In this document: positions 1 through 64,000 of the stretch, one piece after another
Layout of the letters: each line of letters opens with the position of its first letter
How positions within the stretch are numbered: the stretch's first letter is position 1
Position numbers and translations under genes: made by a program
Assembly (NCBI RefSeq): GCF_038618305.1
Contig: NZ_CP152017.1
Location: forward strand, 248,001 to 312,000
Origin: Sporosarcina sp. FSL K6-2383
Lineage (GTDB): Bacteria; Bacillota; Bacilli; Bacillales_A; Planococcaceae
Reading direction: 5' to 3'
DNA: 64,000 nt
The notes under the pieces: generated by a model
Database searches by the model: none
Seen by the model: the letters and a program-made list of their open reading frames with translations, nothing else
What the model was told of the DNA's origin: nothing

Positions 1-75
1 ATGATGGAACCAGAAGCATCTGTTTCTGCAATTGTTTTCGCCCATCCAGATGCAAGGTATTTTAATGTCGATTAA
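1..75 (+). CDS. metH: C-terminal end of cobalamin-dependent methionine synthase (partial)
   Basis: Only the last 24 codons and the TAA stop lie in the window; the gene starts to the left. The peptide has the pattern ASVSAIVFAHPDARYF, which matches the end of the MetH reactivation domain, where family members carry a related ASVSG-YFAHP-A-YF motif that binds S-adenosylmethionine. In the family the enzyme transfers a methyl group from methyltetrahydrofolate to homocysteine by way of cobalamin. Many Bacillales MetH proteins end shortly after this motif, so the stop looks natural. A strong terminator follows 13 bases later. The identification rests on a short segment only. Confidence 0.75.
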   Translation: MMEPEASVSAIVFAHPDARYFNVD

Positions 76-87
76 TTAAAAAAAGAA

Positions 88-132
88 GCGTTTCCGTCAG
101 TCGATTAACCAACTGACGGGAACGCCTTTTTT
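88..132 (+). terminator. Intrinsic terminator after metH
   Basis: A 13-bp stem (GCGTTTCCGTCAG pairing with CTGACGGGAACGC, one wobble pair) with a 12-base loop is followed by six T residues. Confidence 0.9.
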
Positions 133-218
133 AACTTTAGAAAAATACACTCGTCTTTGATTTCAAAATGCTAAGAGCTGGCGAGAACATTACATTTTTC
201 ACTTATTTATCTCCATTG

Positions 219-653
219 TTATCGGCCAAACCCACGACCGAATCCACGACCGAATCCGCCACCGAATCCCATTCCAGGGCCAGGGCCTCCAAAACCTGGT
301 CCGAAACCACCTCCTGGGCCACCAAAACCCGGTCCGCCCCCTGGGCCAAATCCACCACCAAACTGCTGACCACCACTAGGGAATACCGTTGAACCTGGTA
401 CCGTTCTAGTCGTTTCCGTCACATAGTTACGCGGCACCACCACAGTGTGCTGTCGGTTCACGTTGACAATCGGATGAATAACAGGAACTTCCTGCCGAAC
501 GAACGTATCGTGGCATCGGTATTGCGTCGGACACACAATGGGTTGCATTTGATTACTCGGTCGCATCTGATTACAATTGCACTGACCATGCATCCGATTA
601 CACCCACACATCCCCTGCATCTGGTTAGAGTTCCATTGTCCATGTTGCATCAT
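219..653 (-). CDS. CotD-family spore coat protein with glycine-rich tail
   Basis: The 144-residue protein has three parts. Residues 1-35 are rich in Met, Gln, Asn and Cys. A central block of about 50 residues (PIVCPTQY, then VPVIHPIVNVNRQH) carries the CPTQ and HPIVNVNRQH pattern of the CotD inner spore coat family. The tail of about 50 residues is almost only Gly, Phe, Pro and Arg and ends in three GFGR repeats. The start is the second ATG of a longer open frame, chosen because GGAGGAGG lies just upstream; an earlier in-frame start has no ribosome site. The long Gly tail is not typical of B. subtilis CotD. The role as a coat component made late in sporulation is inferred from the family. No clear sigma-K promoter was recognised. 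Confidence 0.75.
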   Translation of the reverse strand: MMQHGQWNSNQMQGMCGCNRMHGQCNCNQMRPSNQMQPIVCPTQYRCHDTFVRQEVPVIHPIVNVNRQHTVVVPRNYVTETTRTVPGSTVFPSGGQQFGGGFGPGGGPGFGGPGGGFGPGFGGPGPGMGFGGGFGRGFGRGFGR

Positions 654-742
654 ACTCTCACCTCCTCCTTCTATTAGATGTGAGAAGTAGAGGGACAAAC
701 GGGCGAGCAACTAGACCGGAGAGAAAATGCCAGAATCTACGA

Positions 743-1846
743 TTACACTTTTCTCATTCTAACGGCAGATGTCAATAAACGCATTGCACCTATGACTAGG
801 GGAACAACACAGATGGCAAATATCAACAACATTAATTTTTCAAATGAAGCTAGATTCCCTGCCTGAAACGATGAATAATTCGCCACAAGGATTACTACTA
901 CCCACGCCCCTACAAATAATAAATCCAAAGCAGCGGCTTCCAGTAACTTCCGAGCCCGCATTTTATTCCCCTGATTGCTATTTGTAAATTGCGGAGGTTT
1001 ATCCCCCTTATTGTATGACTGCGCCCATAACGAGTACTTCATAAACCGTAATCCGTTCGTAAGCTTCAGCTGCCAGCCAGCACCTTTATGCATGTCAAAG
1101 TAAGCGGGTGATGTTGTCCAGTGGTAATCCAGTATATAAGCTATCTGTCTAGGCTGTCCTTTTTCAAAAATAAACTTGAAACCTTTGATTTGGACTAGTA
1201 CATGTCCTTGCGCCGCCATCTTTGTCAACCATTTTCCTAATCTATCCGGAGCATCCATCCAACCTATTCGCCACTTGACGAATGTTTCACCCAATGGCTC
1301 AGCCAAGTCTATATGCGCATACTCCTCCCCATAAAGTTGTTTTTCAGCCACATTTACTTTATCGGATACATAAATGAAAAGTACTATAGTAAAGATCATA
1401 AGTCCGATTAAGATTGCGCCTATTAACCAATGGATATTCAGCTCACCACCTGGCGGCCCGACTATTAATAAGAAGAAAGCAATAAATAACGACAACTTCG
1501 TCATCCAACTCAATACATTTTGGTGAACGCGATTACGCCTTAGTCTATTTTCAGGTGAGGGAAATGCCTTTATATCAGCAAGTGAGTTCTTCACAAATTT
1601 CCATCTTTGGTCGGAAGCAGCAACTTCCCAACCGGCATTTTCCAAGCCTTTCGGTAGTACACTCTCCGATTTATCATAAACAACTTGGTAGTTTGCCTCT
1701 TCAGCATCCCCACTCGCAAACGTGAAAATTCGAGTCAACCGATTCATAGCCGTTAAATGCTGACCTTCCGCTGCCATTTCCGACAGCCAACGCTCCGTCT
1801 TTTCCACATCATAACTCCAAAGTGGTCGCCATTTTTTTATTGTCAT
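743..1846 (-). CDS. DUF2812 membrane protein, second tandem copy
   Basis: 367 residues. Two DUF2812 units are visible: residues 8-90 (WSYDVEKTERWLSEMAAEG, later AGW and W) and about 190-280 (WRIGWMDAPDRLGKWLTKMAAQG, DYHW, AGWQL). Two hydrophobic segments lie between the units and two more at the C terminus, so four membrane spans are likely. DUF2812 proteins of Firmicutes are usually encoded beside a PadR regulator, as here; their function is unknown. The gene is a paralogue of the next gene upstream, with near-identical N termini. The ribosome site GAGGGGGG is itself a copied remnant of the padR 3' end. ATG start. Confidence 0.8.
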   Translation of the reverse strand: MTIKKWRPLWSYDVEKTERWLSEMAAEGQHLTAMNRLTRIFTFASGDAEEANYQVVYDKSESVLPKGLENAGWEVAASDQRWKFVKNSLADIKAFPSPENRLRRNRVHQNVLSWMTKLSLFIAFFLLIVGPPGGELNIHWLIGAILIGLMIFTIVLFIYVSDKVNVAEKQLYGEEYAHIDLAEPLGETFVKWRIGWMDAPDRLGKWLTKMAAQGHVLVQIKGFKFIFEKGQPRQIAYILDYHWTTSPAYFDMHKGAGWQLKLTNGLRFMKYSLWAQSYNKGDKPPQFTNSNQGNKMRARKLLEAAALDLLFVGAWVVVILVANYSSFQAGNLASFEKLMLLIFAICVVPLVIGAMRLLTSAVRMRKV

Positions 1847-1892
1847 TGGAATCCCCCCTCATGCTTGATTATTCCAACAATAAATCCTGTAA

Positions 1893-3011
1893 TTATCCCC
1901 TGCGCATTCTGAACGCATATTTCATCGTGCGAGTCATGATTAATAGTGGAGACGATAAAGAAAGGATGAATGCTACAAATATAACTTTATTGAACATACT
2001 CCAACTGTCCCTTAGATACATTGAATAATTCAGACTGATAAAAAAGACAGCAATCACAAGAAAATATAAAAGTAGGACAGCCGCTGATAATACTACTTTT
2101 CGAACTTGCGCTTTCTTCTCAACAGAATCGTATGTAAATCGCGGCATTTCACCCCCTTCGTCATACGGTTGCGCCCATAAGGAGTATTTTGCAAATGAAG
2201 AAGGTGATGTGTATTTCAGCTGCCAGCCTGTACTTTGATGAACATTAAAGTACGAAGGCGATGCTTTTAATTGATAGTCAAATACATACGACACACATTT
2301 TGGTTCCCCTTTTTCAAATACGAATCTAAGACCTGGTTTTCCGATACGGACGAGATGATTACCTTCTGCAGACATTTCCGACAACCAGTTTTCCAGTATA
2401 TCCGGGGCATACATCCAACCAAATCTCCACTTGGTGAATGTGTCCCCAACAGATTCCTTCACATCCGTAGCTCCGCCAAAAAACTTCTTCTCAAAACGTC
2501 TTACTTTTTGAATCATAAAAATAGCAAGACCCATAACGACTATAATTTGCAAGAAAAAGAGGACTGTCAATGACCAAAATGGACTTGGTTCGACTGTAGC
2601 CGCTCCCTTTATGACCATAAATAAAGTAATAAGCATCATGAGTAGAGGCATAATGTAGAATAAAGCCAATCCAGTCAACAGATAGAAGTGAATTCTATTC
2701 CTTTTCAATACTCCTTCACGAGATGGAAAAATACTTATTTCCTCGGATTTATTTTTCATGAACTTCCACTTTTTCTCCGATAGTGTTTCTTCCCACCCCG
2801 CCTCTGCTAACTTTCGCGGTAACGTATTTTGCGATTTGTCATAGACAACTTGGAAATGAGCACTTTCAGCGGTCGCTTGATCAAATGTAAACATTCTTGT
2901 CATTCGATTTACATCCTTCAGGTGATTCTCCTGCGCCGCCATTTCCTTCAACCAACGCTCCGTCTTCTCCACATCATAACTCCAAAGTAATCGACATTTT
3001 TTTATCGTCAT
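1893..3011 (-). CDS. DUF2812 membrane protein, first tandem copy
   Basis: 372 residues, with the same plan as its neighbour: a DUF2812 unit at residues 8-90, two membrane segments around 115-165, a second DUF2812 unit at about 195-290 and two C-terminal membrane segments. The ATG overlaps the padR stop codon (ATGA), so the two are translationally coupled and the operon order is padR, this gene, then its paralogue. The PadR partner suggests expression only under some membrane or drug signal, but no substrate is known for the family. A role as a two-gene stress module is inference. Confidence 0.8.
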   Translation of the reverse strand: MTIKKCRLLWSYDVEKTERWLKEMAAQENHLKDVNRMTRMFTFDQATAESAHFQVVYDKSQNTLPRKLAEAGWEETLSEKKWKFMKNKSEEISIFPSREGVLKRNRIHFYLLTGLALFYIMPLLMMLITLFMVIKGAATVEPSPFWSLTVLFFLQIIVVMGLAIFMIQKVRRFEKKFFGGATDVKESVGDTFTKWRFGWMYAPDILENWLSEMSAEGNHLVRIGKPGLRFVFEKGEPKCVSYVFDYQLKASPSYFNVHQSTGWQLKYTSPSSFAKYSLWAQPYDEGGEMPRFTYDSVEKKAQVRKVVLSAAVLLLYFLVIAVFFISLNYSMYLRDSWSMFNKVIFVAFILSLSSPLLIMTRTMKYAFRMRRG

Positions 3012-3337
3012 TGGAATTCCCCCTCATGCTTGATTACATTCGCATGTAACTCCTTTAGTCGTCCCATCTCATGTCGCATTAGCGCCTTCCCGACATCCGT
3101 AATTTCATAAATCGTTTTGCGCTTTTCATCCGCATAGACGGTTATAATTTCATCCCGTTGCATTTTGGTCAACGTGCCGTAAATCGTTCCAGATCCCAGT
3201 ACCAATCGCCCTGTCGTCAATTCTTCTACATGCTTAATAATGCCATAGCCATGACGCGGTTCTATTAGTGACAACAAAATATAAAATGCCGTTTCCGTCA
3301 TCGGGCTATATAATTTAATCACTTTTTCTGTTTTCAA
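3008..3337 (-). CDS. PadR-family transcriptional regulator
   Basis: 109 residues, typical for the short PadR-s2 class. The winged-helix domain covers residues 12-85, with the family pattern FYILLSLIEPRHGYGI, then GTIYGTLTKM and ITDVGKALM. PadR proteins repress their own operon and the adjacent membrane protein genes and are released by a ligand. The start is a TTG with a weak GGATGTGA ribosome site. The gene leads an operon with two DUF2812 genes and overlaps the first by 4 bases. No obvious PadR operator was identified upstream, where degenerate repeats begin. Confidence 0.88.
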   Translation of the reverse strand: MKTEKVIKLYSPMTETAFYILLSLIEPRHGYGIIKHVEELTTGRLVLGSGTIYGTLTKMQRDEIITVYADEKRKTIYEITDVGKALMRHEMGRLKELHANVIKHEGEFQ

Positions 3338-3424
3338 GCGGAATCACATCCGTTCTTCCCATTCACTATGTCGCATCGTGACACATCGAGTCAAATGTAT
3401 TCTGATAAATCGAAAAGGTTGTCC

Positions 3425-3580
3425 GCTATTGAACTCCCCTGTAGGAACTGGATTACCTAGCTGACAAACCCAGCTACCTCGCAGAAACCGGACTACCTTT
3501 TCCGCAAACTCAACTACCTTTTAACAAAACTGAACTACTTATCTGGCAAACCCGGCTACCCCATGGAAAATCAACTAACA
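3425..3580. repeat. Degenerate intergenic repeats, about 21-bp period (locus 1)
   Basis: Six to seven imperfect units end in the core C-R-R-C-T-A-C-C-T, most preceded by CAAA. Five consecutive unit lengths are 21, 19, 21, 21 and 21 bases. The stretch fills most of the gene-free space between padR and the small gene at 3630. It does not encode a plausible protein. Similar-period repeats with a related CTA core occur near 23.2 kb and 33.1 kb. Confidence 0.65.
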
Positions 3581-3595
3581 AGTCGCTCCATTCCA

Positions 3596-3625
3596 TAGAA
3601 AAATCCCCACATCTCTGTGGGGATT
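3596..3625 (-). terminator. Intrinsic terminator of the small gene at 3630
   Basis: Stem ATCCCCACA/TGTGGGGAT with a 4-base loop, followed on the minus strand by five T residues. It lies directly after the stop codon of the 62-residue gene. Confidence 0.85.
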
Positions 3626-3629
3626 ACGG

Positions 3630-3818
3630 TTATTGGTAGTCGCGCGGCAAGTCTTCTTCGTCAAAGCCATCCTGTTCTTGCCGTTTTTTCACGACTGGCT
3701 CATCTTCTTCATAACGTTCATAAATCGGAGCACCTTCACCAATCATTTTTAGCGAAGCAATGAAATCTCGATTATGCCGTAACTCTACTTCTGCTGGCTC
3801 AATAGGTAAACGTTCCAT
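3630..3818 (-). CDS. Small acidic protein of unknown function
   Basis: 62 residues, unusually charged: Glu and Asp together make about 29 percent, mostly in the second half (YERYEEDEPV, then DGFDEEDLPRDYQ). No membrane segment or known motif was recognised. The coding call rests on a good ribosome site (GAGGAGGATG spaced 6-7 bases from ATG) and on the intrinsic terminator directly after the stop, which make a compact monocistronic unit. It is divergent from the DCC gene at 3994. Function unknown. Confidence 0.65.
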   Translation of the reverse strand: MERLPIEPAEVELRHNRDFIASLKMIGEGAPIYERYEEDEPVVKKRQEQDGFDEEDLPRDYQ

Positions 3819-3993
3819 TCAAATCATCCTCCTCAACATATTAACCGCGGCTACATGCGATGGAAAACAACTCACTTGTTCTACTCTTTCTATCATTATA
3901 CTAAATTTTCAGTCACGCGTAAATACTTGCGCCTATATCGTTTTATTATTTGTCCAACAAGGCTATACTTACAATAAAGAGGGAGGTCATTCC

Positions 3994-4386
3994 ATGAAAC
4001 GCATTGTATTATTTGACGGTGATTGTAATTTTTGTGATTCAAGTGTGCAGTTCATTATTAAACGTGACCCCGCTGCTCATTTTCTTTTCACTTCATTACA
4101 AAGCGACAAAGGTGTCGAGCTTGTGAAGCAATATAATATTCCCGCAGATGTAGACAGCTTGGTGTTAATCGCCAAAGGGAGAGCCTATACAAAATCCTCC
4201 GCTGCATTGCATATCGCAAAAAAATTGGATGGCTTATGGCATCTGTCATTCTTATTTATACTCGTCCCGCGCAAAATTCGTGACGGCGTTTATGATTATG
4301 TGGCAAAAAATCGCTACAAATGGTTTGGCAAAAAGGAAGATGCCTGTATGTTACCACCTCCCGAAATGCGGAAACGATTTATTTGA
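3994..4386 (+). CDS. DCC-family (DUF393) thiol-disulfide oxidoreductase-like protein
   Basis: 130 residues. The N terminus IVLFDGDCNFCDSSVQFI carries the DxxCxxC signature that names the DCC family (DUF393; YuxK-like proteins). A conserved SSAAL segment follows at about residues 70-75, then a WHLS-F-VP-RDGVYDYVAKNRYKWFGKK block typical of the family C terminus. The two cysteines suggest a redox role, but the family's substrate is not established. The ATG at 3994 is chosen because GGGAGG lies 7 bases upstream; a much longer open frame extends upstream without a ribosome site. The stop codon lies inside the terminal palindrome of the repeat element that follows. Confidence 0.88.
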   Translation: MKRIVLFDGDCNFCDSSVQFIIKRDPAAHFLFTSLQSDKGVELVKQYNIPADVDSLVLIAKGRAYTKSSAALHIAKKLDGLWHLSFLFILVPRKIRDGVYDYVAKNRYKWFGKKEDACMLPPPEMRKRFI

Positions 4387-4493
4387 ATTCAGCTGAATTC
4401 AAATAAAGCCTCCGGCGGATGTCACGGATTTTTAAGGGAACTTTTCGAGCGAGCTCGAAAAAATCCGGACGCAATTATGCCGAGGCATAATTG
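4381..4493 (-). repeat. Three-hairpin dispersed element, copy A (inverted)
   Basis: Read on the minus strand, the order is: a palindrome (arms CAATTATGCC/GGCATAATTG), GCGTCC, a long stem CGGATTTTT/AAAAATCCG enclosing TTCGAG/CTCGAA, then TGACATCCGCCGGAGGCTT, then a terminal palindrome with arms ATTTGAATTCAG/CTGAATTCAAAT and no loop. The same order occurs at 35172, 38081 and 43838 with compensating base changes in the stems. The terminal palindrome covers the stop codon of the DCC gene. A small CGGTG/CACCG hairpin lies just beyond at about 4510. Confidence 0.85.
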
Positions 4494-4565
4494 ATTTGAT
4501 GAATCACCACGGTGTTATCACCGCCACGGACTAGGTTATCACCGTCACCGAAATTTTCACGCCAT

Positions 4566-4599
4566 AAAAGGGCTATCCACAATGAGATAGCCCTTTTTT
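4566..4599 (-). terminator. Terminator of the aldehyde dehydrogenase/DUF779 operon
   Basis: Stem AAAAGGGCTATC/GATAGCCCTTTT with an 8-base loop. It follows the DUF779 stop on the minus strand and has T tracts on both sides, so it can also stop plus-strand transcription. Confidence 0.85.
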
Positions 4600-4606
4600 C
4601 GTTCAT

Positions 4607-4963
4607 TCACACTTGTAATTCCTTATTCTCCTCTGCGGTAAACGCCCGTGATCTTGTTAAAAAGCGTTTGCCTTCAACCCCTTCAAGTGAAAACATCCCA
4701 CCGCGCCCATCGACAACGTCAATAATGAGCTGTGTATGCCGCCAATACTCAAATTGGTTTTTATGCATATAAAACGGGGCTCCTCCAATATGTCCAAGAA
4801 GAACATCTTGATTGCCAATAATCAATTCCCCATCTGGATAACACATTGGCGATGAGCCGTCACAGCAGCCTCCCGATTGGTGAAACATCAGTGGACCGTG
4901 TTTTTTCCTCAAAAGCTCCATGAGTTCAAGTGCAGCATCAGTCGCTATTACACGCTCAGTCAT
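4607..4963 (-). CDS. DUF779 family protein
   Basis: 118 residues. The family pattern is clear: ATDAALELMELLRKKHGPLMFHQSGGCCDGSSPMC, then GDVLLG-like and FYMHKNQFEYWRHTQLIIDVVDGRGGMFSLE-type segments and RFLTRSRAFT near the end. The Cys-rich SGGCCDGS-PMC motif is conserved in DUF779 proteins, which are encoded beside acetaldehyde-type aldehyde dehydrogenases in many bacteria; a role in helping that enzyme is suspected but not proven. It lies 21 bases downstream of the dehydrogenase gene in one operon. The ATG at 4963 is preferred over an upstream GTG because the GGAGGAGGG site would be too close to the latter. Confidence 0.88.
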   Translation of the reverse strand: MTERVIATDAALELMELLRKKHGPLMFHQSGGCCDGSSPMCYPDGELIIGNQDVLLGHIGGAPFYMHKNQFEYWRHTQLIIDVVDGRGGMFSLEGVEGKRFLTRSRAFTAEENKELQV

Positions 4964-4984
4964 CCACACCCTCCTCCTTTTCTC

Positions 4985-6526
4985 TTAAAAGAAGCCTTGC
5001 TTGTTTTCATTGTAGCTAACAAGCATATTTTTCGTCTGCTGGTAATGATTCAACATCATGAGATGATTTTCACGACCAACGCCAGATGCTTTGTAGCCAC
5101 CGAATGCAGCATGTGCTGGATAAGCGTGGTAGCAGTTTGTCCACACACGACCTGCTTGAATGCCGCGACCAAAGCGATAGGCTGTATTCATATCACGTGT
5201 CCACACACCCGAACCTAGGCCGTATAATGTATCATTAGCAATTTCAAGTGCTTCCTCTTTCGTTTTAAATGTCGTGACAGATACGACAGGACCAAAAATC
5301 TCTTCTTGGAAAATCCGCATTTTATTGTTGCCTTTAAAGACAGTTGGTTTGACGTAATAGCCGCCTTCCAAATCGCCTTCAAGGTGATTTTGTTCCCCAC
5401 CAATCAGACATTCTGCACCTTCTTGTTTACCAATATCTAAATAGGATAGAATTTTCTCCAATTGTTCAGTCGACGCCTGCGCACCCATCATCACTGTCGG
5501 ATCAAGCGGATTACCGACTTTAATAGCTTTCACTCGCTCTAGTGCACGCTCCATAAATTTATCGTAAATTGATTCTTGGATTAACGCACGTGAAGGGCAT
5601 GTACACACTTCCCCTTGGTTAAGGGCAAACATGACAAAACCTTCTACCGCTTTATCCAAAAATGCATCGTCCTGATCCATTACATCTTCAAAGAAAATAT
5701 TTGGCGATTTTCCACCTAACTCAAGTGTGACAGGGATGGCCGTTTGTGAAGCGTATTGCATAATGAGACGACCTGTTGTTGTTTCACCCGTAAACGCAAT
5801 TTTACCGATGCGTGAGCTTGAAGCTAGCGGCTTCCCCGCCTCTAAACCAAAACCGTTGACGATATTCAATACGCCAGCTGGCAATAAATCTTCAATTAAT
5901 TCCACAAGCACCAAAATAGATGCTGGCGTCTGTTCTGCTGGTTTCAACACGACGCAGTTCCCTGCTGCAAGTGCTGGTGCTAGCTTCCACACAGCCATTA
6001 AAATCGGGAAATTCCAAGGAATGATTTGTCCCACAACACCGATTGGCTCATGGAAATGATACGCTACCGTGTCATTGTCAATCTGACTGACGCCACCTTC
6101 TTGTGCACGAATCGCACTAGCAAAATAGCGGAAATGGTCGATAGCAAGCGGCAAGTCAGCATTCAACGTTTCACGAACTGCTTTGCCATTTTCCCACGTT
6201 TCTGCAACTGCCAGCATCTCCAAATTTTGTTCCATACGATCAGCAATTTTCAATAAAATATTTGAACGTTCCGTAACAGACGTTTTTCCCCAAGCGTCTT
6301 TTGCAGCATGTGCAGCATCCAATGCCAATTCAATATCTTCTGCAGTTGATCGGGCTACCTGTGTAAATACCTTACCTGTCACCGGAGTTGGATTGTCAAA
6401 GTATTGGCCATTCACTGGTGCTGTCCATTTACCGCCGATAAAATTCTCATAACGCTCCTTGAAATTTACCTTTGCTCCTTCTGTGTTCGGAAAAGCATAA
6501 ACTGGATTTTCTACCGTTTGAACCAT
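4985..6526 (-). CDS. NAD-dependent aldehyde dehydrogenase (acetaldehyde/ExaC-AldB type)
   Basis: 513 residues, the usual length for the AldA/ExaC/AldB group (about 506). Visible family features are the N-terminal [23 protein letters not shown], the NAD-binding IIPWNFPI and KPAEQTPAS segments, the general base in [12 protein letters not shown], and the nucleophile in [11 protein letters not shown], where the first Cys is catalytic. The enzyme should oxidise acetaldehyde or similar short aldehydes to the acid in the cytoplasm. The start is the ATG behind AAGGAGG; a longer frame adds 11 residues without a site. It heads an operon with DUF779. A cre-like site lies about 100 bases upstream, so catabolite control by CcpA is likely. 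Confidence 0.92.
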
Positions 6527-6618
6527 TCTCCATTCCTCCTTGTATGTTGAAATTTTCACATCCCGCTACTATACGTTGCAAACCCCTTCAGTATGCATCC
6601 ATCATATTCCAAACGTAA

Positions 6619-6632
6619 TGTATGCGCTTACA
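6619..6632. promoter_or_regulatory. Candidate cre (CcpA) site upstream of the aldehyde dehydrogenase
   Basis: TGTATGCGCTTACA is palindromic and matches the cre consensus TGTAANCGNTTACA except at one position. It lies 93 bases before the dehydrogenase start. CcpA binding is inferred from the match alone. Confidence 0.5.
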
Positions 6633-6756
6633 ATACACCTGAAATAAAAAAGGAGCTCGTCTCCCGACTCTATCAAACTATATAGAATAATTCAATTATT
6701 TGTTTTCGTGATATTTCGACAAGCCACTCATTTCTTCATCAATTGTTAACTTCCCG

Positions 6757-6797
6757 GTAATAATTTGTTCATATTTAACTTTTAGAATAAAGATAAT
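6757..6797 (+). promoter_or_regulatory. htrA promoter with shared CssR-type motif
   Basis: The motif GTAATAATTTGTTCATATTT recurs base for base before prsA (10273). In both places TTCATA acts as a -35 and lies 18 bases from a -10 (GATAAT here, GGTAAT before prsA). CssR controls htrA promoters in B. subtilis, and a CssRS pair is encoded directly downstream, so this is the likely CssR binding region. The assignment is inference. Confidence 0.6.
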
Positions 6798-6818
6798 CAG
6801 ATTGAACGGGAGGAATAA

Positions 6819-8048
6819 ATGATGGATAAAGAGTTAGAAACAATTCAAGAGACTGGGGTAGAAACTGTGCAAGAAATAGTAAAAGCACCTAAGAACAAAA
6901 ACAAGTCAGGTAAACGCTTTTTATCAACAATCGGAGCCGGTGTCATCGGGTCAATGCTAACATTGGGAGTCGTGGTCAATACCGATCTTTTGCAAGCAAG
7001 CTCTGAAGGAAGAATACCCGCCACTTCAAATGTTGCTCCTTATAATGTGCAGCAAACAACCGTAAAAGATCCAACATCACTAGCAGATATGGTGGAGCAG
7101 GCATCCAGCGCGATCGTCGGGGTGGTCAATTACAAAACTGCCGGTAATCGCTTCGCACAAAATACAGAGGCTGTGAATAGTGGAACAGGCTCAGGCGTCA
7201 TTTACAAAATCGTCGACAATAAAGCCTATATCGTCACAAACAATCATGTCATTGAAGGAGCTGAAAAGCTGGAAGTTTCTTTAGAAAGTGGAGAAAAGAC
7301 AACGGCAGAATTAGTGGGTAAAGATGCACTAAGCGATTTGGCTGTACTTACAATCGACGCAAAATATGCCAAATCAGTCCTCGAGTTCGGTAACTCTGAC
7401 CAGATACGCGCAGGCGATGCGGTCGTTGCCATCGGTAATCCACTCGGTCTTGATTTTTCTGGTACTGTGACGCAAGGGATTATCAGCGCAGTCGATCGGT
7501 CCATTAACGTCAATACATCTGCCGGCGAATGGGAAATGAACGTCATTCAAACAGACGCGGCCATTAACCCTGGGAATAGCGGTGGAGCACTACTGAATTC
7601 AGCTGGACAAGTCATCGGCATTAACAGCTTGAAAATTTCCGAAAGTGGTGTTGAAGGACTCGGCTTTGCGATTCCAAGTAACGAAGTTATTCCACTGATT
7701 GAAGAAATGACAATACACGGACAAGTGGAACGCCCGTACATCGGTATCGGGCTTGCAGATCTTTCACAAGTGCCGCCTATGTATTTGCAAAATATTCCAC
7801 AAGAAGTGAAAGGCGGCGTTATGGTCGCAAATGTCGATCCATCATCAGCTGCTGGAAAAGCTGGATTGTTGGCAGAGGACGTCATTACCGCCATTAACAG
7901 CACAGACATTACAAGCTCAACAGAACTACGCAAGTTTTTATATTCTCAACTCAAAGTTGGCGATATCGCTACATTTACGATTTATCGCGGTGCGGAATTA
8001 AAAACAATTGAAGTTACACTGACGAGTAATAAAACAACAACTGAATAA
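6819..8048 (+). CDS. htrA: HtrA-like membrane serine protease with PDZ domain
   Basis: 409 residues. A basic cytoplasmic tail (1-33) is followed by one membrane span (about 34-53), then a trypsin-like domain with the full triad His143 (VTNNHVIEG), Asp173 (LSDLAVL) and Ser254 (NPGNSGGAL). A PDZ domain covers about 305-400 (YIGIGLADL, KAGLLAEDVITAINS). The enzyme degrades or refolds misfolded exported proteins at the outer face of the membrane. The adjacent ATGs at 6819 and 6822 are both served by GGGAGG. It is followed by a terminator and then cssRS, the two-component system that controls htrA in relatives, and its promoter motif is shared with prsA. Confidence 0.95.
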   Translation: MMDKELETIQETGVETVQEIVKAPKNKNKSGKRFLSTIGAGVIGSMLTLGVVVNTDLLQASSEGRIPATSNVAPYNVQQTTVKDPTSLADMVEQASSAIVGVVNYKTAGNRFAQNTEAVNSGTGSGVIYKIVDNKAYIVTNNHVIEGAEKLEVSLESGEKTTAELVGKDALSDLAVLTIDAKYAKSVLEFGNSDQIRAGDAVVAIGNPLGLDFSGTVTQGIISAVDRSINVNTSAGEWEMNVIQTDAAINPGNSGGALLNSAGQVIGINSLKISESGVEGLGFAIPSNEVIPLIEEMTIHGQVERPYIGIGLADLSQVPPMYLQNIPQEVKGGVMVANVDPSSAAGKAGLLAEDVITAINSTDITSSTELRKFLYSQLKVGDIATFTIYRGAELKTIEVTLTSNKTTTE

Positions 8049-8057
8049 TCACTTAGC

Positions 8058-8090
8058 AAAGACCTTTGCCACCGAAGCAAAGGTCTTTCT
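8058..8090 (+). terminator. Terminator after htrA
   Basis: Perfect 12-bp stem AAAGACCTTTGC/GCAAAGGTCTTT with a short loop. The following T tract is weak (TTTCTAGTT), so some read-through into cssR is possible. Confidence 0.7.
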
Positions 8091-8159
8091 AGTTGCATAT
8101 TTCCAATTTCCGATTTACCTTGAAAGTACCTACTATAAAATGAGAGGAGATGCAGCCCA

Positions 8160-8861
8160 TTGAAAATTCTAGTAATTGAAGATAACGAAAGCGTTTCTTC
8201 AATGATTGAACTCTTTTTCTCAAAGGAAGGCATCGAAGGAGAATTCGTCAAAGACGGTCTCAAAGGCTATCGCCGTGCAAGTGAGGAGCATTGGGACTGC
8301 CTAATTGTCGATTGGATGCTGCCAGGAATGGATGGCGTGTCCATTTGCCGGAAGCTAAGGCAAGAAAAATATGCAGGTCCGATTATTATGCTCACCGCGA
8401 AAGATAGCGAATCAGACCAAGTACTCGGGCTTGAAATGGGTGCAGACGACTATGTCACAAAACCATTTAGCCCACTCGCTCTGATGGCGCGCATTAAAGC
8501 CGTGACACGCAGGTATTCCTCACAACAAGTGGACGTGCCGGAAGAAGGCATCATTGAAACCATTCATTTTAAAATCAATCACAATACACGCGAGGTAATG
8601 TTAGACAACAAGCCCGTCCTCAATTTAACACCAAAAGAATTCGATTTACTGTCCCATTTCGCCCAGCATCCAAAACAAGTCTTTTCTCGTGAGCAATTAT
8701 TAGACAATGTCTGGGGCTATGATTTCTATGGCGATGACCGCACCGTAGACGTTCACATCAAGCGACTCCGTACGAAAATTGCAACAGACGAGCAACCGTT
8801 TTTCCACACTGTCTGGGGCGTTGGCTATCGATTTGATGAAACAATAGGTGAATCCAAATGA
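8160..8861 (+). CDS. cssR: OmpR-family response regulator (CssR-like)
   Basis: 233 residues. The receiver domain spans 1-115, with the acidic pocket ED at 7-8, the phospho-acceptor Asp51 (LIVDWMLPG), Thr of MLTAKDSE and Lys of DDYVTKPF. A winged-helix output domain covers about 130-228 (LTPKEFDLLSHFA, then GDDRTVDVHIKRLRTKI and VWGVGYRF). The start is a TTG behind GAGAGGAG. The histidine kinase gene overlaps by 4 bases. The position between htrA and prsA fits CssR, which senses secretion stress. The symbol rests on domain type and neighbours rather than on sequence comparison. Confidence 0.82.
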   Translation: MKILVIEDNESVSSMIELFFSKEGIEGEFVKDGLKGYRRASEEHWDCLIVDWMLPGMDGVSICRKLRQEKYAGPIIMLTAKDSESDQVLGLEMGADDYVTKPFSPLALMARIKAVTRRYSSQQVDVPEEGIIETIHFKINHNTREVMLDNKPVLNLTPKEFDLLSHFAQHPKQVFSREQLLDNVWGYDFYGDDRTVDVHIKRLRTKIATDEQPFFHTVWGVGYRFDETIGESK

Positions 8862-10264
8862 AAGTTAAATATCTATACCAGCAATTAGCCAGTCACGTAA
8901 GCGTCATCCTCATCGCCTTTTTAATATTGAGTTTGCTGTTCTCTCATTATATCGAGCAATTTGTCTATGATAATAAAACCGAAGAACTCGCGACTTATGG
9001 ACAAACTATCTTACGCGACCTTGATCGCAATCCTCGTAACTCAACAAGCACCTTGCAAGCCTATGAACATGTGCTAAACGGTCGTGATATTCAATACATT
9101 TTATTCGACGAGCAATCCGCTATCATTTATTCTACCGAACTAAAAGCACCAGTCATTGGGCTGTTGAGTGAGGAAGAGTGGCAGGAGATTAAAAACGGCA
9201 AAACCGTTACGGTCAAACAAGACTTTAAACGCTTCAACGAAGCCGTTACATTTGTCCTGCTTCCCTACGTCCAAAACAATCAATTTGTTGGCGGCATCCT
9301 GTTGACTTCTCCCATTAAAGGCTCACGGGAAGTCATTACTCAAATGAATACCTATCTGTTATTTACAATGGTGCTCGCACTAGCGGTCGCATTATTACTC
9401 AGCTGGATTTTATCGAATTTCCACGGTAAACGTATCAAACGACTTCGAGAAGCTACTTCGATTGTTGCACAAGGGGATTACTCTGTACGTATCCCATCCG
9501 CTAATGTCGATGAGATCGGTGAACTTGCTGATGACTTCAACAAAATGGTGGAGAAATTGAATGTGTCCATGGAGGAAATCGAAAGCCTGGAAAATCGACG
9601 ACGCCAGTTCATGGCGGATGTTTCCCATGAGCTACGAACGCCACTAACAACCATTCGTGGCATCATCGAAGGTATGAGAAATGACATGATTTCTGAAACA
9701 GAAAAAGAAAAAGGTTTCCAGCTTGCCAGTAACGAAACAATGCGACTCATTCGTCTCGTTAATGAAAACCTGGATTACGAAAAAATTCGTTCCAACCAAA
9801 TTACACTGCTTAAACAAGATATCCAACTCGTTGAACTACTAGAAATTATTAAAGATCAGCTTGAAGGTGTTGCAGCTGAACAGCAGAATACGATTATCGT
9901 TGACGTAAATCCGACTGTGACTGTGCATGCTGATTATGATCGGCTCACCCAGATTTTGATTAACATCACGAAAAACAGTATTCAATTTACCGACAATGGA
10001 TCTATCTTTTTGCGCGGCTATGTGCAAGATGATATGACTATTATTGAAATTGAAGACACCGGCATCGGCATTGATCCAGAAAATGTTGAAAAAATATGGG
10101 GACGCTTTTATAAAGCGATTGTTTCGCGGACTACGAATCCATATGGAGAGTTCGGACTCGGCCTATCAATCGTTAAACAGCTCGTCACCATGCATAACGG
10201 AACGATTGAAGTGACCAGTGAGCAAGGAAAAGGCACCAAATTTACGATTTTACTACCGAACTAG
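8858..10264 (+). CDS. cssS: Sensor histidine kinase (CssS-like)
   Basis: 468 residues. The membrane spans are at about 14-30 and 166-185, with an extracytoplasmic sensor loop of about 135 residues between them. A HAMP domain follows (about 186-240), then the dimerisation domain with His257 in DVSHELRTPLTTIRG, and an ATPase domain with IEDTGIGIDPENVEKIW and GLGLSIVKQLV. The ATG overlaps the cssR stop, so the pair is co-translated. It should detect misfolded protein outside the membrane and phosphorylate CssR. The loop size and context agree with CssS, but other sensory roles cannot be excluded. Confidence 0.82.
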   Translation: MKVKYLYQQLASHVSVILIAFLILSLLFSHYIEQFVYDNKTEELATYGQTILRDLDRNPRNSTSTLQAYEHVLNGRDIQYILFDEQSAIIYSTELKAPVIGLLSEEEWQEIKNGKTVTVKQDFKRFNEAVTFVLLPYVQNNQFVGGILLTSPIKGSREVITQMNTYLLFTMVLALAVALLLSWILSNFHGKRIKRLREATSIVAQGDYSVRIPSANVDEIGELADDFNKMVEKLNVSMEEIESLENRRRQFMADVSHELRTPLTTIRGIIEGMRNDMISETEKEKGFQLASNETMRLIRLVNENLDYEKIRSNQITLLKQDIQLVELLEIIKDQLEGVAAEQQNTIIVDVNPTVTVHADYDRLTQILINITKNSIQFTDNGSIFLRGYVQDDMTIIEIEDTGIGIDPENVEKIWGRFYKAIVSRTTNPYGEFGLGLSIVKQLVTMHNGTIEVTSEQGKGTKFTILLPN

Positions 10265-10272
10265 ACTCCTCC

Positions 10273-10313
10273 GTAATAATTTGTTCATATTTTCGATGTA
10301 CCATGAAGGTAAT
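10273..10313 (+). promoter_or_regulatory. prsA promoter, twin of the htrA promoter
   Basis: The same 20-bp motif as at 6757 (GTAATAATTTGTTCATATTT), with TTCATA, an 18-base spacer and GGTAAT. The identical geometry at two genes that flank cssRS supports joint control by CssR. Confidence 0.6.
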
Positions 10314-10335
10314 CAATGATTTTGGAGGAGAATAC

Positions 10336-11205
10336 ATGACTAAAAAATGGCTATACCCGCTAGTAATTGCTGTCATCCTTGTGATAGTAACCGGGTGTTC
10401 ACAAGGAAATGAAGAAATCGTAGCAAAAGTGGGCGATGAAAAAATCACCAAAGAGGAATTGTACGACACGCTTGTCAAAGCTTCTGGACAACAAGCTCTT
10501 GATATAATGATTGAGGATAAAGTCATTGCAATGGAATTGAAAAAGGAAAAAGTGACCGTTTCTGACGAAGAAGTAGAGGCAGAGCTTGCAACGCAAATTG
10601 AAAGTGTCGGTGGAGAGGAAGCCTTTGCCGCTGCGTTAGAGCAAGGCGGTATCACCGAAAAGGAGTTCAAAGACAGTATTACTGAATATTTATCTATCCG
10701 AGAAGTGGTTGAACCACGCATCGACATAACAGACGAGGACACTAAAGCTTATTTCGATGAAAACAAGGAATCTCTTAGTACAGAGGATCAGGTTGAAGCC
10801 AGTCATATTTTAGTTGAGGATGAAGCAACAGCAAAAGAAATTGCCAAAAAGTTAGCGAATGGCGAGGATTTTGCAACGCTAGCAAAAGAGCACTCAACGG
10901 ATACAGGTAGCGCAGAAAAAGGTGGAGAATTAGGCTACTTCAGCCATGGTAAAATGGTTGCCGAATTTGAAGAAGAAGCATTTTCAATGGAGATTGATGC
11001 GATCAGTGAGCCTGTGAAAACAGAACATGGCTACCATATCATTCACGTCACCGATAAAAAGGCGGCGAAAGAGGCTGTTTATGAAGACAGTAAAGAAGAC
11101 ATTGAAAAACTGTTACTCGAAGAACAAATGCAAACAGCCTATACCGATTGGATGGATGAAGCAAAAGAGAAATATGATATTGAAAACTCTTTGCTAGGGA
11201 AATAA
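10336..11205 (+). CDS. prsA: PrsA-type foldase lipoprotein (parvulin peptidyl-prolyl isomerase)
   Basis: 289 residues. A lipoprotein signal ends in the lipobox VTGC with Cys21. An N-terminal chaperone region (about 28-140, GDEKITKEELYDTL) surrounds a PpiC/parvulin domain at about 145-240 (ASHILVEDE, GELGYFSHGKMVAEFEEEAFSM, TEHGYHIIHV). The protein sits on the outer membrane face and helps exported proteins fold. The ATG at 10336 is chosen for its GGAGGAG site; a longer frame adds 11 residues. With htrA and cssRS it forms a secretion-stress set, one folding and one degrading activity under a shared promoter motif. Confidence 0.93.
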   Translation: MTKKWLYPLVIAVILVIVTGCSQGNEEIVAKVGDEKITKEELYDTLVKASGQQALDIMIEDKVIAMELKKEKVTVSDEEVEAELATQIESVGGEEAFAAALEQGGITEKEFKDSITEYLSIREVVEPRIDITDEDTKAYFDENKESLSTEDQVEASHILVEDEATAKEIAKKLANGEDFATLAKEHSTDTGSAEKGGELGYFSHGKMVAEFEEEAFSMEIDAISEPVKTEHGYHIIHVTDKKAAKEAVYEDSKEDIEKLLLEEQMQTAYTDWMDEAKEKYDIENSLLGK

Positions 11206-11216
11206 AGGATGAGAAA

Positions 11217-11249
11217 AACGGAAAAGCTGAAATGGCTTTTCCGTTTTTT
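11217..11249. terminator. Bidirectional terminator between prsA and the TetR gene
   Basis: Perfect stem AACGGAAAAGC/GCTTTTCCGTT with a 7-base loop and a T tract on each strand. It serves the convergent genes on both sides. Confidence 0.9.
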
Positions 11250-11255
11250 CATCAT

Positions 11256-11843
11256 TTATTCAACACAAATCGAATCCATATGGTAATGAATAACATTGAC
11301 GACTCGATCCCTGTCCACACGCTCCGGATCAAGCAACGCATGTATAGCAATACCATCAATCAAAGCGTATAACCGCTCCGTTTCAAGAATGAGATCGAGA
11401 TTATCTCTTAATACCCCCGCCATGTTCATATAATTGAGCATTTTTTCGAATGCCTCATATAGACCGTCATCCAGCACTTCAAACGAATCCTTCCGATGCT
11501 TCACAAACGCAACAAACGCAAACCACACTTCCATTTCCATACGCGTTTCCTTATTAATTGGCACAACTTCAAGAAGCGTTGCAATAACCATCTCCTTTGG
11601 TGGTAAATCACGCTTCAAAATTTCTTGAATGCGTGCTGTTGCGTTATCTTTTACGAGCGTCATTGCATAGACGAGCAACTCATCTTGGTTTTGAAAATAA
11701 TGGCGCAGTGCTCCTAATGAGAGCCCTGCCTCTTCCGCAATATTTCGTACAGTCGCTCCTTCCATCCCTTTATCCAAAATGACCTGCCACATTGCCTCTG
11801 CAATACGCTTTCTTCTTTCTTCATGATCTACAATTTTAGGCAT
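11256..11843 (-). CDS. TetR-family regulator (PksA/BetI-like)
   Basis: 195 residues. The DNA-binding domain covers about 10-56 (RRKRIAEAMWQVILDKGMEGATVRNIAEEAGLS, then GALRHYFQNQDELL). The C-terminal part resembles the BetI/PksA type, with WFAFVAFVKHRKDS and ALIDGIAIHALLDPERV. It is divergent from a four-span membrane protein gene, with two copies of an AATAC-N4-GTATT palindrome in the gap, so it probably represses both genes. In B. subtilis a pksA-ymcC pair has, as far as I recall, the same arrangement. The ligand is unknown. Confidence 0.85.
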   Translation of the reverse strand: MPKIVDHEERRKRIAEAMWQVILDKGMEGATVRNIAEEAGLSLGALRHYFQNQDELLVYAMTLVKDNATARIQEILKRDLPPKEMVIATLLEVVPINKETRMEMEVWFAFVAFVKHRKDSFEVLDDGLYEAFEKMLNYMNMAGVLRDNLDLILETERLYALIDGIAIHALLDPERVDRDRVVNVIHYHMDSICVE

Positions 11844-11884
11844 ACGCTTAGTTTAATCCATGAAAAAACATTTAGCAATTAAAC

Positions 11885-11945
11885 AATACGCTTGTATTAA
11901 ATAAAGATATTGTGCTAGTATAGAACTAAATAATACAGATGTATT
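11885..11945. promoter_or_regulatory. Twin TetR operators and promoter
   Basis: Two palindromes with the pattern AATAC-N4-GTATT lie at 11885-11898 and 11932-11945, 47 bases apart centre to centre. A plus-strand promoter fits between them (TTGTAT, 18 bases, TAGTAT), so one operator covers the -35 and the other lies downstream of the -10. This is a classic repression layout. Confidence 0.75.
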
Positions 11946-11963
11946 AAAAAGGGGGATTTACCT

Positions 11964-12503
11964 ATGAATTTCATTGCATGGACAATTATCGCGTGTGAAA
12001 TCGGTTTTTGGATTGTTATCTTACTTGGACTTATCACACGGTATATTTTTAAACGCGAACGGCTCGGATTTTTCTTCCTGGCTTTGACGCCAATTATCGA
12101 TTTAATTTTACTTATCGTCACAGCAACTGATTTGTACAACGGAGCAACTGCAACCCAGGTCCATGCCGTTGCGGCTGTTTACCTTGGGGCATCCATCGTT
12201 TTCGGGAAAAGCATGATCCGCTGGGCAGATGAACGCTTTGTTTATTATATTCAGAAACAGGGACCAAAACCGGTAAGGAAAACTGGCTTTGCGCATGCTC
12301 GTCATTCCATGAAAGGTTCCCTTCAACATGTGCTTGCTTACATCATTGGTGCTGCATTCCTAGCGGCCATGATTTACTTCATCGATGACCCGACAAGAAC
12401 AGAAGCATTATCCGGAATGTTAAAAGTATGGGCACTCGTCCTCGGCATCGACCTTGTCATCTCTCTTTCTTATTTCATTTGGCCACGACCTGAGAAAGTC
12501 TAA
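11964..12503 (+). CDS. Four-span membrane protein (YmcC-like)
   Basis: 179 residues with four hydrophobic segments, at about 4-25, 34-53, 62-82 and 118-170 (the last region may hold two spans). Charged loops include RWADERFVYYIQKQGPKPVRK. The length and the pairing with a PksA-type TetR gene recall B. subtilis YmcC, an uncharacterised membrane protein. The start ATG follows GGGGG; the leader carries the second copy of the TetR operator. It is likely derepressed by the same ligand that the TetR protein binds, perhaps a membrane-active compound. Function not known. Confidence 0.75.
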   Translation: MNFIAWTIIACEIGFWIVILLGLITRYIFKRERLGFFFLALTPIIDLILLIVTATDLYNGATATQVHAVAAVYLGASIVFGKSMIRWADERFVYYIQKQGPKPVRKTGFAHARHSMKGSLQHVLAYIIGAAFLAAMIYFIDDPTRTEALSGMLKVWALVLGIDLVISLSYFIWPRPEKV

Positions 12504-12516
12504 TTTATCTATTGAA

Positions 12517-12560
12517 AAAAGGCTAGCAAGCACGCTATAAGCGATACTTGCTAGCCTTTT
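12517..12560. terminator. Bidirectional terminator between the YmcC-like gene and glpK
   Basis: 14-bp stem AAAAGGCTAGCAAG/CTTGCTAGCCTTTT with T tracts on both strands. Confidence 0.9.
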
Positions 12561-12564
12561 CAAA

Positions 12565-14073
<1,509 letters not shown>

Positions 14074-14090
14074 CTATATAAGTTTTAGCA

Positions 14091-14921
14091 TTATGCGCCT
14101 TTCGCAACTCTTTGCTTTACAACTACTGCCGCTTCTTTTTTAAGCGTAAATTGTGCACCTAATAGTACCGCCAACACAACAGCTCCAACTACCCAAAACG
14201 CAACACTATTAACACCTGTAAAAAATTGTTGATAGAACAACGCACCAAACGCACCGCCAAGAATTGGTCCTACGATAGGTACCCATGCATAACTCCAGTC
14301 CGATGATCCTTTACCCTCAATCGGTAAGAAGAAGTGAGCAATCCTTGGTCCTAAATCACGTGCTGGATTAATCGCATAGCCAGTTGTTCCGCCCAGTGAC
14401 ATACCAATCGCAACAATAAGTGCACCAACAATTAACGGGTTTAATCCTTCTGTGAACTCATTCGCACCAATCATCAAAAGACCTAATAGCAAGACAAACG
14501 TACCAATCATTTCACTTGTTAAATTGGATAACGGATGACGGACTGCAGGTGATGTCGCAAATACTGCTAGTTTGGCTCCTTGGTCCTCTGTCTTGCCCCA
14601 ATGCGGTAGGTATTGGAAATAAATGATTATGGCTCCCAAAATAGCCCCCGTCATCTGTGCAAATATATAATTTGGTACATCAGCCCATGGGAATTCTCCG
14701 ATAGATGCCAATCCAATTGTAACCGCTGGGTTCAAATGAGCTCCACTGAAGTTTCCGACTGCGTAAACACCCATCGTCACAGCAAGCCCCCATCCAAGTG
14801 TAATGACTATCCAGCCAGCACCCTCAGCCTTCGAATCTTTCATTAACACTCCGCCGACTACACCCGCTCCAAAGATGATTAAAATCATTGTACCAATTAA
14901 TTCCCCTAAAAATGGTGTCAT
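14091..14921 (-). CDS. glpF: Glycerol uptake facilitator (aquaglyceroporin)
   Basis: 276 residues with six membrane spans and the two MIP half-helix motifs, HLNPAVTIGLA and AINPARDLGPR. The Asp after the second NPAR is the mark of glycerol channels. It passes glycerol across the cytoplasmic membrane by diffusion, and GlpK then traps it. The ATG at 14921 is chosen because AGGGGG lies just upstream; a longer frame starts inside the leader terminator and is not credible. The leader contains a GlpP-type terminator and a cre-like site. Confidence 0.96.
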   Translation of the reverse strand: MTPFLGELIGTMILIIFGAGVVGGVLMKDSKAEGAGWIVITLGWGLAVTMGVYAVGNFSGAHLNPAVTIGLASIGEFPWADVPNYIFAQMTGAILGAIIIYFQYLPHWGKTEDQGAKLAVFATSPAVRHPLSNLTSEMIGTFVLLLGLLMIGANEFTEGLNPLIVGALIVAIGMSLGGTTGYAINPARDLGPRIAHFFLPIEGKGSSDWSYAWVPIVGPILGGAFGALFYQQFFTGVNSVAFWVVGAVVLAVLLGAQFTLKKEAAVVVKQRVAKGA

Positions 14922-14943
14922 TTCGTCTTCCCCCTTTAATTTT

Positions 14944-14957
14944 TGTAAGCGGTTACG
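14944..14957. promoter_or_regulatory. cre-like site in the glpF leader
   Basis: TGTAAGCGGTTACG matches the cre consensus except for the last base. It lies between the leader terminator and the glpF ribosome site, so bound CcpA would act as a roadblock to elongation. Confidence 0.55.
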
Positions 14958-14968
14958 TGTGGAAGCAT

Positions 14969-15018
14969 AAAAAATCCACATTTAATCACCCGCTTTGTGC
15001 GGAATGAATAAATGTGGA
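14969..15018 (-). promoter_or_regulatory. GlpP-controlled leader terminator of glpFK
   Basis: On the minus strand, TCCACATTTA pairs with TAAATGTGGA around a long loop and a run of six T follows. The hairpin lies between the promoter and the glpF start, the arrangement that GlpP with glycerol-3-phosphate reads through in Bacillus. Confidence 0.75.
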
Positions 15019-15054
15019 CCTCAATGCTCAACCACTGTTTATTAACCTATCCAT

Positions 15055-15083
15055 AGTCTAGTAAAGATTCAAACTATTGTCAA
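15055..15083 (-). promoter_or_regulatory. Sigma-A promoter of glpFK
   Basis: On the minus strand, TTGACA is followed after exactly 17 bases by TAGACT. It lies upstream of the leader terminator and downstream of glpP. Confidence 0.7.
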
Positions 15084-15102
15084 CACTTTTCAGAAATTAA
15101 AA

Positions 15103-15678
15103 TTAATATTTGGATTGGCTGTCTTTCAAAAACGCTCTCCAAAGCTGCTGATTAGATGTTGTCACAGCTTTTGCACCTGCATCCAATGCTGCATGAACAT
15201 GCTCTTCTGATCTGATTAATCCACCACTTATAATGGGAATTCCCGTTCTTTCATGCACTTCACTAATAATTTGTGGAATCACGCCTGGCAAAATTTCAAT
15301 ATAATCCGGCTTCGTCCGTTCAATAAGCGAATAACTTTTTTCCAAAGCAATCGTATCCAATAAAAACATCCGTTGAATCGCAATAATCCCTTTGCTCTTC
15401 GCTTTCATAATCATATTGGACCGAGTTGAGATAATACCTGCAGGACGAATATCATTACACAGAAACTCTGCGGCAAAATCATCTGTTTTTAACCCTTGAA
15501 TTAAATCCGCATGAATAATAATCTTTTTACAATAGCGATTTGCTTCGTTTTTTATTGTTTTCAGATTGCTAATATGCACTTCCAGCAAGACAATATACTC
15601 ATACGGACTATTCAGTAATGATTCGAGCTGCTTCAAATTGCGTAAAGCCGGTAAAATTTTTTGTTCACGAAAAGGCAT
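15103..15678 (-). CDS. glpP: Glycerol-3-phosphate-responsive antiterminator GlpP
   Basis: 191 residues, the usual length. The family pattern is clear: ILPALRNLKQLESLLNS at the start, then VDLIQG-like HADLIQGLKTDDFAAEFLC, GIISTRSNMIMKAKSKGI, AIQRMFLLDT, PDYIEILPGVIPQII and TGIPIISGGLI near a TIM-barrel phosphate site. GlpP binds glycerol-3-phosphate and leader RNA and lets polymerase pass the glp leader terminators. The ATG at 15678 follows GGAGGGAGAGG. Unusually, the gene sits 28 bases after glpD with no terminator between, so its own expression probably depends on the glpD leader. Confidence 0.93.
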   Translation of the reverse strand: MPFREQKILPALRNLKQLESLLNSPYEYIVLLEVHISNLKTIKNEANRYCKKIIIHADLIQGLKTDDFAAEFLCNDIRPAGIISTRSNMIMKAKSKGIIAIQRMFLLDTIALEKSYSLIERTKPDYIEILPGVIPQIISEVHERTGIPIISGGLIRSEEHVHAALDAGAKAVTTSNQQLWRAFLKDSQSKY

Positions 15679-15706
15679 TGCGTTTCCCCTCTCCCTCCGA
15701 ACCTTA

Positions 15707-17356
15707 TTATACCTCGACCGCAGTCGTCGCACACACGATTTCCCGCTGTAATTCCTCCGCATAACGCTTCTGTTGATCCTTTGTCCAGCCGAAAATCGTC
15801 GCCATTTCTGCCATGACTTGCTCTTTCCATTCCATAACAGTGACGATATCGAATAATAAAGCCCCCGTCCTTCTGATAAAGAAATCAGTTGGTTTAACGG
15901 CCATTTCATGGTGAATGGCATACATCAGCTGCGCATATAAAACAGGCGGTAACGACGTATCGTTGCCCTCCAAATAACCAAACACCGTATCCACATTAGA
16001 CCCATACATCCTCGCTAATTTGAGGCCTTGCTGTTCATTCAACCCTAAACGTTGCGCTTGTTTATTCTTGGCATATAAAAATTGTTGCAATCTTGAGGAA
16101 CCGCCAACATCTCCACCAGAAACCGGGGTATTTTTAGTGACACATGGACCGAATTGCTGATTGCCGTCCGCAGCTAGTTTTTCAACAACCATACCCACAA
16201 CAGTTTCCGCCATTTTACGATACCCCGTCAATTTCCCACCCGCAATAGTAATTAAACCCGAATCCGATTGCCAAATCTCGTCTTTCCGAGAAATTTCGGA
16301 AGGGTTTTTACCTTCTTCGTGAATAAGAGGACGAATCCCTGCCCAGCCTGACTCGATATCTTTTTCAGTAATGTGTAAGTCAGGGAACATATAGTGAATG
16401 GCCCCCATGATATACGCACGATCCTCAGTCGTAATCTTGATCGTCGCACGGCTCTCATCGTAAAATGTGTCCGTTGTCCCTACATACGTTTTGCCATCCC
16501 GCGGAATCGCAAACACCATCCGTTTGTCGGGCGTATCGAAATAGACTGCCTGCTGTAATGGAAATGTAGATTGGTCAAATACCAGGTGAACTCCTTTGGA
16601 TAAAATCAAGTGCTTTTCACTCTTCGAACCATCAATTTCCCGTACATCATCTACCCATGGCCCTGCCGCATTGACAACTTTTTTTGCACGAACAGACACC
16701 ATCTTATCCGTCAGCATATCCTGAATATCAGCACCGATTACTTGCTTGCTTTCATTGTAAATAAACTGTGCTGCCTTAGCGTAGTTCGTCACAACCGCTC
16801 CATTTTCTACTGCCGCCTTGATGACTTCCATCGTCAAACGCGCATCATCCGTGCGATATTCCACGTAGACCCCACCTCCGAGCAAGCCATCCTTTTTGAC
16901 AATTGGTACTTTACGAACAGTTTCTTCTAGCGACAGCATTGTTCTTCTTTCCTGTTTCTTAACACCCGCTAAAAAGTCATACACACGCAATCCAAATGAT
17001 GTCGATAGCTTGCCGAATGTGCCCCCTTTATGAAACGGTAATAGCATCCATTCAGGCGTCGTTACATGGGGACCGTTTTCGTATACAATCGCACGCTCTT
17101 TGCCGAGCTCTGCCACTTCCTTAATTTCAAACTGCTTTAAATAACGTAATCCCCCGTGTACCAATTTAGTGGAACGACTCGAAGTACCCGATGCAAAATC
17201 CTGCATCTCCACAAGCGCTACCTTCAAACCGCGTGTTACCGCGTCTAAAGCGATACCTGCCCCCGTAATTCCCCCTCCAATAACGAGTAAATCGAATGGC
17301 TCACCTGCCATTTTGTCAAACGTAGATTGTCTCTCCAATGCTGAAAATGTACCCAT
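15707..17356 (-). CDS. glpD: Aerobic glycerol-3-phosphate dehydrogenase
   Basis: 549 residues. The FAD-binding motif is near the start (DLLVIGGGITGAGIALDAVTRGLKVALVE), followed by the family signature GTSSRSTKLVHGGLRYLKQFE, a substrate domain (GTTDTFYDE, WAGIRPLI) and the C-terminal DAO-C region. The enzyme feeds electrons from glycerol-3-phosphate to the respiratory quinone pool at the inner membrane face and yields dihydroxyacetone phosphate. The start ATG follows GGGAGAAG; the longer frame runs through the leader terminator. It is preceded by a GlpP-type leader and followed closely by glpP. Confidence 0.96.
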   Translation of the reverse strand: MGTFSALERQSTFDKMAGEPFDLLVIGGGITGAGIALDAVTRGLKVALVEMQDFASGTSSRSTKLVHGGLRYLKQFEIKEVAELGKERAIVYENGPHVTTPEWMLLPFHKGGTFGKLSTSFGLRVYDFLAGVKKQERRTMLSLEETVRKVPIVKKDGLLGGGVYVEYRTDDARLTMEVIKAAVENGAVVTNYAKAAQFIYNESKQVIGADIQDMLTDKMVSVRAKKVVNAAGPWVDDVREIDGSKSEKHLILSKGVHLVFDQSTFPLQQAVYFDTPDKRMVFAIPRDGKTYVGTTDTFYDESRATIKITTEDRAYIMGAIHYMFPDLHITEKDIESGWAGIRPLIHEEGKNPSEISRKDEIWQSDSGLITIAGGKLTGYRKMAETVVGMVVEKLAADGNQQFGPCVTKNTPVSGGDVGGSSRLQQFLYAKNKQAQRLGLNEQQGLKLARMYGSNVDTVFGYLEGNDTSLPPVLYAQLMYAIHHEMAVKPTDFFIRRTGALLFDIVTVMEWKEQVMAEMATIFGWTKDQQKRYAEELQREIVCATTAVEV

Positions 17357-17387
17357 AATAATCTTCTCCCTTTGCTGTTTTCTATGA

Positions 17388-17447
17388 TAAAAAAAGAGAC
17401 CTGAACGTACATCACTGCATATTTGCAATAATGTCGTCAGGTCTCTC
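17388..17447 (-). promoter_or_regulatory. GlpP-controlled leader terminator of glpD
   Basis: On the minus strand, AGAGACCTGA pairs with TCAGGTCTCT around a partly paired 32-base loop, followed by seven T residues, 30 bases before the glpD start. This is the antitermination target expected for GlpP. Confidence 0.75.
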
Positions 17448-17555
17448 ATGAACTCAAACCATATCTATTAACTTGATTTCAGTCTATCATATGGCAGTGA
17501 TTTTGAAAACCCTCAAGCCTTTTCCGCTTATAAAAACAGAAAATTTCATATACAA

Positions 17556-17589
17556 GGTTGTTATTTTGAACGTAGTATAATAAGATAAC
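17556..17589 (+). promoter_or_regulatory. Promoter of the ABC importer operon, twin of the one at 20660
   Basis: TTGTTA, a 17-base spacer and TAAGAT. The stretch from GGTTG through AACGTAGTATAATAAGATAA is almost the same before the DUF4242 operon at 20660, which indicates a common regulator. Confidence 0.6.
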
Positions 17590-17648
17590 TCTAAACCAAC
17601 TAAACTAATAGGAATTATTAATATTGATGAAGAAAGGAGTAACGCATT

Positions 17649-18428
17649 ATGGCAGAAATGATTGCAGTTTCAGGGATAACCAAAACATTTTTCACAGGTG
17701 GCGTACCATCTCGCGTGCTTGATGATGTTTCTTTCACCATTCAAAAAGGGGAAATTGTCACATTACTCGGCAAAAGTGGTTGTGGAAAAAGTACGCTACT
17801 GCATATGGTCGGTGGATTTACCAAGGCCGACGAAGGACAAGTATTACTTGACGGGCAACACGTACAGCGCCCCACAAAAAGATGCGTCATGTTATTTCAA
17901 CAACGCAACTTACTTCCGTGGCGGTCTGTGTTGAAAAATGTTGAGCTCGGTCTTGAAGGGGAAAAGTTGCCGGCGGACGAAAAAGAGGAACGGGTCCTAG
18001 ATGCTTTGGAGCTCGTCGGACTTGAACAGCATCTGCATAAGTTCCCCCACGAACTCTCAGGGGGGATGCAACAACGGGTAGCCATTGCGCGTGCTTTTGC
18101 CATGCAGCCAGACGTCATTTTAATGGATGAACCTTTCGCAGCACTTGATACATTTAGCCGCTATCGTTTACAAGATGAACTCGTTCGCATTCAATCGCAA
18201 AAGAAAACGACGATTTTACTGGTCACACATGATATTGATGAGGCCGTGTATGTATCCGATCGAGTTCTCATTATGAGCTCCCACCCAGGAAAAATTTATA
18301 AAGAAATGAAAATCACACAAACAAAACCACGTGATCGAAGTCATGGCGACTTCCATTACTTCCGCAAGAAAATTTTAGATGAATTCGAACTAAGCGGCGT
18401 ACCAAACACGTCCGAATACTCGATTTAA
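17649..18428 (+). CDS. ABC transporter ATPase (SsuB/TauB/NrtD class)
   Basis: 259 residues. Walker A is GKSGCGKST, the Q-loop FQQRNLLPW, the signature LSGGMQQRVAIARA, Walker B VILMDEPFAALD and the switch His VTHDIDEAVY. The FQQ-LLPW and DTFSRYRLQDEL patterns are typical of nitrate, sulfonate and taurine importers. It powers the importer formed with the next two genes. The start is an ATG behind AAAGGAG. The gene heads an operon whose promoter is shared with the flavoenzyme operon at 20.7-22.3 kb. Confidence 0.92.
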   Translation: MAEMIAVSGITKTFFTGGVPSRVLDDVSFTIQKGEIVTLLGKSGCGKSTLLHMVGGFTKADEGQVLLDGQHVQRPTKRCVMLFQQRNLLPWRSVLKNVELGLEGEKLPADEKEERVLDALELVGLEQHLHKFPHELSGGMQQRVAIARAFAMQPDVILMDEPFAALDTFSRYRLQDELVRIQSQKKTTILLVTHDIDEAVYVSDRVLIMSSHPGKIYKEMKITQTKPRDRSHGDFHYFRKKILDEFELSGVPNTSEYSI

Positions 18429-18442
18429 GAGGAGGAACAACA

Positions 18443-19381
18443 ATGAAAAAATGGACTGCACTACTTGTTATATGCGCAATGCTCCTGACAACCGCTTGCT
18501 CGAAACCTACCGAAAAAGCGACTGGTGATAAACCGACTATTAAAATTGGATATTTGCCGATTACACACGCTGGGCCACTTTACATGGATGCCTATTTTCA
18601 AGAGGATTACACAATTGAATTGGTGAAGTTTGGGTCATGGCCTGATTTAATGGATGCACTCAATACAGGGCGGATTGACGGGGCATCTGCACTCATTGAA
18701 TTAGCAATGAAAGCGAAAGAACAAGGGATTGATTTGAAAGCCGTGGCACTTGGTCATAAAGATGGTAATGTACTAATTTCTTCACACGACATCGATGCCA
18801 CAGCAGATTTACAAGGGAAAACATATGCCATTCCCCATAAATTTTCATCCCATAATATTTTATTAAATGAAATGCTAAAAAAAGATGGTATGACCTATGA
18901 GGATGTCAATGTAGTCGAAATGGCACCCGCTGAAATGCCGGCTGCACTCTCAGAAAATCGAATCGCTGGTTACATTGTTGCCGAACCTTTCGGGGCGCAA
19001 GCTGTCGTACTGAACAAGGGCCAAGTACATTATCATTCAGATGAAATTTGGCCAGATTCTTATTGCTGCGTCCTTGTTATGCGTAATGATTTTATAAAGA
19101 AAAATATAGATATTACACAAAGCTTTATCAACCACTATGCGCTGGCAGGAGAGCTTGCCAATCAAAAAGATGACCTAGTCTACGAATCTTTTGGACAATT
19201 TATGAAGGTTGATAGAGAAGTGCTTGACTTGTCATTGGAGTGGATTTCTTATGATGATCTTCGCATTGAACAACCGGACTATGACAAGCTTTCCGGGTTT
19301 ATGGTTGAAATGGGCTTGTCGGATCAACCACCACTATATGAAGATTTTGTAGACAATACATTTATCGAAAAAGCGAAGTGA
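18443..19381 (+). CDS. ABC transporter substrate-binding lipoprotein (SsuA/NrtA type)
   Basis: 312 residues. The lipoprotein signal has the lipobox LTTAC (Cys at about residue 19). The mature part begins IKIGYLPITHAGPLYM and has the two-lobed SBP pattern of the sulfonate/nitrate class (LMDALNTGRIDGASALIELAMKAKEQGIDLKAVALG, later GYIVAEPFGAQAV). It captures the substrate outside the cell. The substrate cannot be read from sequence; an organosulfur compound is a guess from the flavoenzyme linked by a shared promoter. ATG behind GAGGAGGAA, 14 bases after the ATPase gene. Confidence 0.87.
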   Translation: MKKWTALLVICAMLLTTACSKPTEKATGDKPTIKIGYLPITHAGPLYMDAYFQEDYTIELVKFGSWPDLMDALNTGRIDGASALIELAMKAKEQGIDLKAVALGHKDGNVLISSHDIDATADLQGKTYAIPHKFSSHNILLNEMLKKDGMTYEDVNVVEMAPAEMPAALSENRIAGYIVAEPFGAQAVVLNKGQVHYHSDEIWPDSYCCVLVMRNDFIKKNIDITQSFINHYALAGELANQKDDLVYESFGQFMKVDREVLDLSLEWISYDDLRIEQPDYDKLSGFMVEMGLSDQPPLYEDFVDNTFIEKAK

Positions 19382-19386
19382 TGTAG

Positions 19387-20148
19387 ATGAAAATCGTAAA
19401 GAAACTTATTAACTTTATAATTGGAATGATGTTGCTTGTAGCGGTTTGGCAACTCGTTATTGTTATTGGCGGCTATGAGGAAGCACTATTTCCATCGCCA
19501 CAAACGGTTGGGCAAGAAATTGTTAGTATGGTGATGGATGGCTCTCTTTTTGTGCATTTACAGGTGAGTCTTGGACGGTTTGCAGCTGGCTATCTACTGG
19601 CAGTTATACCGGCTATTCTCCTTGGCATGCTACTAGGAAGAATGCCGCGTGTTTGGCAAATCGTCGACCCCGTGGCACAAGTATTACGTCCCGTATCTCC
19701 TGTGGCATGGTCTCCCTTTATCGTCCTTTGGTTCGGTATCGGTAATATGCCGGCAATCGCCATTATTTTCATCGCAGCCTTTTTCCCGGTGCTACTGACG
19801 ACAGTAAATGGTGTAAAAAAAATCGATCAAGATTACTTGAAGATTGCAGAAAACATGGAGATTAAGCAGCCACAACTGATGGTTAAAATTATTTTCCCGG
19901 CTGCCTTTCCCTCCATTGTGAGTGGTCTTCACTTAGCACTCGGGACTGCATGGATTTTCCTTGTGGCAGGTGAAATGGTTGGTGCACAATCCGGTCTTGG
20001 TTATTTAATCGTCGATGCACGCAATACACTGAATCTAGCTGGTGTGCTAGCAGGTATTGTATTCATAGGGCTATGTGGATTCATCCTCGATCGGTTAATT
20101 GGTCTGTTTGAGTTGTGGGTGGGCCGTCATTGGGGAATCTCTTCTTGA
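19387..20148 (+). CDS. ABC transporter permease (SsuC/TauC class)
   Basis: 253 residues with six predicted spans. The EAA motif that contacts the ATPase is recognisable as NMEIKQPQLMVKIIFPAAFPSIVSGLHLALGTAWIFLVAGEM, and FPSPQTV near the N terminus is typical of the class. It forms the membrane channel of the importer. The ATG lies 5 bases after the SBP stop, which suggests translational coupling, since only a weak ribosome site is visible. Confidence 0.92.
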   Translation: MKIVKKLINFIIGMMLLVAVWQLVIVIGGYEEALFPSPQTVGQEIVSMVMDGSLFVHLQVSLGRFAAGYLLAVIPAILLGMLLGRMPRVWQIVDPVAQVLRPVSPVAWSPFIVLWFGIGNMPAIAIIFIAAFFPVLLTTVNGVKKIDQDYLKIAENMEIKQPQLMVKIIFPAAFPSIVSGLHLALGTAWIFLVAGEMVGAQSGLGYLIVDARNTLNLAGVLAGIVFIGLCGFILDRLIGLFELWVGRHWGISS

Positions 20149-20166
20149 AGAAGAAAAAAGGAAGCA

Positions 20167-20601
20167 TTATGCTTCCTCCTCAAGGCTTACCGCTTGGATA
20201 TCATGGACGATTTCGCCCGTTCGTTTTGAATAATAAGTAAGACCTACTTCGTCACCTGTCGTTGTATGCACCAATTTTTTGTAGCAGTGATCTAAATGCT
20301 CACTTCCCCAGATGATTAGTGCATGGAAGACATGCTCTAAATCTTTCCCACTTTCGGTAAGTGTGTACTGATAACGAGGTGGATGACTGGAATAGAGTTC
20401 TGATGTTACAAGCCCTTGCGCTTCTAATAGTTTTAAGCGTTCGGATAATAGATTCGCAGAAATACCATCTAGTCCCTTCTTGATTTCATTAAATGTTGTC
20501 TGCCCGATAAGGATTTCATGAATGACAAGCAGTGTCCAGCGATCTCCAATAATATTGAGTGACTGGGCGATATTACAGGGTAAATCGTATTTTATTTTCA
20601 C
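20167..20601 (-). CDS. HxlR-family winged-helix regulator
   Basis: 144 residues. The HxlR pattern is clear: CNIAQSLNIIGDRWTLLVIHEILIGQTTFNEIKKGLDGISANLLSERLKLLEAQGLV, then YQYTLTESGKDL and IIWGSEHL. A GTG at 20601 is preferred as start because GAGAGG lies 9 bases before it, whereas the upstream ATG is directly against that site. The gene sits between the importer operon (convergent) and the DUF4242 operon (divergent), whose promoters are near copies of each other. It is the obvious candidate for their common regulator. Confidence 0.88.
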   Translation of the reverse strand: MKIKYDLPCNIAQSLNIIGDRWTLLVIHEILIGQTTFNEIKKGLDGISANLLSERLKLLEAQGLVTSELYSSHPPRYQYTLTESGKDLEHVFHALIIWGSEHLDHCYKKLVHTTTGDEVGLTYYSKRTGEIVHDIQAVSLEEEA

Positions 20602-20659
20602 AACAAGCATCCTCTCAAAGAAATATAATTTTAATTATACATTAAATTTAGACTATTAG

Positions 20660-20693
20660 GGTTGCTTTTTTTAACTTAGTATAATAAGATAAT
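20660..20693 (+). promoter_or_regulatory. Promoter of the DUF4242/flavoenzyme operon
   Basis: TTGCTT, a 17-base spacer and TAAGAT, with the common stretch AACTTAGTATAATAAGATAA. An AT-rich palindrome (TATAATTT/AAATTATA-like) lies 30 bases upstream toward the HxlR start and could be its operator. Confidence 0.6.
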
Positions 20694-20714
20694 CCATAAG
20701 TTATACAATACAGA

Positions 20715-21263
20715 TTGGAAAGGTTGGTTTTAACAATAGGATTATTTTTAGTTGAATCATCTTTAAGCAGTATCGTAAGCACAAAGCAAGAGGCTGACCA
20801 AAAGGCAGCTGAGCTCCAAACAAAACTTGGAGAAAAAGAAGCTTCACTGATTGAACTACAAGTATCAAAAGATTTTTCACGCTCGTTCTTCATTATCGAA
20901 GCAACTGACAAAGAGATTGCATCTAGTGTGCTACAAGAGGCTGGCATTACAATCGAGCTGATCAAAGACGTTCGTCTTGTTGGCGACGAGTTAGAAAAAG
21001 TAAAACAACAAAAAGACGTCGTCAATTATTTAGTGGAGTGGAACCTGCCAGAAGACTTAACAATGGATCAGTATCTTGCTCGCAAAAAGAAAAATTCTGT
21101 TCATTACGAAGAAGTACCTGAAGTGGCGTTTGCTAGAACGTATGTCTGTGAAGATATGTCTAAATGTCTATGCTTCTACGATGCACCTGACGAAGCAGCT
21201 GTCAAACGCGCACGCGAAGCGGTAAAAACGCCAATCGATTCCATTACAGAAATTTTAGGCTAA
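20715..21263 (+). CDS. Tandem DUF4242 protein
   Basis: 182 residues if the TTG at 20715 is the start. The C-terminal half (about 103-182) has the DUF4242 pattern: YLVEWNLPEDLTMDQYL, then ARTYVCEDMSKCLCFYDAPDEAAVKRAREA and PIDSITEIL. The N-terminal half (about 10-95) repeats that layout in weaker form: LFLVESSLSS, then FFIIEATDKEIASSVLQEAGI and IELIKDVRLVG. It is thus an internal duplication. DUF4242 proteins are small alpha-beta barrels; metal binding is reported for some, but the role here is unknown. There is no ATG and no good ribosome site, so the start is uncertain. It lies in one operon with the flavoenzyme. Confidence 0.7.
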   Translation: MERLVLTIGLFLVESSLSSIVSTKQEADQKAAELQTKLGEKEASLIELQVSKDFSRSFFIIEATDKEIASSVLQEAGITIELIKDVRLVGDELEKVKQQKDVVNYLVEWNLPEDLTMDQYLARKKKNSVHYEEVPEVAFARTYVCEDMSKCLCFYDAPDEAAVKRAREAVKTPIDSITEILG

Positions 21264-21287
21264 CAATAAAAGGCGGAGGTGGTATCC

Positions 21288-22346
21288 ATGAACAACAGCA
21301 TAGTAAACAAAAAAGAAGTGCTCGATACATTAATCAAACAAGAATTGAAGCCATACGTGAAACAGATTGATGTGGACGCTTTTTATGCGGAAACGTTTTT
21401 ACGTAAACTCGGTGAATCGGGGCTCTTTTCTTCTGTTGGCCGTACGAAAAATGAAGTTCTGTTAGATGAACTCTCTATCGTATCGACAACGGCAAAAACA
21501 TGTATGACGACTGCTTTTTGTTTATGGTGCCACTTAGCCGCTTTAACGTATGTCCGAAACACGAAAAATGAACAGTTGCGCGCGGAACTGCTAGGGCAAC
21601 TCGAAAATGGTAGCTTACTCGGCGGAACAGGACTTTCCAACCCGATGAAATTTTATGTCGGGCTTGAAAATCTGCATTTAAAAGCGGAACGAGTCGATGG
21701 CGGCTATAGTATCTCAGGCGTGCTCCCTTCAATTTCAAATTTAGGGTCTGATCATGCATTTGGAGTGATTGCTGGCTTAAATGATGATGAGCGCATTATG
21801 TGTTTTGTCTCCTGTGATTCAGAAGGTTTGTCACTTAAAGAGCGCAATGATTATCTTGGACTAAATGGCAGTGCCACGTACGCATGCGTCTTTAAACAAG
21901 TATTTGTTCCCGATAGCCGTATCATTTCCGAAGATGCTGACGCCTTTGTACAAAAAGTACGCCCAGTATTTATGGCTTATCAGATTCCTCTTGGTCTCGG
22001 GGTAACCGCGGCATCCATTCAATCGATTGAAAAAGTATGCCAAAAACAAAATGGCTGCAACCAATTTCTCCAAACCCAGCCTACTAAACTGAAAGAAGCC
22101 AATGAGGCCTATGAAAAAAGATTAGTCGCCCTACTTGAATCTGATGATTGGGACTGGAAAGCAATTGCAAAAGTCAGATTGGACTCTGCTTACTTAACGC
22201 TTGAGGCCGTCCAAGCCGCTATGCTACATCACGGCAGTGCTGCCTATCTCAATACGAGCGCGCCTGCAAGAAGATTACGGGAAGCTTATTTTTATGCTAA
22301 TTTAACACCGACGATTAAGCATTTGGAGAAGGTACTAAGTTCATAA
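21288..22346 (+). CDS. Acyl-CoA-dehydrogenase-like flavoenzyme
   Basis: 352 residues, slightly shorter than a classic acyl-CoA dehydrogenase (about 380). The fold pattern is visible: a helical N terminus, LLDELSIVSTTAKTCMTTAFCLWCH, the middle beta domain GGTGLSNPMKFYVG-LHLKAERVDGGYSISGVLPSISNLG, and a C-terminal helical domain. The motif GYSISGVLPSISN matches flavin monooxygenases of the DszC/SfnB type as well as dehydrogenases. With an SsuABC-like importer under the same promoter type, an organosulfur or similar oxidation is plausible but unproven. ATG at 21288 behind GGAGG; an upstream in-frame GTG overlaps that site. Confidence 0.75.
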   Translation: MNNSIVNKKEVLDTLIKQELKPYVKQIDVDAFYAETFLRKLGESGLFSSVGRTKNEVLLDELSIVSTTAKTCMTTAFCLWCHLAALTYVRNTKNEQLRAELLGQLENGSLLGGTGLSNPMKFYVGLENLHLKAERVDGGYSISGVLPSISNLGSDHAFGVIAGLNDDERIMCFVSCDSEGLSLKERNDYLGLNGSATYACVFKQVFVPDSRIISEDADAFVQKVRPVFMAYQIPLGLGVTAASIQSIEKVCQKQNGCNQFLQTQPTKLKEANEAYEKRLVALLESDDWDWKAIAKVRLDSAYLTLEAVQAAMLHHGSAAYLNTSAPARRLREAYFYANLTPTIKHLEKVLSS

Positions 22347-22351
22347 TCACC

Positions 22352-22382
22352 AAAAGCCGACTTCAATCACAAGTCGGCTTTT
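22352..22382 (+). terminator. Terminator of the DUF4242/flavoenzyme operon
   Basis: Perfect 12-bp stem AAAAGCCGACTT/AAGTCGGCTTTT with a 7-base loop. Confidence 0.88.
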
Positions 22383-22467
22383 ACATGTATTCCTGCTTTA
22401 TGAAACGTACTTGAACTTCCATTTGCTAGATATCGAGCCGACCGATTATTGTACAGCACGAGCTGTA

Positions 22468-23076
22468 TTAAAAGATCGCTCTGTACCATTCCGCCGCCGC
22501 GTCCACTTCTGTCCGCGTCAACGAATGGCCGTTCATTTCCCAATGTACCTTCACTTGTGCCCCTGCAACTGTCAGCAGTTCATCCAACTCCTCCGCTTCT
22601 TGCGCTGAACACATCGGATCATTTTTCCCCGCCGCCATAAATACCGAAGCACCCGATAAATCTGGAAGGTCAATGCCCCGCCTTGGAACCATCGGGTGAT
22701 GCAAAATCGCACCTTTCAATGCGCCTGCATGATGGAACAACAAGCTCGCAGCAATATTCGCTCCATTGGAATAACCAATTGCCATGATATTCGATCGGTC
22801 AAATCCGTATTTCAGAGCTGCTTCATCAAGAAATTCATTCAATTCCTTCGTCCGGAAAATTAAATCCTCCTCATCGAAAATACCTTCTGCCAATCTGCGG
22901 AAAAAGCGTGGCATCCCATTTTCAAGAACATTTCCCCGAATACTCAATACCGAAGCCGCCGGGTCAATTAAATCGGCAAGTGACAATAAATCATTTTCCG
23001 TCCCGCCCGTACCGTGAAGCATTAGCAAAACTGGCTTTGCAGCATTTGTTCCTTCTTTGAATATATGTTTCATCAT
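22468..23076 (-). CDS. mhqD: Alpha/beta hydrolase, MhqD-like carboxylesterase
   Basis: 202 residues. The phospholipase/carboxylesterase fold is clear: LLMLHGTGGTENDLL (oxyanion region), RGNVLENGMPRFFRRLAEGIFDEEDLIFRT, nucleophile elbow GYSNGAN with the catalytic Ser, GKNDPM with the Asp and NGHSLT with the His. The N-GMPRFFRR-EG-FDEEDL block is typical of MhqD, which B. subtilis induces under quinone and electrophile stress through MhqR. A matching inverted repeat lies 22 bases upstream. Two adjacent ATGs can serve as start. Confidence 0.82.
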   Translation of the reverse strand: MMKHIFKEGTNAAKPVLLMLHGTGGTENDLLSLADLIDPAASVLSIRGNVLENGMPRFFRRLAEGIFDEEDLIFRTKELNEFLDEAALKYGFDRSNIMAIGYSNGANIAASLLFHHAGALKGAILHHPMVPRRGIDLPDLSGASVFMAAGKNDPMCSAQEAEELDELLTVAGAQVKVHWEMNGHSLTRTEVDAAAEWYRAIF

Positions 23077-23097
23077 TTATCACTCCATGTTTGTTTT

Positions 23098-23115
23098 TAT
23101 CTCGAATTCAAGATA
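23098..23115. promoter_or_regulatory. Candidate MhqR-type operator
   Basis: TATCTCGAATTCAAGATA is an inverted repeat (TATCT...AGATA around AATT) like the sites bound by MhqR before quinone-inducible genes. It lies directly upstream of the mhqD-like gene. No MhqR gene is in the window. Confidence 0.6.
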
Positions 23116-23184
23116 AGTTTATCAAATAGAATGTTCGTTGTCAAAAAGGTTGCTCTGCAAGGACCAGTTTCTCGATTTGCACTG

Positions 23185-23320
23185 CCTAACTTCCAGGTTA
23201 CACTGACTATCCACTGGTTTTCACTGACTAACCTTCGGGTTACACTGACTAAATAGATTTGCACTGACTAACCTCCAGGTTGCACTGACTATCCACTAGT
23301 TTTCACTGACCAACGCCACT
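23185..23320. repeat. Degenerate intergenic repeats, about 20-22 bp period (locus 2)
   Basis: Seven units share the core TTNCACTGACTA, followed alternately by ACCTYCRGG or TCCACTRG. The block fills the space between the mhqD operator and the DUF3238 gene. An open frame across it shows the repeat in its translation (SLTNLRVTLTK) but has no ribosome site. Confidence 0.7.
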
Positions 23321-23322
23321 TT

Positions 23323-24516
23323 TCAGCCAAAGCTCGAACAACGCCAATATTGCCGGGCGATAACCGGTGATAACCAAGCAAGCCCCTTACTTTCCACCTG
23401 ATGAATTGGCTGCCACTCATTCCCTTCACCACGCATCATGTAAATTTCATGATGTGGCGCTTGATCATGGTAGCCTGTCATATCAAACGTACCATTTCGT
23501 CGAAGAACCGCTTGCATTTCATAGTTTATTTTCGGAGCAGGTGTTAAAGGATTGCCCACTGCATGTGTTAGCAAAAATCCGGATTCTCCCTGTCCATGAT
23601 CCAAACGTTTCAAAACGATTCCTTCATGCGAAGCGGTTGCTTGTTCTCGAAATCGTTTCAAACGACTATAGGCAATCGATGGCCCAACAGCTTTTGTAAA
23701 TATCAACGGCGCACCGAGCTGATCATATGCCAGTTCAATATTGACACGAGTTCGAAAGCCCTCTCCTTCCACATCAAACCCTCTGCCATCTCCTTTAAAA
23801 TAATGATTCCATGCAAAGCCATTTGGATTTTTCACCCATCTATCTGCCAAGAATGTCGTGTAGCGCAATTTCCATCTATCCACATTCGGACGGCGAATTC
23901 GATCTTGAATAGGCGTCAACAATTCCCGCGGCTGCGCAATCCATTTCGTCACTTCAAAAACTTCAACGGCTGCCTGTTCTTTCGATGAAGCCGGATTCAA
24001 CATGCCGAAAACAGTTGAAAACAGTGACTTGCTCCTATTAAACCGATCTTCTGACTTAGCAATAGGGCGCCTCGAACGAACGGTATAGCGATAAGTTTCA
24101 TCCAACGAAAAATCCCGGTCGCTGTAGAAATTCTCCTTCACCGTTTTCATATGCACGCCATTTCGAAACACTTCATATTCATCGACATCACTAATTTCCT
24201 CCCACGACAAAACGATTTGAGTCTTCGCAACAATCGTTGTCATGACGAGTGATTGAAGGGGATTATCCTTACTTTTACGTTCGGCAAACGCTGACGTTTG
24301 AACCGCGATAACATCGACCACTTCGCCATCTTCGGTGCGTTCAATCGCGTAATTATACAATTTTGCGTGCCTAAAATCACCGTCATTAAATTCGGGCACA
24401 GTCCCCTCGTAAACATGATTGCCATCTTTATAAACGTGATAAACCCCACCCACATCATTCCATGCGAATGAAATAACATCTGCCCGATGCATAACGGTTT
24501 TCATTTCAAATAACAC
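23323..24516 (-). CDS. DUF3238 protein with fibronectin-III-like repeats
   Basis: 397 residues from a GTG chosen for its GAGGAG site. Two beta-sandwich units resembling fibronectin type III are seen at about 10-75 (ISFAWNDVGGVYHVYKDGNHVYEG) and 95-150 (IVLSWEEISDVDEYEVFRNGVHMKTV). The DUF3238 region follows at about 215-390 (RYTTFLADRWVKNPNG, FKGDGRGFDVEGEGFRTRVNIEL, RNGTFDMTGYHDQAPHHEIYM). No signal peptide is obvious. DUF3238 proteins occur in Bacillales and have no assigned function. It stands alone, bounded by repeats downstream. Confidence 0.78.
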   Translation of the reverse strand: MLFEMKTVMHRADVISFAWNDVGGVYHVYKDGNHVYEGTVPEFNDGDFRHAKLYNYAIERTEDGEVVDVIAVQTSAFAERKSKDNPLQSLVMTTIVAKTQIVLSWEEISDVDEYEVFRNGVHMKTVKENFYSDRDFSLDETYRYTVRSRRPIAKSEDRFNRSKSLFSTVFGMLNPASSKEQAAVEVFEVTKWIAQPRELLTPIQDRIRRPNVDRWKLRYTTFLADRWVKNPNGFAWNHYFKGDGRGFDVEGEGFRTRVNIELAYDQLGAPLIFTKAVGPSIAYSRLKRFREQATASHEGIVLKRLDHGQGESGFLLTHAVGNPLTPAPKINYEMQAVLRRNGTFDMTGYHDQAPHHEIYMMRGEGNEWQPIHQVESKGLAWLSPVIARQYWRCSSFG

Positions 24517-24596
24517 AGTAGTCACACTCCTCATGATAAGTGTGAGGTATTTTATCCTCAACTAAACATGGAACCAAGATACATAAGGTCAAAAAT

Positions 24597-25148
24597 TTAC
24601 GCCTTTTTCCACACAGTCGCATACTTCTTTTTATATTTTGGATCCTCTTCTTGTTCAATTAAATCTAATGCAATCTTCTTTATTTCCTCATCTTTTATTT
24701 CATCATACAAATTCCGGAGACCTTGAAGAATATCATAACGAATTAATGTATAGTTCTTTTCATCCGTTCCATTTACAAACCGATCGATTAGGCTTTTTAC
24801 GACTATCTCTTTTTGCTCCGCGCCCGCTAGACCAATTCTCCAAATTGCTTGTAGGGTATGTCTTGCCGTGACGAATTTTTCATCTTTTGTTACTTCCCAA
24901 ATCGCCTGATAATCAGTAAGTATTCGTTTTTCCGGGTCACTGATTGCTATACGACAAAGAAATTGAGCACCTCTAGACCTTCTGTGATTATCGGAGTCTG
25001 TTAGCCACTCCCTTAATTGGTCCCAAACCTCATAAGCCCAATCCACTTCTTTACTTGTGGCTGCAACAATATTTTCAAAGGCCTCGAATTGAGCATCTTT
25101 GTCCTCTGCCTCTAAATTTTTAAAATAAGATTGAGTGATTTTATCCAT
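24597..25148 (-). CDS. Helical-repeat (HEAT-like) protein of unknown function
   Basis: 183 residues, almost entirely predicted helix. Repeated segments such as FEAFENIVAATSKEVDWAYEVWDQLREWL, RRSRGAQFLCRIAIS, ARHTLQAIWRIGLAG and RYDILQGLRNLYDEIKDEEIKK resemble HEAT or ARM repeats. No catalytic motif or signal peptide was found. The ATG follows AGGAGATG at a somewhat long distance. Proteins of this kind usually bind other proteins or nucleic acids; no partner is evident, and the neighbouring genes are unrelated. Confidence 0.7.
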   Translation of the reverse strand: MDKITQSYFKNLEAEDKDAQFEAFENIVAATSKEVDWAYEVWDQLREWLTDSDNHRRSRGAQFLCRIAISDPEKRILTDYQAIWEVTKDEKFVTARHTLQAIWRIGLAGAEQKEIVVKSLIDRFVNGTDEKNYTLIRYDILQGLRNLYDEIKDEEIKKIALDLIEQEEDPKYKKKYATVWKKA

Positions 25149-25199
25149 GTTATGACGCCATCTCCTAACTAAGTTTTTGGTAATGTTTCTGAAACAATG

Positions 25200-26129
25200 C
25201 TAAATTACTTTAGAAGCAGACTCTGTTTTTATTTCTCGTACAGGTGCCCCAATTATTGTATAGACAATCCCACCAAAAATCAGAAAGATTCCAACCGTTT
25301 GTAAAATAGAAGGATGGAAATCTAAAATAATTGTATCAAGTAGGATGGCAACAACCGGGTCGACAAACACTAAAGCAGAAATGACGACTGTCGTTAATTT
25401 TCGAAGACTATTGAAAAACAAATAGTAAACAAATCCCGTATGTATTAAGCCCGTCCCAATGATGTAGAACCAATTTGAATCACTTAACCCTACGAATACA
25501 GTGAAGTTCATAAACGGGAATAACATCAAAATACCAATCGTAGTTTGAACAAATGTCATCGCGTACGCGCTTAATCCCGTAATTCCCTTCCCAATAAGCA
25601 TCGTCATTGCATAGCACACAGCCGAAAGGATCGCCCAGCCAAAACCAGAACCGACGAAGTCTGTAAATGAAGAGAAGTTTTGAATACCGATAATGAAGAT
25701 ACTGCCTAAAAAACAAGTGATAATAGCTAGCAAGCCTGTCACCGTCATCTTCTCTTTCAAAAATAAGCTGCCTATAATTAGTACAAAAATCGGTGCTAAA
25801 TTATAAAGAGTAATAGCAACCGTAATGGACATTTCTTCGAATGCTTTAAATAAAAACACCCAATTCAACACTAAGAAAACACCACAAATAATCGTTTGTA
25901 TAACTTCCCGTTTTCGCCACACCTCCACTTTATGTTGACCTGCAACGACCCAACAAAGACCTAAAAAAAGTGTGGCACAAATACACCGAACAAATACTAA
26001 TTCTGCCGCTGGAATCCCGGTCTTTCCTGTAAAAAATCCGATTGAACCGAAAATCGCCATCGCCAGTGTCATTTGCAACATGGGCACTCCATTCATCATC
26101 ATCACCCTATACTTCTTTAATACTTTCAT
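25200..26129 (-). CDS. EamA-family (DMT superfamily) transporter
   Basis: 309 residues with ten hydrophobic segments in two EamA halves (about 20-150 and 165-300). Typical features are FGSIGFFTGKTGIPAAELVFVRCICA at the start, LYNLAPIFVLIIGSLFLKEKMT and VFVDPVVAILLD. DMT members export or import small metabolites; the substrate cannot be inferred. The start is uncertain: the longest frame has only a weak site, while downstream ATGs lie close to AGGGTGATG (M12) and GGAG (M17). It is monocistronic and opposed to no obvious regulator. Confidence 0.85.
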   Translation of the reverse strand: MKVLKKYRVMMMNGVPMLQMTLAMAIFGSIGFFTGKTGIPAAELVFVRCICATLFLGLCWVVAGQHKVEVWRKREVIQTIICGVFLVLNWVFLFKAFEEMSITVAITLYNLAPIFVLIIGSLFLKEKMTVTGLLAIITCFLGSIFIIGIQNFSSFTDFVGSGFGWAILSAVCYAMTMLIGKGITGLSAYAMTFVQTTIGILMLFPFMNFTVFVGLSDSNWFYIIGTGLIHTGFVYYLFFNSLRKLTTVVISALVFVDPVVAILLDTIILDFHPSILQTVGIFLIFGGIVYTIIGAPVREIKTESASKVI

Positions 26130-26218
26130 AATACTCTAAAAATATCATTTTTAACAAACTTATTCACTATATCCATTGCTCCCCCACATAACTCTGTTGA
26201 TTCACAAATTGAACAGAT

Positions 26219-26258
26219 AAAAAAATACCTGTCCACATTGTAGCAATGAGTGGACAGG
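26219..26258 (-). terminator. Terminator of the choice-of-anchor-I gene
   Basis: On the minus strand, CCTGTCCAC pairs with GTGGACAGG around a 13-base loop, followed by A and then a T tract. Confidence 0.85.
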
Positions 26259-26282
26259 CGTTGTTTATTGTGCGGCTGACTA

Positions 26283-28436
26283 TTAGTTGTTCAGATCACT
26301 TTCTATTTGCTCCAGCAAAGTTGATAGTACTTTTGCGGCTTGAGCACGCGTAGAAGATTCTTTTGGAAGGAATTTATCTCCGTCTCCCTCCATTACCCCT
26401 AGTGTATGGGCTTTTTGAACATCTTTCAACGCATAATCGCCCACATTTTCTATATCGCTATAGTTCTTTTCACCTTTAACTATAACTGTTGTTTTCGTTG
26501 CGTATTCATATGCATGCACCGCCATGACCGCCATTTGTTCACGTGTGAGTTTTGCGTTTGGATTGAATTCACCATGACTAATTTCAGCTTCAAAAATAGC
26601 CTGTACCGCATCCTGTGCTAGGCTTGGTACATCGAGGGCATTCGCTAACATCTCCGTCAACTGCACATATGTTACTTCGTCTTGAGGTGCAAAGGTCGTT
26701 GTCGTTTTCCCTGCAATCACGCCGCGCTGGTACAAATCATCAACAAATGGATACGCCCAATGGCTCTCTTCGATATCTTCAAACAAAACTGATTTATGCA
26801 TGCCTTTTCCACCAAATTCATAGATCGCAACCGTGCCAGATACTTCATGAGTTGCCGCTAATAGAGCATGACCTGTAGGGCTCTTGTCAGCTGAAATAAA
26901 GCGCAGACCTTCAGGCGATACATCCCCTTTAATATCCCCGCTATAATCTCTACTTGTAATAAACGTGACGAACTCAGGTTTCAATGGATTCATAAGGTCA
27001 TAGACCATTATTCCACTCACTCGCTCCAAAGCGATAAATGCATACTTTTTACCATCAATTTCTCCGCTAACAACGGTTTCGGGTTCTGGACCCTTTGCAG
27101 AGCTCCTTTTGTCGTATGCGATTTCCTCGTTATCCGTGTTAAAGAACTGAGGGAGTGCTTCAGCTGTAATTTCCTCGAATTCACTTCCGCTATCAAACAC
27201 AAGCTCCATTGTTTCAGCGTCAAAGATGGAGAAACTGCGTCCACCGTACGAATGGAGCGCCTCGTAAGAACCATCTGCTGTCATACCTTGCTCGAGTGTG
27301 ATTTTGGTTTTCTTCATCTCATCGAATAAACCATCCGCCACTAACTGATCGAGTTCTTCTTGCGTGAACCCTTTATAATGATCTGCATTTAATTTAATCT
27401 TATCGGCGATATCCCCAATTTCAGCCTCTTCAGAATACGTTTCGTAATCCCGGGCATCACCTTCATTAGGTGTCAAAATATACGTTTTGCCGCCAGAGGT
27501 AAACGTATCAATGGCATCTGGCATGTAAAAACCTAGAAGAGGAAGATTTTCAATTGTTGTTTCATCATTACGCTTTCCATCGAGCTCGTTCCCAGGAATA
27601 GAGTGATCTTTCACCCCTAGCCCTTTCACATTAAGGATTTTTTCTGCCACGAGGTCAACTGTAGCGATGGCGTTATTTTCTTGCATCGATACATACGCTA
27701 GTTTACTATCTTCAGAAACCGCTACATATTCTGGCTCCAATTGCTGAAGGATGGTCCCTTTAGAATTCACTCGAACTTTCCCATCGATCTCCACATCTTT
27801 AAATGAAAGTGTATTTGCTGTGAAATCGCTTGGTTCTTTCGTGACATCAATGATGGAAATCGTACCTTCCGGATCAACCGCGTAATCATCACCCGGCTCT
27901 CCTTCATTTGCAACGATGGCTTTTGTCCCGTCCGGTGTAAATGTCACCATGTCGGGCAATGAACCGACTTGCACGTGCGATATGTATGCTCCCTCTTTTG
28001 TTAAAAAAACAATATAGCCTGGGTCTGTTTTCGGATTACTGACGACCGATACCGCCACTAGATCTTTTGTCGGATGAGATGCAACACTCGTAATATCTGT
28101 TACATTTTCAATACCGAAATCCGCTAAAAATACTCGTTTTAAGGCTCTTACTTTTGTAAATTCACCAGATGTTAATGCTTCAAAAGAAAGAATATCAATG
28201 CCAGATACGACGCCATTTGTGACAAAGGCACGTTTTAACGTTTCATCATAAGCCATAATTTCAGTACCACCAATACCTACTGCACTGTCATATTGACCAA
28301 TTCGCGTCACCTTCAAATCATCCCCTTTATATTGAAATAAAGACGATTGTTCTGCAAATACATTATGTGGCTGACTTGCACCAAAAAGAATTCCCGCTGC
28401 CGCAATCCCTGAAATCATTTTCTTTCTCATTTTCAT
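26283..28436 (-). CDS. Choice-of-anchor-I beta-propeller protein with S-layer homology domains
   Basis: 717 residues. A signal peptide (about 1-30, KKMISGIAAAGILFGAS then VFAEQ) precedes a large beta-propeller region (about 35-540) of the choice-of-anchor-I family, with LPDMVTFTPDGTKAIVANEGEPGDDY, PEGTISIIDV, YVSMQENNAIATVDL and ILTPNEGDARDY. Two to three S-layer homology motifs follow from about 555 (FEDIEESHWAYPFVDDLYQRGVIAGKTTTTFAPQDEVT, later LTREQMAVMAVHAYEYA and DVQKAHTLGVMEGDG). The protein should be exported and held on the cell wall through its SLH motifs. Related proteins are sometimes annotated as alkaline phosphatase-like, but no catalytic residues were identified. ATG behind AGGAGG. 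Confidence 0.9.
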   Translation of the reverse strand: MKMRKKMISGIAAAGILFGASQPHNVFAEQSSLFQYKGDDLKVTRIGQYDSAVGIGGTEIMAYDETLKRAFVTNGVVSGIDILSFEALTSGEFTKVRALKRVFLADFGIENVTDITSVASHPTKDLVAVSVVSNPKTDPGYIVFLTKEGAYISHVQVGSLPDMVTFTPDGTKAIVANEGEPGDDYAVDPEGTISIIDVTKEPSDFTANTLSFKDVEIDGKVRVNSKGTILQQLEPEYVAVSEDSKLAYVSMQENNAIATVDLVAEKILNVKGLGVKDHSIPGNELDGKRNDETTIENLPLLGFYMPDAIDTFTSGGKTYILTPNEGDARDYETYSEEAEIGDIADKIKLNADHYKGFTQEELDQLVADGLFDEMKKTKITLEQGMTADGSYEALHSYGGRSFSIFDAETMELVFDSGSEFEEITAEALPQFFNTDNEEIAYDKRSSAKGPEPETVVSGEIDGKKYAFIALERVSGIMVYDLMNPLKPEFVTFITSRDYSGDIKGDVSPEGLRFISADKSPTGHALLAATHEVSGTVAIYEFGGKGMHKSVLFEDIEESHWAYPFVDDLYQRGVIAGKTTTTFAPQDEVTYVQLTEMLANALDVPSLAQDAVQAIFEAEISHGEFNPNAKLTREQMAVMAVHAYEYATKTTVIVKGEKNYSDIENVGDYALKDVQKAHTLGVMEGDGDKFLPKESSTRAQAAKVLSTLLEQIESDLNN

Positions 28437-28540
28437 CTGTTTGCCTCCTAAATATAGTATCTTTCCATAAACCAATTCTAGCGGTCTATTGTTAAGCGAG
28501 TATTAATTTATTGTGTTTTTTCATAAAGAATCCATTCATT

Positions 28541-28585
28541 AGCAATTCATCCGTGTTGTTATGTACACGGATGAAATGCTACAAT
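28541..28585 (+). promoter_or_regulatory. Operator-promoter of the toxin-antitoxin operon
   Basis: A 16-bp inverted repeat (AGCAATTCATCCGTGT and its complement with one mismatch) with an 8-base loop contains a -35 TTGTTA in its centre and abuts a -10 TACAAT (spacing 18). This fits autorepression by the antitoxin complex. Confidence 0.6.
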
Positions 28586-28630
28586 GAGTATACATATATC
28601 AAACCGTGCATATACTATTGGAAAGGAATG

Positions 28631-29020
28631 ATGAAAGTGAGTGCTTCTACTTTGGATAAATCAAAAAAAACCGTTAACTCAGACACGTTAAAATTTCTTA
28701 AAAATAACGTATACAATATCACGGATATCACACGTCATAACAAGCTAACTGAAATGCTCGATCGTTTTTCTGAAGAAGTAACCGATGAAGTATTTATCAT
28801 TCAAAATGCGAAGAATAAAAATGCAAAAGGTGCTTTTTTAGACTTAGATTATTTCGAAGAACTCCTAGCAAATAAAGAGGCTCTCGAGAATGCCCTAGAT
28901 GAATTAATTGAAGAGACCGCCATACAAAGGCTAAACAGCAAGGCCACATTGTCTCTACATGATGTTTTTGACGAAGATGATATCGACTTTGACCAATTAA
29001 TGAAAGAAATTGGGGACTAA
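28631..29020 (+). CDS. Probable antitoxin (Phd/YefM-like)
   Basis: About 129 residues. The central part NVYNITDITRHNKLTEMLDRFSEEVTDEVFIIQNAKNKNAKGAFLDLDYFEELLANKEALENALDELIEE has the Phd/YefM layout: a short DNA-binding fold that starts with a strand and helix, ends with YFEELL, and runs into a helical, acidic tail (DEDDIDFDQLMKEIGD) that would wrap the toxin. The start could be the ATG at 28628 or 28631 or the GTG at 28637; the GGAAAGGA site best fits the last. It overlaps nothing and precedes the toxin gene by 3 bases. An inverted repeat in the promoter suits autoregulation. Confidence 0.72.
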   Translation: MKVSASTLDKSKKTVNSDTLKFLKNNVYNITDITRHNKLTEMLDRFSEEVTDEVFIIQNAKNKNAKGAFLDLDYFEELLANKEALENALDELIEETAIQRLNSKATLSLHDVFDEDDIDFDQLMKEIGD

Positions 29021-29023
29021 AAA

Positions 29024-29404
29024 TTGAACAATCTAGCCGAACTTACCCAATTTTTAATCGACAATTATAACGTAGAGCTAAAATTCACACCCGAAGTTAA
29101 ACAAGACTTAAAAGCCATCAACAAAGGAAGTCGAACAAGTATACTAGCTCTTATTATTCGACGAGCTAAACAAGGACCACTTTTTGTGCCTGAAGGTGTT
29201 GCAAAATCATTACATGGCAATTTAAACGGCTTCGCAAAAATTAAATCGAAGTCTACTAACATCAGATGTATCTATCAACCCGTTAAATCCACCATTACAA
29301 GGATGGATATGATTGCAATCGGTCCTCGGGATAAAAGCAAAGCTTATAAATTAGCTGCCGAGCGTTTGGATGCTTTTTATTCACAGAGGCAAAACGACGA
29401 ATAA
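29024..29404 (+). CDS. Probable RelE/ParE-superfamily toxin
   Basis: 126 residues. The pattern FTPEVKQDLKAINKGSRTSILALIIRRAKQGPL, then KSLHGNLNGFAKIKSKSTNIRCIYQPVKSTITRMDMIAIGPRDKSKAYKLAAERL, matches the RelE/ParE fold: two helices, then a sheet with a conserved Arg-x-Ile-Tyr strand and I-AIG-RD-YK ending. Members cut mRNA at the ribosome (RelE) or poison gyrase (ParE); which applies here cannot be told. The start is TTG with TTGGGGAC just upstream. With the upstream antitoxin it forms a two-gene type II module. Confidence 0.72.
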   Translation: MNNLAELTQFLIDNYNVELKFTPEVKQDLKAINKGSRTSILALIIRRAKQGPLFVPEGVAKSLHGNLNGFAKIKSKSTNIRCIYQPVKSTITRMDMIAIGPRDKSKAYKLAAERLDAFYSQRQNDE

Positions 29405-29416
29405 TAGTTTTATATC

Positions 29417-29444
29417 TTGCCAATTATCAAACTTATGTTATAGT
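29417..29444 (+). promoter_or_regulatory. Sigma-A promoter of the thiamine operon
   Basis: TTGCCA and TATAGT separated by 16 bases, about 25 bases before the TPP riboswitch. Confidence 0.6.
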
Positions 29445-29468
29445 TGTGATGAAAATCGAATATTTTTC

Positions 29469-29560
29469 GCCACTAGGGGAGTCTTTTAAAGGCTGAGACG
29501 CATATGCATATGCGGACCCTTGGAACCTGATCTGGATCATACCAGCGTAGGGAAGTGGGA
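29469..29560 (+). promoter_or_regulatory. TPP riboswitch (thi box)
   Basis: The conserved THI elements appear in order: CTAGGGGAGTC, GGCTGAGA, GACCCTTGGAACCTGATCTGG and ATACCAGCGTAGGGAAGTGG. The aptamer binds thiamine pyrophosphate and lowers expression of the tenA-thiM-thiD-thiE-thiW operon. CAGCG within the aptamer can pair with CGCTG just before a run of seven T (about 29543-29577), so one terminator is built directly on the aptamer; a second lies at 29595. Confidence 0.95.
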
Positions 29561-29594
29561 CTGCGCTGTTTTTTTATTGACCAAACCATCGTGG

Positions 29595-29629
29595 GCCGCT
29601 TCCTAAGCTATATTAGGAGGCGGCTTTTT
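29595..29629 (+). terminator. Terminator in the thiamine operon leader
   Basis: Stem GCCGCTTCCT/AGGAGGCGGC with a 10-base loop and five T residues, between the TPP riboswitch and tenA. Confidence 0.85.
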
Positions 29630-29664
29630 CATTTTCAATAATAGGGATATGGGGAGTGGACAGG

Positions 29665-30354
29665 ATGACATTTTGTGATGAAGTACGGTCGGAATGTGAT
29701 GCATTATGGCAAGGGAGCTTTGACCATCCATTTATCAAAGGAGTAGCAGACGGCACTTTGCCTGTAGAAGTGTTTAAGTTTTATGTGCAACAGGATTCTT
29801 ATTATTTGTCCCATTTTGCAAAAATCCAGGCGCTGGGTGCTGTGAAAGCACAGGATTTACTAACGACACAACGGTTTGCAGCACACGCAGAACGTACATG
29901 TAGTGCGGAAATGTCCTTGCATGAGTCCTTTTTCAGCATGTTAGACATAACCGAAGAAGAACGCACAGCATTCCAACCTGCGCCAACCGCTTATCAATAT
30001 GTTTCCCATATGTATCGCGCAGCTCACGAGGGTGATTTAGCAGATATCCTCGCTGCATTGTTGCCATGTTACTGGTTGTATTATGAAATTGGCGAAAGAC
30101 TCAAAGACGCGAAACCAAATCACCCCGTTTACGATAAGTGGATTCAAACCTACAGTTCTGAATGGTTTGAAGAGCTTGTACAAGAACAGATTGCCCGGAT
30201 GAATGAACTAGCGGAAGCTGTTTCCCCAGAGAGACGCCTTCGGCTCAAAGAACATTTCCGTAAGAGCAGCTATTATGAATGGCAGTTTTGGGCAATGGCC
30301 TGGACACAGCAACAGTGGACAATTCACCCATACGAAGAGGTAGCGAACCAATGA
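29665..30354 (+). CDS. tenA: Thiaminase II / aminopyrimidine aminohydrolase
   Basis: 229 residues from the ATG at 29665, chosen for the GGGGAG site 8 bases upstream; an in-frame GTG nine bases earlier overlaps that site. With this start the residue numbers agree with B. subtilis TenA: Asp44 (QQDSYYL), Tyr112, the nucleophile Cys135 (LLPCYWLYYEIG) and Glu205 are all present. The enzyme salvages the pyrimidine half of degraded thiamine by hydrolysing aminopyrimidine. It is the first gene of the TPP-controlled operon and overlaps thiM by 4 bases. Confidence 0.95.
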   Translation: MTFCDEVRSECDALWQGSFDHPFIKGVADGTLPVEVFKFYVQQDSYYLSHFAKIQALGAVKAQDLLTTQRFAAHAERTCSAEMSLHESFFSMLDITEEERTAFQPAPTAYQYVSHMYRAAHEGDLADILAALLPCYWLYYEIGERLKDAKPNHPVYDKWIQTYSSEWFEELVQEQIARMNELAEAVSPERRLRLKEHFRKSSYYEWQFWAMAWTQQQWTIHPYEEVANQ

Positions 30355-31100
30355 TACAAAAACTGCGTGAAGAACAACCACTTGTGCATTGCATCACCAA
30401 TATCGTCGTGGCCAATTTCCAAGCGAATGGTTTGCTAGCACTCGGCGCATCTCCCATTATGGCCGATGCTGTGGAGGAGGCAGCGGAAATCGCTAGTATC
30501 TCGTCTTGTACCGTGTTAAATATCGGCACACTGAAACGGGAAACCGTCAAAGCAATGCTTCTGGCGGGGAAAAGCGCTAATCAGCATGGTAAACCTGTCG
30601 TTCTCGATCCTGTCGGGGCTGGAGCAACCGCTTTCCGCAAAGAATCTGTTTTAGGGATTTTAGATGAAGTCGATGTGACACTCATCCGATGTAATGCGGG
30701 CGAACTTGCCGCCATTGCAGGGGTAAAATGGGAGGCAAAAGGCGTCGACGCGGGTCAAGGTGACACGGATTTAGCCACACTTGCAGAGGACGTTGCACGT
30801 AGACACCACTGTATCGTTGCCGTTACCGGCGTGGTCGATATTGTCACCGATGGCAACAAAACGCTGCACATTACAGGCGGGCATCCATTGATGGCCAAAA
30901 TTACAGGCAGCGGTTGCCTACTAAGTGCCATCGCAGGTGCATTCTTGGCTGTCGCGAATGAAATTTCGTTGGACGCGGTAGCGAATGCATGTATTTTTTA
31001 TAAACAAGCTGGACAGCAGGCTGCTGAAAAATCCGGGGGTCCCGGCGATTTTCAAGCTCAGTTTTTGAACGCCCTTCATCAGGGAGGTGTAGCAAGATGA
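30351..31100 (+). CDS. thiM: Hydroxyethylthiazole kinase
   Basis: 249 residues. The ribokinase-like ThiM pattern is complete: PLVHCITNIVVANFQANGLLALGASPIMADA at the start, LVLDPVGAGAT-type VVLDPVGAGATAFR, RCNAGELAAIAG and the active-site loop ITGSGCLLSAI. It phosphorylates the thiazole alcohol to make a thiamine precursor. The ATG overlaps the tenA stop and the C terminus overlaps thiD by 4 bases, so the genes are translationally coupled. An extended frame upstream lies inside tenA and is not used. Confidence 0.95.
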   Translation: MIQKLREEQPLVHCITNIVVANFQANGLLALGASPIMADAVEEAAEIASISSCTVLNIGTLKRETVKAMLLAGKSANQHGKPVVLDPVGAGATAFRKESVLGILDEVDVTLIRCNAGELAAIAGVKWEAKGVDAGQGDTDLATLAEDVARRHHCIVAVTGVVDIVTDGNKTLHITGGHPLMAKITGSGCLLSAIAGAFLAVANEISLDAVANACIFYKQAGQQAAEKSGGPGDFQAQFLNALHQGGVAR

Positions 31101-31933
31101 CAGCTATCGCTTTAACTGTCGCAGGATCCGATAGTGGTGGCGGCGCAGGCATTCAAGCCGATTTGAAAACATTTCAAGAGTTGGGTGTCTTCGGGACATC
31201 GGCACTAACTGCTGTGACGGCACAAAATACACTAGGTGTACACGGGGTTTATCCAATTGAGGCAGCTGGTGTGACCGCGCAAATGCGGGCAGTGCTGGAT
31301 GACTTCAACGTCGGTGCAGTGAAAACGGGCATGCTGTTTTCTGCTGACATCATCCGCGCTGTAGCAGAAATACTGAAATCTTATGATACGCCTACACTCA
31401 TTATCGATCCCGTCATGATTGCTAAAGGCGGGGCTTCCCTTTTACTAGAGGAGGCCGTGGATGCATTGAAAACACAACTAATTCCACTAGCTTCTGTCAT
31501 CACGCCTAATATTCCAGAGGCAGAAGTGTTAGCAGGGATGACCATTGAATCAGATGGAGATGTCGAGGAAGCCGCGCATCGCATTTTGCAATTAGGAGTG
31601 GGGGCTGTTGTCATGAAGGGCGGCCATAGACAAGATGTCGACCATGCAGAGGATTTATTTTTATCGGCAGACGGCAAACGCATCACCTTACGCTCAGAAT
31701 GGATCCATACCCAAAACACACATGGCACCGGCTGTACATTTTCTGCAGCAATTACCGCACGGATTTCACAAGGGATGCCTATTACTGAAGCAGTTATCGA
31801 TGCTAAACGATTTATCCAAATGGCCATTGCTGACGGTCTGATCTTGGGGACGGCAGGGCATGGACCTACCAATCATTGGGCGTACAGACAGCAAAGTGCA
31901 ACAGAGTGGAAGGAGATGGTCTTCATTGATTGA
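31097..31933 (+). CDS. thiD: Hydroxymethylpyrimidine (phosphate) kinase
   Basis: 278 residues. The start ALTVAGSDSGGGAGIQADLKTFQELGVFGTSALTAVTAQNT is the ThiD signature; LIIDPVMIAKGG, ITPNIPEAEVLAGM and the active-site HTQNTHGTGCTFSAAI follow. It phosphorylates HMP and HMP-phosphate for joining to thiazole phosphate. B. subtilis has two such proteins, ThiD and PdxK; operon context favours ThiD. It overlaps thiM by 4 bases and thiE by 8. Confidence 0.95.
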   Translation: MTAIALTVAGSDSGGGAGIQADLKTFQELGVFGTSALTAVTAQNTLGVHGVYPIEAAGVTAQMRAVLDDFNVGAVKTGMLFSADIIRAVAEILKSYDTPTLIIDPVMIAKGGASLLLEEAVDALKTQLIPLASVITPNIPEAEVLAGMTIESDGDVEEAAHRILQLGVGAVVMKGGHRQDVDHAEDLFLSADGKRITLRSEWIHTQNTHGTGCTFSAAITARISQGMPITEAVIDAKRFIQMAIADGLILGTAGHGPTNHWAYRQQSATEWKEMVFID

Positions 31934-32576
31934 GCAACAGCTACAATTGTATTTCATCATGGGAAGTGTCAATACAGGGACAGCCGATCCACTGAAAGTA
32001 TTGGAGGCGGCACTGCGGGGTGGTGTAACTTGTTTTCAATTAAGAGAAAAAGGTCACGGAGCACTTATTGGAGATGAAAAACGAGCATTTGCAGAAGCTT
32101 GCCAGACACTTTGTCGGCACTATCATATCCCGTTTATCGTCAATGATGACGTGGAGTTAGCAATAGCCATTGATGCAGATGGTGTGCATGTCGGACAGGA
32201 TGATGAAACAGCGGCAATCGTGAGAGAACGGATTGGAAAAGATAAGATACTAGGCGTTTCCGTGCACAATGAGTCGGAAATGTTGGTAGCAATCAAAGCT
32301 GGAGCTGATTATGTCGGAATGGGACCTGTCTATGCAACTTCATCGAAAGCAGATGCAAAACCTGTCATCGGGACGGCTTTCATTCGAAAAATGAGCAGCC
32401 TTTACCCTACTATGCCAATCGTCGGAATTGGTGGTATTACAGCAGCTAACTGTGAATCCGTCTTGAAAGCAGGTGCTTTAGGCGTCTCCATCATTTCAGC
32501 GATTGCCTTAGCTGTTGACCCGTATATTGCAGCACGTCGTTTTAAGGTTGCAATAGGCAAGGAGGTCACTTCATGA
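31926..32576 (+). CDS. thiE: Thiamine-phosphate synthase
   Basis: 216 residues from a TTG at 31926 with AGGAGATG 7-10 bases upstream; the longer frame lies inside thiD. Family features are LYFIMGSVNT, CFQLREKG, FIVNDDVELAIAIDADGVHVGQDD, GVSVHNESE, ADYVGMGPVYATSSKADA and IVGIGGITAANCESVLKAGALGVSIISAI. It joins HMP pyrophosphate with thiazole phosphate to give thiamine phosphate. The stop overlaps the thiW ATG. Confidence 0.95.
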   Translation: MIEQQLQLYFIMGSVNTGTADPLKVLEAALRGGVTCFQLREKGHGALIGDEKRAFAEACQTLCRHYHIPFIVNDDVELAIAIDADGVHVGQDDETAAIVRERIGKDKILGVSVHNESEMLVAIKAGADYVGMGPVYATSSKADAKPVIGTAFIRKMSSLYPTMPIVGIGGITAANCESVLKAGALGVSIISAIALAVDPYIAARRFKVAIGKEVTS

Positions 32577-33073
32577 TAACAACTAAAAAAATGGTCATCA
32601 TGACGATGTTCGTCGCCATTGCGGTTGCCGGCTCCACATTCGTTTCATTCCCAGCAGGCATCGCACGCGCTTATCCTGTTCAGCATGCCGTCAATGTCAT
32701 TGCCGCGATTATGCTTGGACCTATTCCAGCCGTCATCATTGCCTTTTTGACTGGGCTCGTTCGGATACTTACCGGTACAGGCTCACTACTCGCATTTCCA
32801 GGAGGCATGATTGGCGCTTTCCTTGCCGGTATGTTGTATAAGCAGTTCGGTAAAACATGGCTGGCGGCAGTTGGAGAAGTTATCGGGACAGGTGTTATCG
32901 CCTCACTCATTGCAGTCCCTTACGCGAAAATATTAATGGGTACTACAATGACCGCCTTCTTTTTCGTACCGCCGTTTCTTGTATCAAGTGTGAGTGGTGC
33001 TGTGCTTGGTTTAGTGCTTGTTGTACGGTTGCAGCATACGAAGGTCGGCGGTAAGATTGGTGGAATGTTGTGA
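32573..33073 (+). CDS. thiW: ThiW, thiazole/thiamine-precursor ECF S-component
   Basis: 166 residues, highly hydrophobic with five to six spans. It begins KKMVIMTMFVAIAVAGSTFVSFPAGIARAYPVQHAVNVIAAIMLGP, typical of ThiW. ThiW is the substrate-binding unit of an energy-coupling-factor importer, thought to bring in the thiazole moiety; the shared ATPases and T-component are encoded elsewhere. It is the last gene of the TPP-controlled operon, preceded by AAGGAGG and coupled to thiE. Together with tenA, thiM and thiD it makes a salvage pathway, with no de novo thiazole genes nearby. Confidence 0.92.
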   Translation: MITTKKMVIMTMFVAIAVAGSTFVSFPAGIARAYPVQHAVNVIAAIMLGPIPAVIIAFLTGLVRILTGTGSLLAFPGGMIGAFLAGMLYKQFGKTWLAAVGEVIGTGVIASLIAVPYAKILMGTTMTAFFFVPPFLVSSVSGAVLGLVLVVRLQHTKVGGKIGGML

Positions 33074-33087
33074 GGTTTTAGGGTTAT

Positions 33088-33185
33088 GTTGTTTAGTTCG
33101 CGGAGAACGTTGCTTAGTTCGTCGAAAATGTTATTTAGTCGGTCAAAAACATTTCCTAGTTTCTGCAAAACGTTGTCTAGCTTCC
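33088..33185. repeat. Degenerate intergenic repeats, 21-bp period (locus 3)
   Basis: Four full units and one partial unit, each 21 bases long, with the pattern GTTNYTTAGTTCG then about four variable bases and AAAAC. They fill the gap between thiW and its terminator. The translated frame would read as a repeated seven-residue string, but no ribosome site is present. Confidence 0.75.
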
Positions 33186-33196
33186 TTTTATAAATT

Positions 33197-33228
33197 AAAT
33201 AGCCGCCTAGCTATCCAGGCGGCTATTT
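33197..33228 (+). terminator. Terminator between the thiamine operon and the ABC-F gene
   Basis: Perfect 12-bp stem AAATAGCCGCCT/AGGCGGCTATTT with an 8-base loop. The T tract is short on both strands. Confidence 0.8.
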
Positions 33229-33261
33229 ATTCCTCTCATAAAGTCAGACCCCGCGCCCAAC

Positions 33262-34938
33262 TTATTTTCCAGGCAATTCCCTCAACTGCTTGCTCAACTC
33301 ATAGAAAGCCCTATCCAACTCGGCATACTTCTTGTCAGCTGGCTTCATCAAACTCAACTCCCCAAGCACTGCCTGCAATTCTGTTTCCAAACGCAATCGC
33401 TCCTGTGCCGTCTCTTCTGGTTGCACCATAGCCCCACGTGCTTGCCATTCCACCAAAGTCATAGGCACTTTCCGTATCGTTCCTTTCTCAAATACCAGTA
33501 ACCCGTTCGCCATCCGTTCCGTAAAATAGCGGTCATGTGAGGCAAATAGCAGTGATCCTGGAAACGACTCCAACGTCTTTTCAAGCTCTTCTCTCGATGG
33601 TAAATCTAAATGGTTCGTCGGCTCATCCAATACCAATACATCTACCCCTTCCAAGATAAACCGCATCAACTTCACCTTCACGCGCTCCCCCATACTGAGC
33701 GCAGACAGCGGCAAATCCCAATGCTCTTTCGTAAACCCAAGATTCATCAGATTGGTACGGATAATCCCCCGCTCCTGGAACGTATCCACATAAAAATATT
33801 CTGCCATTGTCAGGTCCTCGGGCAAATCTAACACACTCTGACTCAAATACCCTATTGTCATCCCCGCCGTTGTCCACAAATCCCCCTCATGCGTCTCCTC
33901 GCCAAGTATCATCCGAAAAAGCGTCGATTTTCCTGCACCATTCGCTCCAATAAGAGCAATCCGTTCACCCGCTTGCACCGTAAACGACACATCTGCAAAC
34001 AATTGCTGTCCACCGAATACCTTTCGAACACCTTTTAACTCCAGTACCCGTTTCCCCTTCTTCTTGCGACCCTTGACATCAAAAGACACACCAATTTCAT
34101 CTTCAGGCTTGTCGATACGGTTTTTCTCCAATTCCCCTTCTAATCGCTTCTGCTTCGAACGAATCTGCACATCGCGCTTTTTCGCCTTCATCCGAAAGTA
34201 TTCCTTTCCTCCCATCACACCGGCACCTTTTTTCGTCGATTCTGCATGTGCCTTCGCCGACCAATTGCCTAATTCCTCAATCTGCTCCTCCACTTGCGCA
34301 ATCTTCCGCTGCTGCTGCTCATAATGCTTTTGTTGAATCTCCCTGTCCACAGCTTTCTTATCTCTGTAATCTGAATAATTTCCTGCATATGCCGTTAATT
34401 TACCGTGCTCAATCTCAAAGACAACATCCGCCGTCCTATCAATAAAATGCCGATCATGCGACACAATCATATACGTGCGCTTACCTTCATTAATAATCCG
34501 AATCAATTCCTCCACACTATCACTGTCCAAGTGATTCGTCGGTTCATCCAACAAAACAAGCTGACTATCATCAGCAAGCGCCCCAGCAAGCCTCATCTTC
34601 ATTCGCTCTCCACCACTGGCAGACAGATACTGAACTTGATCCGGCACATTCCATTTCTTTCGGTACAAATGTGTTTCTGCTCGTTCCCAATCTGCCGCCC
34701 CTTCGTCTTCCTGCTCCTGCCTAAAATACGTAACAGACGGCGCCTTTCCATGCCAACCAATCGAACCCGAAGTTGGCAACATCTCCCCTGCTAACAAAGA
34801 CAACAATGTCGTCTTTCCTGCACCATTCGCCCCAACAATCGCAATACAAGCTCCCTCCGGAATATCCGCAGACACCCGATCCAAAATCACCGTTTCACCG
34901 TGTGTAATTGATAATTGATTTAACGTGCCCAAAAGCAT
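33262..34938 (-). CDS. ABC-F family ATPase (ribosome-protection type)
   Basis: 558 residues with two ATPase domains in one chain and no membrane spans. Domain 1 has GANGAGKTTLLSLL, signature LSASGGERMKMRLAGAL and LVLLDEPTNHLD; a charged linker of about 90 residues follows (EKKAVDREIQQKHYEQQQRKIAQVEEQIEEL); domain 2 has GANGAGKSTLFRMI, LSMGERVKVKLMRFIL and LVLDEPTNHLD. The size and short first domain resemble VmlR/Vga-type antibiotic-resistance ABC-F proteins, which dislodge drugs from the ribosome, but the drug class cannot be read here. The ATG at 34938 fits AGGAGG best. The leader holds a terminator suited to attenuation. Confidence 0.88.
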   Translation of the reverse strand: MLLGTLNQLSITHGETVILDRVSADIPEGACIAIVGANGAGKTTLLSLLAGEMLPTSGSIGWHGKAPSVTYFRQEQEDEGAADWERAETHLYRKKWNVPDQVQYLSASGGERMKMRLAGALADDSQLVLLDEPTNHLDSDSVEELIRIINEGKRTYMIVSHDRHFIDRTADVVFEIEHGKLTAYAGNYSDYRDKKAVDREIQQKHYEQQQRKIAQVEEQIEELGNWSAKAHAESTKKGAGVMGGKEYFRMKAKKRDVQIRSKQKRLEGELEKNRIDKPEDEIGVSFDVKGRKKKGKRVLELKGVRKVFGGQQLFADVSFTVQAGERIALIGANGAGKSTLFRMILGEETHEGDLWTTAGMTIGYLSQSVLDLPEDLTMAEYFYVDTFQERGIIRTNLMNLGFTKEHWDLPLSALSMGERVKVKLMRFILEGVDVLVLDEPTNHLDLPSREELEKTLESFPGSLLFASHDRYFTERMANGLLVFEKGTIRKVPMTLVEWQARGAMVQPEETAQERLRLETELQAVLGELSLMKPADKKYAELDRAFYELSKQLRELPGK

Positions 34939-34962
34939 AGTCATTCCTCCTAAATAGAGGGA

Positions 34963-34996
34963 CAAAAAATCCCTCCGAAATAAGTATCGGAAGGAT
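34963..34996 (-). promoter_or_regulatory. Leader terminator (attenuator) of the ABC-F gene
   Basis: On the minus strand, ATCCTTCCGA pairs with TCGGAGGGAT, followed by five further T residues, only about 20 bases before the ribosome site. Such a hairpin upstream of an ABC-F gene is typical of ribosome-mediated attenuation. A possible 10-codon leader peptide starts near 35160, but its ribosome site is too close to the ATG to be convincing. Confidence 0.65.
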
Positions 34997-35171
34997 CAGT
35001 CACTATATATCCGTTTTAAAAGCTCCCTAAAAAGACCCGTTGCATACGCAATGAGCAAGGAAATGACTTAAAAATGGACAGACTAATCCTATTTTCCGTG
35101 TGAATAAAAAATTCAATTTCTCGGAATCAAAGATTAGTTATACATCGTCCACTCGTCATTCCCTTCTTAAT

Positions 35172-35298
35172 CAATTACGCCTCGGCGTAATTGCGTCCAA
35201 ATTTTGAATTGCGCAAGCGCAATTAACTCCTTTCAAAATTTGTGACATCCGCCGGAGGCTTAACTTGAATCAGCAATGAATTTCCGCTGGTTTAAGTT
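35172..35298 (+). repeat. Three-hairpin dispersed element, copy B
   Basis: Palindrome with arms CAATTACGCC/GGCGTAATTG, GCGTCC, a stem CAAATTTT/AAAATTTG enclosing ATTGCG/CGCAAT, then TGACATCCGCCGGAGGCTT, then a terminal stem AACTTGAATCAGC/GCTGGTTTAAGTT with an 11-base loop. It lies between the ABC-F leader and the phosphatase gene. Confidence 0.85.
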
Positions 35299-35340
35299 AA
35301 AGTTACAGATAGTATAACACACTATTCTGTTTACCAAAAA

Positions 35341-35877
35341 TTAATTCCAAACCCTCTTCACGTCAGCCCTATCGTCCGTAATCCGCACCTGATACACATC
35401 CGGATTCGACAATGCTTGCCATCCCTTAAAACCAAACTGCTCATCGTAAAAATTTAACAACAACGCCATCAAATTCCCGTGCGTCACAAGTATAGTTCTT
35501 GAACCATCCCCCAGCTCATCAACCACATTATACACACGTGACATTGCTTCATTGGAAGACTCCCCGCCCTCATATATCAAATCTAGATCGGAAAAAGTAT
35601 CCTCCAACTTCACCAACCAATCTTCTAAATCATGTGAACTTAGCACACGCTCCGTCAGCCGACTATCCACTTCCACATGCAGTTTTTTCCTTTCCGCAAT
35701 CGGCCAAGCAGAGCGCCGCGCCCGCTGAAACGGACTCGAAATAATACGATCAACCTCAATCTCGTCAAAAAACTTTGCGAGCTCTTCCGCCTGTAAAATG
35801 CCTTCCGCAGTTAAATCTGCATGCGGTGGTTGACCTTCCGCTGAACAATGACGCACGATGTAGATTATCTTTTCCAA
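35341..35877 (-). CDS. Histidine phosphatase family protein
   Basis: 178 residues. The phosphoglycerate-mutase-like pattern is present: IIYIVRHCSAEGQ (RHG box with Cys in place of Gly), ADLTAEGILQAEELAKFF, IISSPFQRARRSAWPIAE, LTERVL and the second catalytic His in TILVTHGNLMALLL. These enzymes remove phosphate from small molecules or proteins through a phosphohistidine; the substrate is not evident. The start is a TTG with GGGGGTAGAG upstream. It is monocistronic. Confidence 0.87.
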   Translation of the reverse strand: MEKIIYIVRHCSAEGQPPHADLTAEGILQAEELAKFFDEIEVDRIISSPFQRARRSAWPIAERKKLHVEVDSRLTERVLSSHDLEDWLVKLEDTFSDLDLIYEGGESSNEAMSRVYNVVDELGDGSRTILVTHGNLMALLLNFYDEQFGFKGWQALSNPDVYQVRITDDRADVKRVWN

Positions 35878-36043
35878 TGTAACTCTACCCCCATCCGTAA
35901 ATTTTCTGTCTCCCTATTCTGTTTCCCTTGCAACCTTCCACAAAACATTTAAGACTAATTATACCTCACGTATTCGTTTATTTTTTGATGTAAAAGGGAA
36001 TAATATATCCATATACAACCCATACGAAAGAAGGCATATCATT

Positions 36044-36163
36044 ATGTATGAGCGTGACACGGACCACAGACCTTACAATCCCGATAAATCCATGTGGCTT
36101 AGCTTATTTGGATCCCTCGTGATTATCACAATAGTCATTATCACAAATCTTACAATGCGTTAA
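36044..36163 (+). CDS. Small single-span membrane protein
   Basis: 39 residues. A charged, Pro-containing N terminus (MYERDTDHRPYNPDKSMW) is followed by one hydrophobic span, LFGSLVIITIVIITNLTM, ending in Arg. GAAGG lies 9 bases before the ATG, and a TATCC/TTGATG promoter-like stretch lies upstream. A weak hairpin with arms AACCAGG/CCTGGTT follows the stop at about 36178-36207. Function unknown; small membrane proteins of this type often regulate larger membrane partners, but none is indicated. Confidence 0.6.
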   Translation: MYERDTDHRPYNPDKSMWLSLFGSLVIITIVIITNLTMR

Positions 36164-36235
36164 ATCAATGTTTCCAACCAGGTCGACATGCAATCGGCCT
36201 GGTTTAAATTTGTCCACCAAACGCTTCAATTGTTC

Positions 36236-36254
36236 TAACAAACATTGTTTGTTA
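36236..36254. promoter_or_regulatory. Palindromic operator candidate before the HAD gene
   Basis: A perfect inverted repeat, TAACAAAC-ATT-GTTTGTTA, overlaps a plausible promoter (TTGTTC then TAAGCT) 39 bases upstream of the HAD gene. The binding protein is not known. Confidence 0.5.
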
Positions 36255-36292
36255 AGCTATACCTAGACAAATAAAGGACAAAGGAGCAACAA

Positions 36293-37072
36293 ATGACTAA
36301 AAAAATTATTTTCTTCGACATAGACGGCACCTTATATGATCACGATAAAAAACTTCCTGCCTCAACCAAAAAAGCCCTTCTCCAATTGCAGGAGAAAGGA
36401 CATGAAGTAGCGATTGCCACAGGACGAGCACCATTTATGTTTGAAGACTTGCTGGAAGAGCTAGGAATCGAAACATTTGTCAGCTATAACGGACAATACG
36501 TCGTATTTAAAGGCGAGCCTATTTATAAAAATGCACTCGATGCTGAAGCACTTCTTCGCCTAACAGACGTTGCTGCTGAACGCGAGCATCCCATTGTCTA
36601 CATGGACCATGAGGATATGAAAACAAACACACTGGACCATGAGCATATCTTAGCGGGTATCCAGTCGTTAAAAATCAGCCACTTCCCAGCGCATGACCCG
36701 GCATTTCACGAAGGACGCGAACTCTACCAGTCGCTACTATTTTGCCAGGATCCCGAAGATAAAGAATATGAGAAACAATTTCCCGAATTCGATTTCATCC
36801 GCTGGCACCCTTTTGCAGTTGATATCGTACCCGCCGGTGGTTCGAAAGCACGCGGAATTCAAAAAGTTATCGATAGGTTAAACATTGCACCCGAAAATAT
36901 TTACGCATTCGGCGATGGTTTAAACGATGTCGAAATGCTCAAGACCGTTGCCAATAGCGTTGCAATGGGCGATGGACGGGACGAAGCAAAAAAAGCTGCT
37001 AAACACGTGACAACCAACGTAACCGACGATGGTATTTTGAATGGCTTGAAAATGGTTGGGTTATTAGACTGA
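36293..37072 (+). CDS. Cof-type HAD phosphatase
   Basis: 259 residues. HAD motif I is FFDIDGTLYDHD with both catalytic Asp residues, motif II is AIATGR, the lysine is in the GGSKARGIQKVI segment, and motif III is AFGDGLNDVEML. The C2 cap between motifs II and III places it in the Cof/YkrA group, which dephosphorylate sugar phosphates, flavin or pyridoxal phosphates with loose specificity. ATG behind AAAGGAG. A palindrome in the promoter suggests dedicated regulation. Confidence 0.9.
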   Translation: MTKKIIFFDIDGTLYDHDKKLPASTKKALLQLQEKGHEVAIATGRAPFMFEDLLEELGIETFVSYNGQYVVFKGEPIYKNALDAEALLRLTDVAAEREHPIVYMDHEDMKTNTLDHEHILAGIQSLKISHFPAHDPAFHEGRELYQSLLFCQDPEDKEYEKQFPEFDFIRWHPFAVDIVPAGGSKARGIQKVIDRLNIAPENIYAFGDGLNDVEMLKTVANSVAMGDGRDEAKKAAKHVTTNVTDDGILNGLKMVGLLD

Positions 37073-37080
37073 ACAGCAGA

Positions 37081-37124
37081 AAGTTCCCTACTCTAAAAAC
37101 TTTAGAATAGGGGACTTATTTTTA
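37081..37124. terminator. Terminator between the HAD and HprK-like genes
   Basis: Long stem AAGTTCCCTACTCTAAA/TTTAGAATAGGGGACTT with a 3-base loop followed by a T-rich tract. It separates convergent genes. Confidence 0.88.
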
Positions 37125-38039
37125 TTCTGACATTTCCCCTTCAATCCGTTTTATAAATTCCTCCGCAGCACTATAGCCTTGCTGGTGAAGATACCAATTA
37201 TTTGCCGCCGCTTCAATCAGGCTTGCAATATCACGCCCCGGCTGAAGTTGTATTTGGATATGTGAGATCCGAACACCCATATACTCCACATATTTTGTCT
37301 CCAACTCCAACTCATTGTTCAAAGCATCATCTTCCCATTTGGTCAATTCAATATCTAATGCAATCCTTGTTTCCTCTTGGAAAGCAGCTTGTCCATAAAG
37401 ACGCACGACATTTAACAAGCCAATACTGCGCAGCGCCAGAAATTCTTTGTTTTTTTCATCATGTGTTCCAATAAGCGTTTGCGGACTCAGTTTTTTCAGC
37501 AAGACGATGTCATCCGCAACCAATCGATGTCCACGACCAATCAGCGTGTGAGCCGTCTCGCTTTTCCCCAACCCGGACTTGCCGCGCAACAGAACTCCAA
37601 TCCCCGATACATTGACACAAACACCGTGTATCGCTATTTCTGGAGCCATCGCCTTTACTACGTATCCATCCAATTTTGCAGTCAGCTCGCTCATCGAATC
37701 GCGCGTTCGTAACACAGGAATCTTCTCTTCCTCGCAATATTCAACCAGCCCCAACGGCTCTTCTTGCTGAGATGTAATGATGATACAAGGGGGAGCATAT
37801 TGAACAATATTAGCAATCCGTAGCTTGCGCTCTTCGACTGTAAGCGTATGAAGATAATTAATTTCATTCTTCCCAAGAATTTGGACATACTCCGTTGCAA
37901 TGAAATCGAATTTATCCATAAACTCCAGTCCAGGACGACGAACTTTAGATTTTTTTATAACACGCTGCAAATAGCCCTGCCCACTCAACACTTCCAGTGA
38001 GAACTTTTGGGTAATCTCTTCAATTGTCACTATTCTCAT
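37122..38039 (-). CDS. HPr kinase/phosphorylase paralogue
   Basis: 305 residues, the normal HprK length. The N-terminal domain shows EYVQILGKNEINYLHTL, and the C-terminal kinase domain shows IHGVCVNVSGIGVLLRGKSGLGKSETAHTLIGRGHRLVADD (Walker A and the DD pair). The second signature is divergent: LRSIGLLNVVRLYGQAAFQ against the usual IRGLGIINVMTLFGAGAVR. It also lies alone, whereas the housekeeping hprK normally sits beside lgt. The reaction would be phosphorylation of HPr or an HPr-like protein on Ser. The ATG at 38039 follows AGAGGGGGG. Copy C of the dispersed element lies 42 bases upstream. Confidence 0.82.
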   Translation of the reverse strand: MRIVTIEEITQKFSLEVLSGQGYLQRVIKKSKVRRPGLEFMDKFDFIATEYVQILGKNEINYLHTLTVEERKLRIANIVQYAPPCIIITSQQEEPLGLVEYCEEEKIPVLRTRDSMSELTAKLDGYVVKAMAPEIAIHGVCVNVSGIGVLLRGKSGLGKSETAHTLIGRGHRLVADDIVLLKKLSPQTLIGTHDEKNKEFLALRSIGLLNVVRLYGQAAFQEETRIALDIELTKWEDDALNNELELETKYVEYMGVRISHIQIQLQPGRDIASLIEAAANNWYLHQQGYSAAEEFIKRIEGEMSE

Positions 38040-38080
38040 GACGGTCCCCCCTCTACTCATCCACTTGACTTTCCATTAAT

Positions 38081-38271
38081 CAATTACGCCTCGGCGTAAT
38101 TGCGTCCAGATTTTTTCGAGCTCGCTCGAAAAGCTCCTCTAAAAAATCTGTGACATCCGCCGGAGGCTTTATCTTCGTTCAGCTGGCGTTTGAACACACG
38201 ATGAACAGGAACACAAAACTACATTCATCTCGCCACCTATAGAGGTGGGAGTCTTCTGCTGAATGAAGATA
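38081..38271 (+). repeat. Three-hairpin dispersed element, copy C (long form)
   Basis: Palindrome CAATTACGCC/GGCGTAATTG, GCGTCC, a stem CAGATTTTTT/AAAAAATCTG enclosing CGAG/CTCG, TGACATCCGCCGGAGGCTT, then a terminal stem TATCTTCGTTCAGC/GCTGAATGAAGATA enclosing about 73 bases, which contain the hairpin CCACCT/AGGTGG and then GGGAGTCTTCT. It is exactly as long (191 bp) as copy D. Confidence 0.87.
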
Positions 38272-38586
38272 AATATGAAACAAGTATATCAAATAACCTC
38301 TCTACTTATTAATTTTAAAGGATGCAAAAAAATCCTTGATATCCAATTTGGCCCCTTCGTACTATTCATTTGTTCAAACCCTATAAATCTGCCGGAAATT
38401 TTGAATAAAACATATCGGATTCAAAAGCAAAGCGCATTATGTAAAGATAAAATTTACGCCTTAATCCCTAATGATTCTAACTATTTTATTTCCGCTAATA
38501 ATTCAATGTTTACCTTGATTCACTATGCTATTTATACTTTTTATATACTTTTTAAAACAAATTTTTACTAACTCTAAAAGCATATA

Positions 38587-38784
38587 TTGACACACCCATT
38601 TTTCTCTGCTAAATTAACATCTAACAATACAAATCTATGACAGAAAAAAGTACGATTAGAACCCTATTCTAGCAAGAGATAAAGCTGTAATTTCACAACT
38701 TCGACGGTTTACTACCGTTATATGGGTTACGTATGAGTAAAATTGCGAGCACAAACTCGTCCCTTCCTCGGGTCGAGTTTTTTT
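38587..38784 (+). promoter_or_regulatory. yitT-type leader with promoter and terminator, possible riboswitch
   Basis: A strong promoter (TTGACA at 38587, 17 bases, TAAATT) would start an RNA of about 160 bases that ends in a terminator at 38753-38784: AAACTCGTCCC pairs with GGGTCGAGTTT (one mismatch) before seven T. Upstream of it, GCGAG (38745-38749) can pair with CTCGT of the terminator arm, a mutually exclusive fold. A hairpin ACGGT/ACCGT and the pair TTTACT/AGTAAA lie further upstream. The region matches no riboswitch class that I recognise. Confidence 0.6.
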
Positions 38785-38817
38785 ATTTACACAAGTCGGA
38801 AGGAGATTTACTAGTTA

Positions 38818-39623
38818 TGAAAAATATGATTGTCGTTCTTGGCTCGCTCATTGTTGCATTTGCGTTTAACTGCTTTCTCGTGCCTTTCGGGATCTTAAGC
38901 AGCGGGATTAGCGGAATCGCTATCCTACTCGGGTTACTCACGCCCTTTAACATAGGGCTATTGAATCTTGTACTTAACATCCCTTTACTTGTTCTTGGCT
39001 ACTACAAACTCGGCAAAACCATTACCATTAACACGATGATTTGTGTCGTGTCGCTTTCAGCCTTCCTCTACATAATTCCCGTCGTCGCAGTGACAGACAA
39101 TATTATGTTGTCTACGGTTTTTGGTGGAGGTATTGGCGGGATTGGTGTTGGCCTTATTCTTAAATACTCAGGAACTTCCGGCGGCTTAGACATCATTGCT
39201 ATTATCGTGTCCCGTACAAGCTCCTTCAGCATTGGTCTTCTTCTCACAGGAATGAATGGCATCATTGTCCTACTATCCGGATTTTTCTTTGACTGGGAAC
39301 TCGCATTATATACAATGTTATCCATCTACATCACGGGTAAAATGATCGACACCATCTTCACCGATCATGTCAAATTAACGATGCAAATTGTCACCACAAA
39401 AGGTGACTTAATCCGCAACGAATTACTGGAATCCATCTATCGTGGCATTACGATTACAGAGGGGTACGGGGGCTATACGCAGGAAAAGAAAGATATTCTA
39501 ATGATGGTCGTCACACGTTATGAGACGCTGAACATTAAAAAAATTGTACGAAAGTATGACGAAGATGCGTTTATTAATATTTATGAGACAGTTGAGGTCG
39601 ACGGCAAGTTTCATGTGAATTAA
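38818..39623 (+). CDS. YitT-family membrane protein (DUF161-DUF2179)
   Basis: 268 residues. Five to six hydrophobic segments fill residues 3-175, with the family motifs FNCFLVPFGILSSGISGIAILLG and GGIGVGLILKYSGTSGGLDIIA. A cytoplasmic DUF2179 domain follows at about 190-265 (LTMQIVTTKGDLIRNELLESIYRGITITEGYGGYTQEKKDILMMVVTRYE). YitT proteins are common in Firmicutes and their transport substrate is unknown. The ATG at 38818 is preferred because GGAAGGAG precedes it; the longer frame runs back through the leader terminator. Confidence 0.88.
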
Positions 39624-39682
39624 ATACCTTTACCCTTTTTAAGCTGAACTATTCGGTTTCTCCGAACAGTTCACGGCCTATC

Positions 39683-39731
39683 AAAAAATGCCCCATTTGA
39701 AACAACTCAAAGTTGTTTCAAATGGGGCATT
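39683..39731 (-). terminator. Terminator of the SDR gene
   Basis: A very long perfect stem (arms begin AATGCCCCATTTGAAAC) with a 3-base loop. The minus-strand T tract identifies it as the SDR terminator. A second hairpin, GAAC-TTCGG/CCGAA-GTTC, lies at 39651-39673 after the YitT gene. Confidence 0.88.
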
Positions 39732-39741
39732 ATACTATCTA

Positions 39742-40500
39742 TTAATAAGCAGTCCATCCTGCATCTGCAGTAATAACTGTACCATTCACAAAGCTCGAAT
39801 CATCTGAAGCTAGGAACAACGCGACCTTCGCAATATCTTCAGGCTTACCAATGCCAGGATTAATCGCAAGTCCTGGTTGGACACGCCCCATACCAAATTG
39901 GCTAACACCTGTCATCGAAGAGCTGATATTCGTTTCAACCGCGCCTGGCGCAATCGCATTACATCGAATGCCATCCTTCGCGTACATAAAGCCTGTATTT
40001 TTTGTAAATCCAACAACCGCATGTTTAGAAGCTGTATAAGCTCCACCTGCACGCGCACCGTATAATCCGCCGGCAGAAGCGATATTAATAATGACACCTT
40101 GTTCTTTCGCCTGGAAAATCGGCAACACTTTACGCGTTGAGCGCATCACACTTGTCGTGTTAACGGCAAAAATCCGCTCCCATTTGTCATCTTCAATTTC
40201 TCCTGCTGGTTCAAAATTATCCATAATGCCTGCATTATTTACCAACACATCTACTGTGCCATATGTGCTGACAGTTGTATCAATTAAGTTTTCAATGTCC
40301 TCATTTTTACCAACATTCGCAACGACAGTCATTGCTTCGCCGCCACCCGATTTAATTTCCTCTACGACCGCATTCGCGGAATCAGCGTTAATATCAGAAA
40401 CAATCACTTTTGCTCCTTGCTGTGCATAAAGAATAGCTATCGCTTTTCCCATACCTGAGCCGGCTCCTGTTACCACTGCAACTTTGTCTTGAAGTTTCAT
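39742..40500 (-). CDS. Short-chain dehydrogenase/reductase (SDR), 1
   Basis: 252 residues, a classic SDR. The cofactor motif is VVTGAGSGMGKAIA, followed by NNAG (VLVNNAGIMDNFE), the catalytic Ser in IINIASAGGLYGARAGGAYTASKHA with the YxxxK pair, and APGAVETNI and SSFVNGTVITADAGW at the end. The substrate is not predictable. It is divergent from a TetR gene with a TAGACA/TGTCTA inverted repeat between them, so it is probably controlled by that protein. Two more SDR/TetR pairs occur at 54.8 and 57.2 kb. Confidence 0.9.
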   Translation of the reverse strand: MKLQDKVAVVTGAGSGMGKAIAILYAQQGAKVIVSDINADSANAVVEEIKSGGGEAMTVVANVGKNEDIENLIDTTVSTYGTVDVLVNNAGIMDNFEPAGEIEDDKWERIFAVNTTSVMRSTRKVLPIFQAKEQGVIINIASAGGLYGARAGGAYTASKHAVVGFTKNTGFMYAKDGIRCNAIAPGAVETNISSSMTGVSQFGMGRVQPGLAINPGIGKPEDIAKVALFLASDDSSFVNGTVITADAGWTAY

Positions 40501-40636
40501 GTTAATTCCTCCTCGTCAATTTGAATACGCTTTCACTGCTATTTTAGTGAACAAGTGTTGATTATCTTTCATCTATAGTATAATCGATTTTAAAGACAAC
40601 ATTCAATCAGTAAAGAACAAGCCAATCGTTGATTAG

Positions 40637-40662
40637 TAGACAGTTTTATAATGTTTTGTCTA
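40637..40662. promoter_or_regulatory. TetR operator candidate (TAGACA-N14-TGTCTA)
   Basis: The inverted repeat lies just upstream of the TetR ribosome site in the gap between divergent genes. The same half-sites occur before the TetR gene at 55690. Confidence 0.55.
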
Positions 40663-40685
40663 TTTATTATAAAAAGAGGATGATT

Positions 40686-41270
40686 ATGATGTCTGACCAA
40701 TTAACCAGTGTCGATAGAAGAATTCGAAAATCTAAAGCTGCGTTGAAGGAAGCGCTCCTAACCTTAATGCGAACAAAGGATTTTAAAAAGATTTCCATCA
40801 CGGATATTGTGCAACTAGCCGACCTCAATCGCGGAACATTTTATAAACATTATCAATATAAAGAAGAACTGCTGGAAGAAATAATCGATGACGTCATGAA
40901 AAATTTAACTGAATCATACCGCGCTCCTTATGAAGAGATAGGAAACTTTGATGTGAGCAAATTAACCGCTTCAGCCATTAAAATATTCCAACACGTAGCC
41001 ACATACGCCAGCTTTTATACGTTACTCGGTCGGTCAAATAGTCTAACTGGGTTCCAAACCCGAATCTGCGATGAACTAACACAACTTCTCTTTCAAGATC
41101 TATCCCAATCCCATGCGCCCCTAAATTCTGACATCAATCCAAAAATGTTGGCCAGTTATCAGGCTTACGCCATCTGGGGAATGATTATTGAATGGATTGA
41201 CAGTGAATTTCATTATACATCCGACTATATGGCCGAGCAATTACTGGTGATTGTTCAGCGCAATCCTTAA
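40686..41270 (+). CDS. TetR-family regulator, 1
   Basis: 194 residues. The N terminus RIRKSKAALKEALLTLMRTKDFKKISITDIVQLADLNRGTFYKHYQYKEELLEEII is the HTH region of the TetR subgroup with a TetR_C_8-like C-terminal domain (DhaS-type). ATGs at 40686 and 40689 are both near AGAGGATG. It is divergent from SDR 1 and close in type to the regulator at 55690, which is paired with SDR 2. A role as local repressor of the SDR gene is inferred from arrangement and operator. The ligand is unknown. Confidence 0.87.
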   Translation: MMSDQLTSVDRRIRKSKAALKEALLTLMRTKDFKKISITDIVQLADLNRGTFYKHYQYKEELLEEIIDDVMKNLTESYRAPYEEIGNFDVSKLTASAIKIFQHVATYASFYTLLGRSNSLTGFQTRICDELTQLLFQDLSQSHAPLNSDINPKMLASYQAYAIWGMIIEWIDSEFHYTSDYMAEQLLVIVQRNP

Positions 41271-41299
41271 CCATCAATTCAAGTAGAGGCAGTGATCAT

Positions 41300-42064
41300 A
41301 TGACAACAAATCTCTATATAAATAACAGTAAATTCATCGCAGGAATGACCATGAAAAATGACGCCGAACCTGAACATAACAACATGGCGCTTCATGCTTG
41401 CGAAAATTCTAAACGCATTGTGGAAAATCGCCAAAAACTAGCTATATCTTTACAATACGAGCTCGACGATTTTGTCTGTGCCAATCAAACCCATAGCGCC
41501 AATTTCCATCGCGTAACGCCGGAGGACAAAGGGCGAGGCGCGAGACAAATGGATACTGCCATCACCGATACAGACGCCCTGTATACCTACGAGCCTAACA
41601 TCGTATTATGCAGCTTCACAGCCGATTGCGTACCCGTGATTTTTTACAATGAAGTGAAGGGACTCATTGGCGTCATCCATTCTGGATGGCAGGGCACCGC
41701 CAAAGAGATTACCTTGAAGCTTTTTGAGCATCTAACGCAAGCGGAGCAGTGTAATCCAAGTGATTTCCACGTCCAAATTGGCGTAGCATTAAGCCAGGAA
41801 AAATTTGAAGTAGATGAAGATGTCTATGTGAAATTCAAGAACCTTGGCTATGCGGATGAATTTATGTACCACAACGAGCAAACCCATAAATATCACATTG
41901 ATAATCAACTAACTGTACAAAAGCAATGTGTGTTAGCTGGGATTCCAGCAGAACAAATTATGATGGACCGGACATGTACCTATGTAGATCCGAGTGGTTT
42001 TTCTTATCGAGAAGATAAAAAGTCTGGAAGGCATTTGAGCTTTATTGTGAGGAAAGGTGATTGA
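41300..42064 (+). CDS. PgeF/YfiH-family (laccase-domain) protein
   Basis: 254 residues. The Cu-oxidase_4 pattern is present: FVCANQTHSANFHRV with a metal-binding His, SFTADCVPVIFYN with Cys, and GVIHSGWQGTAKEI with His, then a C-terminal CTYVDPSGFSYREDKKSGRHLSFI. Proteins of this family (YlmD, PgeF) act on purine nucleosides or remove wrongly inserted residues from peptidoglycan. The housekeeping copy normally lies near ftsZ/divIVA, so this one is likely a paralogue. ATG with GAGG 10 bases upstream; 30 bases after the TetR gene and possibly co-transcribed. Confidence 0.85.
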   Translation: MTTNLYINNSKFIAGMTMKNDAEPEHNNMALHACENSKRIVENRQKLAISLQYELDDFVCANQTHSANFHRVTPEDKGRGARQMDTAITDTDALYTYEPNIVLCSFTADCVPVIFYNEVKGLIGVIHSGWQGTAKEITLKLFEHLTQAEQCNPSDFHVQIGVALSQEKFEVDEDVYVKFKNLGYADEFMYHNEQTHKYHIDNQLTVQKQCVLAGIPAEQIMMDRTCTYVDPSGFSYREDKKSGRHLSFIVRKGD

Positions 42065-42269
42065 CTAGCTAACGATTGATTTCATCAGCGATGCAAAATG
42101 TGCAACCGTTTTAAACTTCTTACCCAATGCTGTTATCAGAATGCACGTCATTGGGAATACGTATGTAGAGGATGAGGTTTTACATCTTTTCAATCGGGTA
42201 TGCTTTCTATAGCTTATCGATCCCAAACAATGACGGTAAAAGTGGAGCAATATAAGGAGTGTTTCAGTT

Positions 42270-43457
42270 ATGAAAGAAAAATTAATGGATATGTTGGAGG
42301 AACGAAAAGATGAAATGATTCAAATCCGTCGTTTTTTACATGAGCACCCTGAATTATCCTTCCAAGAAGAAAAAACAGCACAATATATTATCGACTTTTA
42401 CAAAGGAAAAGACGTGGATGTCCAAACTAATGTCGGAAACGGTTACGGAATTATAGTAACAATCTTAGGTGGGAAACCTGGAAAGACCATTGGATTACGC
42501 GCAGATTTTGATGCGCTTCCCATTGTGGAGGAAACGCCTGTACCGTTCAAGTCGAAAAATGAAGGCGTCATGCATGCATGTGGACATGATGGTCATACAG
42601 CCTATTTATTAGTCCTTGCCGATTGTTTGATTCAACTGAAATCCGAACTATCCGGCACTATAAAAATCATTCATCAGCATGCCGAAGAGGTTCCCCCAGG
42701 CGGAGCGAAAAGTATTGTAGAATCAGGTCTTCTGGATGATCTCGATGAAGTGTATGGCATTCATTTATTACCAATCGCGCCTGCTGGAATGGTTGCCTAC
42801 AATAAAGGCTATGCTTTCAATGGACGAGCATATATGAAATTAAAAATACAAGGCAGAGGTGGGCATGGATCGTCACCTCACTTGGCAAATGATGCGATTG
42901 TTGCAGGCGCTCACTTTGTAACCGCAGTTCAAACGATCATCAGTCGTAGATTAAGCCCATTTGATGTTGGCGTCATCACAATTGGTTCATTCGACGGGGC
43001 TGGTACGTTTAACGTCATTAAAGATAGCGTCGTGCTTGAAGGTGATATCCGTTATATGACGGTTGAAACAAAAGAAACGATAGAACGAGAGATAAAACGT
43101 CTTGTTAAAGGGCTTGAGACAGAGTTTGATGTCAGTTGTGAACTGACGTATGCGCCGGATTATCCGCCCCTATACAATAATCCCGAACTGACCGAAAAAG
43201 TAGCTGAAGCACTAAGAAATGCGCATATAAAAGAAATTACAGAGGTAAAAGAAGTACCACCCATGGCGCCTTCCGAGGATTTTGCTTACTATGCTGAAAA
43301 ATTTCCTGCTTGTTTCTTTTATATTGCGTGTTCACCAAAAGGCGTCGAAAAACCCTATTTCAACCACCATCCCAAATTTGATATCGACGAAGATGCACTC
43401 CTCATTGCAGCAAAAGCTGTTGGACAGGTTGTTTGTAGTATGCAAGGTAGCCGATAG
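42270..43457 (+). CDS. M20-family amidohydrolase
   Basis: 395 residues. The metal ligands are visible: GLRADFDALPIVEET, HACGHDGHTAYLL with two His, HQHAEEVPPGGAKS with the catalytic Glu, and YGIHLLP. The lid domain begins at FNGRAYMKLKIQGRGGHGSSPHLANDAI. The last ligand is in the NHHPKFDIDEDAL segment. It belongs to the N-acyl amino acid/hippurate amidohydrolase group, which cleaves amide bonds of small acyl amino acids. ATG behind AAGGAG. The 205 bases before it contain no credible gene, though a plus-strand frame near 42130-42210 could be a decayed remnant. Confidence 0.9.
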   Translation: MKEKLMDMLEERKDEMIQIRRFLHEHPELSFQEEKTAQYIIDFYKGKDVDVQTNVGNGYGIIVTILGGKPGKTIGLRADFDALPIVEETPVPFKSKNEGVMHACGHDGHTAYLLVLADCLIQLKSELSGTIKIIHQHAEEVPPGGAKSIVESGLLDDLDEVYGIHLLPIAPAGMVAYNKGYAFNGRAYMKLKIQGRGGHGSSPHLANDAIVAGAHFVTAVQTIISRRLSPFDVGVITIGSFDGAGTFNVIKDSVVLEGDIRYMTVETKETIEREIKRLVKGLETEFDVSCELTYAPDYPPLYNNPELTEKVAEALRNAHIKEITEVKEVPPMAPSEDFAYYAEKFPACFFYIACSPKGVEKPYFNHHPKFDIDEDALLIAAKAVGQVVCSMQGSR

Positions 43458-43466
43458 TTGAATAAA

Positions 43467-43523
43467 ATAAGGTGTCTAATTCCGAAACGATTGGATATTG
43501 TTTCAGAACTAGACACCTATTTT
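43467..43523. terminator. Terminator between the amidohydrolase and heme protein genes
   Basis: Long imperfect stem AAGGTGTCTAATTCCGAAAC/GTTTCAGAACTAGACACCTATT with an 11-base loop and T-rich ends on both strands. It separates convergent genes. Confidence 0.8.
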
Positions 43524-43747
43524 CATTTCCAATGATTATTGGCGAGCGCTACTGTTTGAAAATGGATGGCAATGACTTGTGATGCCAGTGTTAGGCTATC
43601 TGCATCCGCTTCATACTTCGGTCGTAAATCCTTGCGAATCTCCGCTGAGGGTTGAGTATAAGCTACACCTTTTCTCGCGAGCATAATCGCCAGTTCAAAT
43701 CCCTGTTGAGGTGTCTCTGTCTTTAAGCTAGGAAGCCAGTCAGTCAT
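43523..43747 (-). CDS. Hexameric tyrosine-coordinated heme protein (HTHP)
   Basis: 74 residues, the normal size for HTHP. The pattern WLPSLKTETPQQGFELAIMLARKGVAYTQPSAEIRKDLRPKYEADADSLTLASQVIAIHFQTVALANNHWK fits the family, in which six chains form a ring and each heme iron is bound by a tyrosine. The founding member, from a marine alphaproteobacterium, shows weak peroxidase and catalase activity. The ATG follows AAAGGAGG. A 17-bp inverted repeat lies 23 bases upstream, so expression is likely controlled. The gene stands alone in a Firmicute genome, possibly acquired. Confidence 0.82.
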   Translation of the reverse strand: MTDWLPSLKTETPQQGFELAIMLARKGVAYTQPSAEIRKDLRPKYEADADSLTLASQVIAIHFQTVALANNHWK

Positions 43748-43770
43748 AAGAAAATCCTCCTTTAGTTTTC

Positions 43771-43787
43771 AAGATAAGTTGTATCTT
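43771..43787. promoter_or_regulatory. Operator candidate before the HTHP gene
   Basis: Perfect inverted repeat AAGATA-N5-TATCTT. The half-sites resemble those of the MhqR-type operator at 23098 (TATCT/AGATA) with a shorter spacer. Confidence 0.5.
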
Positions 43788-43837
43788 AAATATAGCAAAT
43801 AGATTCGCAAGAGTCCAAAAGTTATTACTTATTTAAT

Positions 43838-44028
43838 CAATTACGCCTCGCGTAATTGCGTCCAGATTTTGAATCGAGCTTGCTCGATTAACTCCTTTCA
43901 AAATCTGTGACATCCGCTGGAGGCTTTATCTTTATTCAGCCAGCGTTTGGACACCCCCTGAACAGGAAAACAAAATCTCATTCCTCACAACACCTATTGT
44001 GGTGGGAGTCTTCTGCTGAATAAAGATA
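43838..44028 (+). repeat. Three-hairpin dispersed element, copy D (long form)
   Basis: Palindrome CAATTACGC/GCGTAATTG, GCGTCC, a stem CAGATTTT/AAAATCTG enclosing ATCGAG/CTCGAT, TGACATCCGCTGGAGGCTT, then a perfect terminal stem TATCTTTATTCAGC/GCTGAATAAAGATA enclosing a middle part like copy C with CACC/GGTG and GGGAGTCTTCT. It ends 16 bases before the lipoprotein stop codon. Confidence 0.87.
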
Positions 44029-44043
44029 GACTTAATTTCCACT

Positions 44044-44751
<708 letters not shown>

Positions 44752-44891
44752 GAATACCAGCCTCTTTTCCAATTAATTCATCTTTTAATTATAGCCTTGA
44801 GAATGTACTACTACATTTGCCAAGGAGGTAACGATTAGGCTTTTGAACTTCGATCATCACGCCTGTTCTTGAAGAACTAGTTGGTGAAATG

Positions 44892-45668
44892 TTATGATTC
44901 ATCCTGATCAATGTTTATCTTACTGCTAATCAGCTCATCAACCACCTTTTCCATAAATTTCTCCTCTTCTTCGTTAAATGCACTAGGAAATAAATACGGA
45001 TTAGGTTCTTGGAAAGAGCCCTCATTATTCATGAGCTGCTTCCTCGCTTCATCATCTAAAAGGGGTTCGACCATAGGCTTCATAAACGAAATCATAGCTT
45101 CGACATGGTCTAGCACTTCAGAATCATGAGGTGCTTTTCCTTCTTGAATGAATCGCTTCATTTTACTAGTCCACACGGTCATTTCCTGATCCAACTCTAG
45201 TTGCGCCGTGTATGCGTGTAACTTATTATATACCGAGCCAGTCGCATGCTCATCTATCCATTGGTTTCGTGCCTCTTTATTTTTCAAGGCATGAATGAGT
45301 ATGAGCAGTGAATCAGGATCGACTGCTTTTGATTCTGAAACGGTACTTTGAACGCGAGCAATGGTCTGTAAAACCGTTTCAAGCTGTTCCTTTTTTTCTT
45401 CCAGCATATTTGCTTGAACGGCCAGTGTCTTCAAAAAATTCTGCTCAGGTTGCTTAAGATGCTCGGAAATTTCGGCCAGTGACAAATCCAAAAATTTTAG
45501 GACTACTATTTTTTGAAGCTGTGCAATGGATGCGTTGCTATACTTCCGATGTCCATGCTCTGTGTACTCCGAAGGTTTCAATAGCCCAATCTGATCGTAG
45601 TGACGCAGTGTACGCTCAGTAATTCCTGTCAGTTTTGCAAATTCTCCAATAGAGTATTCTTTCTCCAT
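44892..45668 (-). CDS. MerR-family regulator with TipAS-like ligand domain
   Basis: 258 residues. The MerR HTH is residues 5-72 (YSIGEFAKLTGITERTLRHYDQIGLLKPSEYTEHGHRKYSN), then a coiled coil (about 75-115, NMLEEKKEQLETVLQTIARVQ). The C-terminal helical domain (about 140-250) includes MKRFIQEGKAPHDSEVLDHVEAMISFM, like the TipAS antibiotic-binding domain. Such proteins activate genes on binding a drug or other ligand. A TTGACGT/ACGTCAA palindrome 36 bases upstream is likely its own operator. No obvious target gene is adjacent. Confidence 0.85.
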   Translation of the reverse strand: MEKEYSIGEFAKLTGITERTLRHYDQIGLLKPSEYTEHGHRKYSNASIAQLQKIVVLKFLDLSLAEISEHLKQPEQNFLKTLAVQANMLEEKKEQLETVLQTIARVQSTVSESKAVDPDSLLILIHALKNKEARNQWIDEHATGSVYNKLHAYTAQLELDQEMTVWTSKMKRFIQEGKAPHDSEVLDHVEAMISFMKPMVEPLLDDEARKQLMNNEGSFQEPNPYLFPSAFNEEEEKFMEKVVDELISSKINIDQDES

Positions 45669-45703
45669 TGTTATTCACTCCCTTTCAGTTTGAACTCTAT
45701 CAC

Positions 45704-45718
45704 TTGACGTTACGTCAA
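45704..45718. promoter_or_regulatory. MerR-type operator
   Basis: TTGACGT-T-ACGTCAA is a perfect inverted repeat around one base, placed before the MerR gene and overlapping a possible TTGACG -35. This matches operators of MerR-TipAS regulators. Confidence 0.65.
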
Positions 45719-45986
45719 CCGCAAGGACTTTTTTAAATTTTGATTTTGGTCGTGTAGCAAGTGAACAAAATCCGAGTAAAGTGTCTTCCATTATTGGATA
45801 CAGTTCATGTTGATAATTATAATATGTGGAAATCGAGAAAGCGAATCTGGGCCGAAATGAAAATTTCCATGACCTACGCCCGAGATTGCGTAACCTCTTC
45901 AAAGCTACTACAGCAGTAGATTTCCCATTCAAGTGAAGTTAGCCTACAATGGAAGAAATGAAAGTCTTAAGAAACGAGGAATTCAT

Positions 45987-46157
45987 ATGATGTGCGGATC
46001 GAAATGTTTCCTTGTCGAAATGGAGCTAAACGGGACAAGGGAACTCAAACAAGTCACCGCGAGAACTCCCGTCGGCGCAAGGAAAGTAATCAGGGGAGAA
46101 TACGGAGCTGATGCTGACATATTATCAGTGAAAGAGGCCAAGCGGAATCATTCATAG
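45987..46157 (+). CDS. Small protein of unknown function
   Basis: 56 residues, basic. It starts MMCGSKCFLVEMELNG with two Cys near the N terminus and continues KQVTARTPVGARKVIRGEYGADADILSVKEAKR, a mixed alpha-beta pattern. ACGAGG lies 7 bases before the ATG; an upstream in-frame start lacks a site. No family recognised. It stands between the MerR gene (divergent) and a terminator shared with the sensor kinase gene. Confidence 0.55.
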   Translation: MMCGSKCFLVEMELNGTRELKQVTARTPVGARKVIRGEYGADADILSVKEAKRNHS

Positions 46158-46227
46158 GGCCCTTCACTTGGGGAGAAGTAACCTTCAAAAATTTCTTCCT
46201 GTACATTTACAGATGTCAGTTAGACTT

Positions 46228-46270
46228 AAAATAACCCTCATAAGCTTTACAAAACTTACGAGGGTTATTG
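46228..46270. terminator. Terminator after the two-component operon
   Basis: Stem AAATAACCCTC/GAGGGTTATT extended by ATAAG/CTTAC, with a 10-base loop. It serves the sensor kinase on the minus strand. Confidence 0.8.
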
Positions 46271-46280
46271 TCATATATTA

Positions 46281-47660
46281 TTACACTTCTTTAACGTCGA
46301 AAACTATCGTAAAGGTCGTTCCTTCGTTTATATTACTTTCAACTTCAATAGAAGCATTATGATAAGACAATACTTCCCGAACAATCGATAACCCTAACCC
46401 AGTTCCTTCTTTATTGCGTGCCTGATCCACCCGATAAAATCGCTCAAATATTTTTTCCAATGCTTGTTCTTCTAGTCCGATCCCAGTATCTTTAATCTTC
46501 ACAATTATTCGGGATTTCTCTTCATAACATTGAACACTAATTTCCCCATACTCTTTATTGTATTTAATCGCGTTTCCGATTAAGTTTTCCCACGCATTCA
46601 TCAACAACGAGCGGTCAGCATAAACAGTTACAGGCTGCAAATCAATTTTAAATTCAAGCCCTTTCTCCTCTATACGCCAAAGCATGGAACGCACAACTTG
46701 ATGGAGCTGCTCATCTATCCTTACTAACTTCTTATTAATCAGGTATTTCCCTTGATCAATTGAAGTAAGGATTAGCAATTGTTTTGTTAGATTTGATAAT
46801 CGTTTTGCTTCTGTTTGAATAATATTGTTATACTTTTTGCTTTCACTTGATGAAAGTTCACGATCTAGTAACTCTGAATACCCTTGAATATTTAACAATG
46901 GTGATTGAAAATCATGGGAGACATTATTCACAAACTTTTTTCTTGCTTTATCTGTATTCGCTAACTTCTGTTGCATCATACGGAAACTATCAGCGAGTTG
47001 TCCGATTTCATCTTTTCGTCTAATCATTAAGGTATACTCATAATTATGATTTGCAATTTCTTGCGTTGCACTCGTCAATTCCGATAGTGACTGGGTTAAC
47101 TTTCGGGACACTAACAAAATGCCAATGATGCTACTCACAAAAACAGCAAATATAAATCCAATAATAATTAAGTGAAACTCTGTAAAGAAACTTGTGTTAT
47201 TGGAACGTAAAAACAACGCATACTCTTCACCTTCAAGTTCTAGTCTCGTCCCTACAGTATTTTCTATATCATTTGTAAAATGACTCATCATTAAATAGGA
47301 ATTTTTAAAGGATTTGACACCATGATACGTATTTTCCCCTTCAAATAAGGACCGCATTTGATCATTTAATTCGTTGCCATGAAACTGTTCTCCAAAAATA
47401 ATCTGTTCTCCATTTTCCTTTACTAATGCAATTTGGTAACCAGAGTGACCCATTATTTTCAGAAAGTCTGAAGATGCCTGAAGGCTTATTTCATGATCTT
47501 CCATTTGAGTGGCTAATTGTTCAGCAATATCTAAGTAACGATTATTCATTTTCTCCTTTACCAAGGTAACGTAAAGGATATTTGAACAAATTAAACCAAT
47601 AAAAATACTTATAGAAATAATAATCAATGTAGATAAAATAAAACGTTGTAGTAATTTCAT
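46281..47660 (-). CDS. Sensor histidine kinase (HssS-like H-box)
   Basis: 459 residues. The membrane spans are at about 8-32 and 163-185 with a sensor loop of about 130 residues; HAMP follows (about 186-240). The phospho-acceptor is His249 in NNVSHDFQSPLLNIQGYSELL, an H-box variant (SHDFQSP) seen in HssS-type kinases. The ATPase domain has NLIGNAIKYN, IKDTGIGLEEQ and GTGLGLSIVREVL. The ATG overlaps the response regulator stop by 4 bases. Its operon begins just after an MMPL transporter gene, which it probably controls in response to a membrane-active or lipophilic compound. Confidence 0.87.
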   Translation of the reverse strand: MKLLQRFILSTLIIISISIFIGLICSNILYVTLVKEKMNNRYLDIAEQLATQMEDHEISLQASSDFLKIMGHSGYQIALVKENGEQIIFGEQFHGNELNDQMRSLFEGENTYHGVKSFKNSYLMMSHFTNDIENTVGTRLELEGEEYALFLRSNNTSFFTEFHLIIIGFIFAVFVSSIIGILLVSRKLTQSLSELTSATQEIANHNYEYTLMIRRKDEIGQLADSFRMMQQKLANTDKARKKFVNNVSHDFQSPLLNIQGYSELLDRELSSSESKKYNNIIQTEAKRLSNLTKQLLILTSIDQGKYLINKKLVRIDEQLHQVVRSMLWRIEEKGLEFKIDLQPVTVYADRSLLMNAWENLIGNAIKYNKEYGEISVQCYEEKSRIIVKIKDTGIGLEEQALEKIFERFYRVDQARNKEGTGLGLSIVREVLSYHNASIEVESNINEGTTFTIVFDVKEV

Positions 47661-48328
47661 TCTTTTACCTCAAGTCGATAGCCAAAACCGCGTATTGTAA
47701 CGATTTCAATAGTCGCTTCAGCTCTTTTTAACCGTTCCCGTATTCGATTAATATGCGTATTTAATGTGAATTCTGGTTGCTCTAATGTTTCACCCCATAT
47801 TTCGTCAATTAGATCCCAGCGATTTACATTTCCAACTGTCCGTTGCAATAAATATAATAAAACTTCTAGTTCTTTCATTGGCCAAATGTATTGTTGATCT
47901 CCAATTTTCAGCTCCCATGTATTCCGATCCATTTTGACATTTCCAACAACACTTTGCGCTTGATTTATTTTTTGATAGCGACGTAAAATGGCATTTACAC
48001 GAAATAGTAACTCCTTCGTCTCAAAAGGCTTAACGATATAATCATCAATCCCTTGCGCAAATCCCTTTTCCTTGTCTTCAATTTGCCCTTTTGCCGTTAG
48101 CATAATAACAGGGATTTCATATTGGTTCGTGACTATGTTCGCCAATTGAAAGCCATCCATTCCAGGCATCATCACATCAATGATCGCTAAATCAAATGGT
48201 TGTTGTTGCAAAAAAGCAAGCGCTGCCTCGGCATTGCTTGCTTTTTCCACATTATATGCAGCCTGTTCTAAATGGATGGAAACTAATTGTAAAATCGCTT
48301 CATCATCGTCCACGATTAATATCGACAA
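47657..48328 (-). CDS. OmpR-family response regulator
   Basis: 223 residues. The receiver domain has DDD at 7-9, the acceptor Asp51 (LAIIDVMMPGMDG), MLTAKG and DDYIVKPFE. The winged-helix output covers about 130-220 (WPMKELEVLLYLLQ, INRIRERLKRA and IRGFGYRLE). The start is TTG behind AAGGAGG. The MMPL gene ends 22 bases upstream without a terminator, so all three genes are probably one operon. Confidence 0.9.
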   Translation of the reverse strand: MSILIVDDDEAILQLVSIHLEQAAYNVEKASNAEAALAFLQQQPFDLAIIDVMMPGMDGFQLANIVTNQYEIPVIMLTAKGQIEDKEKGFAQGIDDYIVKPFETKELLFRVNAILRRYQKINQAQSVVGNVKMDRNTWELKIGDQQYIWPMKELEVLLYLLQRTVGNVNRWDLIDEIWGETLEQPEFTLNTHINRIRERLKRAEATIEIVTIRGFGYRLEVKE

Positions 48329-48350
48329 TTACATTTCCTCCTTGATAGAC

Positions 48351-50444
48351 TTATTTTTTATCTTTTTCAAAAAACAAAATAAGTGAAGGTAATAACATTC
48401 CTCGTACTAAGAATGTATCAATGAGAATTCCGATTGCTACAATAAACCCAAAGATAAACAGGTCAGTAATCGGCATTGTCATTAATGCTGCAAACGTTGC
48501 TGCAAGTATTATACCAGCAGACGAAATCACCCCACCAGTATTACGTATAGCAACTTCTAAGGCATCTTTCACTTTTAGATGTTTACGCTCTTCTAAGAAA
48601 CGACTCACTAGAATAATGTTGTAGTCAATACCGAGTGCTACTAAGAATACAAAGGCGTACACGGGTGCACGGGTTGAAATAGCATCATATCCAAATAAAA
48701 CATCCACTAAGAAAATTCCTAATCCTAGAGCAGATACATATGAGAATAAAATCGTTGCCATCATATATATCGGCATTTTAAATGAACGCGTTAGACCTAG
48801 TAACAACACAAGAATGAGTACTGTTTCTAGAATCACAATTTTAATGATATCTTTATTATTGGTTTGTTGTTCATCGACTAATTTTGCCGTTGTACCCGCA
48901 AATGATAATTCAACTTCTTTATCATTTGATAAGCCGTACGTTGCATGATCTTCACGGAATTGTTCTAAGAAGTCAATTGCCTCTATGCTATATGGATTTT
49001 CCTTTAGGGATACTGTTATTTTACCGTATTTTCCGTCCTCTGTTAATCCAGAAGGTCTAGCAGAACCAATCAGTTCATTTTCTGAGAAATAGGTTGCAAT
49101 CTCTTGTAGTTGTTCTTGCGTTAACTCATCACCAGTAACAAGTACATTCGTTTGTGCTAAATCTCCTTTATTAAACTTCTCTTCAACGATTTCAAATGCT
49201 ACACGAGATGGCAAATCCGCCGGGAAGTTTTTTACTGAGTTAAATTCATAATTTAAATTGAGTACATTTGCTGCTGTTACTACTAAAAACAGTAATACCG
49301 TACCACCGACTAATCCTGGTTTCCGAATAACAAATTTTGCAATCGGTCCCCAAATACCATGTTTAACTTCTTTTGATTTCCCGAATTCAGGTACTTTCGG
49401 CCAGAATGCTTTACGTCCAAACAACGCGAATAATGCTGGTATAAGTGTTACGGAAGCAATCATAATGATGGCCAATGCCGTACCAAATATTGGCGCAAAG
49501 TTTTGATAATCACGGAAATCTGCAAAGTACAAAATAATCATAGCGGCAAATACAGAACCACCTGCAAATAAAACTGGTTTTGCTGTTGCACGCATTGCTA
49601 CTTTCATGGCTTCATATTTATCTTCGTAATGGTTTAACTCCTCGCGATAACGAGAGAATACAAATAATGAGTAATCAATTACTGCTGCAAACAATAATAT
49701 ACTCATTATTGAAGTTGTTGAGTTATTGATTTCAAGTCCACCTGCACCAAGTAAAGCCACTGTTTGGTTGACTACTTGATAGACTACCACCGTTGCAAAC
49801 AATGGAATAATTGCCAATAACGGAGAACGATAAATGACAATTAATAACACCAAAATAATTCCGATTGTCGTAAATAATAGCTTTAAGTCTGCAGATTCAA
49901 ATAATTTTACTGTATCGCCTGCAATACCCGCTGGGCCAGTAATATAAAATTCCGTCTGTAACTCTGCTGCGATTTTTGTACCTAGCTCAGTAGTTTCGTC
50001 ATTAATCTCTGCATAATCTGCATTTCCTAAACCTGCTTTGAGATTCATAGGGACAATCATCGTCGTTTTATCTTCTGATAAAAACGCCGGTAATGCTTGA
50101 GGAGGTAATGCTGCGAGATCTACAATCTCTTCTATTCCTTCAATATTTGCCTCTTTAATGCCGTCAATAATCGTAATAACGTCTTCTATTACCAATTCTC
50201 CATCAGCTTTGTGGAATACATAAATCCCAGGTGTTCCTTGATCATTTGGAAAATACTTATCTAGTTTATTTTGAGTAATAATTGATTGCGCTTCATCAGG
50301 CAAGGATTGGAAATTTGTTACTTTGTAATCTCCTAATTTAGGTCCTGCACTTATGCCAATCATTAAAACGAGCCAAAGTGCAACCGTTATCCAGGCACCT
50401 TTTTTTGTAGCCACCTTATCTGTTAATGCTTTTATAAAATTCAT
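48351..50444 (-). CDS. MMPL/RND-family membrane transporter
   Basis: 697 residues. Twelve spans in two halves, each with one span, a large outer domain of about 150-170 residues and five more spans. Typical motifs are AAVIDYSLFVFSRYREEL and VALGIDYNIILVSRFLEERK, which carry the conserved Asp-Tyr of the proton relay, and FAGGSVFAAMIILYFADF. MMPL proteins export lipids or lipophilic drugs using the proton gradient. ATG behind GGGAGG. It is co-transcribed with its probable regulatory system, an arrangement often seen for drug- or lipid-responsive exporters. Confidence 0.93.
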   Translation of the reverse strand: MNFIKALTDKVATKKGAWITVALWLVLMIGISAGPKLGDYKVTNFQSLPDEAQSIITQNKLDKYFPNDQGTPGIYVFHKADGELVIEDVITIIDGIKEANIEGIEEIVDLAALPPQALPAFLSEDKTTMIVPMNLKAGLGNADYAEINDETTELGTKIAAELQTEFYITGPAGIAGDTVKLFESADLKLLFTTIGIILVLLIVIYRSPLLAIIPLFATVVVYQVVNQTVALLGAGGLEINNSTTSIMSILLFAAVIDYSLFVFSRYREELNHYEDKYEAMKVAMRATAKPVLFAGGSVFAAMIILYFADFRDYQNFAPIFGTALAIIMIASVTLIPALFALFGRKAFWPKVPEFGKSKEVKHGIWGPIAKFVIRKPGLVGGTVLLFLVVTAANVLNLNYEFNSVKNFPADLPSRVAFEIVEEKFNKGDLAQTNVLVTGDELTQEQLQEIATYFSENELIGSARPSGLTEDGKYGKITVSLKENPYSIEAIDFLEQFREDHATYGLSNDKEVELSFAGTTAKLVDEQQTNNKDIIKIVILETVLILVLLLGLTRSFKMPIYMMATILFSYVSALGLGIFLVDVLFGYDAISTRAPVYAFVFLVALGIDYNIILVSRFLEERKHLKVKDALEVAIRNTGGVISSAGIILAATFAALMTMPITDLFIFGFIVAIGILIDTFLVRGMLLPSLILFFEKDKK

Positions 50445-50702
50445 TGTTTTCCTCCCTTTCATAACTCTAACAGTATAAATTTCATATATAAACGTTATAT
50501 AAATTCAAGGCCGCATCACTTTGTTATTACTTCACATTATGATCATCAAAGGGCTAATCGGAAGAAGGTGAAACGGAATCATTAATTTACCTGAAAATAC
50601 AGGGAGTCTACTTATTCCAACGTTCACTTTCAAAGCTAACTAAACAAATATGAATTATAATATAATCATACTTTCATTTTCGACTTGAGGAGGAACAGTA
50701 CT

Positions 50703-51869
50703 ATGAATTTATTCGTAAAGACAGCGCGTCAAAAAGAGTGGTTACAAAAACTATATAGCAAAGAAGCTACATTCAAAAATGGAGCAGCCGAAATCGATGA
50801 GTTATCCCTCTTTCCAAAAGACAATATTCAATCGTTAGTAGATATCGGTTATACAAGCAGTACGCTTCCAACAGCGTATGGTGGTGCGGGATTGACCGTC
50901 TACGACATGGTACTACTTCAAGAAACACTTGCAAGTTTTGATGCGAACACAGCTCTTTCCATCGGCTGGAATCTCGGAGTAATCGGTGAGCTTTTCGAAC
51001 AAAAACTGTGGACGGATGACAACTTAGACTTTATAGCCAAGGAAATACTGAATGGGGCGTTAATCAATCGTACGGCAAGTGAAGCGCAAACAGGAAGTCC
51101 AACGCGAGGTGGACGCCCTGGCACAACTGCTATCAAGAAAGACGGGGCCTGGGTTTTATCGGGACGCAAAATTTTTACAACCGCCTCTCCCGTTCTCACC
51201 TATTTTCTAACCTCCGCCTGGATTGAGGAGCAACAAAAGATTGGCTTCTTTCTGCTGCATAAGGATTTAGAAGGACTCACCATTGAAGAAACTTGGGATG
51301 TGATGTCCATGCGAGGTACTGCAAGCCATGATTTAGTGCTTAACAACGTCATCGTCGAAGCTTCAAAACTTGTTGAACTCCCAGCTACAGCAAGTGGCGG
51401 AAAATTGAACGCATGGCTTCTTCACATTCCAGCCTGTTATCTGGGGATTGCACAAGCCGCACGTGACTATGCCGTCCACTTCGCCAATAACCATCAACCA
51501 AACAGTCTAAACGGACCCATCAGCCAATTACCAAACGTTCAACAACTCATCGGTGAAATGGATTTGGCGTTAACACAAGCAAGACATCTGATCTATAGCG
51601 TCGCAGAAGTGTACGACGACGAATCTCGAAGAAGTCTACTTTCCAATGAGATTGGCGTCGTCAAACATACCATAACCAACTCGGCCGTGACGATTGTCGA
51701 TAAAGCGATGCGAATTGTCGGCGCCAAAAGTCTACAGCACAGCAATCCTTTGCAACGTTACTACCGCGATGTCAGGGCAGGCTTGCATAATCCTCCAATG
51801 GATGACATGACCATCAAAAAGTTAGCATTGTCTGCCATTGAACAAGATCAGGACAAGAATCTTCCCTAG
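50703..51869 (+). CDS. Acyl-CoA dehydrogenase family protein
   Basis: 388 residues, normal for the family. Visible are LSLFPKDNIQSLVDIGYTSSTLPTAYGGAGLTVYDMVLLQETLA, ASEAQTGSPTRGGRPGTTAIKKDGAWVLSGRKIFTT with the flavin-contact region, MRGTASHDLVLNNV and the C-terminal RIVGAKSLQHSNPLQRYYRDVRAGLHNPP. The sequence is near the YdbM type of Bacillus rather than a fatty acid BCAD. The substrate is unknown. ATG behind GAGGAGGAA. It ends at a strong terminator and appears monocistronic. Confidence 0.9.
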   Translation: MNLFVKTARQKEWLQKLYSKEATFKNGAAEIDELSLFPKDNIQSLVDIGYTSSTLPTAYGGAGLTVYDMVLLQETLASFDANTALSIGWNLGVIGELFEQKLWTDDNLDFIAKEILNGALINRTASEAQTGSPTRGGRPGTTAIKKDGAWVLSGRKIFTTASPVLTYFLTSAWIEEQQKIGFFLLHKDLEGLTIEETWDVMSMRGTASHDLVLNNVIVEASKLVELPATASGGKLNAWLLHIPACYLGIAQAARDYAVHFANNHQPNSLNGPISQLPNVQQLIGEMDLALTQARHLIYSVAEVYDDESRRSLLSNEIGVVKHTITNSAVTIVDKAMRIVGAKSLQHSNPLQRYYRDVRAGLHNPPMDDMTIKKLALSAIEQDQDKNLP

Positions 51870-51893
51870 TAACAATCCCTTCTGGAATAAAAA

Positions 51894-51938
51894 TACCACG
51901 TTCTAAACGCTAAAATCCGTTTAGGACGTGGTACTTTT
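51894..51938 (+). terminator. Terminator of the acyl-CoA dehydrogenase gene
   Basis: Stem TACCACGTTCTAAACG/CGTTTAGGACGTGGTA with an 8-base loop, then CTTTTT. Confidence 0.9.
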
Positions 51939-52015
51939 TCTGATAAAGAACGTATTTATATTCCATGTTACACCTTTTCCACTGCACAACTTTCAAAGAG
52001 ATGCTTTAGTGATTG

Positions 52016-53203
52016 CTACTCCAACAGCTCTTCTGGAAGCAGCGTAAATCCTTCAATGATTGTATCTTCTTCCACCTCAATCAAGATGCAGCGTTTTCCA
52101 TTGACAGTAACCTGCCTCACATATCTCAAATCCTGCGGGCTAATCGCAATGTTCGCTACTTTCGTTTCAATCTTGATGGACTTAGAAGTGTAACTTGGAA
52201 TGATATGGCTTGCCTGCATTTCATAGGTTTTGTCTTCAATTACCGTCTGAAATGCCCGCTCCACTTTTTCCGTGCTGACATCTTTCACACCACTTGCCTT
52301 CAGCACACGTTCCACTTCTTTCGTGTCCAGAACAGGAAGGTATTCCTCTTCCCCCTCATCTTCTACAATCAACATACTGTTGATTTCATCATAGACATTG
52401 GCAAGGGTTTTAGTATTTACCTCTTTACCTACCACTTCTTTTATGATTTCTTCAAAGACCGCTTTATCATCATCAGCGGTCATCACCTCTTCGCCGTCTA
52501 GTACATTCTCGACAAACTGGTAATCTGGCTTATTCGCTTTGCCTGCCGCATACAAAATATGATTGACGTCTGCCGCATTATCCGTGAAGACTGGGAACAA
52601 AAAACCACCGATTGGAGAAGTTAAATTGATAATCGGATCGAGCATGTCGCGCGACTTAAATTCCTTCTCATTGAAATCAAATACAAGTGACCGCTTCGGC
52701 AGCTCAGTCTGATTCATACTGCAGAGAATGAACGGGTTCTTGTACACTTCATCCGTTTTGGCTACTTCCTCTTCCTCGTGATTCCTCTTCGTCGGTTTAA
52801 AATAAGTACCGCGAATAAAAGTCACAACGATATCCTTTTCATATTGAACGTCTTGCACCATCTTTTCGGCAATGCTTTGCATATTCTCTTTCCAATCTTC
52901 TACTTCAGTCGTATGGAGCCCCTCATATAAAAGCTGTTGCGTATGGTCCGTTTGCTCCGCCTCTTGCTGTCGAAACTTCACCTCAAATAGTTTTAAACCT
53001 AGTTTTCCACCTAACACTTTTTTAAAATTGTTCAGAAACAACTCCTGCTGCTCCCTGTCCAAAAGGGAAAATGGCTGACTTTCCTCATGATAAAATTCAC
53101 TGCTCTCCTGCCTAATGTACACTTTGTAAATATCAGTAATTGTCAGTAAATCCGTATCCAACTTAAATTGCTTGCGAATCGCCGCAATATCTTTCTTGTT
53201 CAT
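52016..53203 (-). CDS. DUF4317 family protein
   Basis: 395 residues. The start MNKKDIAAIRKQFKLDTDLLTITDIYKVYI and later GTYFKPTKR, FILCSMNQTELPKRSLVFDFNEKEFKSRDMLDPIINLTSPIGGFLFPVFTDNAADVNHILYAAGKAN match the DUF4317 family of Firmicutes. It has no signal peptide or membrane segment and is strongly acidic in the C-terminal half. The function is unknown. The ribosome site is weak (GGGAGTTGAA). It stands alone between two terminators. Confidence 0.85.
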   Translation of the reverse strand: MNKKDIAAIRKQFKLDTDLLTITDIYKVYIRQESSEFYHEESQPFSLLDREQQELFLNNFKKVLGGKLGLKLFEVKFRQQEAEQTDHTQQLLYEGLHTTEVEDWKENMQSIAEKMVQDVQYEKDIVVTFIRGTYFKPTKRNHEEEEVAKTDEVYKNPFILCSMNQTELPKRSLVFDFNEKEFKSRDMLDPIINLTSPIGGFLFPVFTDNAADVNHILYAAGKANKPDYQFVENVLDGEEVMTADDDKAVFEEIIKEVVGKEVNTKTLANVYDEINSMLIVEDEGEEEYLPVLDTKEVERVLKASGVKDVSTEKVERAFQTVIEDKTYEMQASHIIPSYTSKSIKIETKVANIAISPQDLRYVRQVTVNGKRCILIEVEEDTIIEGFTLLPEELLE

Positions 53204-53257
53204 CTCAATTTCAACTCCCGACTAGCATATTGAATCTAAAATTCTCGTTTTGAACGT

Positions 53258-53300
53258 AAAAAGAGCGTCAAAGCTTTCGTTCTGCATTTGACACTCTTTT
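53258..53300. terminator. Terminator between the MFS and DUF4317 genes
   Basis: Stem AAAAGAGCGTCAAA/TTTGACACTCTTTT (one mismatch) with a 15-base loop; T tracts lie on both strands. It serves the MFS gene on the minus strand. Confidence 0.82.
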
Positions 53301-53361
53301 ATTATAGCAATGTTTTTGATGATGGTAGGACTACAATTTATTTTGAATACATCAATACACT

Positions 53362-54582
53362 CTATACAACATTACTCGCTTCTTCCGCTTGCACTCCCTT
53401 AAAATCCAATGCCTTTTTTCTAAAGTGAAAAATGACGGCCATTAAACTCGCAAGGATGAAGGTACATACTACGAGTGCCCATAGGGTAACACTGATTGGG
53501 TAGCGATCGATCAATTCGCCTGCAATTCTCGGCAGGAATGCGCCGCCTAATCCGCCCATTGCCATTAGTATGCTTGTTGTCCATTCCTCTAAACCTGTAG
53601 ATGTTTCATTCACAATGAGAAGACCCATTGAGAAAACGCCGCCCATTAATAGACCCGTTAAAAATATAGAAATAAAGCTAAATGCGACAGAGGTTGAATA
53701 AGCAAACATCATAATGGTGAAAAACTGGCCAATACAGCAAATCACAAAGAGCTTGCTATAGCCTATTCTATCGATGATACCCGTCATACTGATCCGTCCA
53801 ATTGTCATCGCAGCCCAAAAGACGGTGATGCTGATGGCCAATGCGGAGGCGTCTAAATCCGTTGTTTTACTCAAGATTGTCGGCAAATAGTTTGGCAATA
53901 CCATTTCAGTTCCCACATACATGAAGAAAAACACCGCACCCATCGCAATAATCGGCAATTGCCTTTTAGAGTATCGTTTTCTCGCTGGTTTATTTCCGTC
54001 TTCAGCTAAAGACTTTGGCTGCTTTTTTAAAACTGGATCCAATTCTCCAAACGGAAGAAGTAGCCAGAGCAGCATAATGAACGAGGCAAACACGGCTACA
54101 AATGCAAACGAAAAATTCCATACACCTGTCACTATCAAAAAGGCAGAAATGACCGGAATCGCTAATGCGCCTACTCCGAAAAAGATTTCAACCATGACAA
54201 GTGTCTTCGCTTTTCTTTCCTTTAAATGCCCAATAATAAGAGCAGCGACAATTGTCTCAGCAATCCCTATTCCTGCCCCACCAAATGGAGCAACCACTAA
54301 CATCACATCCCAATTAGGTAAGAAACTAAACACAAACTGGGAAAGAGCAAAAGTGAGTAAAGCAAGAAAAATTGTCAGTCTCCGGCCAATTCGATTGACG
54401 ATAAGCGGTGCAAACATGACGCCAGCTAAAAAGCCTAAAAATTGATTCATAATCAACTGTCCGCCATCTTTATAATGAATCCCATACGCATCAACCATAG
54501 GCTCCAAAACAGTCCCAATGATAATATGACCAAACCCATTCAAACAATAAATCAGACAAGCAATCCAGACAAATTTTTTCAT
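53362..54582 (-). CDS. Major facilitator superfamily transporter
   Basis: 406 residues with 12 predicted spans. The MFS loop motif between spans 2 and 3 is VNRIGRRLTIFLALLTFA, and the central loop (about 190-215) is charged. The substrate is not predictable; general similarity is to the FucP/sugar-like and CynX-like groups. The ATG at 54582 is chosen for CAGGAGA 5 bases upstream; the longer frame adds 7 residues. Its promoter block at 54630 is shared with two other unlinked genes in the window, which suggests it belongs to a small regulon. Confidence 0.9.
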   Translation of the reverse strand: MKKFVWIACLIYCLNGFGHIIIGTVLEPMVDAYGIHYKDGGQLIMNQFLGFLAGVMFAPLIVNRIGRRLTIFLALLTFALSQFVFSFLPNWDVMLVVAPFGGAGIGIAETIVAALIIGHLKERKAKTLVMVEIFFGVGALAIPVISAFLIVTGVWNFSFAFVAVFASFIMLLWLLLPFGELDPVLKKQPKSLAEDGNKPARKRYSKRQLPIIAMGAVFFFMYVGTEMVLPNYLPTILSKTTDLDASALAISITVFWAAMTIGRISMTGIIDRIGYSKLFVICCIGQFFTIMMFAYSTSVAFSFISIFLTGLLMGGVFSMGLLIVNETSTGLEEWTTSILMAMGGLGGAFLPRIAGELIDRYPISVTLWALVVCTFILASLMAVIFHFRKKALDFKGVQAEEASNVV

Positions 54583-54629
54583 TTTATTCTCCTGTATCTG
54601 CATTATTTAAAAGTAGTGTGACTTTTCTA

Positions 54630-54663
54630 ATACTACCAATGATGTCCAGTACTGTCTATATGG
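54630..54663 (-). promoter_or_regulatory. Shared promoter-operator block before the MFS gene
   Basis: On the minus strand, TAGACA, 17 bases and an extended -10 TGG-TAGTAT, with the conserved flank TCCATA and spacer part CATCATTGG. The block recurs at 57111 and 62718. Confidence 0.65.
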
Positions 54664-54693
54664 AGCTACAGGATTGCATTCGTACATCCACAT

Positions 54694-54724
54694 GAAAAAC
54701 CCATCACCTAATTCGATGATGGGC
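54694..54724 (-). terminator. Terminator of SDR gene 2
   Basis: On the minus strand, GCCCATCA pairs with TGATGGG around about 10 bases, followed by five T. Confidence 0.82.
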
Positions 54725-54758
54725 AAAATTAAAAGAGTTTCTCTTTTTACATATATAA

Positions 54759-55496
54759 TTATTGTGCTGTATAGCCACCGTCGACAGTTAAGCTATTGCC
54801 AGTCATGAATGAGGAATCGTCACTTGCCATGAATAGTACTGCTTTCGCCATTTCATCTGCTTGGCCAAGACGTTTCATCGGTGTCATCGATTTTAATACT
54901 TCTTTACTTTCTTCTGGAATAATTGGTGTATCGATGAAACCTGGGCATAGTGAATTCACACGGATATTTTGTTCTGCATATTCAAGAGCAAGCGAACGTG
55001 TTAAGTTAATCACGCCACCTTTTGCTGCGTTATAAGCTGCTGAACCAGGTGAACCAACCCAACCGTACATAGATGCAGTATTCACGATTGTACCGCCGCC
55101 TGCTTTTAGCATCTCACGAATTGCTTCACGCGCCACTAGGAATACACCATCTAAATCAACATTTACTGTGTTCCGCCACTCAGAATACTCTAAGTCATGG
55201 GACGAATGAACACGTCCGATACCTGCATTATTAAACACAACATCCACTTTACCAAAAGCCTCAATTGTTTGTTTAAAGATATTAGCTACATCTTCTTCAC
55301 TTGTAATATTGGCTTTTACAAATAGTGCTTCGGCATTAAGCGCTTTCAATTCTTCCTCAAAAGCTTTCCCTTTTTCTTCATTTAAATCAACAAGAACCAC
55401 TTTGGCTCCTTCTGCTACAAATAAACGAGCTGTTGCTGCACCGATACCAGATGCTCCTCCAGTAATTACGGCTACTTTGTCTTGTAATTTCCCCAT
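54759..55496 (-). CDS. Short-chain dehydrogenase/reductase (SDR), 2
   Basis: 245 residues. Cofactor motif VITGGASGIGAATARLF, acidic residue for NAD in VVLVDLNEEK, NNAG in VVFNNAGIGRVH, Ser in IVNTASMYGWVG and YNAAKGG as the YxxxK pair; the end is SSFMTGNSLTVDGGYTAQ. The enzyme oxidises or reduces an unknown alcohol or ketone. The start ATG is chosen for GGAGGG 7 bases upstream, dropping 10 residues. It is divergent from a TetR gene with strong palindromes between. Its C terminus (TVDGGYTAQ) closely resembles that of SDR 3 at 57.9 kb (VIDGGLTAQ). Confidence 0.92.
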   Translation of the reverse strand: MGKLQDKVAVITGGASGIGAATARLFVAEGAKVVLVDLNEEKGKAFEEELKALNAEALFVKANITSEEDVANIFKQTIEAFGKVDVVFNNAGIGRVHSSHDLEYSEWRNTVNVDLDGVFLVAREAIREMLKAGGGTIVNTASMYGWVGSPGSAAYNAAKGGVINLTRSLALEYAEQNIRVNSLCPGFIDTPIIPEESKEVLKSMTPMKRLGQADEMAKAVLFMASDDSSFMTGNSLTVDGGYTAQ

Positions 55497-55630
55497 AATT
55501 GATCCCTCCAGTATAATAATATCCATAGCACAATTATATTTTACCCAAAAAGGATATACAATATTTGCACTATTTCATCCGTAATTTAATTGTACAACTT
55601 TGCTCATACATAACAATCATTAAAAGTTGA

Positions 55631-55672
55631 CGAAGCGTCTATCTAATAGACACTTCGAACTGGACTGTCTAT
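55631..55672. promoter_or_regulatory. TetR operator cluster with GTCTAT half-sites
   Basis: CGAAG-C-GTCTAT, CTA, ATAGAC-A-CTTCG forms a 27-bp near-perfect palindrome (55631-55657). A third half-site, TGTCTAT, follows at 55666 and pairs with the central ATAGACA (spacing 13). The cluster lies just before the TetR gene. Confidence 0.6.
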
Positions 55673-55689
55673 TTTCGGGAGGTTTTTTG

Positions 55690-56292
55690 ATGGATGACCA
55701 ACAAATTGAGACATCTCAGCGACAAAATCGAACAAGAGAACATTTAAAACTAGCACTAATCGAACTTATTAAGAAGAATGGGTACCATTCCGTTTCTGTA
55801 AAAGACATTGTAAACTGTGCTTCGTATAATCGGAGTACCTTTTATGTCCACTACCAAGATAAAATAGAACTTGCGAAAGATTTACTCGATTCCATGCTTC
55901 AAGGGTTAGAAGATTCAGTAGGAAAGCCATATGTACCTGGACAGAAAGTATATACTACGAAGCTAAATGCATCATCCTTTAATATCGTATCGTTCATTTA
56001 TGAGAACAGGAATTTTTTTGAGTTGATTAAATTCGAAGATACTTTACCAGGATTACATACACGATTCCCTCAAACGATATTAAAAATTTATCAGGAACAG
56101 TTTGTTTTCAAAACGATTAATAATATCCCCGTCAACATGGATTATTTTAAACGTTACACAGCCTATGGTTTTCACGGACTATTGCTGAACTGGATTACAA
56201 GTGATTTCAAAGAAACACAAGATGAGTTTATCCAAGAAGTAACGGATCTATCAAAAACACATATTTATTCGTTTAAGTATAAGAATGAATAA
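55690..56292 (+). CDS. TetR-family regulator, 2
   Basis: 200 residues from the ATG behind GGGAGG; a longer TTG frame lies in the operator. The HTH region is RTREHLKLALIELIKKNGYHSVSVKDIVNCASYNRSTFYVHYQDKIELAKDLL, with a TetR_C_8-like C-terminal half (YFKRYTAYGFHGLLLNWITSDFKETQDEFIQ). It is related in type to the regulator at 40686. It probably represses itself and the divergent SDR 2 gene. The ligand is unknown. Confidence 0.87.
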   Translation: MDDQQIETSQRQNRTREHLKLALIELIKKNGYHSVSVKDIVNCASYNRSTFYVHYQDKIELAKDLLDSMLQGLEDSVGKPYVPGQKVYTTKLNASSFNIVSFIYENRNFFELIKFEDTLPGLHTRFPQTILKIYQEQFVFKTINNIPVNMDYFKRYTAYGFHGLLLNWITSDFKETQDEFIQEVTDLSKTHIYSFKYKNE

Positions 56293-56369
56293 CCTTTTAG
56301 ATGGGGCTACTATTCAGCTTATAATGATTGTTTTTCAAGTAATAACGAGGCTTCATCACGCGGTGTTTC

Positions 56370-56422
56370 AAGGTATCAGGCACAGACATCCATTTTCGTA
56401 TTGTGGCTATGCCTAACATCTT
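56370..56422. repeat. Short hairpin repeat, AGGCA/TGCCT type (copy 1)
   Basis: The stretch begins AAGGTATCAGGCACAGACAT and ends TTGTGGCTATGCCT before AACATC. Outer arms AGGCA/TGCCT and inner parts are shared with 62909-62975. It lies between TetR 2 and the convergent NmrA-like gene and could also act as a terminator. Confidence 0.55.
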
Positions 56423-56428
56423 GAGCAA

Positions 56429-57046
56429 TTAAGTAGAAATGCCAATCGATGTGTTTTCGTATTGTGCATCCTTTAATGCTTTCAGGATAAAATGTGCAAC
56501 ATCCGCACGGGGGATTGACCTTGATTTTTCAGGTAAGCCCGTTATAGATTCTCTGTATTTTCCTGAAAAGGGACCATTCGTTAACCCCATCGGTCTAGCA
56601 AATGTGTAGTTCAGTCCATGCGCTTCAATATAATCTGTAGCAGCCCGATGATCTAGTAGCGTATTTTTAAGCACCCTCATAATCAGTTTCCCACTTATGC
56701 CTGGCAGTTCTTTATGAATTCCCGCAGATGCAGTGTAGACGATTCGTTTCACATCATGCTCTTGCATACCAATAACAATATTTTTCGCCATCTCCTGGAG
56801 CTCTGTTGACTTTTTCATGCCCTGGCTAGAGCCTAAGCAAGATACGACAGCATCATGACCCGCTATTGCTGCTGAGACCTCTGCCTGATTGAAAGCATTT
56901 CCTTTAATAATCGTTAAATTCTCATGAGTCACTTCGAGCTTGGTCGGTGTCCGTACAAACGCCGTTACCCCAAAACCACTCTCTACGGCCTGCTTCACGA
57001 CAGATTGACCTACCCCGCCCGTTGCGCCAAAAACAATAATTTTCAT
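56429..57046 (-). CDS. NAD(P)-binding (NmrA/YwnB-like) protein
   Basis: 205 residues. An atypical SDR: the cofactor motif is IIVFGATGGVGQSVVKQAVESGFGVTAFVRTP, followed by VVSCLGSSQG, IVYTASAGIHKELPG and a C-terminal RADVAHFILKALKD segment. It lacks the catalytic YxxxK pair, so a redox-sensing or flavin/quinone reductase-like role is possible, as in NmrA and YwnB relatives. ATG behind AAAGGTGA. It is divergent from a TetR gene and carries the shared promoter block. Confidence 0.87.
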   Translation of the reverse strand: MKIIVFGATGGVGQSVVKQAVESGFGVTAFVRTPTKLEVTHENLTIIKGNAFNQAEVSAAIAGHDAVVSCLGSSQGMKKSTELQEMAKNIVIGMQEHDVKRIVYTASAGIHKELPGISGKLIMRVLKNTLLDHRAATDYIEAHGLNYTFARPMGLTNGPFSGKYRESITGLPEKSRSIPRADVAHFILKALKDAQYENTSIGIST

Positions 57047-57110
57047 AGCACTTCACCTTTCTTTTCTATTAGTATTCCGTCCTCTTAAAAATATCCTATT
57101 TATAGCAAAT

Positions 57111-57144
57111 ATACTACCAATAATGGTTAGCGCCGTCTATATGG
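57111..57144 (-). promoter_or_regulatory. Shared promoter-operator block before the NmrA-like gene
   Basis: On the minus strand, TAGACG, 17 bases and TGG-TAGTAT, with TCCATA before the -35 and CATTATTGG in the spacer. It lies in the gap to the divergent TetR gene. Confidence 0.65.
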
Positions 57145-57206
57145 ATCTAGGGTACCTAGTAAACATGTTACAATCAATGCATGAGAAAACGGTTGGAGTG
57201 ACGAAA

Positions 57207-57836
57207 ATGAGTAAACGTGAACAACAAAAACAACAACGCCGACAACATATTATCGAGATTGCAAAGGATTTATTTTTGGACCGAGGCGTGCAAACTATAC
57301 AAATGCAAGATATTGCGACTGCTGCTGACATTGGGATTGCGACGTTATTCCGCTACTTCCCCAAAAAAGAGTTTTTAATAGTTGCCGCGACCAATGCGAT
57401 TACAGCTGAAATGGCTACGGATGTCGGGGGCATTGTTGAGCAAACGATGACTGCCTATGAAAAAATCGAACAAATTTTGGACTATTATATGGGCATCATC
57501 AAGGATCCAGAACTGCGCTTGGCGAAGTTTTTCGAGTCCTTTGACTTATATGAAAAAATAGCAGAGGAATCACCTGAACAATATGCTGAATACTTATCTG
57601 CACGAAGTAAATTAGCTAGTATTTTATTAACATTAAGTGAGCAAGGCAAGCAGGATGGCTCGTTAAGATCTGATGTTGAATTGGATGTCTTTATCATGAC
57701 AATGGTGCAGAATTTTAGCCTATTCACCTATAAATCAAGCCTAACTAAACATGATACTGATCTATCGAGGTTACTTTCCACGGACAAGCAACTGACGATG
57801 ATGAAGGATGTATTTTTACGCTATATTCGCTCATAG
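57207..57836 (+). CDS. TetR-family regulator, 3
   Basis: 209 residues from the ATG behind GGAG; the longer frame starts in the shared promoter block and is not credible. The HTH region is REQQKQQRRQHIIEIAKDLFLDRGVQTIQMQDIATAADIGIATLFRYFPKKEFLI. The C-terminal half is helical with YLSARSKLASILLTLSEQGKQDGSLRSDVELDVFIMTMVQNFSLF. It lies between the NmrA-like gene (divergent) and SDR 3 (same strand, 112 bases on). It may read the block at 57111, the palindrome at 57895, or both. Confidence 0.9.
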   Translation: MSKREQQKQQRRQHIIEIAKDLFLDRGVQTIQMQDIATAADIGIATLFRYFPKKEFLIVAATNAITAEMATDVGGIVEQTMTAYEKIEQILDYYMGIIKDPELRLAKFFESFDLYEKIAEESPEQYAEYLSARSKLASILLTLSEQGKQDGSLRSDVELDVFIMTMVQNFSLFTYKSSLTKHDTDLSRLLSTDKQLTMMKDVFLRYIRS

Positions 57837-57894
57837 CAAACAATGGACGTATGAATTGACATTTGAACGGAAAATTGTTATCTTATAATTACGA

Positions 57895-57918
57895 AATGTG
57901 ATAGTCGACTATCACATT
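57895..57918. promoter_or_regulatory. Perfect 24-bp palindromic operator before SDR 3
   Basis: AATGTGATAGTC is followed at once by its exact reverse complement. The palindrome lies just downstream of a TATAAT -10 box (57883) and before the SDR ribosome site, an ideal position for repression. Confidence 0.75.
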
Positions 57919-57948
57919 ATGCGAATCCATTTTAGGGAGGCTTTTTAC

Positions 57949-58683
57949 ATGAGTCGTTTATCAGGTAAAGTAGCAGTTATTACTGGAGCAGCACAAGGTA
58001 TGGGTGCAGCACACGCAAAATTATTCGTTGAGCACGGCGCAAAAGTTGTGTTAACAGATTTAAATGAGGAAAAAGGACATGCATTAGCAACTGAATTAGG
58101 CGAAAATGCAGTTTTCGTTAAACAAAACGTAGCATCTGAAGAAGAGTGGGCAACAGTTATTGCGAAAGCAGAAGAGGTTTTCGGTCCAGTAAACGTATTA
58201 GTAAACAACGCCGGGATTACAATGGCGAAAAATATGCTTGATATAACAGTGGAAGAATACCGCCGCATCGTAGACATTAACCAAGTGTCCGTATTCCTAG
58301 GTATGAAAACCGTAGCAGCTTCCATGATGAAAGTCGGCGGTGGTTCAATCGTCAACATTTCTTCAATGAACGGCTTAGTAGCTGGTGCAGTCGGCTATAC
58401 GGATACAAAATTCGCAGTTCGTGGTATGACAAAAGCAGCGGCGATCAACCTAGCACCAATGGGCATTCGCGTAAACTCTGTACACCCAGGCGTAATCGCT
58501 ACACCAATGGTTGTTCAAGAAGATACAAAAGCAGCTGTAGAAGAATTCTCCAAACATATTCCATTAAAACGCGTAGCACAACCAGAAGAAGTATCAAACA
58601 TGGTACTATTCTTGGCATCTGACGAATCTAGCTACTCAACAGGTTCAGAATTCGTTATTGATGGTGGGTTAACTGCGCAGTGA
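57949..58683 (+). CDS. Short-chain dehydrogenase/reductase (SDR), 3
   Basis: 244 residues. Motifs: VITGAAQGMGAAHAKLF, VVLTDLNEEK, VLVNNAGITMAKN, IVNISSMNGLVAGAVGYTDTKFA with Ser, Tyr and Lys, HPGVIATPM and STGSEFVIDGGLTAQ. It is a close structural relative of SDR 2. The start ATG follows GGGAGG; the longer frame begins in the operator palindrome. Codon choice differs a little from the neighbours (many GTA, GCA and GTT codons), which suggests high expression or separate origin. The substrate is unknown. Confidence 0.92.
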   Translation: MSRLSGKVAVITGAAQGMGAAHAKLFVEHGAKVVLTDLNEEKGHALATELGENAVFVKQNVASEEEWATVIAKAEEVFGPVNVLVNNAGITMAKNMLDITVEEYRRIVDINQVSVFLGMKTVAASMMKVGGGSIVNISSMNGLVAGAVGYTDTKFAVRGMTKAAAINLAPMGIRVNSVHPGVIATPMVVQEDTKAAVEEFSKHIPLKRVAQPEEVSNMVLFLASDESSYSTGSEFVIDGGLTAQ

Positions 58684-58706
58684 TAGTAGTGTGTATGTGA
58701 TTTTTT

Positions 58707-58744
58707 AAAGGCCGGTTTTCTATTAACTTAGAAAACCGGCCTTT
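58707..58744 (+). terminator. Terminator of SDR gene 3
   Basis: Perfect 16-bp stem beginning AAAGGCCGGTTTTCTA with a 6-base loop, then GTTT. Confidence 0.87.
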
Positions 58745-58919
58745 GTTTAAATGGACTTATTAAGCTTCGGTGCTTCCATTTTGTTAACATCAACAAAAGA
58801 TAGTCTATTCCCTAGGAAAAGTGAATCCTATCACAGTTTAGTTCCTACTTTTCATTTATACTAGTCTCAAAGCATATTAGTCTTACTCAAAACATACAGC
58901 GAATGGGAGTGGGTAAATA

Positions 58920-59435
58920 GTGGAAAGTTCAAATGTTCTATTCTGTGCTCCGTTACAACAATTGAAGGATGAACATCAATCATTGCAAGGAGAAATGAAT
59001 CACTTTTATGAACTTATCGAGGAAATTGATTTTGAGACAGGTCCTACGGTACTACAACTTTTTACAAAACTATATGAACTTATATTTTCCTTCCATCCTA
59101 AACTTTTGGCACATTCTAAACTTGAAGACGACAGCTTATTTCCGTTGATGAATCAACACCCTGGGGAACACAACCGAACCATTGAAATCATGGAATTCGA
59201 ACACGAAAAAGCTGAACAACATCTACAGGATTTTTTATCGGAGGCAGCAAAAGCCATTACATCGAAGAAGGGAGATGAGCATGACCTGCAGGCCATCACT
59301 GTATATGCATTTCAAGCATACACAACTTTAACGCAACATTTTGTGAAAGAAGAAAAAATACTATTTCCAATGGCTGAAAGTTTACTTTCAAAAGAGGAGA
59401 AAGTAGAACTAGCGCACCTTTTTGAACGATTGTAA
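58920..59435 (+). CDS. Hemerythrin-domain protein
   Basis: 171 residues. Histidines and acids lie in the hemerythrin order: LKDEHQSLQGEMNHF, FHPKLLAHSKLEDDSLFPLM, MEFEHEKAEQHLQDF and LTQHFVKEEKILFPMAE. These can hold a di-iron centre, as in bacterial hemerythrins and the YtfE/RIC family, so roles in oxygen, nitric oxide or iron handling are possible. The start is a GTG with GGGAGTGGG upstream. It is monocistronic. Confidence 0.87.
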   Translation: MESSNVLFCAPLQQLKDEHQSLQGEMNHFYELIEEIDFETGPTVLQLFTKLYELIFSFHPKLLAHSKLEDDSLFPLMNQHPGEHNRTIEIMEFEHEKAEQHLQDFLSEAAKAITSKKGDEHDLQAITVYAFQAYTTLTQHFVKEEKILFPMAESLLSKEEKVELAHLFERL

Positions 59436-59486
59436 CAGTGATGATGCCCACACATATCAATCCCTATCAGGAAACTTTTTACTTAT

Positions 59487-59618
59487 TCAGGATTGTATCG
59501 CTTCAAAATTACTCTCCACCTTTGCACTTAATGCACCACTGTTTGTTGTTGAATGTCCATCCCCAACTAATGTGACATCCAAACCACTAATAGTGACTGT
59601 TCTGACTACACAAAAATC
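59487..59618 (-). other. Possible coding remnant in a gene-poor gap
   Basis: The 283-base gap between the hemerythrin gene and the replication protein gene has no gene with a ribosome site. On the minus strand 43 codons are open and read protein-like (VRTVTISGLDVTLVGDGHS, ending VESNFEAIQS and a stop), with a stop directly upstream. It may be the decayed end of a lost gene. A short piece resembling the 62.9-kb repeat (ACTGGCATCCTGGGT) lies at 59691. Confidence 0.2.
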
Positions 59619-59718
59619 TCACTTACTTATGACACGGCTCATATTACCTCATCCCGGGGTGCCAAGCTATCACATTCAACGATAATAGTGACTGGCATCC
59701 TGGGTTCAATGGATGCGC

Positions 59719-60534
59719 TTAGAAAAATGAGTTAACCATATCTTCCCCTTTCGAAAAATCTAACTCAAATCCCTTCATCGACTCTACCCGGTCCTGCTGC
59801 ACTTGACCCTTTCGCGACGCATGCTTTTGTTGGAACTGGATAATCATACGATCCCAGTTCTTTCTCAGTGAAACGGGCGAAAGTACAACTGTATGCCAAA
59901 ACACATGTTGCCCGGACCATTCAATCAGGTCAATAATTTGCTCAACCGTTCGCTTGTCCCGATCAACTAGCAATCTCATATCATTTGACCATTTTTGGAG
60001 GTTCGGTTCTTTTACTCCTGGACAATTTTGTTTCACACTTTTAGCGAGAGATAGTGCCAGTTGATAAAATTCAGAAGAAGCTTCGAATAAGAAATCACGA
60101 GTATTACTTTTCTTCTCATTCTTATCATTCTTGTTAGCTGTTACCTGTCTGTTAGCCGGCTGTTGGCTGTCTGTTGATGCGTCTGTTGCCACTTCCCCTA
60201 AACCTTGATAGAATCCCCAATTCACAATCGTTATCCGTCGATTTTGATGTGTTGATTCATCTGTTAGAAATCCGTAGCGTTCGAATCTTTTAAGCGCCGT
60301 TCGGATTTTTTGTATGCTGATGTTTTTCCCGCATTTTTGGACAAGCGACGGCAACGAAGTAACGAATTGCCCCGGTTGCGCAGAAAACGATTCTCCCCGC
60401 CACTCCCACTGTTTCACACTGTGATTGGCCATCATAAGCAACGTCATTAGAATTACCTTCTGTTCGGGTGTTGCCTCTATCCATATTGGCTTTTCAAGTA
60501 TCACCCGATGAATCTTTATCCAACCATGATTCAT
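59719..60534 (-). CDS. Phage-type replication initiation protein (DnaD/replisome organiser-like)
   Basis: 271 residues. The N-terminal part WIKIHRVILEKPIWIEATPEQKVILMTLLMMANHSVKQWEWRGESFSAQPGQFVTSLPSLVQKC-G is the winged-helix region found in phage replisome organisers and mobile-element replication proteins. A polar, Asn/Lys-rich linker follows (about 120-150). The C-terminal part (about 155-235) has LQKWSNDMRLLVDRDKRTVEQIIDLIEWSG-HVFWHTVVLSPVSLRKNWDRMI, typical of the DnaB-loader-recruiting group. It is an orphan with no other phage genes close by, so probably a prophage remnant. The ribosome site is weak. Confidence 0.75.
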   Translation of the reverse strand: MNHGWIKIHRVILEKPIWIEATPEQKVILMTLLMMANHSVKQWEWRGESFSAQPGQFVTSLPSLVQKCGKNISIQKIRTALKRFERYGFLTDESTHQNRRITIVNWGFYQGLGEVATDASTDSQQPANRQVTANKNDKNEKKSNTRDFLFEASSEFYQLALSLAKSVKQNCPGVKEPNLQKWSNDMRLLVDRDKRTVEQIIDLIEWSGQHVFWHTVVLSPVSLRKNWDRMIIQFQQKHASRKGQVQQDRVESMKGFELDFSKGEDMVNSFF

Positions 60535-60651
60535 AACCCTTCACCTGCTTTATCTATTTTGTGAACACCCTACTCACTGCTTATATAGATCACTGTGGGG
60601 GAAAAGGATACATCGAAGTGAAATTATTTTTTAAATGATTTATTAATCAAC

Positions 60652-60705
60652 AAAAACCACCAGAAATCCATCGCTAATTGATTGATGGATTTCTGGTGGT
60701 TTTTA
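60652..60705. terminator. Terminator after the helical-repeat protein gene
   Basis: A 21-bp stem (arms begin AAAAACCACCAGAAATCC) with an 11-base loop and T tracts on both strands. Confidence 0.9.
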
Positions 60706-60763
60706 GTTTAGATTCAGGTATAAAGTGAATTTATTTGGATAGTAGTGAAGACAACACAATTCA

Positions 60764-62590
60764 TCACTTTTCCAACAATCTTTTTGCTAACTCACGATCT
60801 TCTTTATCTTTTGTTGTCATTGCAATATTCTTAATGATTTCCTGCAGAGCAGATTGTTGCGAAATCGATGGAGACCATCCTACGAGTACACTGAGTGCAT
60901 GGTATTGTAGACTTACATTATCCGATGCAAGAGCAGCTTGAATTAGTGGCACCCCCACTCCTTCGTACCGATACAAATCTTGAATAATGCATTGCAGACA
61001 ATCTTGTTCTTCATTTGATGGATTTGATAGCGTTAAATGATTTTCCGCAAATGTGCAGATGTCTTCGATGTACTTACGATTATTTGTATCCATAACAGCC
61101 ACATAGAGTGCACTGTTTGTGGGATTTCCCCCCAGCATATTAAACAAATTCTGCGAAACATCTAATTGATAAAAGAAAGCAATTTCAAGTGCCTTTACAT
61201 TGTTTTCTTGCTGTAGTGCATCCATCGCAAGCTGTGGCCATTTGGCATCATTTATAAAGGGGTGAATCGCTTGCTGAATAGAAGTGTACTCATGTTGTTT
61301 CCACTGATCATTAAATCGTTCTTCCCAAACTTCACTATCTTCATTTAAAAATTCACTTATTTTCATGAGCGGATAAAAATCCTCAAGTGTTTGACAGTGC
61401 GTATTCGCATGATACACGAAACGCGAAAGAACTTCGCTTGCATATGGATAATCTTCGATGCCTTCAGGTGAATGCTTATTAAGTAATGCTTGGATGATAT
61501 GACCTGCTCCATCATAAAGCTCTTTCGAAATCGTTTCTTCGTATAGAGCAACGTCAAGCTCTCCTTTTACGGCACAAGTATAAGCTAAATACTCATCCAT
61601 AATACTATTGCTACAGCCCTCTGTCAGCAACCATTGTTTTATTTCTGGCGTCGTTGCTTCCAGTCGTTCAACAGCCGCAATCTTGCCCCAACCATGAACG
61701 GACTGAGCAAGTTGCCAAACTTGGTCGTTTGCCCGCGTTGTGCCATTTTTCAATGCAAATAGGACATACGGTGTGAACTCTTCATGCAGACCTACTGTGA
61801 ATAATAGCTCTTTATACTTTTCACAATCCGTACAGCCAAGTACAGTGATTGAAAATTTCACAACCTCTCGATGCGCTGCATGCTCCAGTAGCCATAATGC
61901 CTCTTGCTGTACAATGGCTTCATCGAATTGAGCTTGCTGGAATTGTTCAATGAATGCATTGCTATAGCTAGCTATATTATCAAATATCACTTTTTCGTAT
62001 GTGGCTTTTCGTGTTTTAGTAGTAGGATTATGTAACTGTTCTTCAAAAAGCTTTAGTAGTTTCTTCACATAAAAGGGTGTCGGGATATCACTAGCAACAT
62101 GATCGAATAAACCCGCAGCCAATCGCGGTTGATTTTCATCATACAAATAATCTTCATCCGGCAAATGATCATCTACTATTTTAGTATGCGTTTGAACTTG
62201 TTGTTGAATAAAGGGAACAATTTTTTCTTTATTTTCCCACGGAAGAAAGTCTAACTTCAGAGAGTCATCCAAAATGGTTTCATTATCTACTTTCACAATG
62301 CAATTCAGCCTTACATAACCACCCAGTTTAACGGAAACAACATGCTTTGAACCATCTTGCAGATGAAGTGTCCCTGATAACTTGGAGAACGGGATAATAT
62401 GGGAAAGTATAGACTTTCGCTTATTCCTATCCACTGTTACACCATCAATGATCAGTAACTCTTCTTTCATCTGGTTTATGACTTCAATACGATGCCCTTT
62501 ATAATTCATCTTCCACGTCTTATGTACTTCTTTTTCTACATCTTTCACTGCGTTACGCATTTCACGCTTAAAATCATCTTTAAAACCCAT
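60764..62590 (-). CDS. Large protein with beta N-domain and helical repeats, unknown function
   Basis: 608 residues. The first 135 residues are mixed: MGFKDDFKREMRNAVKDVEKEV, then strands such as YKGHRIEVINQMKEELLIIDGVTV and SGTLHLQDGSKHVVSVKLGG. From about 160 to the end it is helical with HEAT-like units (EEQLHNPTTKTRKATYEKVIFDNIAS, QEALWLLEHAAHREVVKFSITVLG, VPLIQAALASDNVSLQYHALSVLVGW). No signal peptide, spans or catalytic motifs. ATG behind AAGGAGG. Its promoter block is shared with the MFS and NmrA-like genes. Function unknown. Confidence 0.78.
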   Translation of the reverse strand: MGFKDDFKREMRNAVKDVEKEVHKTWKMNYKGHRIEVINQMKEELLIIDGVTVDRNKRKSILSHIIPFSKLSGTLHLQDGSKHVVSVKLGGYVRLNCIVKVDNETILDDSLKLDFLPWENKEKIVPFIQQQVQTHTKIVDDHLPDEDYLYDENQPRLAAGLFDHVASDIPTPFYVKKLLKLFEEQLHNPTTKTRKATYEKVIFDNIASYSNAFIEQFQQAQFDEAIVQQEALWLLEHAAHREVVKFSITVLGCTDCEKYKELLFTVGLHEEFTPYVLFALKNGTTRANDQVWQLAQSVHGWGKIAAVERLEATTPEIKQWLLTEGCSNSIMDEYLAYTCAVKGELDVALYEETISKELYDGAGHIIQALLNKHSPEGIEDYPYASEVLSRFVYHANTHCQTLEDFYPLMKISEFLNEDSEVWEERFNDQWKQHEYTSIQQAIHPFINDAKWPQLAMDALQQENNVKALEIAFFYQLDVSQNLFNMLGGNPTNSALYVAVMDTNNRKYIEDICTFAENHLTLSNPSNEEQDCLQCIIQDLYRYEGVGVPLIQAALASDNVSLQYHALSVLVGWSPSISQQSALQEIIKNIAMTTKDKEDRELAKRLLEK

Positions 62591-62717
62591 GAAGTCCTCC
62601 TTGGAGTAGGTGTTAAGTGAACGGTATCAACACGTTTCCGAATTGTCCCGACATCTGGTACCTTTAATTAAATTTCTTCATTACTTCGCATTACTTGAAA
62701 GTAGTGCTGTTTGTCTT

Positions 62718-62751
62718 ATACTACCAATAATGGCTGGGGTGGTCTATATGG
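62718..62751 (-). promoter_or_regulatory. Shared promoter-operator block before the large helical-repeat gene
   Basis: On the minus strand, TAGACC, 17 bases and TGG-TAGTAT, with TCCATA before the -35 and CATTATTGG in the spacer. The start codon lies about 120 bases further on. Confidence 0.65.
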
Positions 62752-62775
62752 ATTGGGGATTATGTGGAATGAAAT

Positions 62776-62820
62776 AAGGTGCTTGGTTCCCGACGGTAGT
62801 TGTTGGGGATCAGGCACCTT
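62776..62820. repeat. AAGGTGCTTGG/CAGGCACCTT inverted repeat
   Basis: Arms AAGGTGCTTGGTTCCC and GGGGATCAGGCACCTT pair with few mismatches around a 13-base loop. Similar GGTGCCTG hairpins are common between genes in Bacillales. It is one of several short repeats in the gap 62591-63428, which otherwise holds no full gene. Confidence 0.6.
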
Positions 62821-62908
62821 GTTTGGTTTGTGGTTGAATCAATTCGTGAATAATGAGCGTTCCGAGTTTGCATGTATTGTAGGGATTTCCTTGTCGATCG
62901 GCGTCTTA

Positions 62909-62975
62909 GGGTGCCTGGCATAGACATCCATTCGCGTTCTTCCGCGAATTGTGGCTGCGCCTGGTATCCTGGGTC
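62909..62975. repeat. Short hairpin repeat, AGGCA/TGCCT type (copy 2)
   Basis: Starts GGTGCCTGGCATAGACATCC, has a central stem TTCGCG/CGCGAA and continues TTGTGGCTGCGCCTGG. It shares its outer half with 56370-56422. Confidence 0.6.
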
Positions 62976-63095
62976 AGGCTGCCCACTAATACGTGTCGTC
63001 GTCTTTACGGAAATCCTTTCATTGTCCTTCGTAACTATGTCATATCCTTTTTAATTTACATGCTCCGCCAAATTCCCATTCGTATACATCGCGAC

Positions 63096-63179
63096 TTATA
63101 ACTCACCAATGCGTCCCATGAGGTGTCGTAACTCAGCTGGATTCGATCCCCGGCTGAGTTCTCGCTCTAGCCAACTCAT
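63096..63179 (-). CDS. Very short open frame, 27 residues
   Basis: The frame starts MSWLERELSRGSNPAEL and ends LMGRIGEL before TAA. TAGGAGA lies 4-5 bases before the ATG. Directly upstream is a nine-codon frame (63195-63224) behind GGGAGG. Both could be remnants of a phage-type operon. No family recognised. Confidence 0.35.
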   Translation of the reverse strand: MSWLERELSRGSNPAELRHLMGRIGEL

Positions 63180-63238
63180 TACTTCTCCTAGGGATTAGAT
63201 GATTTGCATTTGAGTGAGGGCCATGGGGTTCTCCTCCC

Positions 63239-63439
63239 TTTACAACTTCCATTGCACTTCAGGAGCTCAGTAAAAATTTTATATACGCAACTAATTTAAC
63301 TACCACAAAAGTTCATGTTATTTGTGATACGGTTCAGCATATCATCGCAAAGATAAAAAATTTGGATCCATCAGTTAATGACCCTCCTGATTTCATGACA
63401 TGTTTCATCGAACGTTTAGGCAGTAATATTATATACTGA
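63239..63439 (+). pseudogene. Possible gene fragment without a start
   Basis: 67 codons are open up to TGA at 63437 and read like a real protein (KVHVICDTVQHIIAKIKNLD, then DFMTCFIERLGSNIIY), but there is no start codon or ribosome site at the left end. It overlaps the end of the convergent gene by about 10 bases. Probably the 3' part of a lost gene. Confidence 0.3.
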
Positions 63440-63989
63440 CTTTGAACATTTCCATGCAAAGTTTGATTTGCTCTGAATACTTCTTGATGTCTCTTTCAAT
63501 ATCGGAAGTAAAAATATTAATCTTTTCGTTTTGAATAGCAGCTGTTTTTTTATCGTTAAAAAAAATTACAAACTCTTCTACGCTATAACTTTCAATATCA
63601 TCAATTCCTATTGTTGAAATTAATAAAGCTGTGTATGTCTGTAATCGTTTAAGGGTTTCTAATTCCCAATTGGTCAATAGGTTGTCATACGTAACAATAG
63701 CTTTATCACACTCTCTATTAATGTCATATATAATTAATATATATTGGACGAATAGCTTTTGAGGATCTTCAACTGGTGGAAAATCCCGTAACATTCTATT
63801 TTGATACTTAATAAATAACAACAAATCGTGTAAGGCAAACTTTTTGATTTGAGAAATCTCTTCATATTTCCTTTTTCGAAACCCAATGAAATAAATCAAA
63901 AAACATATAGAAATAGCTAGTCCTGTTGATAATACATAAGTCACTATTTGCTTCATTTTCTCAATATCCAATACGAAGTTGAAAGTCAC
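63429..63989 (-). CDS. Membrane-anchored protein of unknown function, possibly cut by the window edge
   Basis: 186 residues as read from a GTG at 63989. One hydrophobic segment (about 13-35, IVTYVLSTGLAISICFLIYFIGF) is followed by a cytoplasmic helical domain (YEEISQIKKFALHDLLLFIKYQNRMLRDF, then DIERDIKKYSEQIKLCMEMF). No family recognised. The GTG has only a weak site, and the frame remains open to the end of the window, so the true start may lie beyond base 64000. The gene is AT-rich compared with most neighbours, consistent with foreign origin. Confidence 0.5.
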   Translation of the reverse strand: MTFNFVLDIEKMKQIVTYVLSTGLAISICFLIYFIGFRKRKYEEISQIKKFALHDLLLFIKYQNRMLRDFPPVEDPQKLFVQYILIIYDINRECDKAIVTYDNLLTNWELETLKRLQTYTALLISTIGIDDIESYSVEEFVIFFNDKKTAAIQNEKINIFTSDIERDIKKYSEQIKLCMEMFKVSI

Positions 63990-64000
63990 TAAGTCTTTCA

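Follow-up and report, generated by a model that had tools for sequence, protein, structure and literature searches.

The window, a 64-kb (64,000-nucleotide) stretch of the genome of Sporosarcina sp. FSL K6-2383, contains four copies of a small, multi-hairpin element of about 110-190 bp. An earlier note on this DNA had described four copies sharing one order of parts, and all four were found in that order, at positions within about 3 nucleotides of those it gave. Copy 1 (4383..4495) lies on the minus strand, with its 5' end, ATCAAT, at 4495 and a covariance-model match at 4407-4495. Copy 2 (35170..35296; model match 35170-35260), copy 3 (38079..38268; 38079-38168) and copy 4 (43836..44025; 43836-43925) lie on the plus strand. 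In copy 3, folding and covariation delineate a hairpin, P1 (CAATTACGCC TC GGCGTAATTG, 38081..38102), and a stem, P2 (GTCCAGATTTT..AAAATCTGTGAC, with a U bulge and an apical part, 38104..38154). These are followed by a conserved core picked up in core-word searches (GTGACATCCGCCGGAGGC, 38150..38167), whose GTGAC closes P2. Next come an inner 'guide', TTTAT (38168..38172), a loop module resembling the reverse complement of IS200/IS605 (TnpB) left ends (38206..38274) and the target flank ATAAA (38269..38273), all on the plus strand. Copy 4 is likewise a long form, and both long copies carry a loop of some 70 nucleotides within the terminal stem, which in copy 1 closes at once. The guide of copy 1 (TTTAT, 4403..4407, minus strand) is the complement of 4378-4382, where a target flank ATAAA (4378..4382, minus strand) is likely, judging from copies elsewhere for which an empty site is available. 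In copy 2 the guide TTAA (35260..35263) is the complement of 35297-35300, and the target flank TTAAA occupies 35297..35301. The guide TTTAT of copy 4 (43925..43929) faces a probable target flank, ATAGA (44026..44030), with one mismatch; these features of copies 2 and 4 are again on the plus strand. There is no room for a gene inside the elements, and the three protein families searched for, Y1, TnpB and RVT_1, have no match within the window.

That a fold is preserved, as previously proposed, is borne out by folding z-scores and by covariation measured against shuffles. Copies 1 and 2, taken whole, gave z-scores of -6.3 and -6.8; for copies 3 and 4, folding of roughly the first 100 bases gave -5.4 and -4.7. 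In each of these four cases 0 of 200 shuffles equalled the real sequence. The whole of copy 3 gave -5.8. Among 33 simple copies from the source genome, 97.5% of cells are paired as against 91.7% in shuffles, and both sides have changed in 9 of 30 pairs (4.8 in shuffles), with no excess in the number of further pair types (16 versus 16.6). In an alignment of 104 copies, which was fitted to the covariance model and includes related, non-independent copies, all five covariation measures exceed the shuffles, 98.6% of cells are paired as against 89.8%, and both sides have changed in 18 of 28 pairs; slid controls are 33-43% paired. From the stem and guide counts given further below, copies were dropped where their ends could not be called (64/197 for P1, 48/197 for P2, 46/197 for terminal stems and 83/234 for guides). 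Pairing in the copies exceeds chance. The stems described earlier do covary, with a correction to copy 4, which has TGACATCCGCTGGAGGCTT.

Further copies, whose absence the note had offered as a refutation, abound in the genome. The covariance model finds 126 matches in the source genome at E <= 0.01, four of them in the window, and 110 in a second Sporosarcina genome, G219. A core 20-mer occurs exactly 57 times in the source genome, as against 0 for its reversed control, and a core 18-mer has 67 copies there and 59 in G167. This 18-mer is present in 93 of 261 genomes of the order, spread over 10 of 19 genera at 0 to 93 copies per genome, and the whole range of 0 to 93 occurs within one genus. 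None of 42 source-genome copies and only one of 115 distinct elements lies inside an open reading frame; the elements are inserted almost always between genes. Phage records yielded no match and viral contigs one. Two plasmid records matched the loop module alone; in one it precedes a tnpB, lying upstream of it, and in the other its neighbour is a short zinc-ribbon gene. Exact matches in Oceanicella (L068) and Marinobacter (L092) were discarded as chance, since the fold is missing around them.

The elements are mobile. The site of copy 2 is empty in four genomes, three of which (G185, G186 and G219) already hold TTAAA at the target and one (G200) TCAAA; in G167 the site bears a deletion footprint. 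Copy 1 is absent from its G167 ortholog, where the flanks have diverged. In all, candidate empty orthologs were found for 22 distinct elements representing 21 insertions, of which eight were judged clean (L010, L086, L103, L116, L276, L284, window copy 2 and L301 at 19221). The empty site for L301 at 7305 has a single mismatch, and the remaining 12 of 21 were not counted as clean. One spacer holds three different insertions with empty orthologs. At the eight clean sites there is no target duplication, and the outermost four or five bases of the 3' arm of the terminal stem were already there as target before insertion, ATAAA or TTAAA in most cases. For each site the target bases are found in at least one empty relative; some other empty relatives differ from them by one base or, in the case of L301 at 19221, have a different sequence. 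End logos from 114 elements give ATCAA at one end and target-derived ATAAA or TTAAA at the other, and the ends are not mutual inverted repeats. The 5' (P1) end is shown to be fixed by the element, and the 3' end to abut a short target. The patchy copy numbers and empty sites, together with the lack of gene space and of Y1, TnpB or RVT_1 matches in the window, favour the suggestion in the earlier note of a new non-autonomous mobile family.

The bases that directly follow the core (GGAGGC|TTTAT.. or |TTTAA..) usually complement the target of their own copy, so that the terminal stem extends beyond the element into the host flank. In the bottom-strand reading this stretch is the 3' side of the left-end stem. 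Of 234 copies, 151 could be anchored using only the inner bases of the stem. In these a mean of 4.29 of the outer five positions are paired, compared with 2.99 when partners are shuffled (at most 3.20 in 2000 shuffles); 89 copies pair at all five, 38 at four and 24 at three or fewer. Guide and target belong to exactly matching classes in 36 of 42 TTTAT, 19 of 25 TTTAA and 13 of 22 TTAAC cases, with none crossed among the three. The clean empty sites fit the same scheme, two TTTAT guides going with ATAAA and six TTAA-type guides with TTAA. The compensating changes reported earlier must therefore be divided: the stems do covary, but the outermost bases of the terminal stem are, on one side, host target, and part of the apparent compensation is a match between element and target.

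Such matching could also arise without any choice by a guide, if the element were mobile but its stem were perfected after insertion by hairpin-templated repair, the inner arm being rewritten from the flank. Imperfect palindromes are known to be corrected in this way, and many terminal stems of differing sequence pair almost perfectly over 14-20 bp, with 67 different 8-base starts among 151 stems. Against this, the empty sites already hold TTAAA or ATAAA, so that targets are non-random, and the guide classes TTTAT and TTTAA never cross. Stem repair after insertion is accordingly rather improbable as the source of the match.

The 3' end of the long copies resembles the left ends of IS200/IS605 TnpB elements. 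The best similarity, at E 2e-5, is to the left end at a transposase locus that has no copy, and reversed queries give none. In G167 the place of copy 3 is taken by a TnpB element, with TTTAT identical on one side and the other side within about 2 nucleotides. The Sporosarcina TnpB elements (L052, L191, L198, L200, L205, L217 and G167 C46) share with the present family a TTTAT|C...AGAAGACTCYCACTTC-type left-end hairpin, the target TTTAT and, in that one case, an identical place of insertion. Unlike them, the present element has no tnpB or tnpA, has another right end and carries its guide within a long stem. For the P1 end, no similar right end was found among the IS605 elements examined, at 62 transposase-bearing loci. 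The core model has no match in these 62 TnpA/TnpB loci; at L378, one of 30 later loci outside that set, a copy lies about 1.3 kb from a Y1 fragment.

The most probable reading, to which we give a probability of about 0.7, is that all four are mobile DNA elements of a non-autonomous kind, belonging to a new family of IS605-type palindrome-associated transposable elements (PATEs) related to IS200/IS605. A Y1 (TnpA-type) transposase acting in trans would cut the bottom strand, with the terminal stem as left end and P1 as right end. The bottom strand would travel as single-stranded DNA and insert 3' of TTTAT or TTTAA in the lagging-strand template, the target being picked by pairing with the inner guide. 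An altered guide would then found a family with a new target, and the transposase would by now be broken or lost in most high-copy genomes. Against this reading, the only Y1 gene found in the source genome is broken, and G219 has copies and no Y1 match. Among 32 Lysinibacillus genomes, ten with an intact TnpA have no copies, and five (G027, G046, G049, G057 and G058) lack a Y1 match at copy numbers of 34-85; of the six Lysinibacillus genomes richest in copies, five are without such a match. Copies and Y1 do occur together in G048 (30 copies), G035 (8), G055 (3), G039 (1) and G056 (1). This mismatch across the two genera refutes TnpA as a simple predictor of copy number.

A more speculative reading, to which we incline much less, keeps the gene-less elements and dispenses with the resident enzyme. 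Targets would be naturally reprogrammed by a DNA guide in each copy, the inner stem arm that closes on the target, guide and target having often changed together; the mobiliser would be something other than resident Y1, with the top strand, as RNA or single-stranded DNA, as the selected fold, and hence an unknown enzyme or step. Mobilisation as REP-like palindromes by a REP-associated tyrosine transposase (RAYT) seems very unlikely. High-copy intergenic hairpins are common to both, and the genus has RAYT-sized Y1 genes, one of which (L242) has an adjoining D-like module, but the GT[AG]G foot is absent at P1, the one end tested for it, an intact RAYT-sized Y1 gene is missing from the source genome, G167 and G219, and the element ends match IS605 left ends instead. 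The hairpin loops of the D module, ACAGGATGT and GACAGGACGTC, resemble the CsrA consensus; a CsrA-binding RNA was dropped as a candidate because the Lysinibacillus loops differ (ACGAT, GTGAT).

For 79 of 113 source-genome copies (binomial p 2.8e-5) and 78 of 106 copies in G219 (p 1.3e-6), the bottom strand of the element coincides with the leading strand, which is rich in G. These sets comprise 113 of the 126 source-genome model matches (E up to 3e-6) and 106 of the 110 in G219, and the replication strand was assigned by GC skew in the closest stretch sampled, without a mapped origin. This orientation is as expected for insertion into the lagging-strand template, the bias being confounded with gene direction. 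The account of an IS605 family in Halanaerobium gives no replication-strand bias (10/22; PMC7290912). Wobble pairs in the top strand favour G.T over A.C, by 46 to 7 in one count and 70 to 23 in another, which suggests that the top strand folds, rather than the bottom strand used by IS605-type transposition. The bias is seen in P1, the terminal stem and the P2 apex; P2 itself goes the other way, with 7 G.T and 17 A.C.

Such a bias, together with stem covariation, might be expected if the top strand were transcribed and the fold worked as a regulatory, processing or stability element in RNA, spread being secondary. The bias is retained, however, where the neighbouring genes read the opposite strand (45 versus 14 in -/- sites), so that RNA read-through is not supported as its cause; top-sense tandem sites are scarce (10/105 versus 55/105), and copy number varies from none to 93 in a single genus. 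The copy 3 region has no Rfam match at E <= 10, and at gathering scores no Rfam match in the window falls on a copy, apart from an 8-base overlap at copy 2. The structured RNA family that the earlier note had offered as its other possibility consequently finds little support, given the copy 3 Rfam result, the counts in open reading frames and an orientation unsuited to transcription of the folded strand, and we regard it as improbable. Insertion mediated by a top-strand RNA, pairing with its target like a group II intron and followed by reverse transcription, is less probable still. Guide-target pairing and the top-strand wobble bias would fit such a route, and an RVT_1 match is present in 9 of 9 Lysinibacillus genomes with copies as against 6 of 11 without. 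RVT_1 has no match, though, in the source genome (G000; 67 18-mer copies) or in G167 (59), and a reverse transcriptase was rejected for these two; in Sporosarcina such a match occurs in 6 of the 10 genomes that have copies and in 8 of the 10 that have none. Intron ends, judged by their consensus, are absent.

The elements have their closest parallels in the following systems. The PATEs of Haloquadratum walsbyi, as PMC3119063 describes them, are also gene-less, have a short targeting oligonucleotide and leave the target unduplicated. Their palindromes are related to the ends of IS605-type elements, a likeness that in the present family is seen at the terminal-stem end of long copies, with no related right end found for P1. 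They too differ between strains in their insertions, in spite of IS200-type transposases that are nearly all broken, and small mobile repeats are nested in their palindromes. By comparison with that description, the present family is bacterial, extends over 10 of 19 genera of an order and has one common P1-P2-core fold; its terminal stem runs into the target, guide and target covary, and nested hairpin modules occur in P2 too. In IS608 variants engineered for extended pairing, the target is likewise set by DNA-DNA pairing, with a stretch of the left end that lies 3' of the palindrome, and changing the transposon resets the target; there, according to PMC5934647, the pairing is a product of engineering and is placed upstream of the tetranucleotide, whereas here it is natural and involves the bases beside the cut. 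In Y1 left ends as presented in PMC6006769 the guide sits 5' of the hairpin foot; in the present elements the matching stretch is on the other side of the foot. REP/BIME elements with RAYT are similarly intergenic, hairpin-forming and high in copy number, but P1 lacks the GTRG foot, the ends are different, and the source genome, G167 and G219 are without an intact RAYT-sized gene.

These elements merit masking in screens for RNA or covariation, because 126 and 110 model matches per genome look like structured RNA. They also repeat in bacteria the puzzle of the Haloquadratum PATEs, in which, on the account in PMC3119063, fresh insertions occur though the Y1 transposases are broken, and they provide clear test genomes for what mobilises such elements. 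Target choice by DNA-DNA pairing is reported for IS608 to have been reprogrammed in the laboratory (PMC5934647). In the present family guide-target pairing is unusually plain, and some 150 natural copies from several genera, in which guide and target go together, provide data on which guide-target pairs are workable.

All four copies described in the earlier note are present in the window, at 4383-4495 (minus strand) and, on the plus strand, at 35170-35296, 38079-38268 and 43836-44025, and inspection of the sequence bears out the order of parts claimed for them. A simple copy consists of a hairpin, P1 (ATCAATYACGCC TC GGCGTRATTG), a stem, P2 (GTCCAGATTTT ... AAAATCTGTGAC, with an apical hairpin between its arms), and a core (GTGACATCCGCCGGAGGC) lying between P2 and a terminal stem which runs into the host flank; the GCC-GGA-GGC part of the core can close a small loop. 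As single strands, the copies fold much better than shuffled sequences. The proposal that the stems covary also holds: RNAalifold and pair counts found both sides changed in 9 pairs among 33 copies from the same genome, and 18 of 28 pairs were changed on both sides in 104 model-aligned copies from several genera. On one of five measures, the number of further pair types in the 33 own-genome copies, the value was not above that of shuffles. In a Lysinibacillus sub-family, much of the P2 stem has been exchanged for GGAATCGG/CCGATTCC.

The further copies that the earlier note proposed to seek are numerous. Exact matches to the core 20-mer number 57 in the 3.67-Mb genome, against none for its reversed form; a covariance-model search of this genome (E <= 0.01) returned 126 places, four of them within the window. 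Within the order, a core 18-mer is present in 93 of 261 genomes and 10 of 19 genera, at 0-93 copies. Of 398 genomes sampled across the wider class, 8 carry it, seven of the eight being from the same family. Named matches, at 120 loci or more, are among the matches listed mainly from Sporosarcina, Lysinibacillus, Psychrobacillus and Solibacillus. Elements also occur in an assembly labelled Arthrobacter beigongshangensis REN13 (loci L095, L106, L110, L120, L125, L128, L154, L155, L163 and L174), which is apparently a misnamed Sporosarcina.

The element family is mobile. One spacer (34965-35341) has received three different insertions among relatives, with empty orthologs for each: one in genome G167, common to G218, copy 2 in the window, and one in G219. 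The copy-2 site in G167 bears a footprint consistent with deletion between two TTAC repeats. The spacer (34963-35341) also contains a match to the Rfam family ncr1575 (RF02452; 34963-35177, minus strand, 92.7 bits), and the end of this match extends across the initial 8 bases of copy 2. In G167, all four window copies are absent from their orthologous places; around copies 1 and 4, the flanks there have altered too much for a clean empty site to be called. For 22 distinct elements, equivalent to 21 insertions, relatives offer a candidate ortholog without the element; 8 of these insertions were judged clean, a ninth differs by a single mismatch, and the other 12 are unclear, chiefly owing to divergence of the flanks. 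No target duplication was seen in the 8 clean insertions; instead, at least one of the empty relatives already has the final 4-5 bases of the 3' arm of the terminal stem. In some of the relatives the target varies by one base (TCAAA for TTAAA, ACAAA for ATAAA), and at locus L301 (at 19221) the target in the window departs further, with TTAAA in G167.

The inner arm of the terminal stem, just after the core, may be termed the guide, and the host flank bases, mostly ATAAA or TTAAA, the target. When stems were anchored on their inner bases only (151 of 234 copies), the outer five positions had a mean pairing of 4.29 of 5, compared with 2.99 with shuffled partners. Exact matches to their own targets were made by 36 of 42 TTTAT, 19 of 25 TTTAA and 13 of 22 TTAAC guides, and these guides never lie beside one another's targets, though the copies are related and the counts are therefore not independent events. 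The TTAAC guide comprises TTAA and the first base of the element.

The GC skew of the genome, sampled in 49 stretches, turns near 0.45-0.5 and 2.3 Mb. In 79 of 113 own-genome matches, and in 78 of 106 in G219, the element's bottom strand, opposite to that read from P1 to the terminal stem, is the G-rich leading strand. Such an orientation would be predicted if insertion used the lagging-strand template, as documented for IS608 and ISDra2 (PMC6006769); an IS605 family of Halanaerobium shows no strand preference (PMC7290912). Gene direction, being correlated with strand, could contribute to the bias: among the 105 elements with two flanking genes, both genes read the bottom strand in 55 and the top strand in 10. 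In this genome, elements in spacers whose flanking genes diverge or converge are divided 15 to 5.

In its mechanism the element is most like the IS200/IS605 elements, differing in that their guide lies 5' of the hairpin foot. Long copies carry a terminal-loop module resembling the reverse complement of TnpB-element left ends, with similar ends upstream of tnpB on a Ruminococcus plasmid, beside a short zinc-ribbon gene on a Brevibacillus plasmid and at Sporosarcina loci (best E 2e-5); a reversed-query control gave no matches. Stronger matches are to L378, a locus of the Lysinibacillus genome G044 which itself holds an element copy (about 2967-3189), some 1.3 kb from a fragment of a Y1 (TnpA-type) transposase. 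The place of copy 3 is occupied in G167 by a TnpB element; both adjoin TTTAT on the bottom strand, and their other ends fall within about 2 nt. A search of 62 transposase loci did not find the core.

The distribution of Y1 genes does not fit IS605-type movement. The sole Y1 gene of the genome is broken and G219 has none. Among 32 Lysinibacillus genomes, the high-copy G027, G046, G049, G057 and G058 lack a Y1 gene and G044, with 62 copies, has Y1 as pieces only; ten have intact TnpA but no element copy, five have both (30 copies in G048, at most 8 in the other four) and six have neither. The same puzzle is stated for palindrome-associated transposable elements (PATEs) of Haloquadratum (PMC3119063). 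A check of 40 selected genomes for RVT_1 genes, as an alternative mobiliser, found none in the present genome or in G167; among Lysinibacillus genomes, 9 of 9 that have copies and 6 of 11 that lack them carry RVT_1, and among Sporosarcina genomes 6 of 10 and 8 of 10, respectively.

Across 104 copies, top-strand wobble pairs are G.T in 46 cases versus A.C in 7, or 28 versus 7 over distinct P1, P2 and P2-apex helices, and in terminal stems 70 versus 23. P2 alone, counted separately, runs in the opposite direction (G.T 7, A.C 17). The bias persists where neighbouring genes transcribe the other strand. As the strand folded in IS605-type movement would be the bottom one, the wobble bias points to a role for the top strand, or to a mutational bias.

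By inspection, hairpin modules lie inside P2 in 17 of 57 own-genome copies, and some copies have modules in the terminal region too. Module D (GGCC..GGTCA..CGTT..) nearly always accompanies the core (47 near, 2 alone). Module C, a separate small palindromic repeat (AATCGAAC..GTTCGATT TGCC..TTTCTGC..GCAGAAATTAAGGCA), is near the core in 16 cases and alone in 9, at least two of the latter being merely the opposite strand of an element; it is seen alone and within element hairpin loops, for example at L283 (about 2370), L166 (about 7171, minus strand) and L356 (about 8308). Module U, a small repeat placed in hairpin loops (L073, L102, L157 and other loci), has a GCGAAAGCG-type hairpin such as TGCGCGAAAGCGTAGTGCTAACG, with 27 cases near the core and 18 alone (18 of 45 outside elements). 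In their behaviour, modules C and U resemble the small repeats which target the palindromes of Haloquadratum PATEs (PMC3119063). A D-like module adjoins a RAYT-like Y1 gene of Sporosarcina (L242, 1959-1994), and a P2 loop at L067 (minus strand, about 500-690) contains some 120 nt of unrelated, structured inserted sequence.

A 37-nt repeat, TATACTACCAATAATG..GTCTATATGGAT, also occurs three times in the window (54629-54665, 57110-57146 and 62717-62753), the outer copies having 76% and 86% identity to the middle one. Tandem-like CACTGACTAAC repeats (23174-23314) lie upstream of a reading frame (22468-23076), and there is a TPP riboswitch (29465-29570, 83.8 bits).

A full-text search of 5.39 million papers gave no occurrence of a 15-mer of the core, and the publications listed on repetitive elements or MITEs of Sporosarcina and Lysinibacillus include, by title and abstract opening, none on this element. 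By kind the element is probably a PATE, with no related right end found for P1 in the 62 transposase loci and a guide position that differs from that of IS200/IS605 elements.
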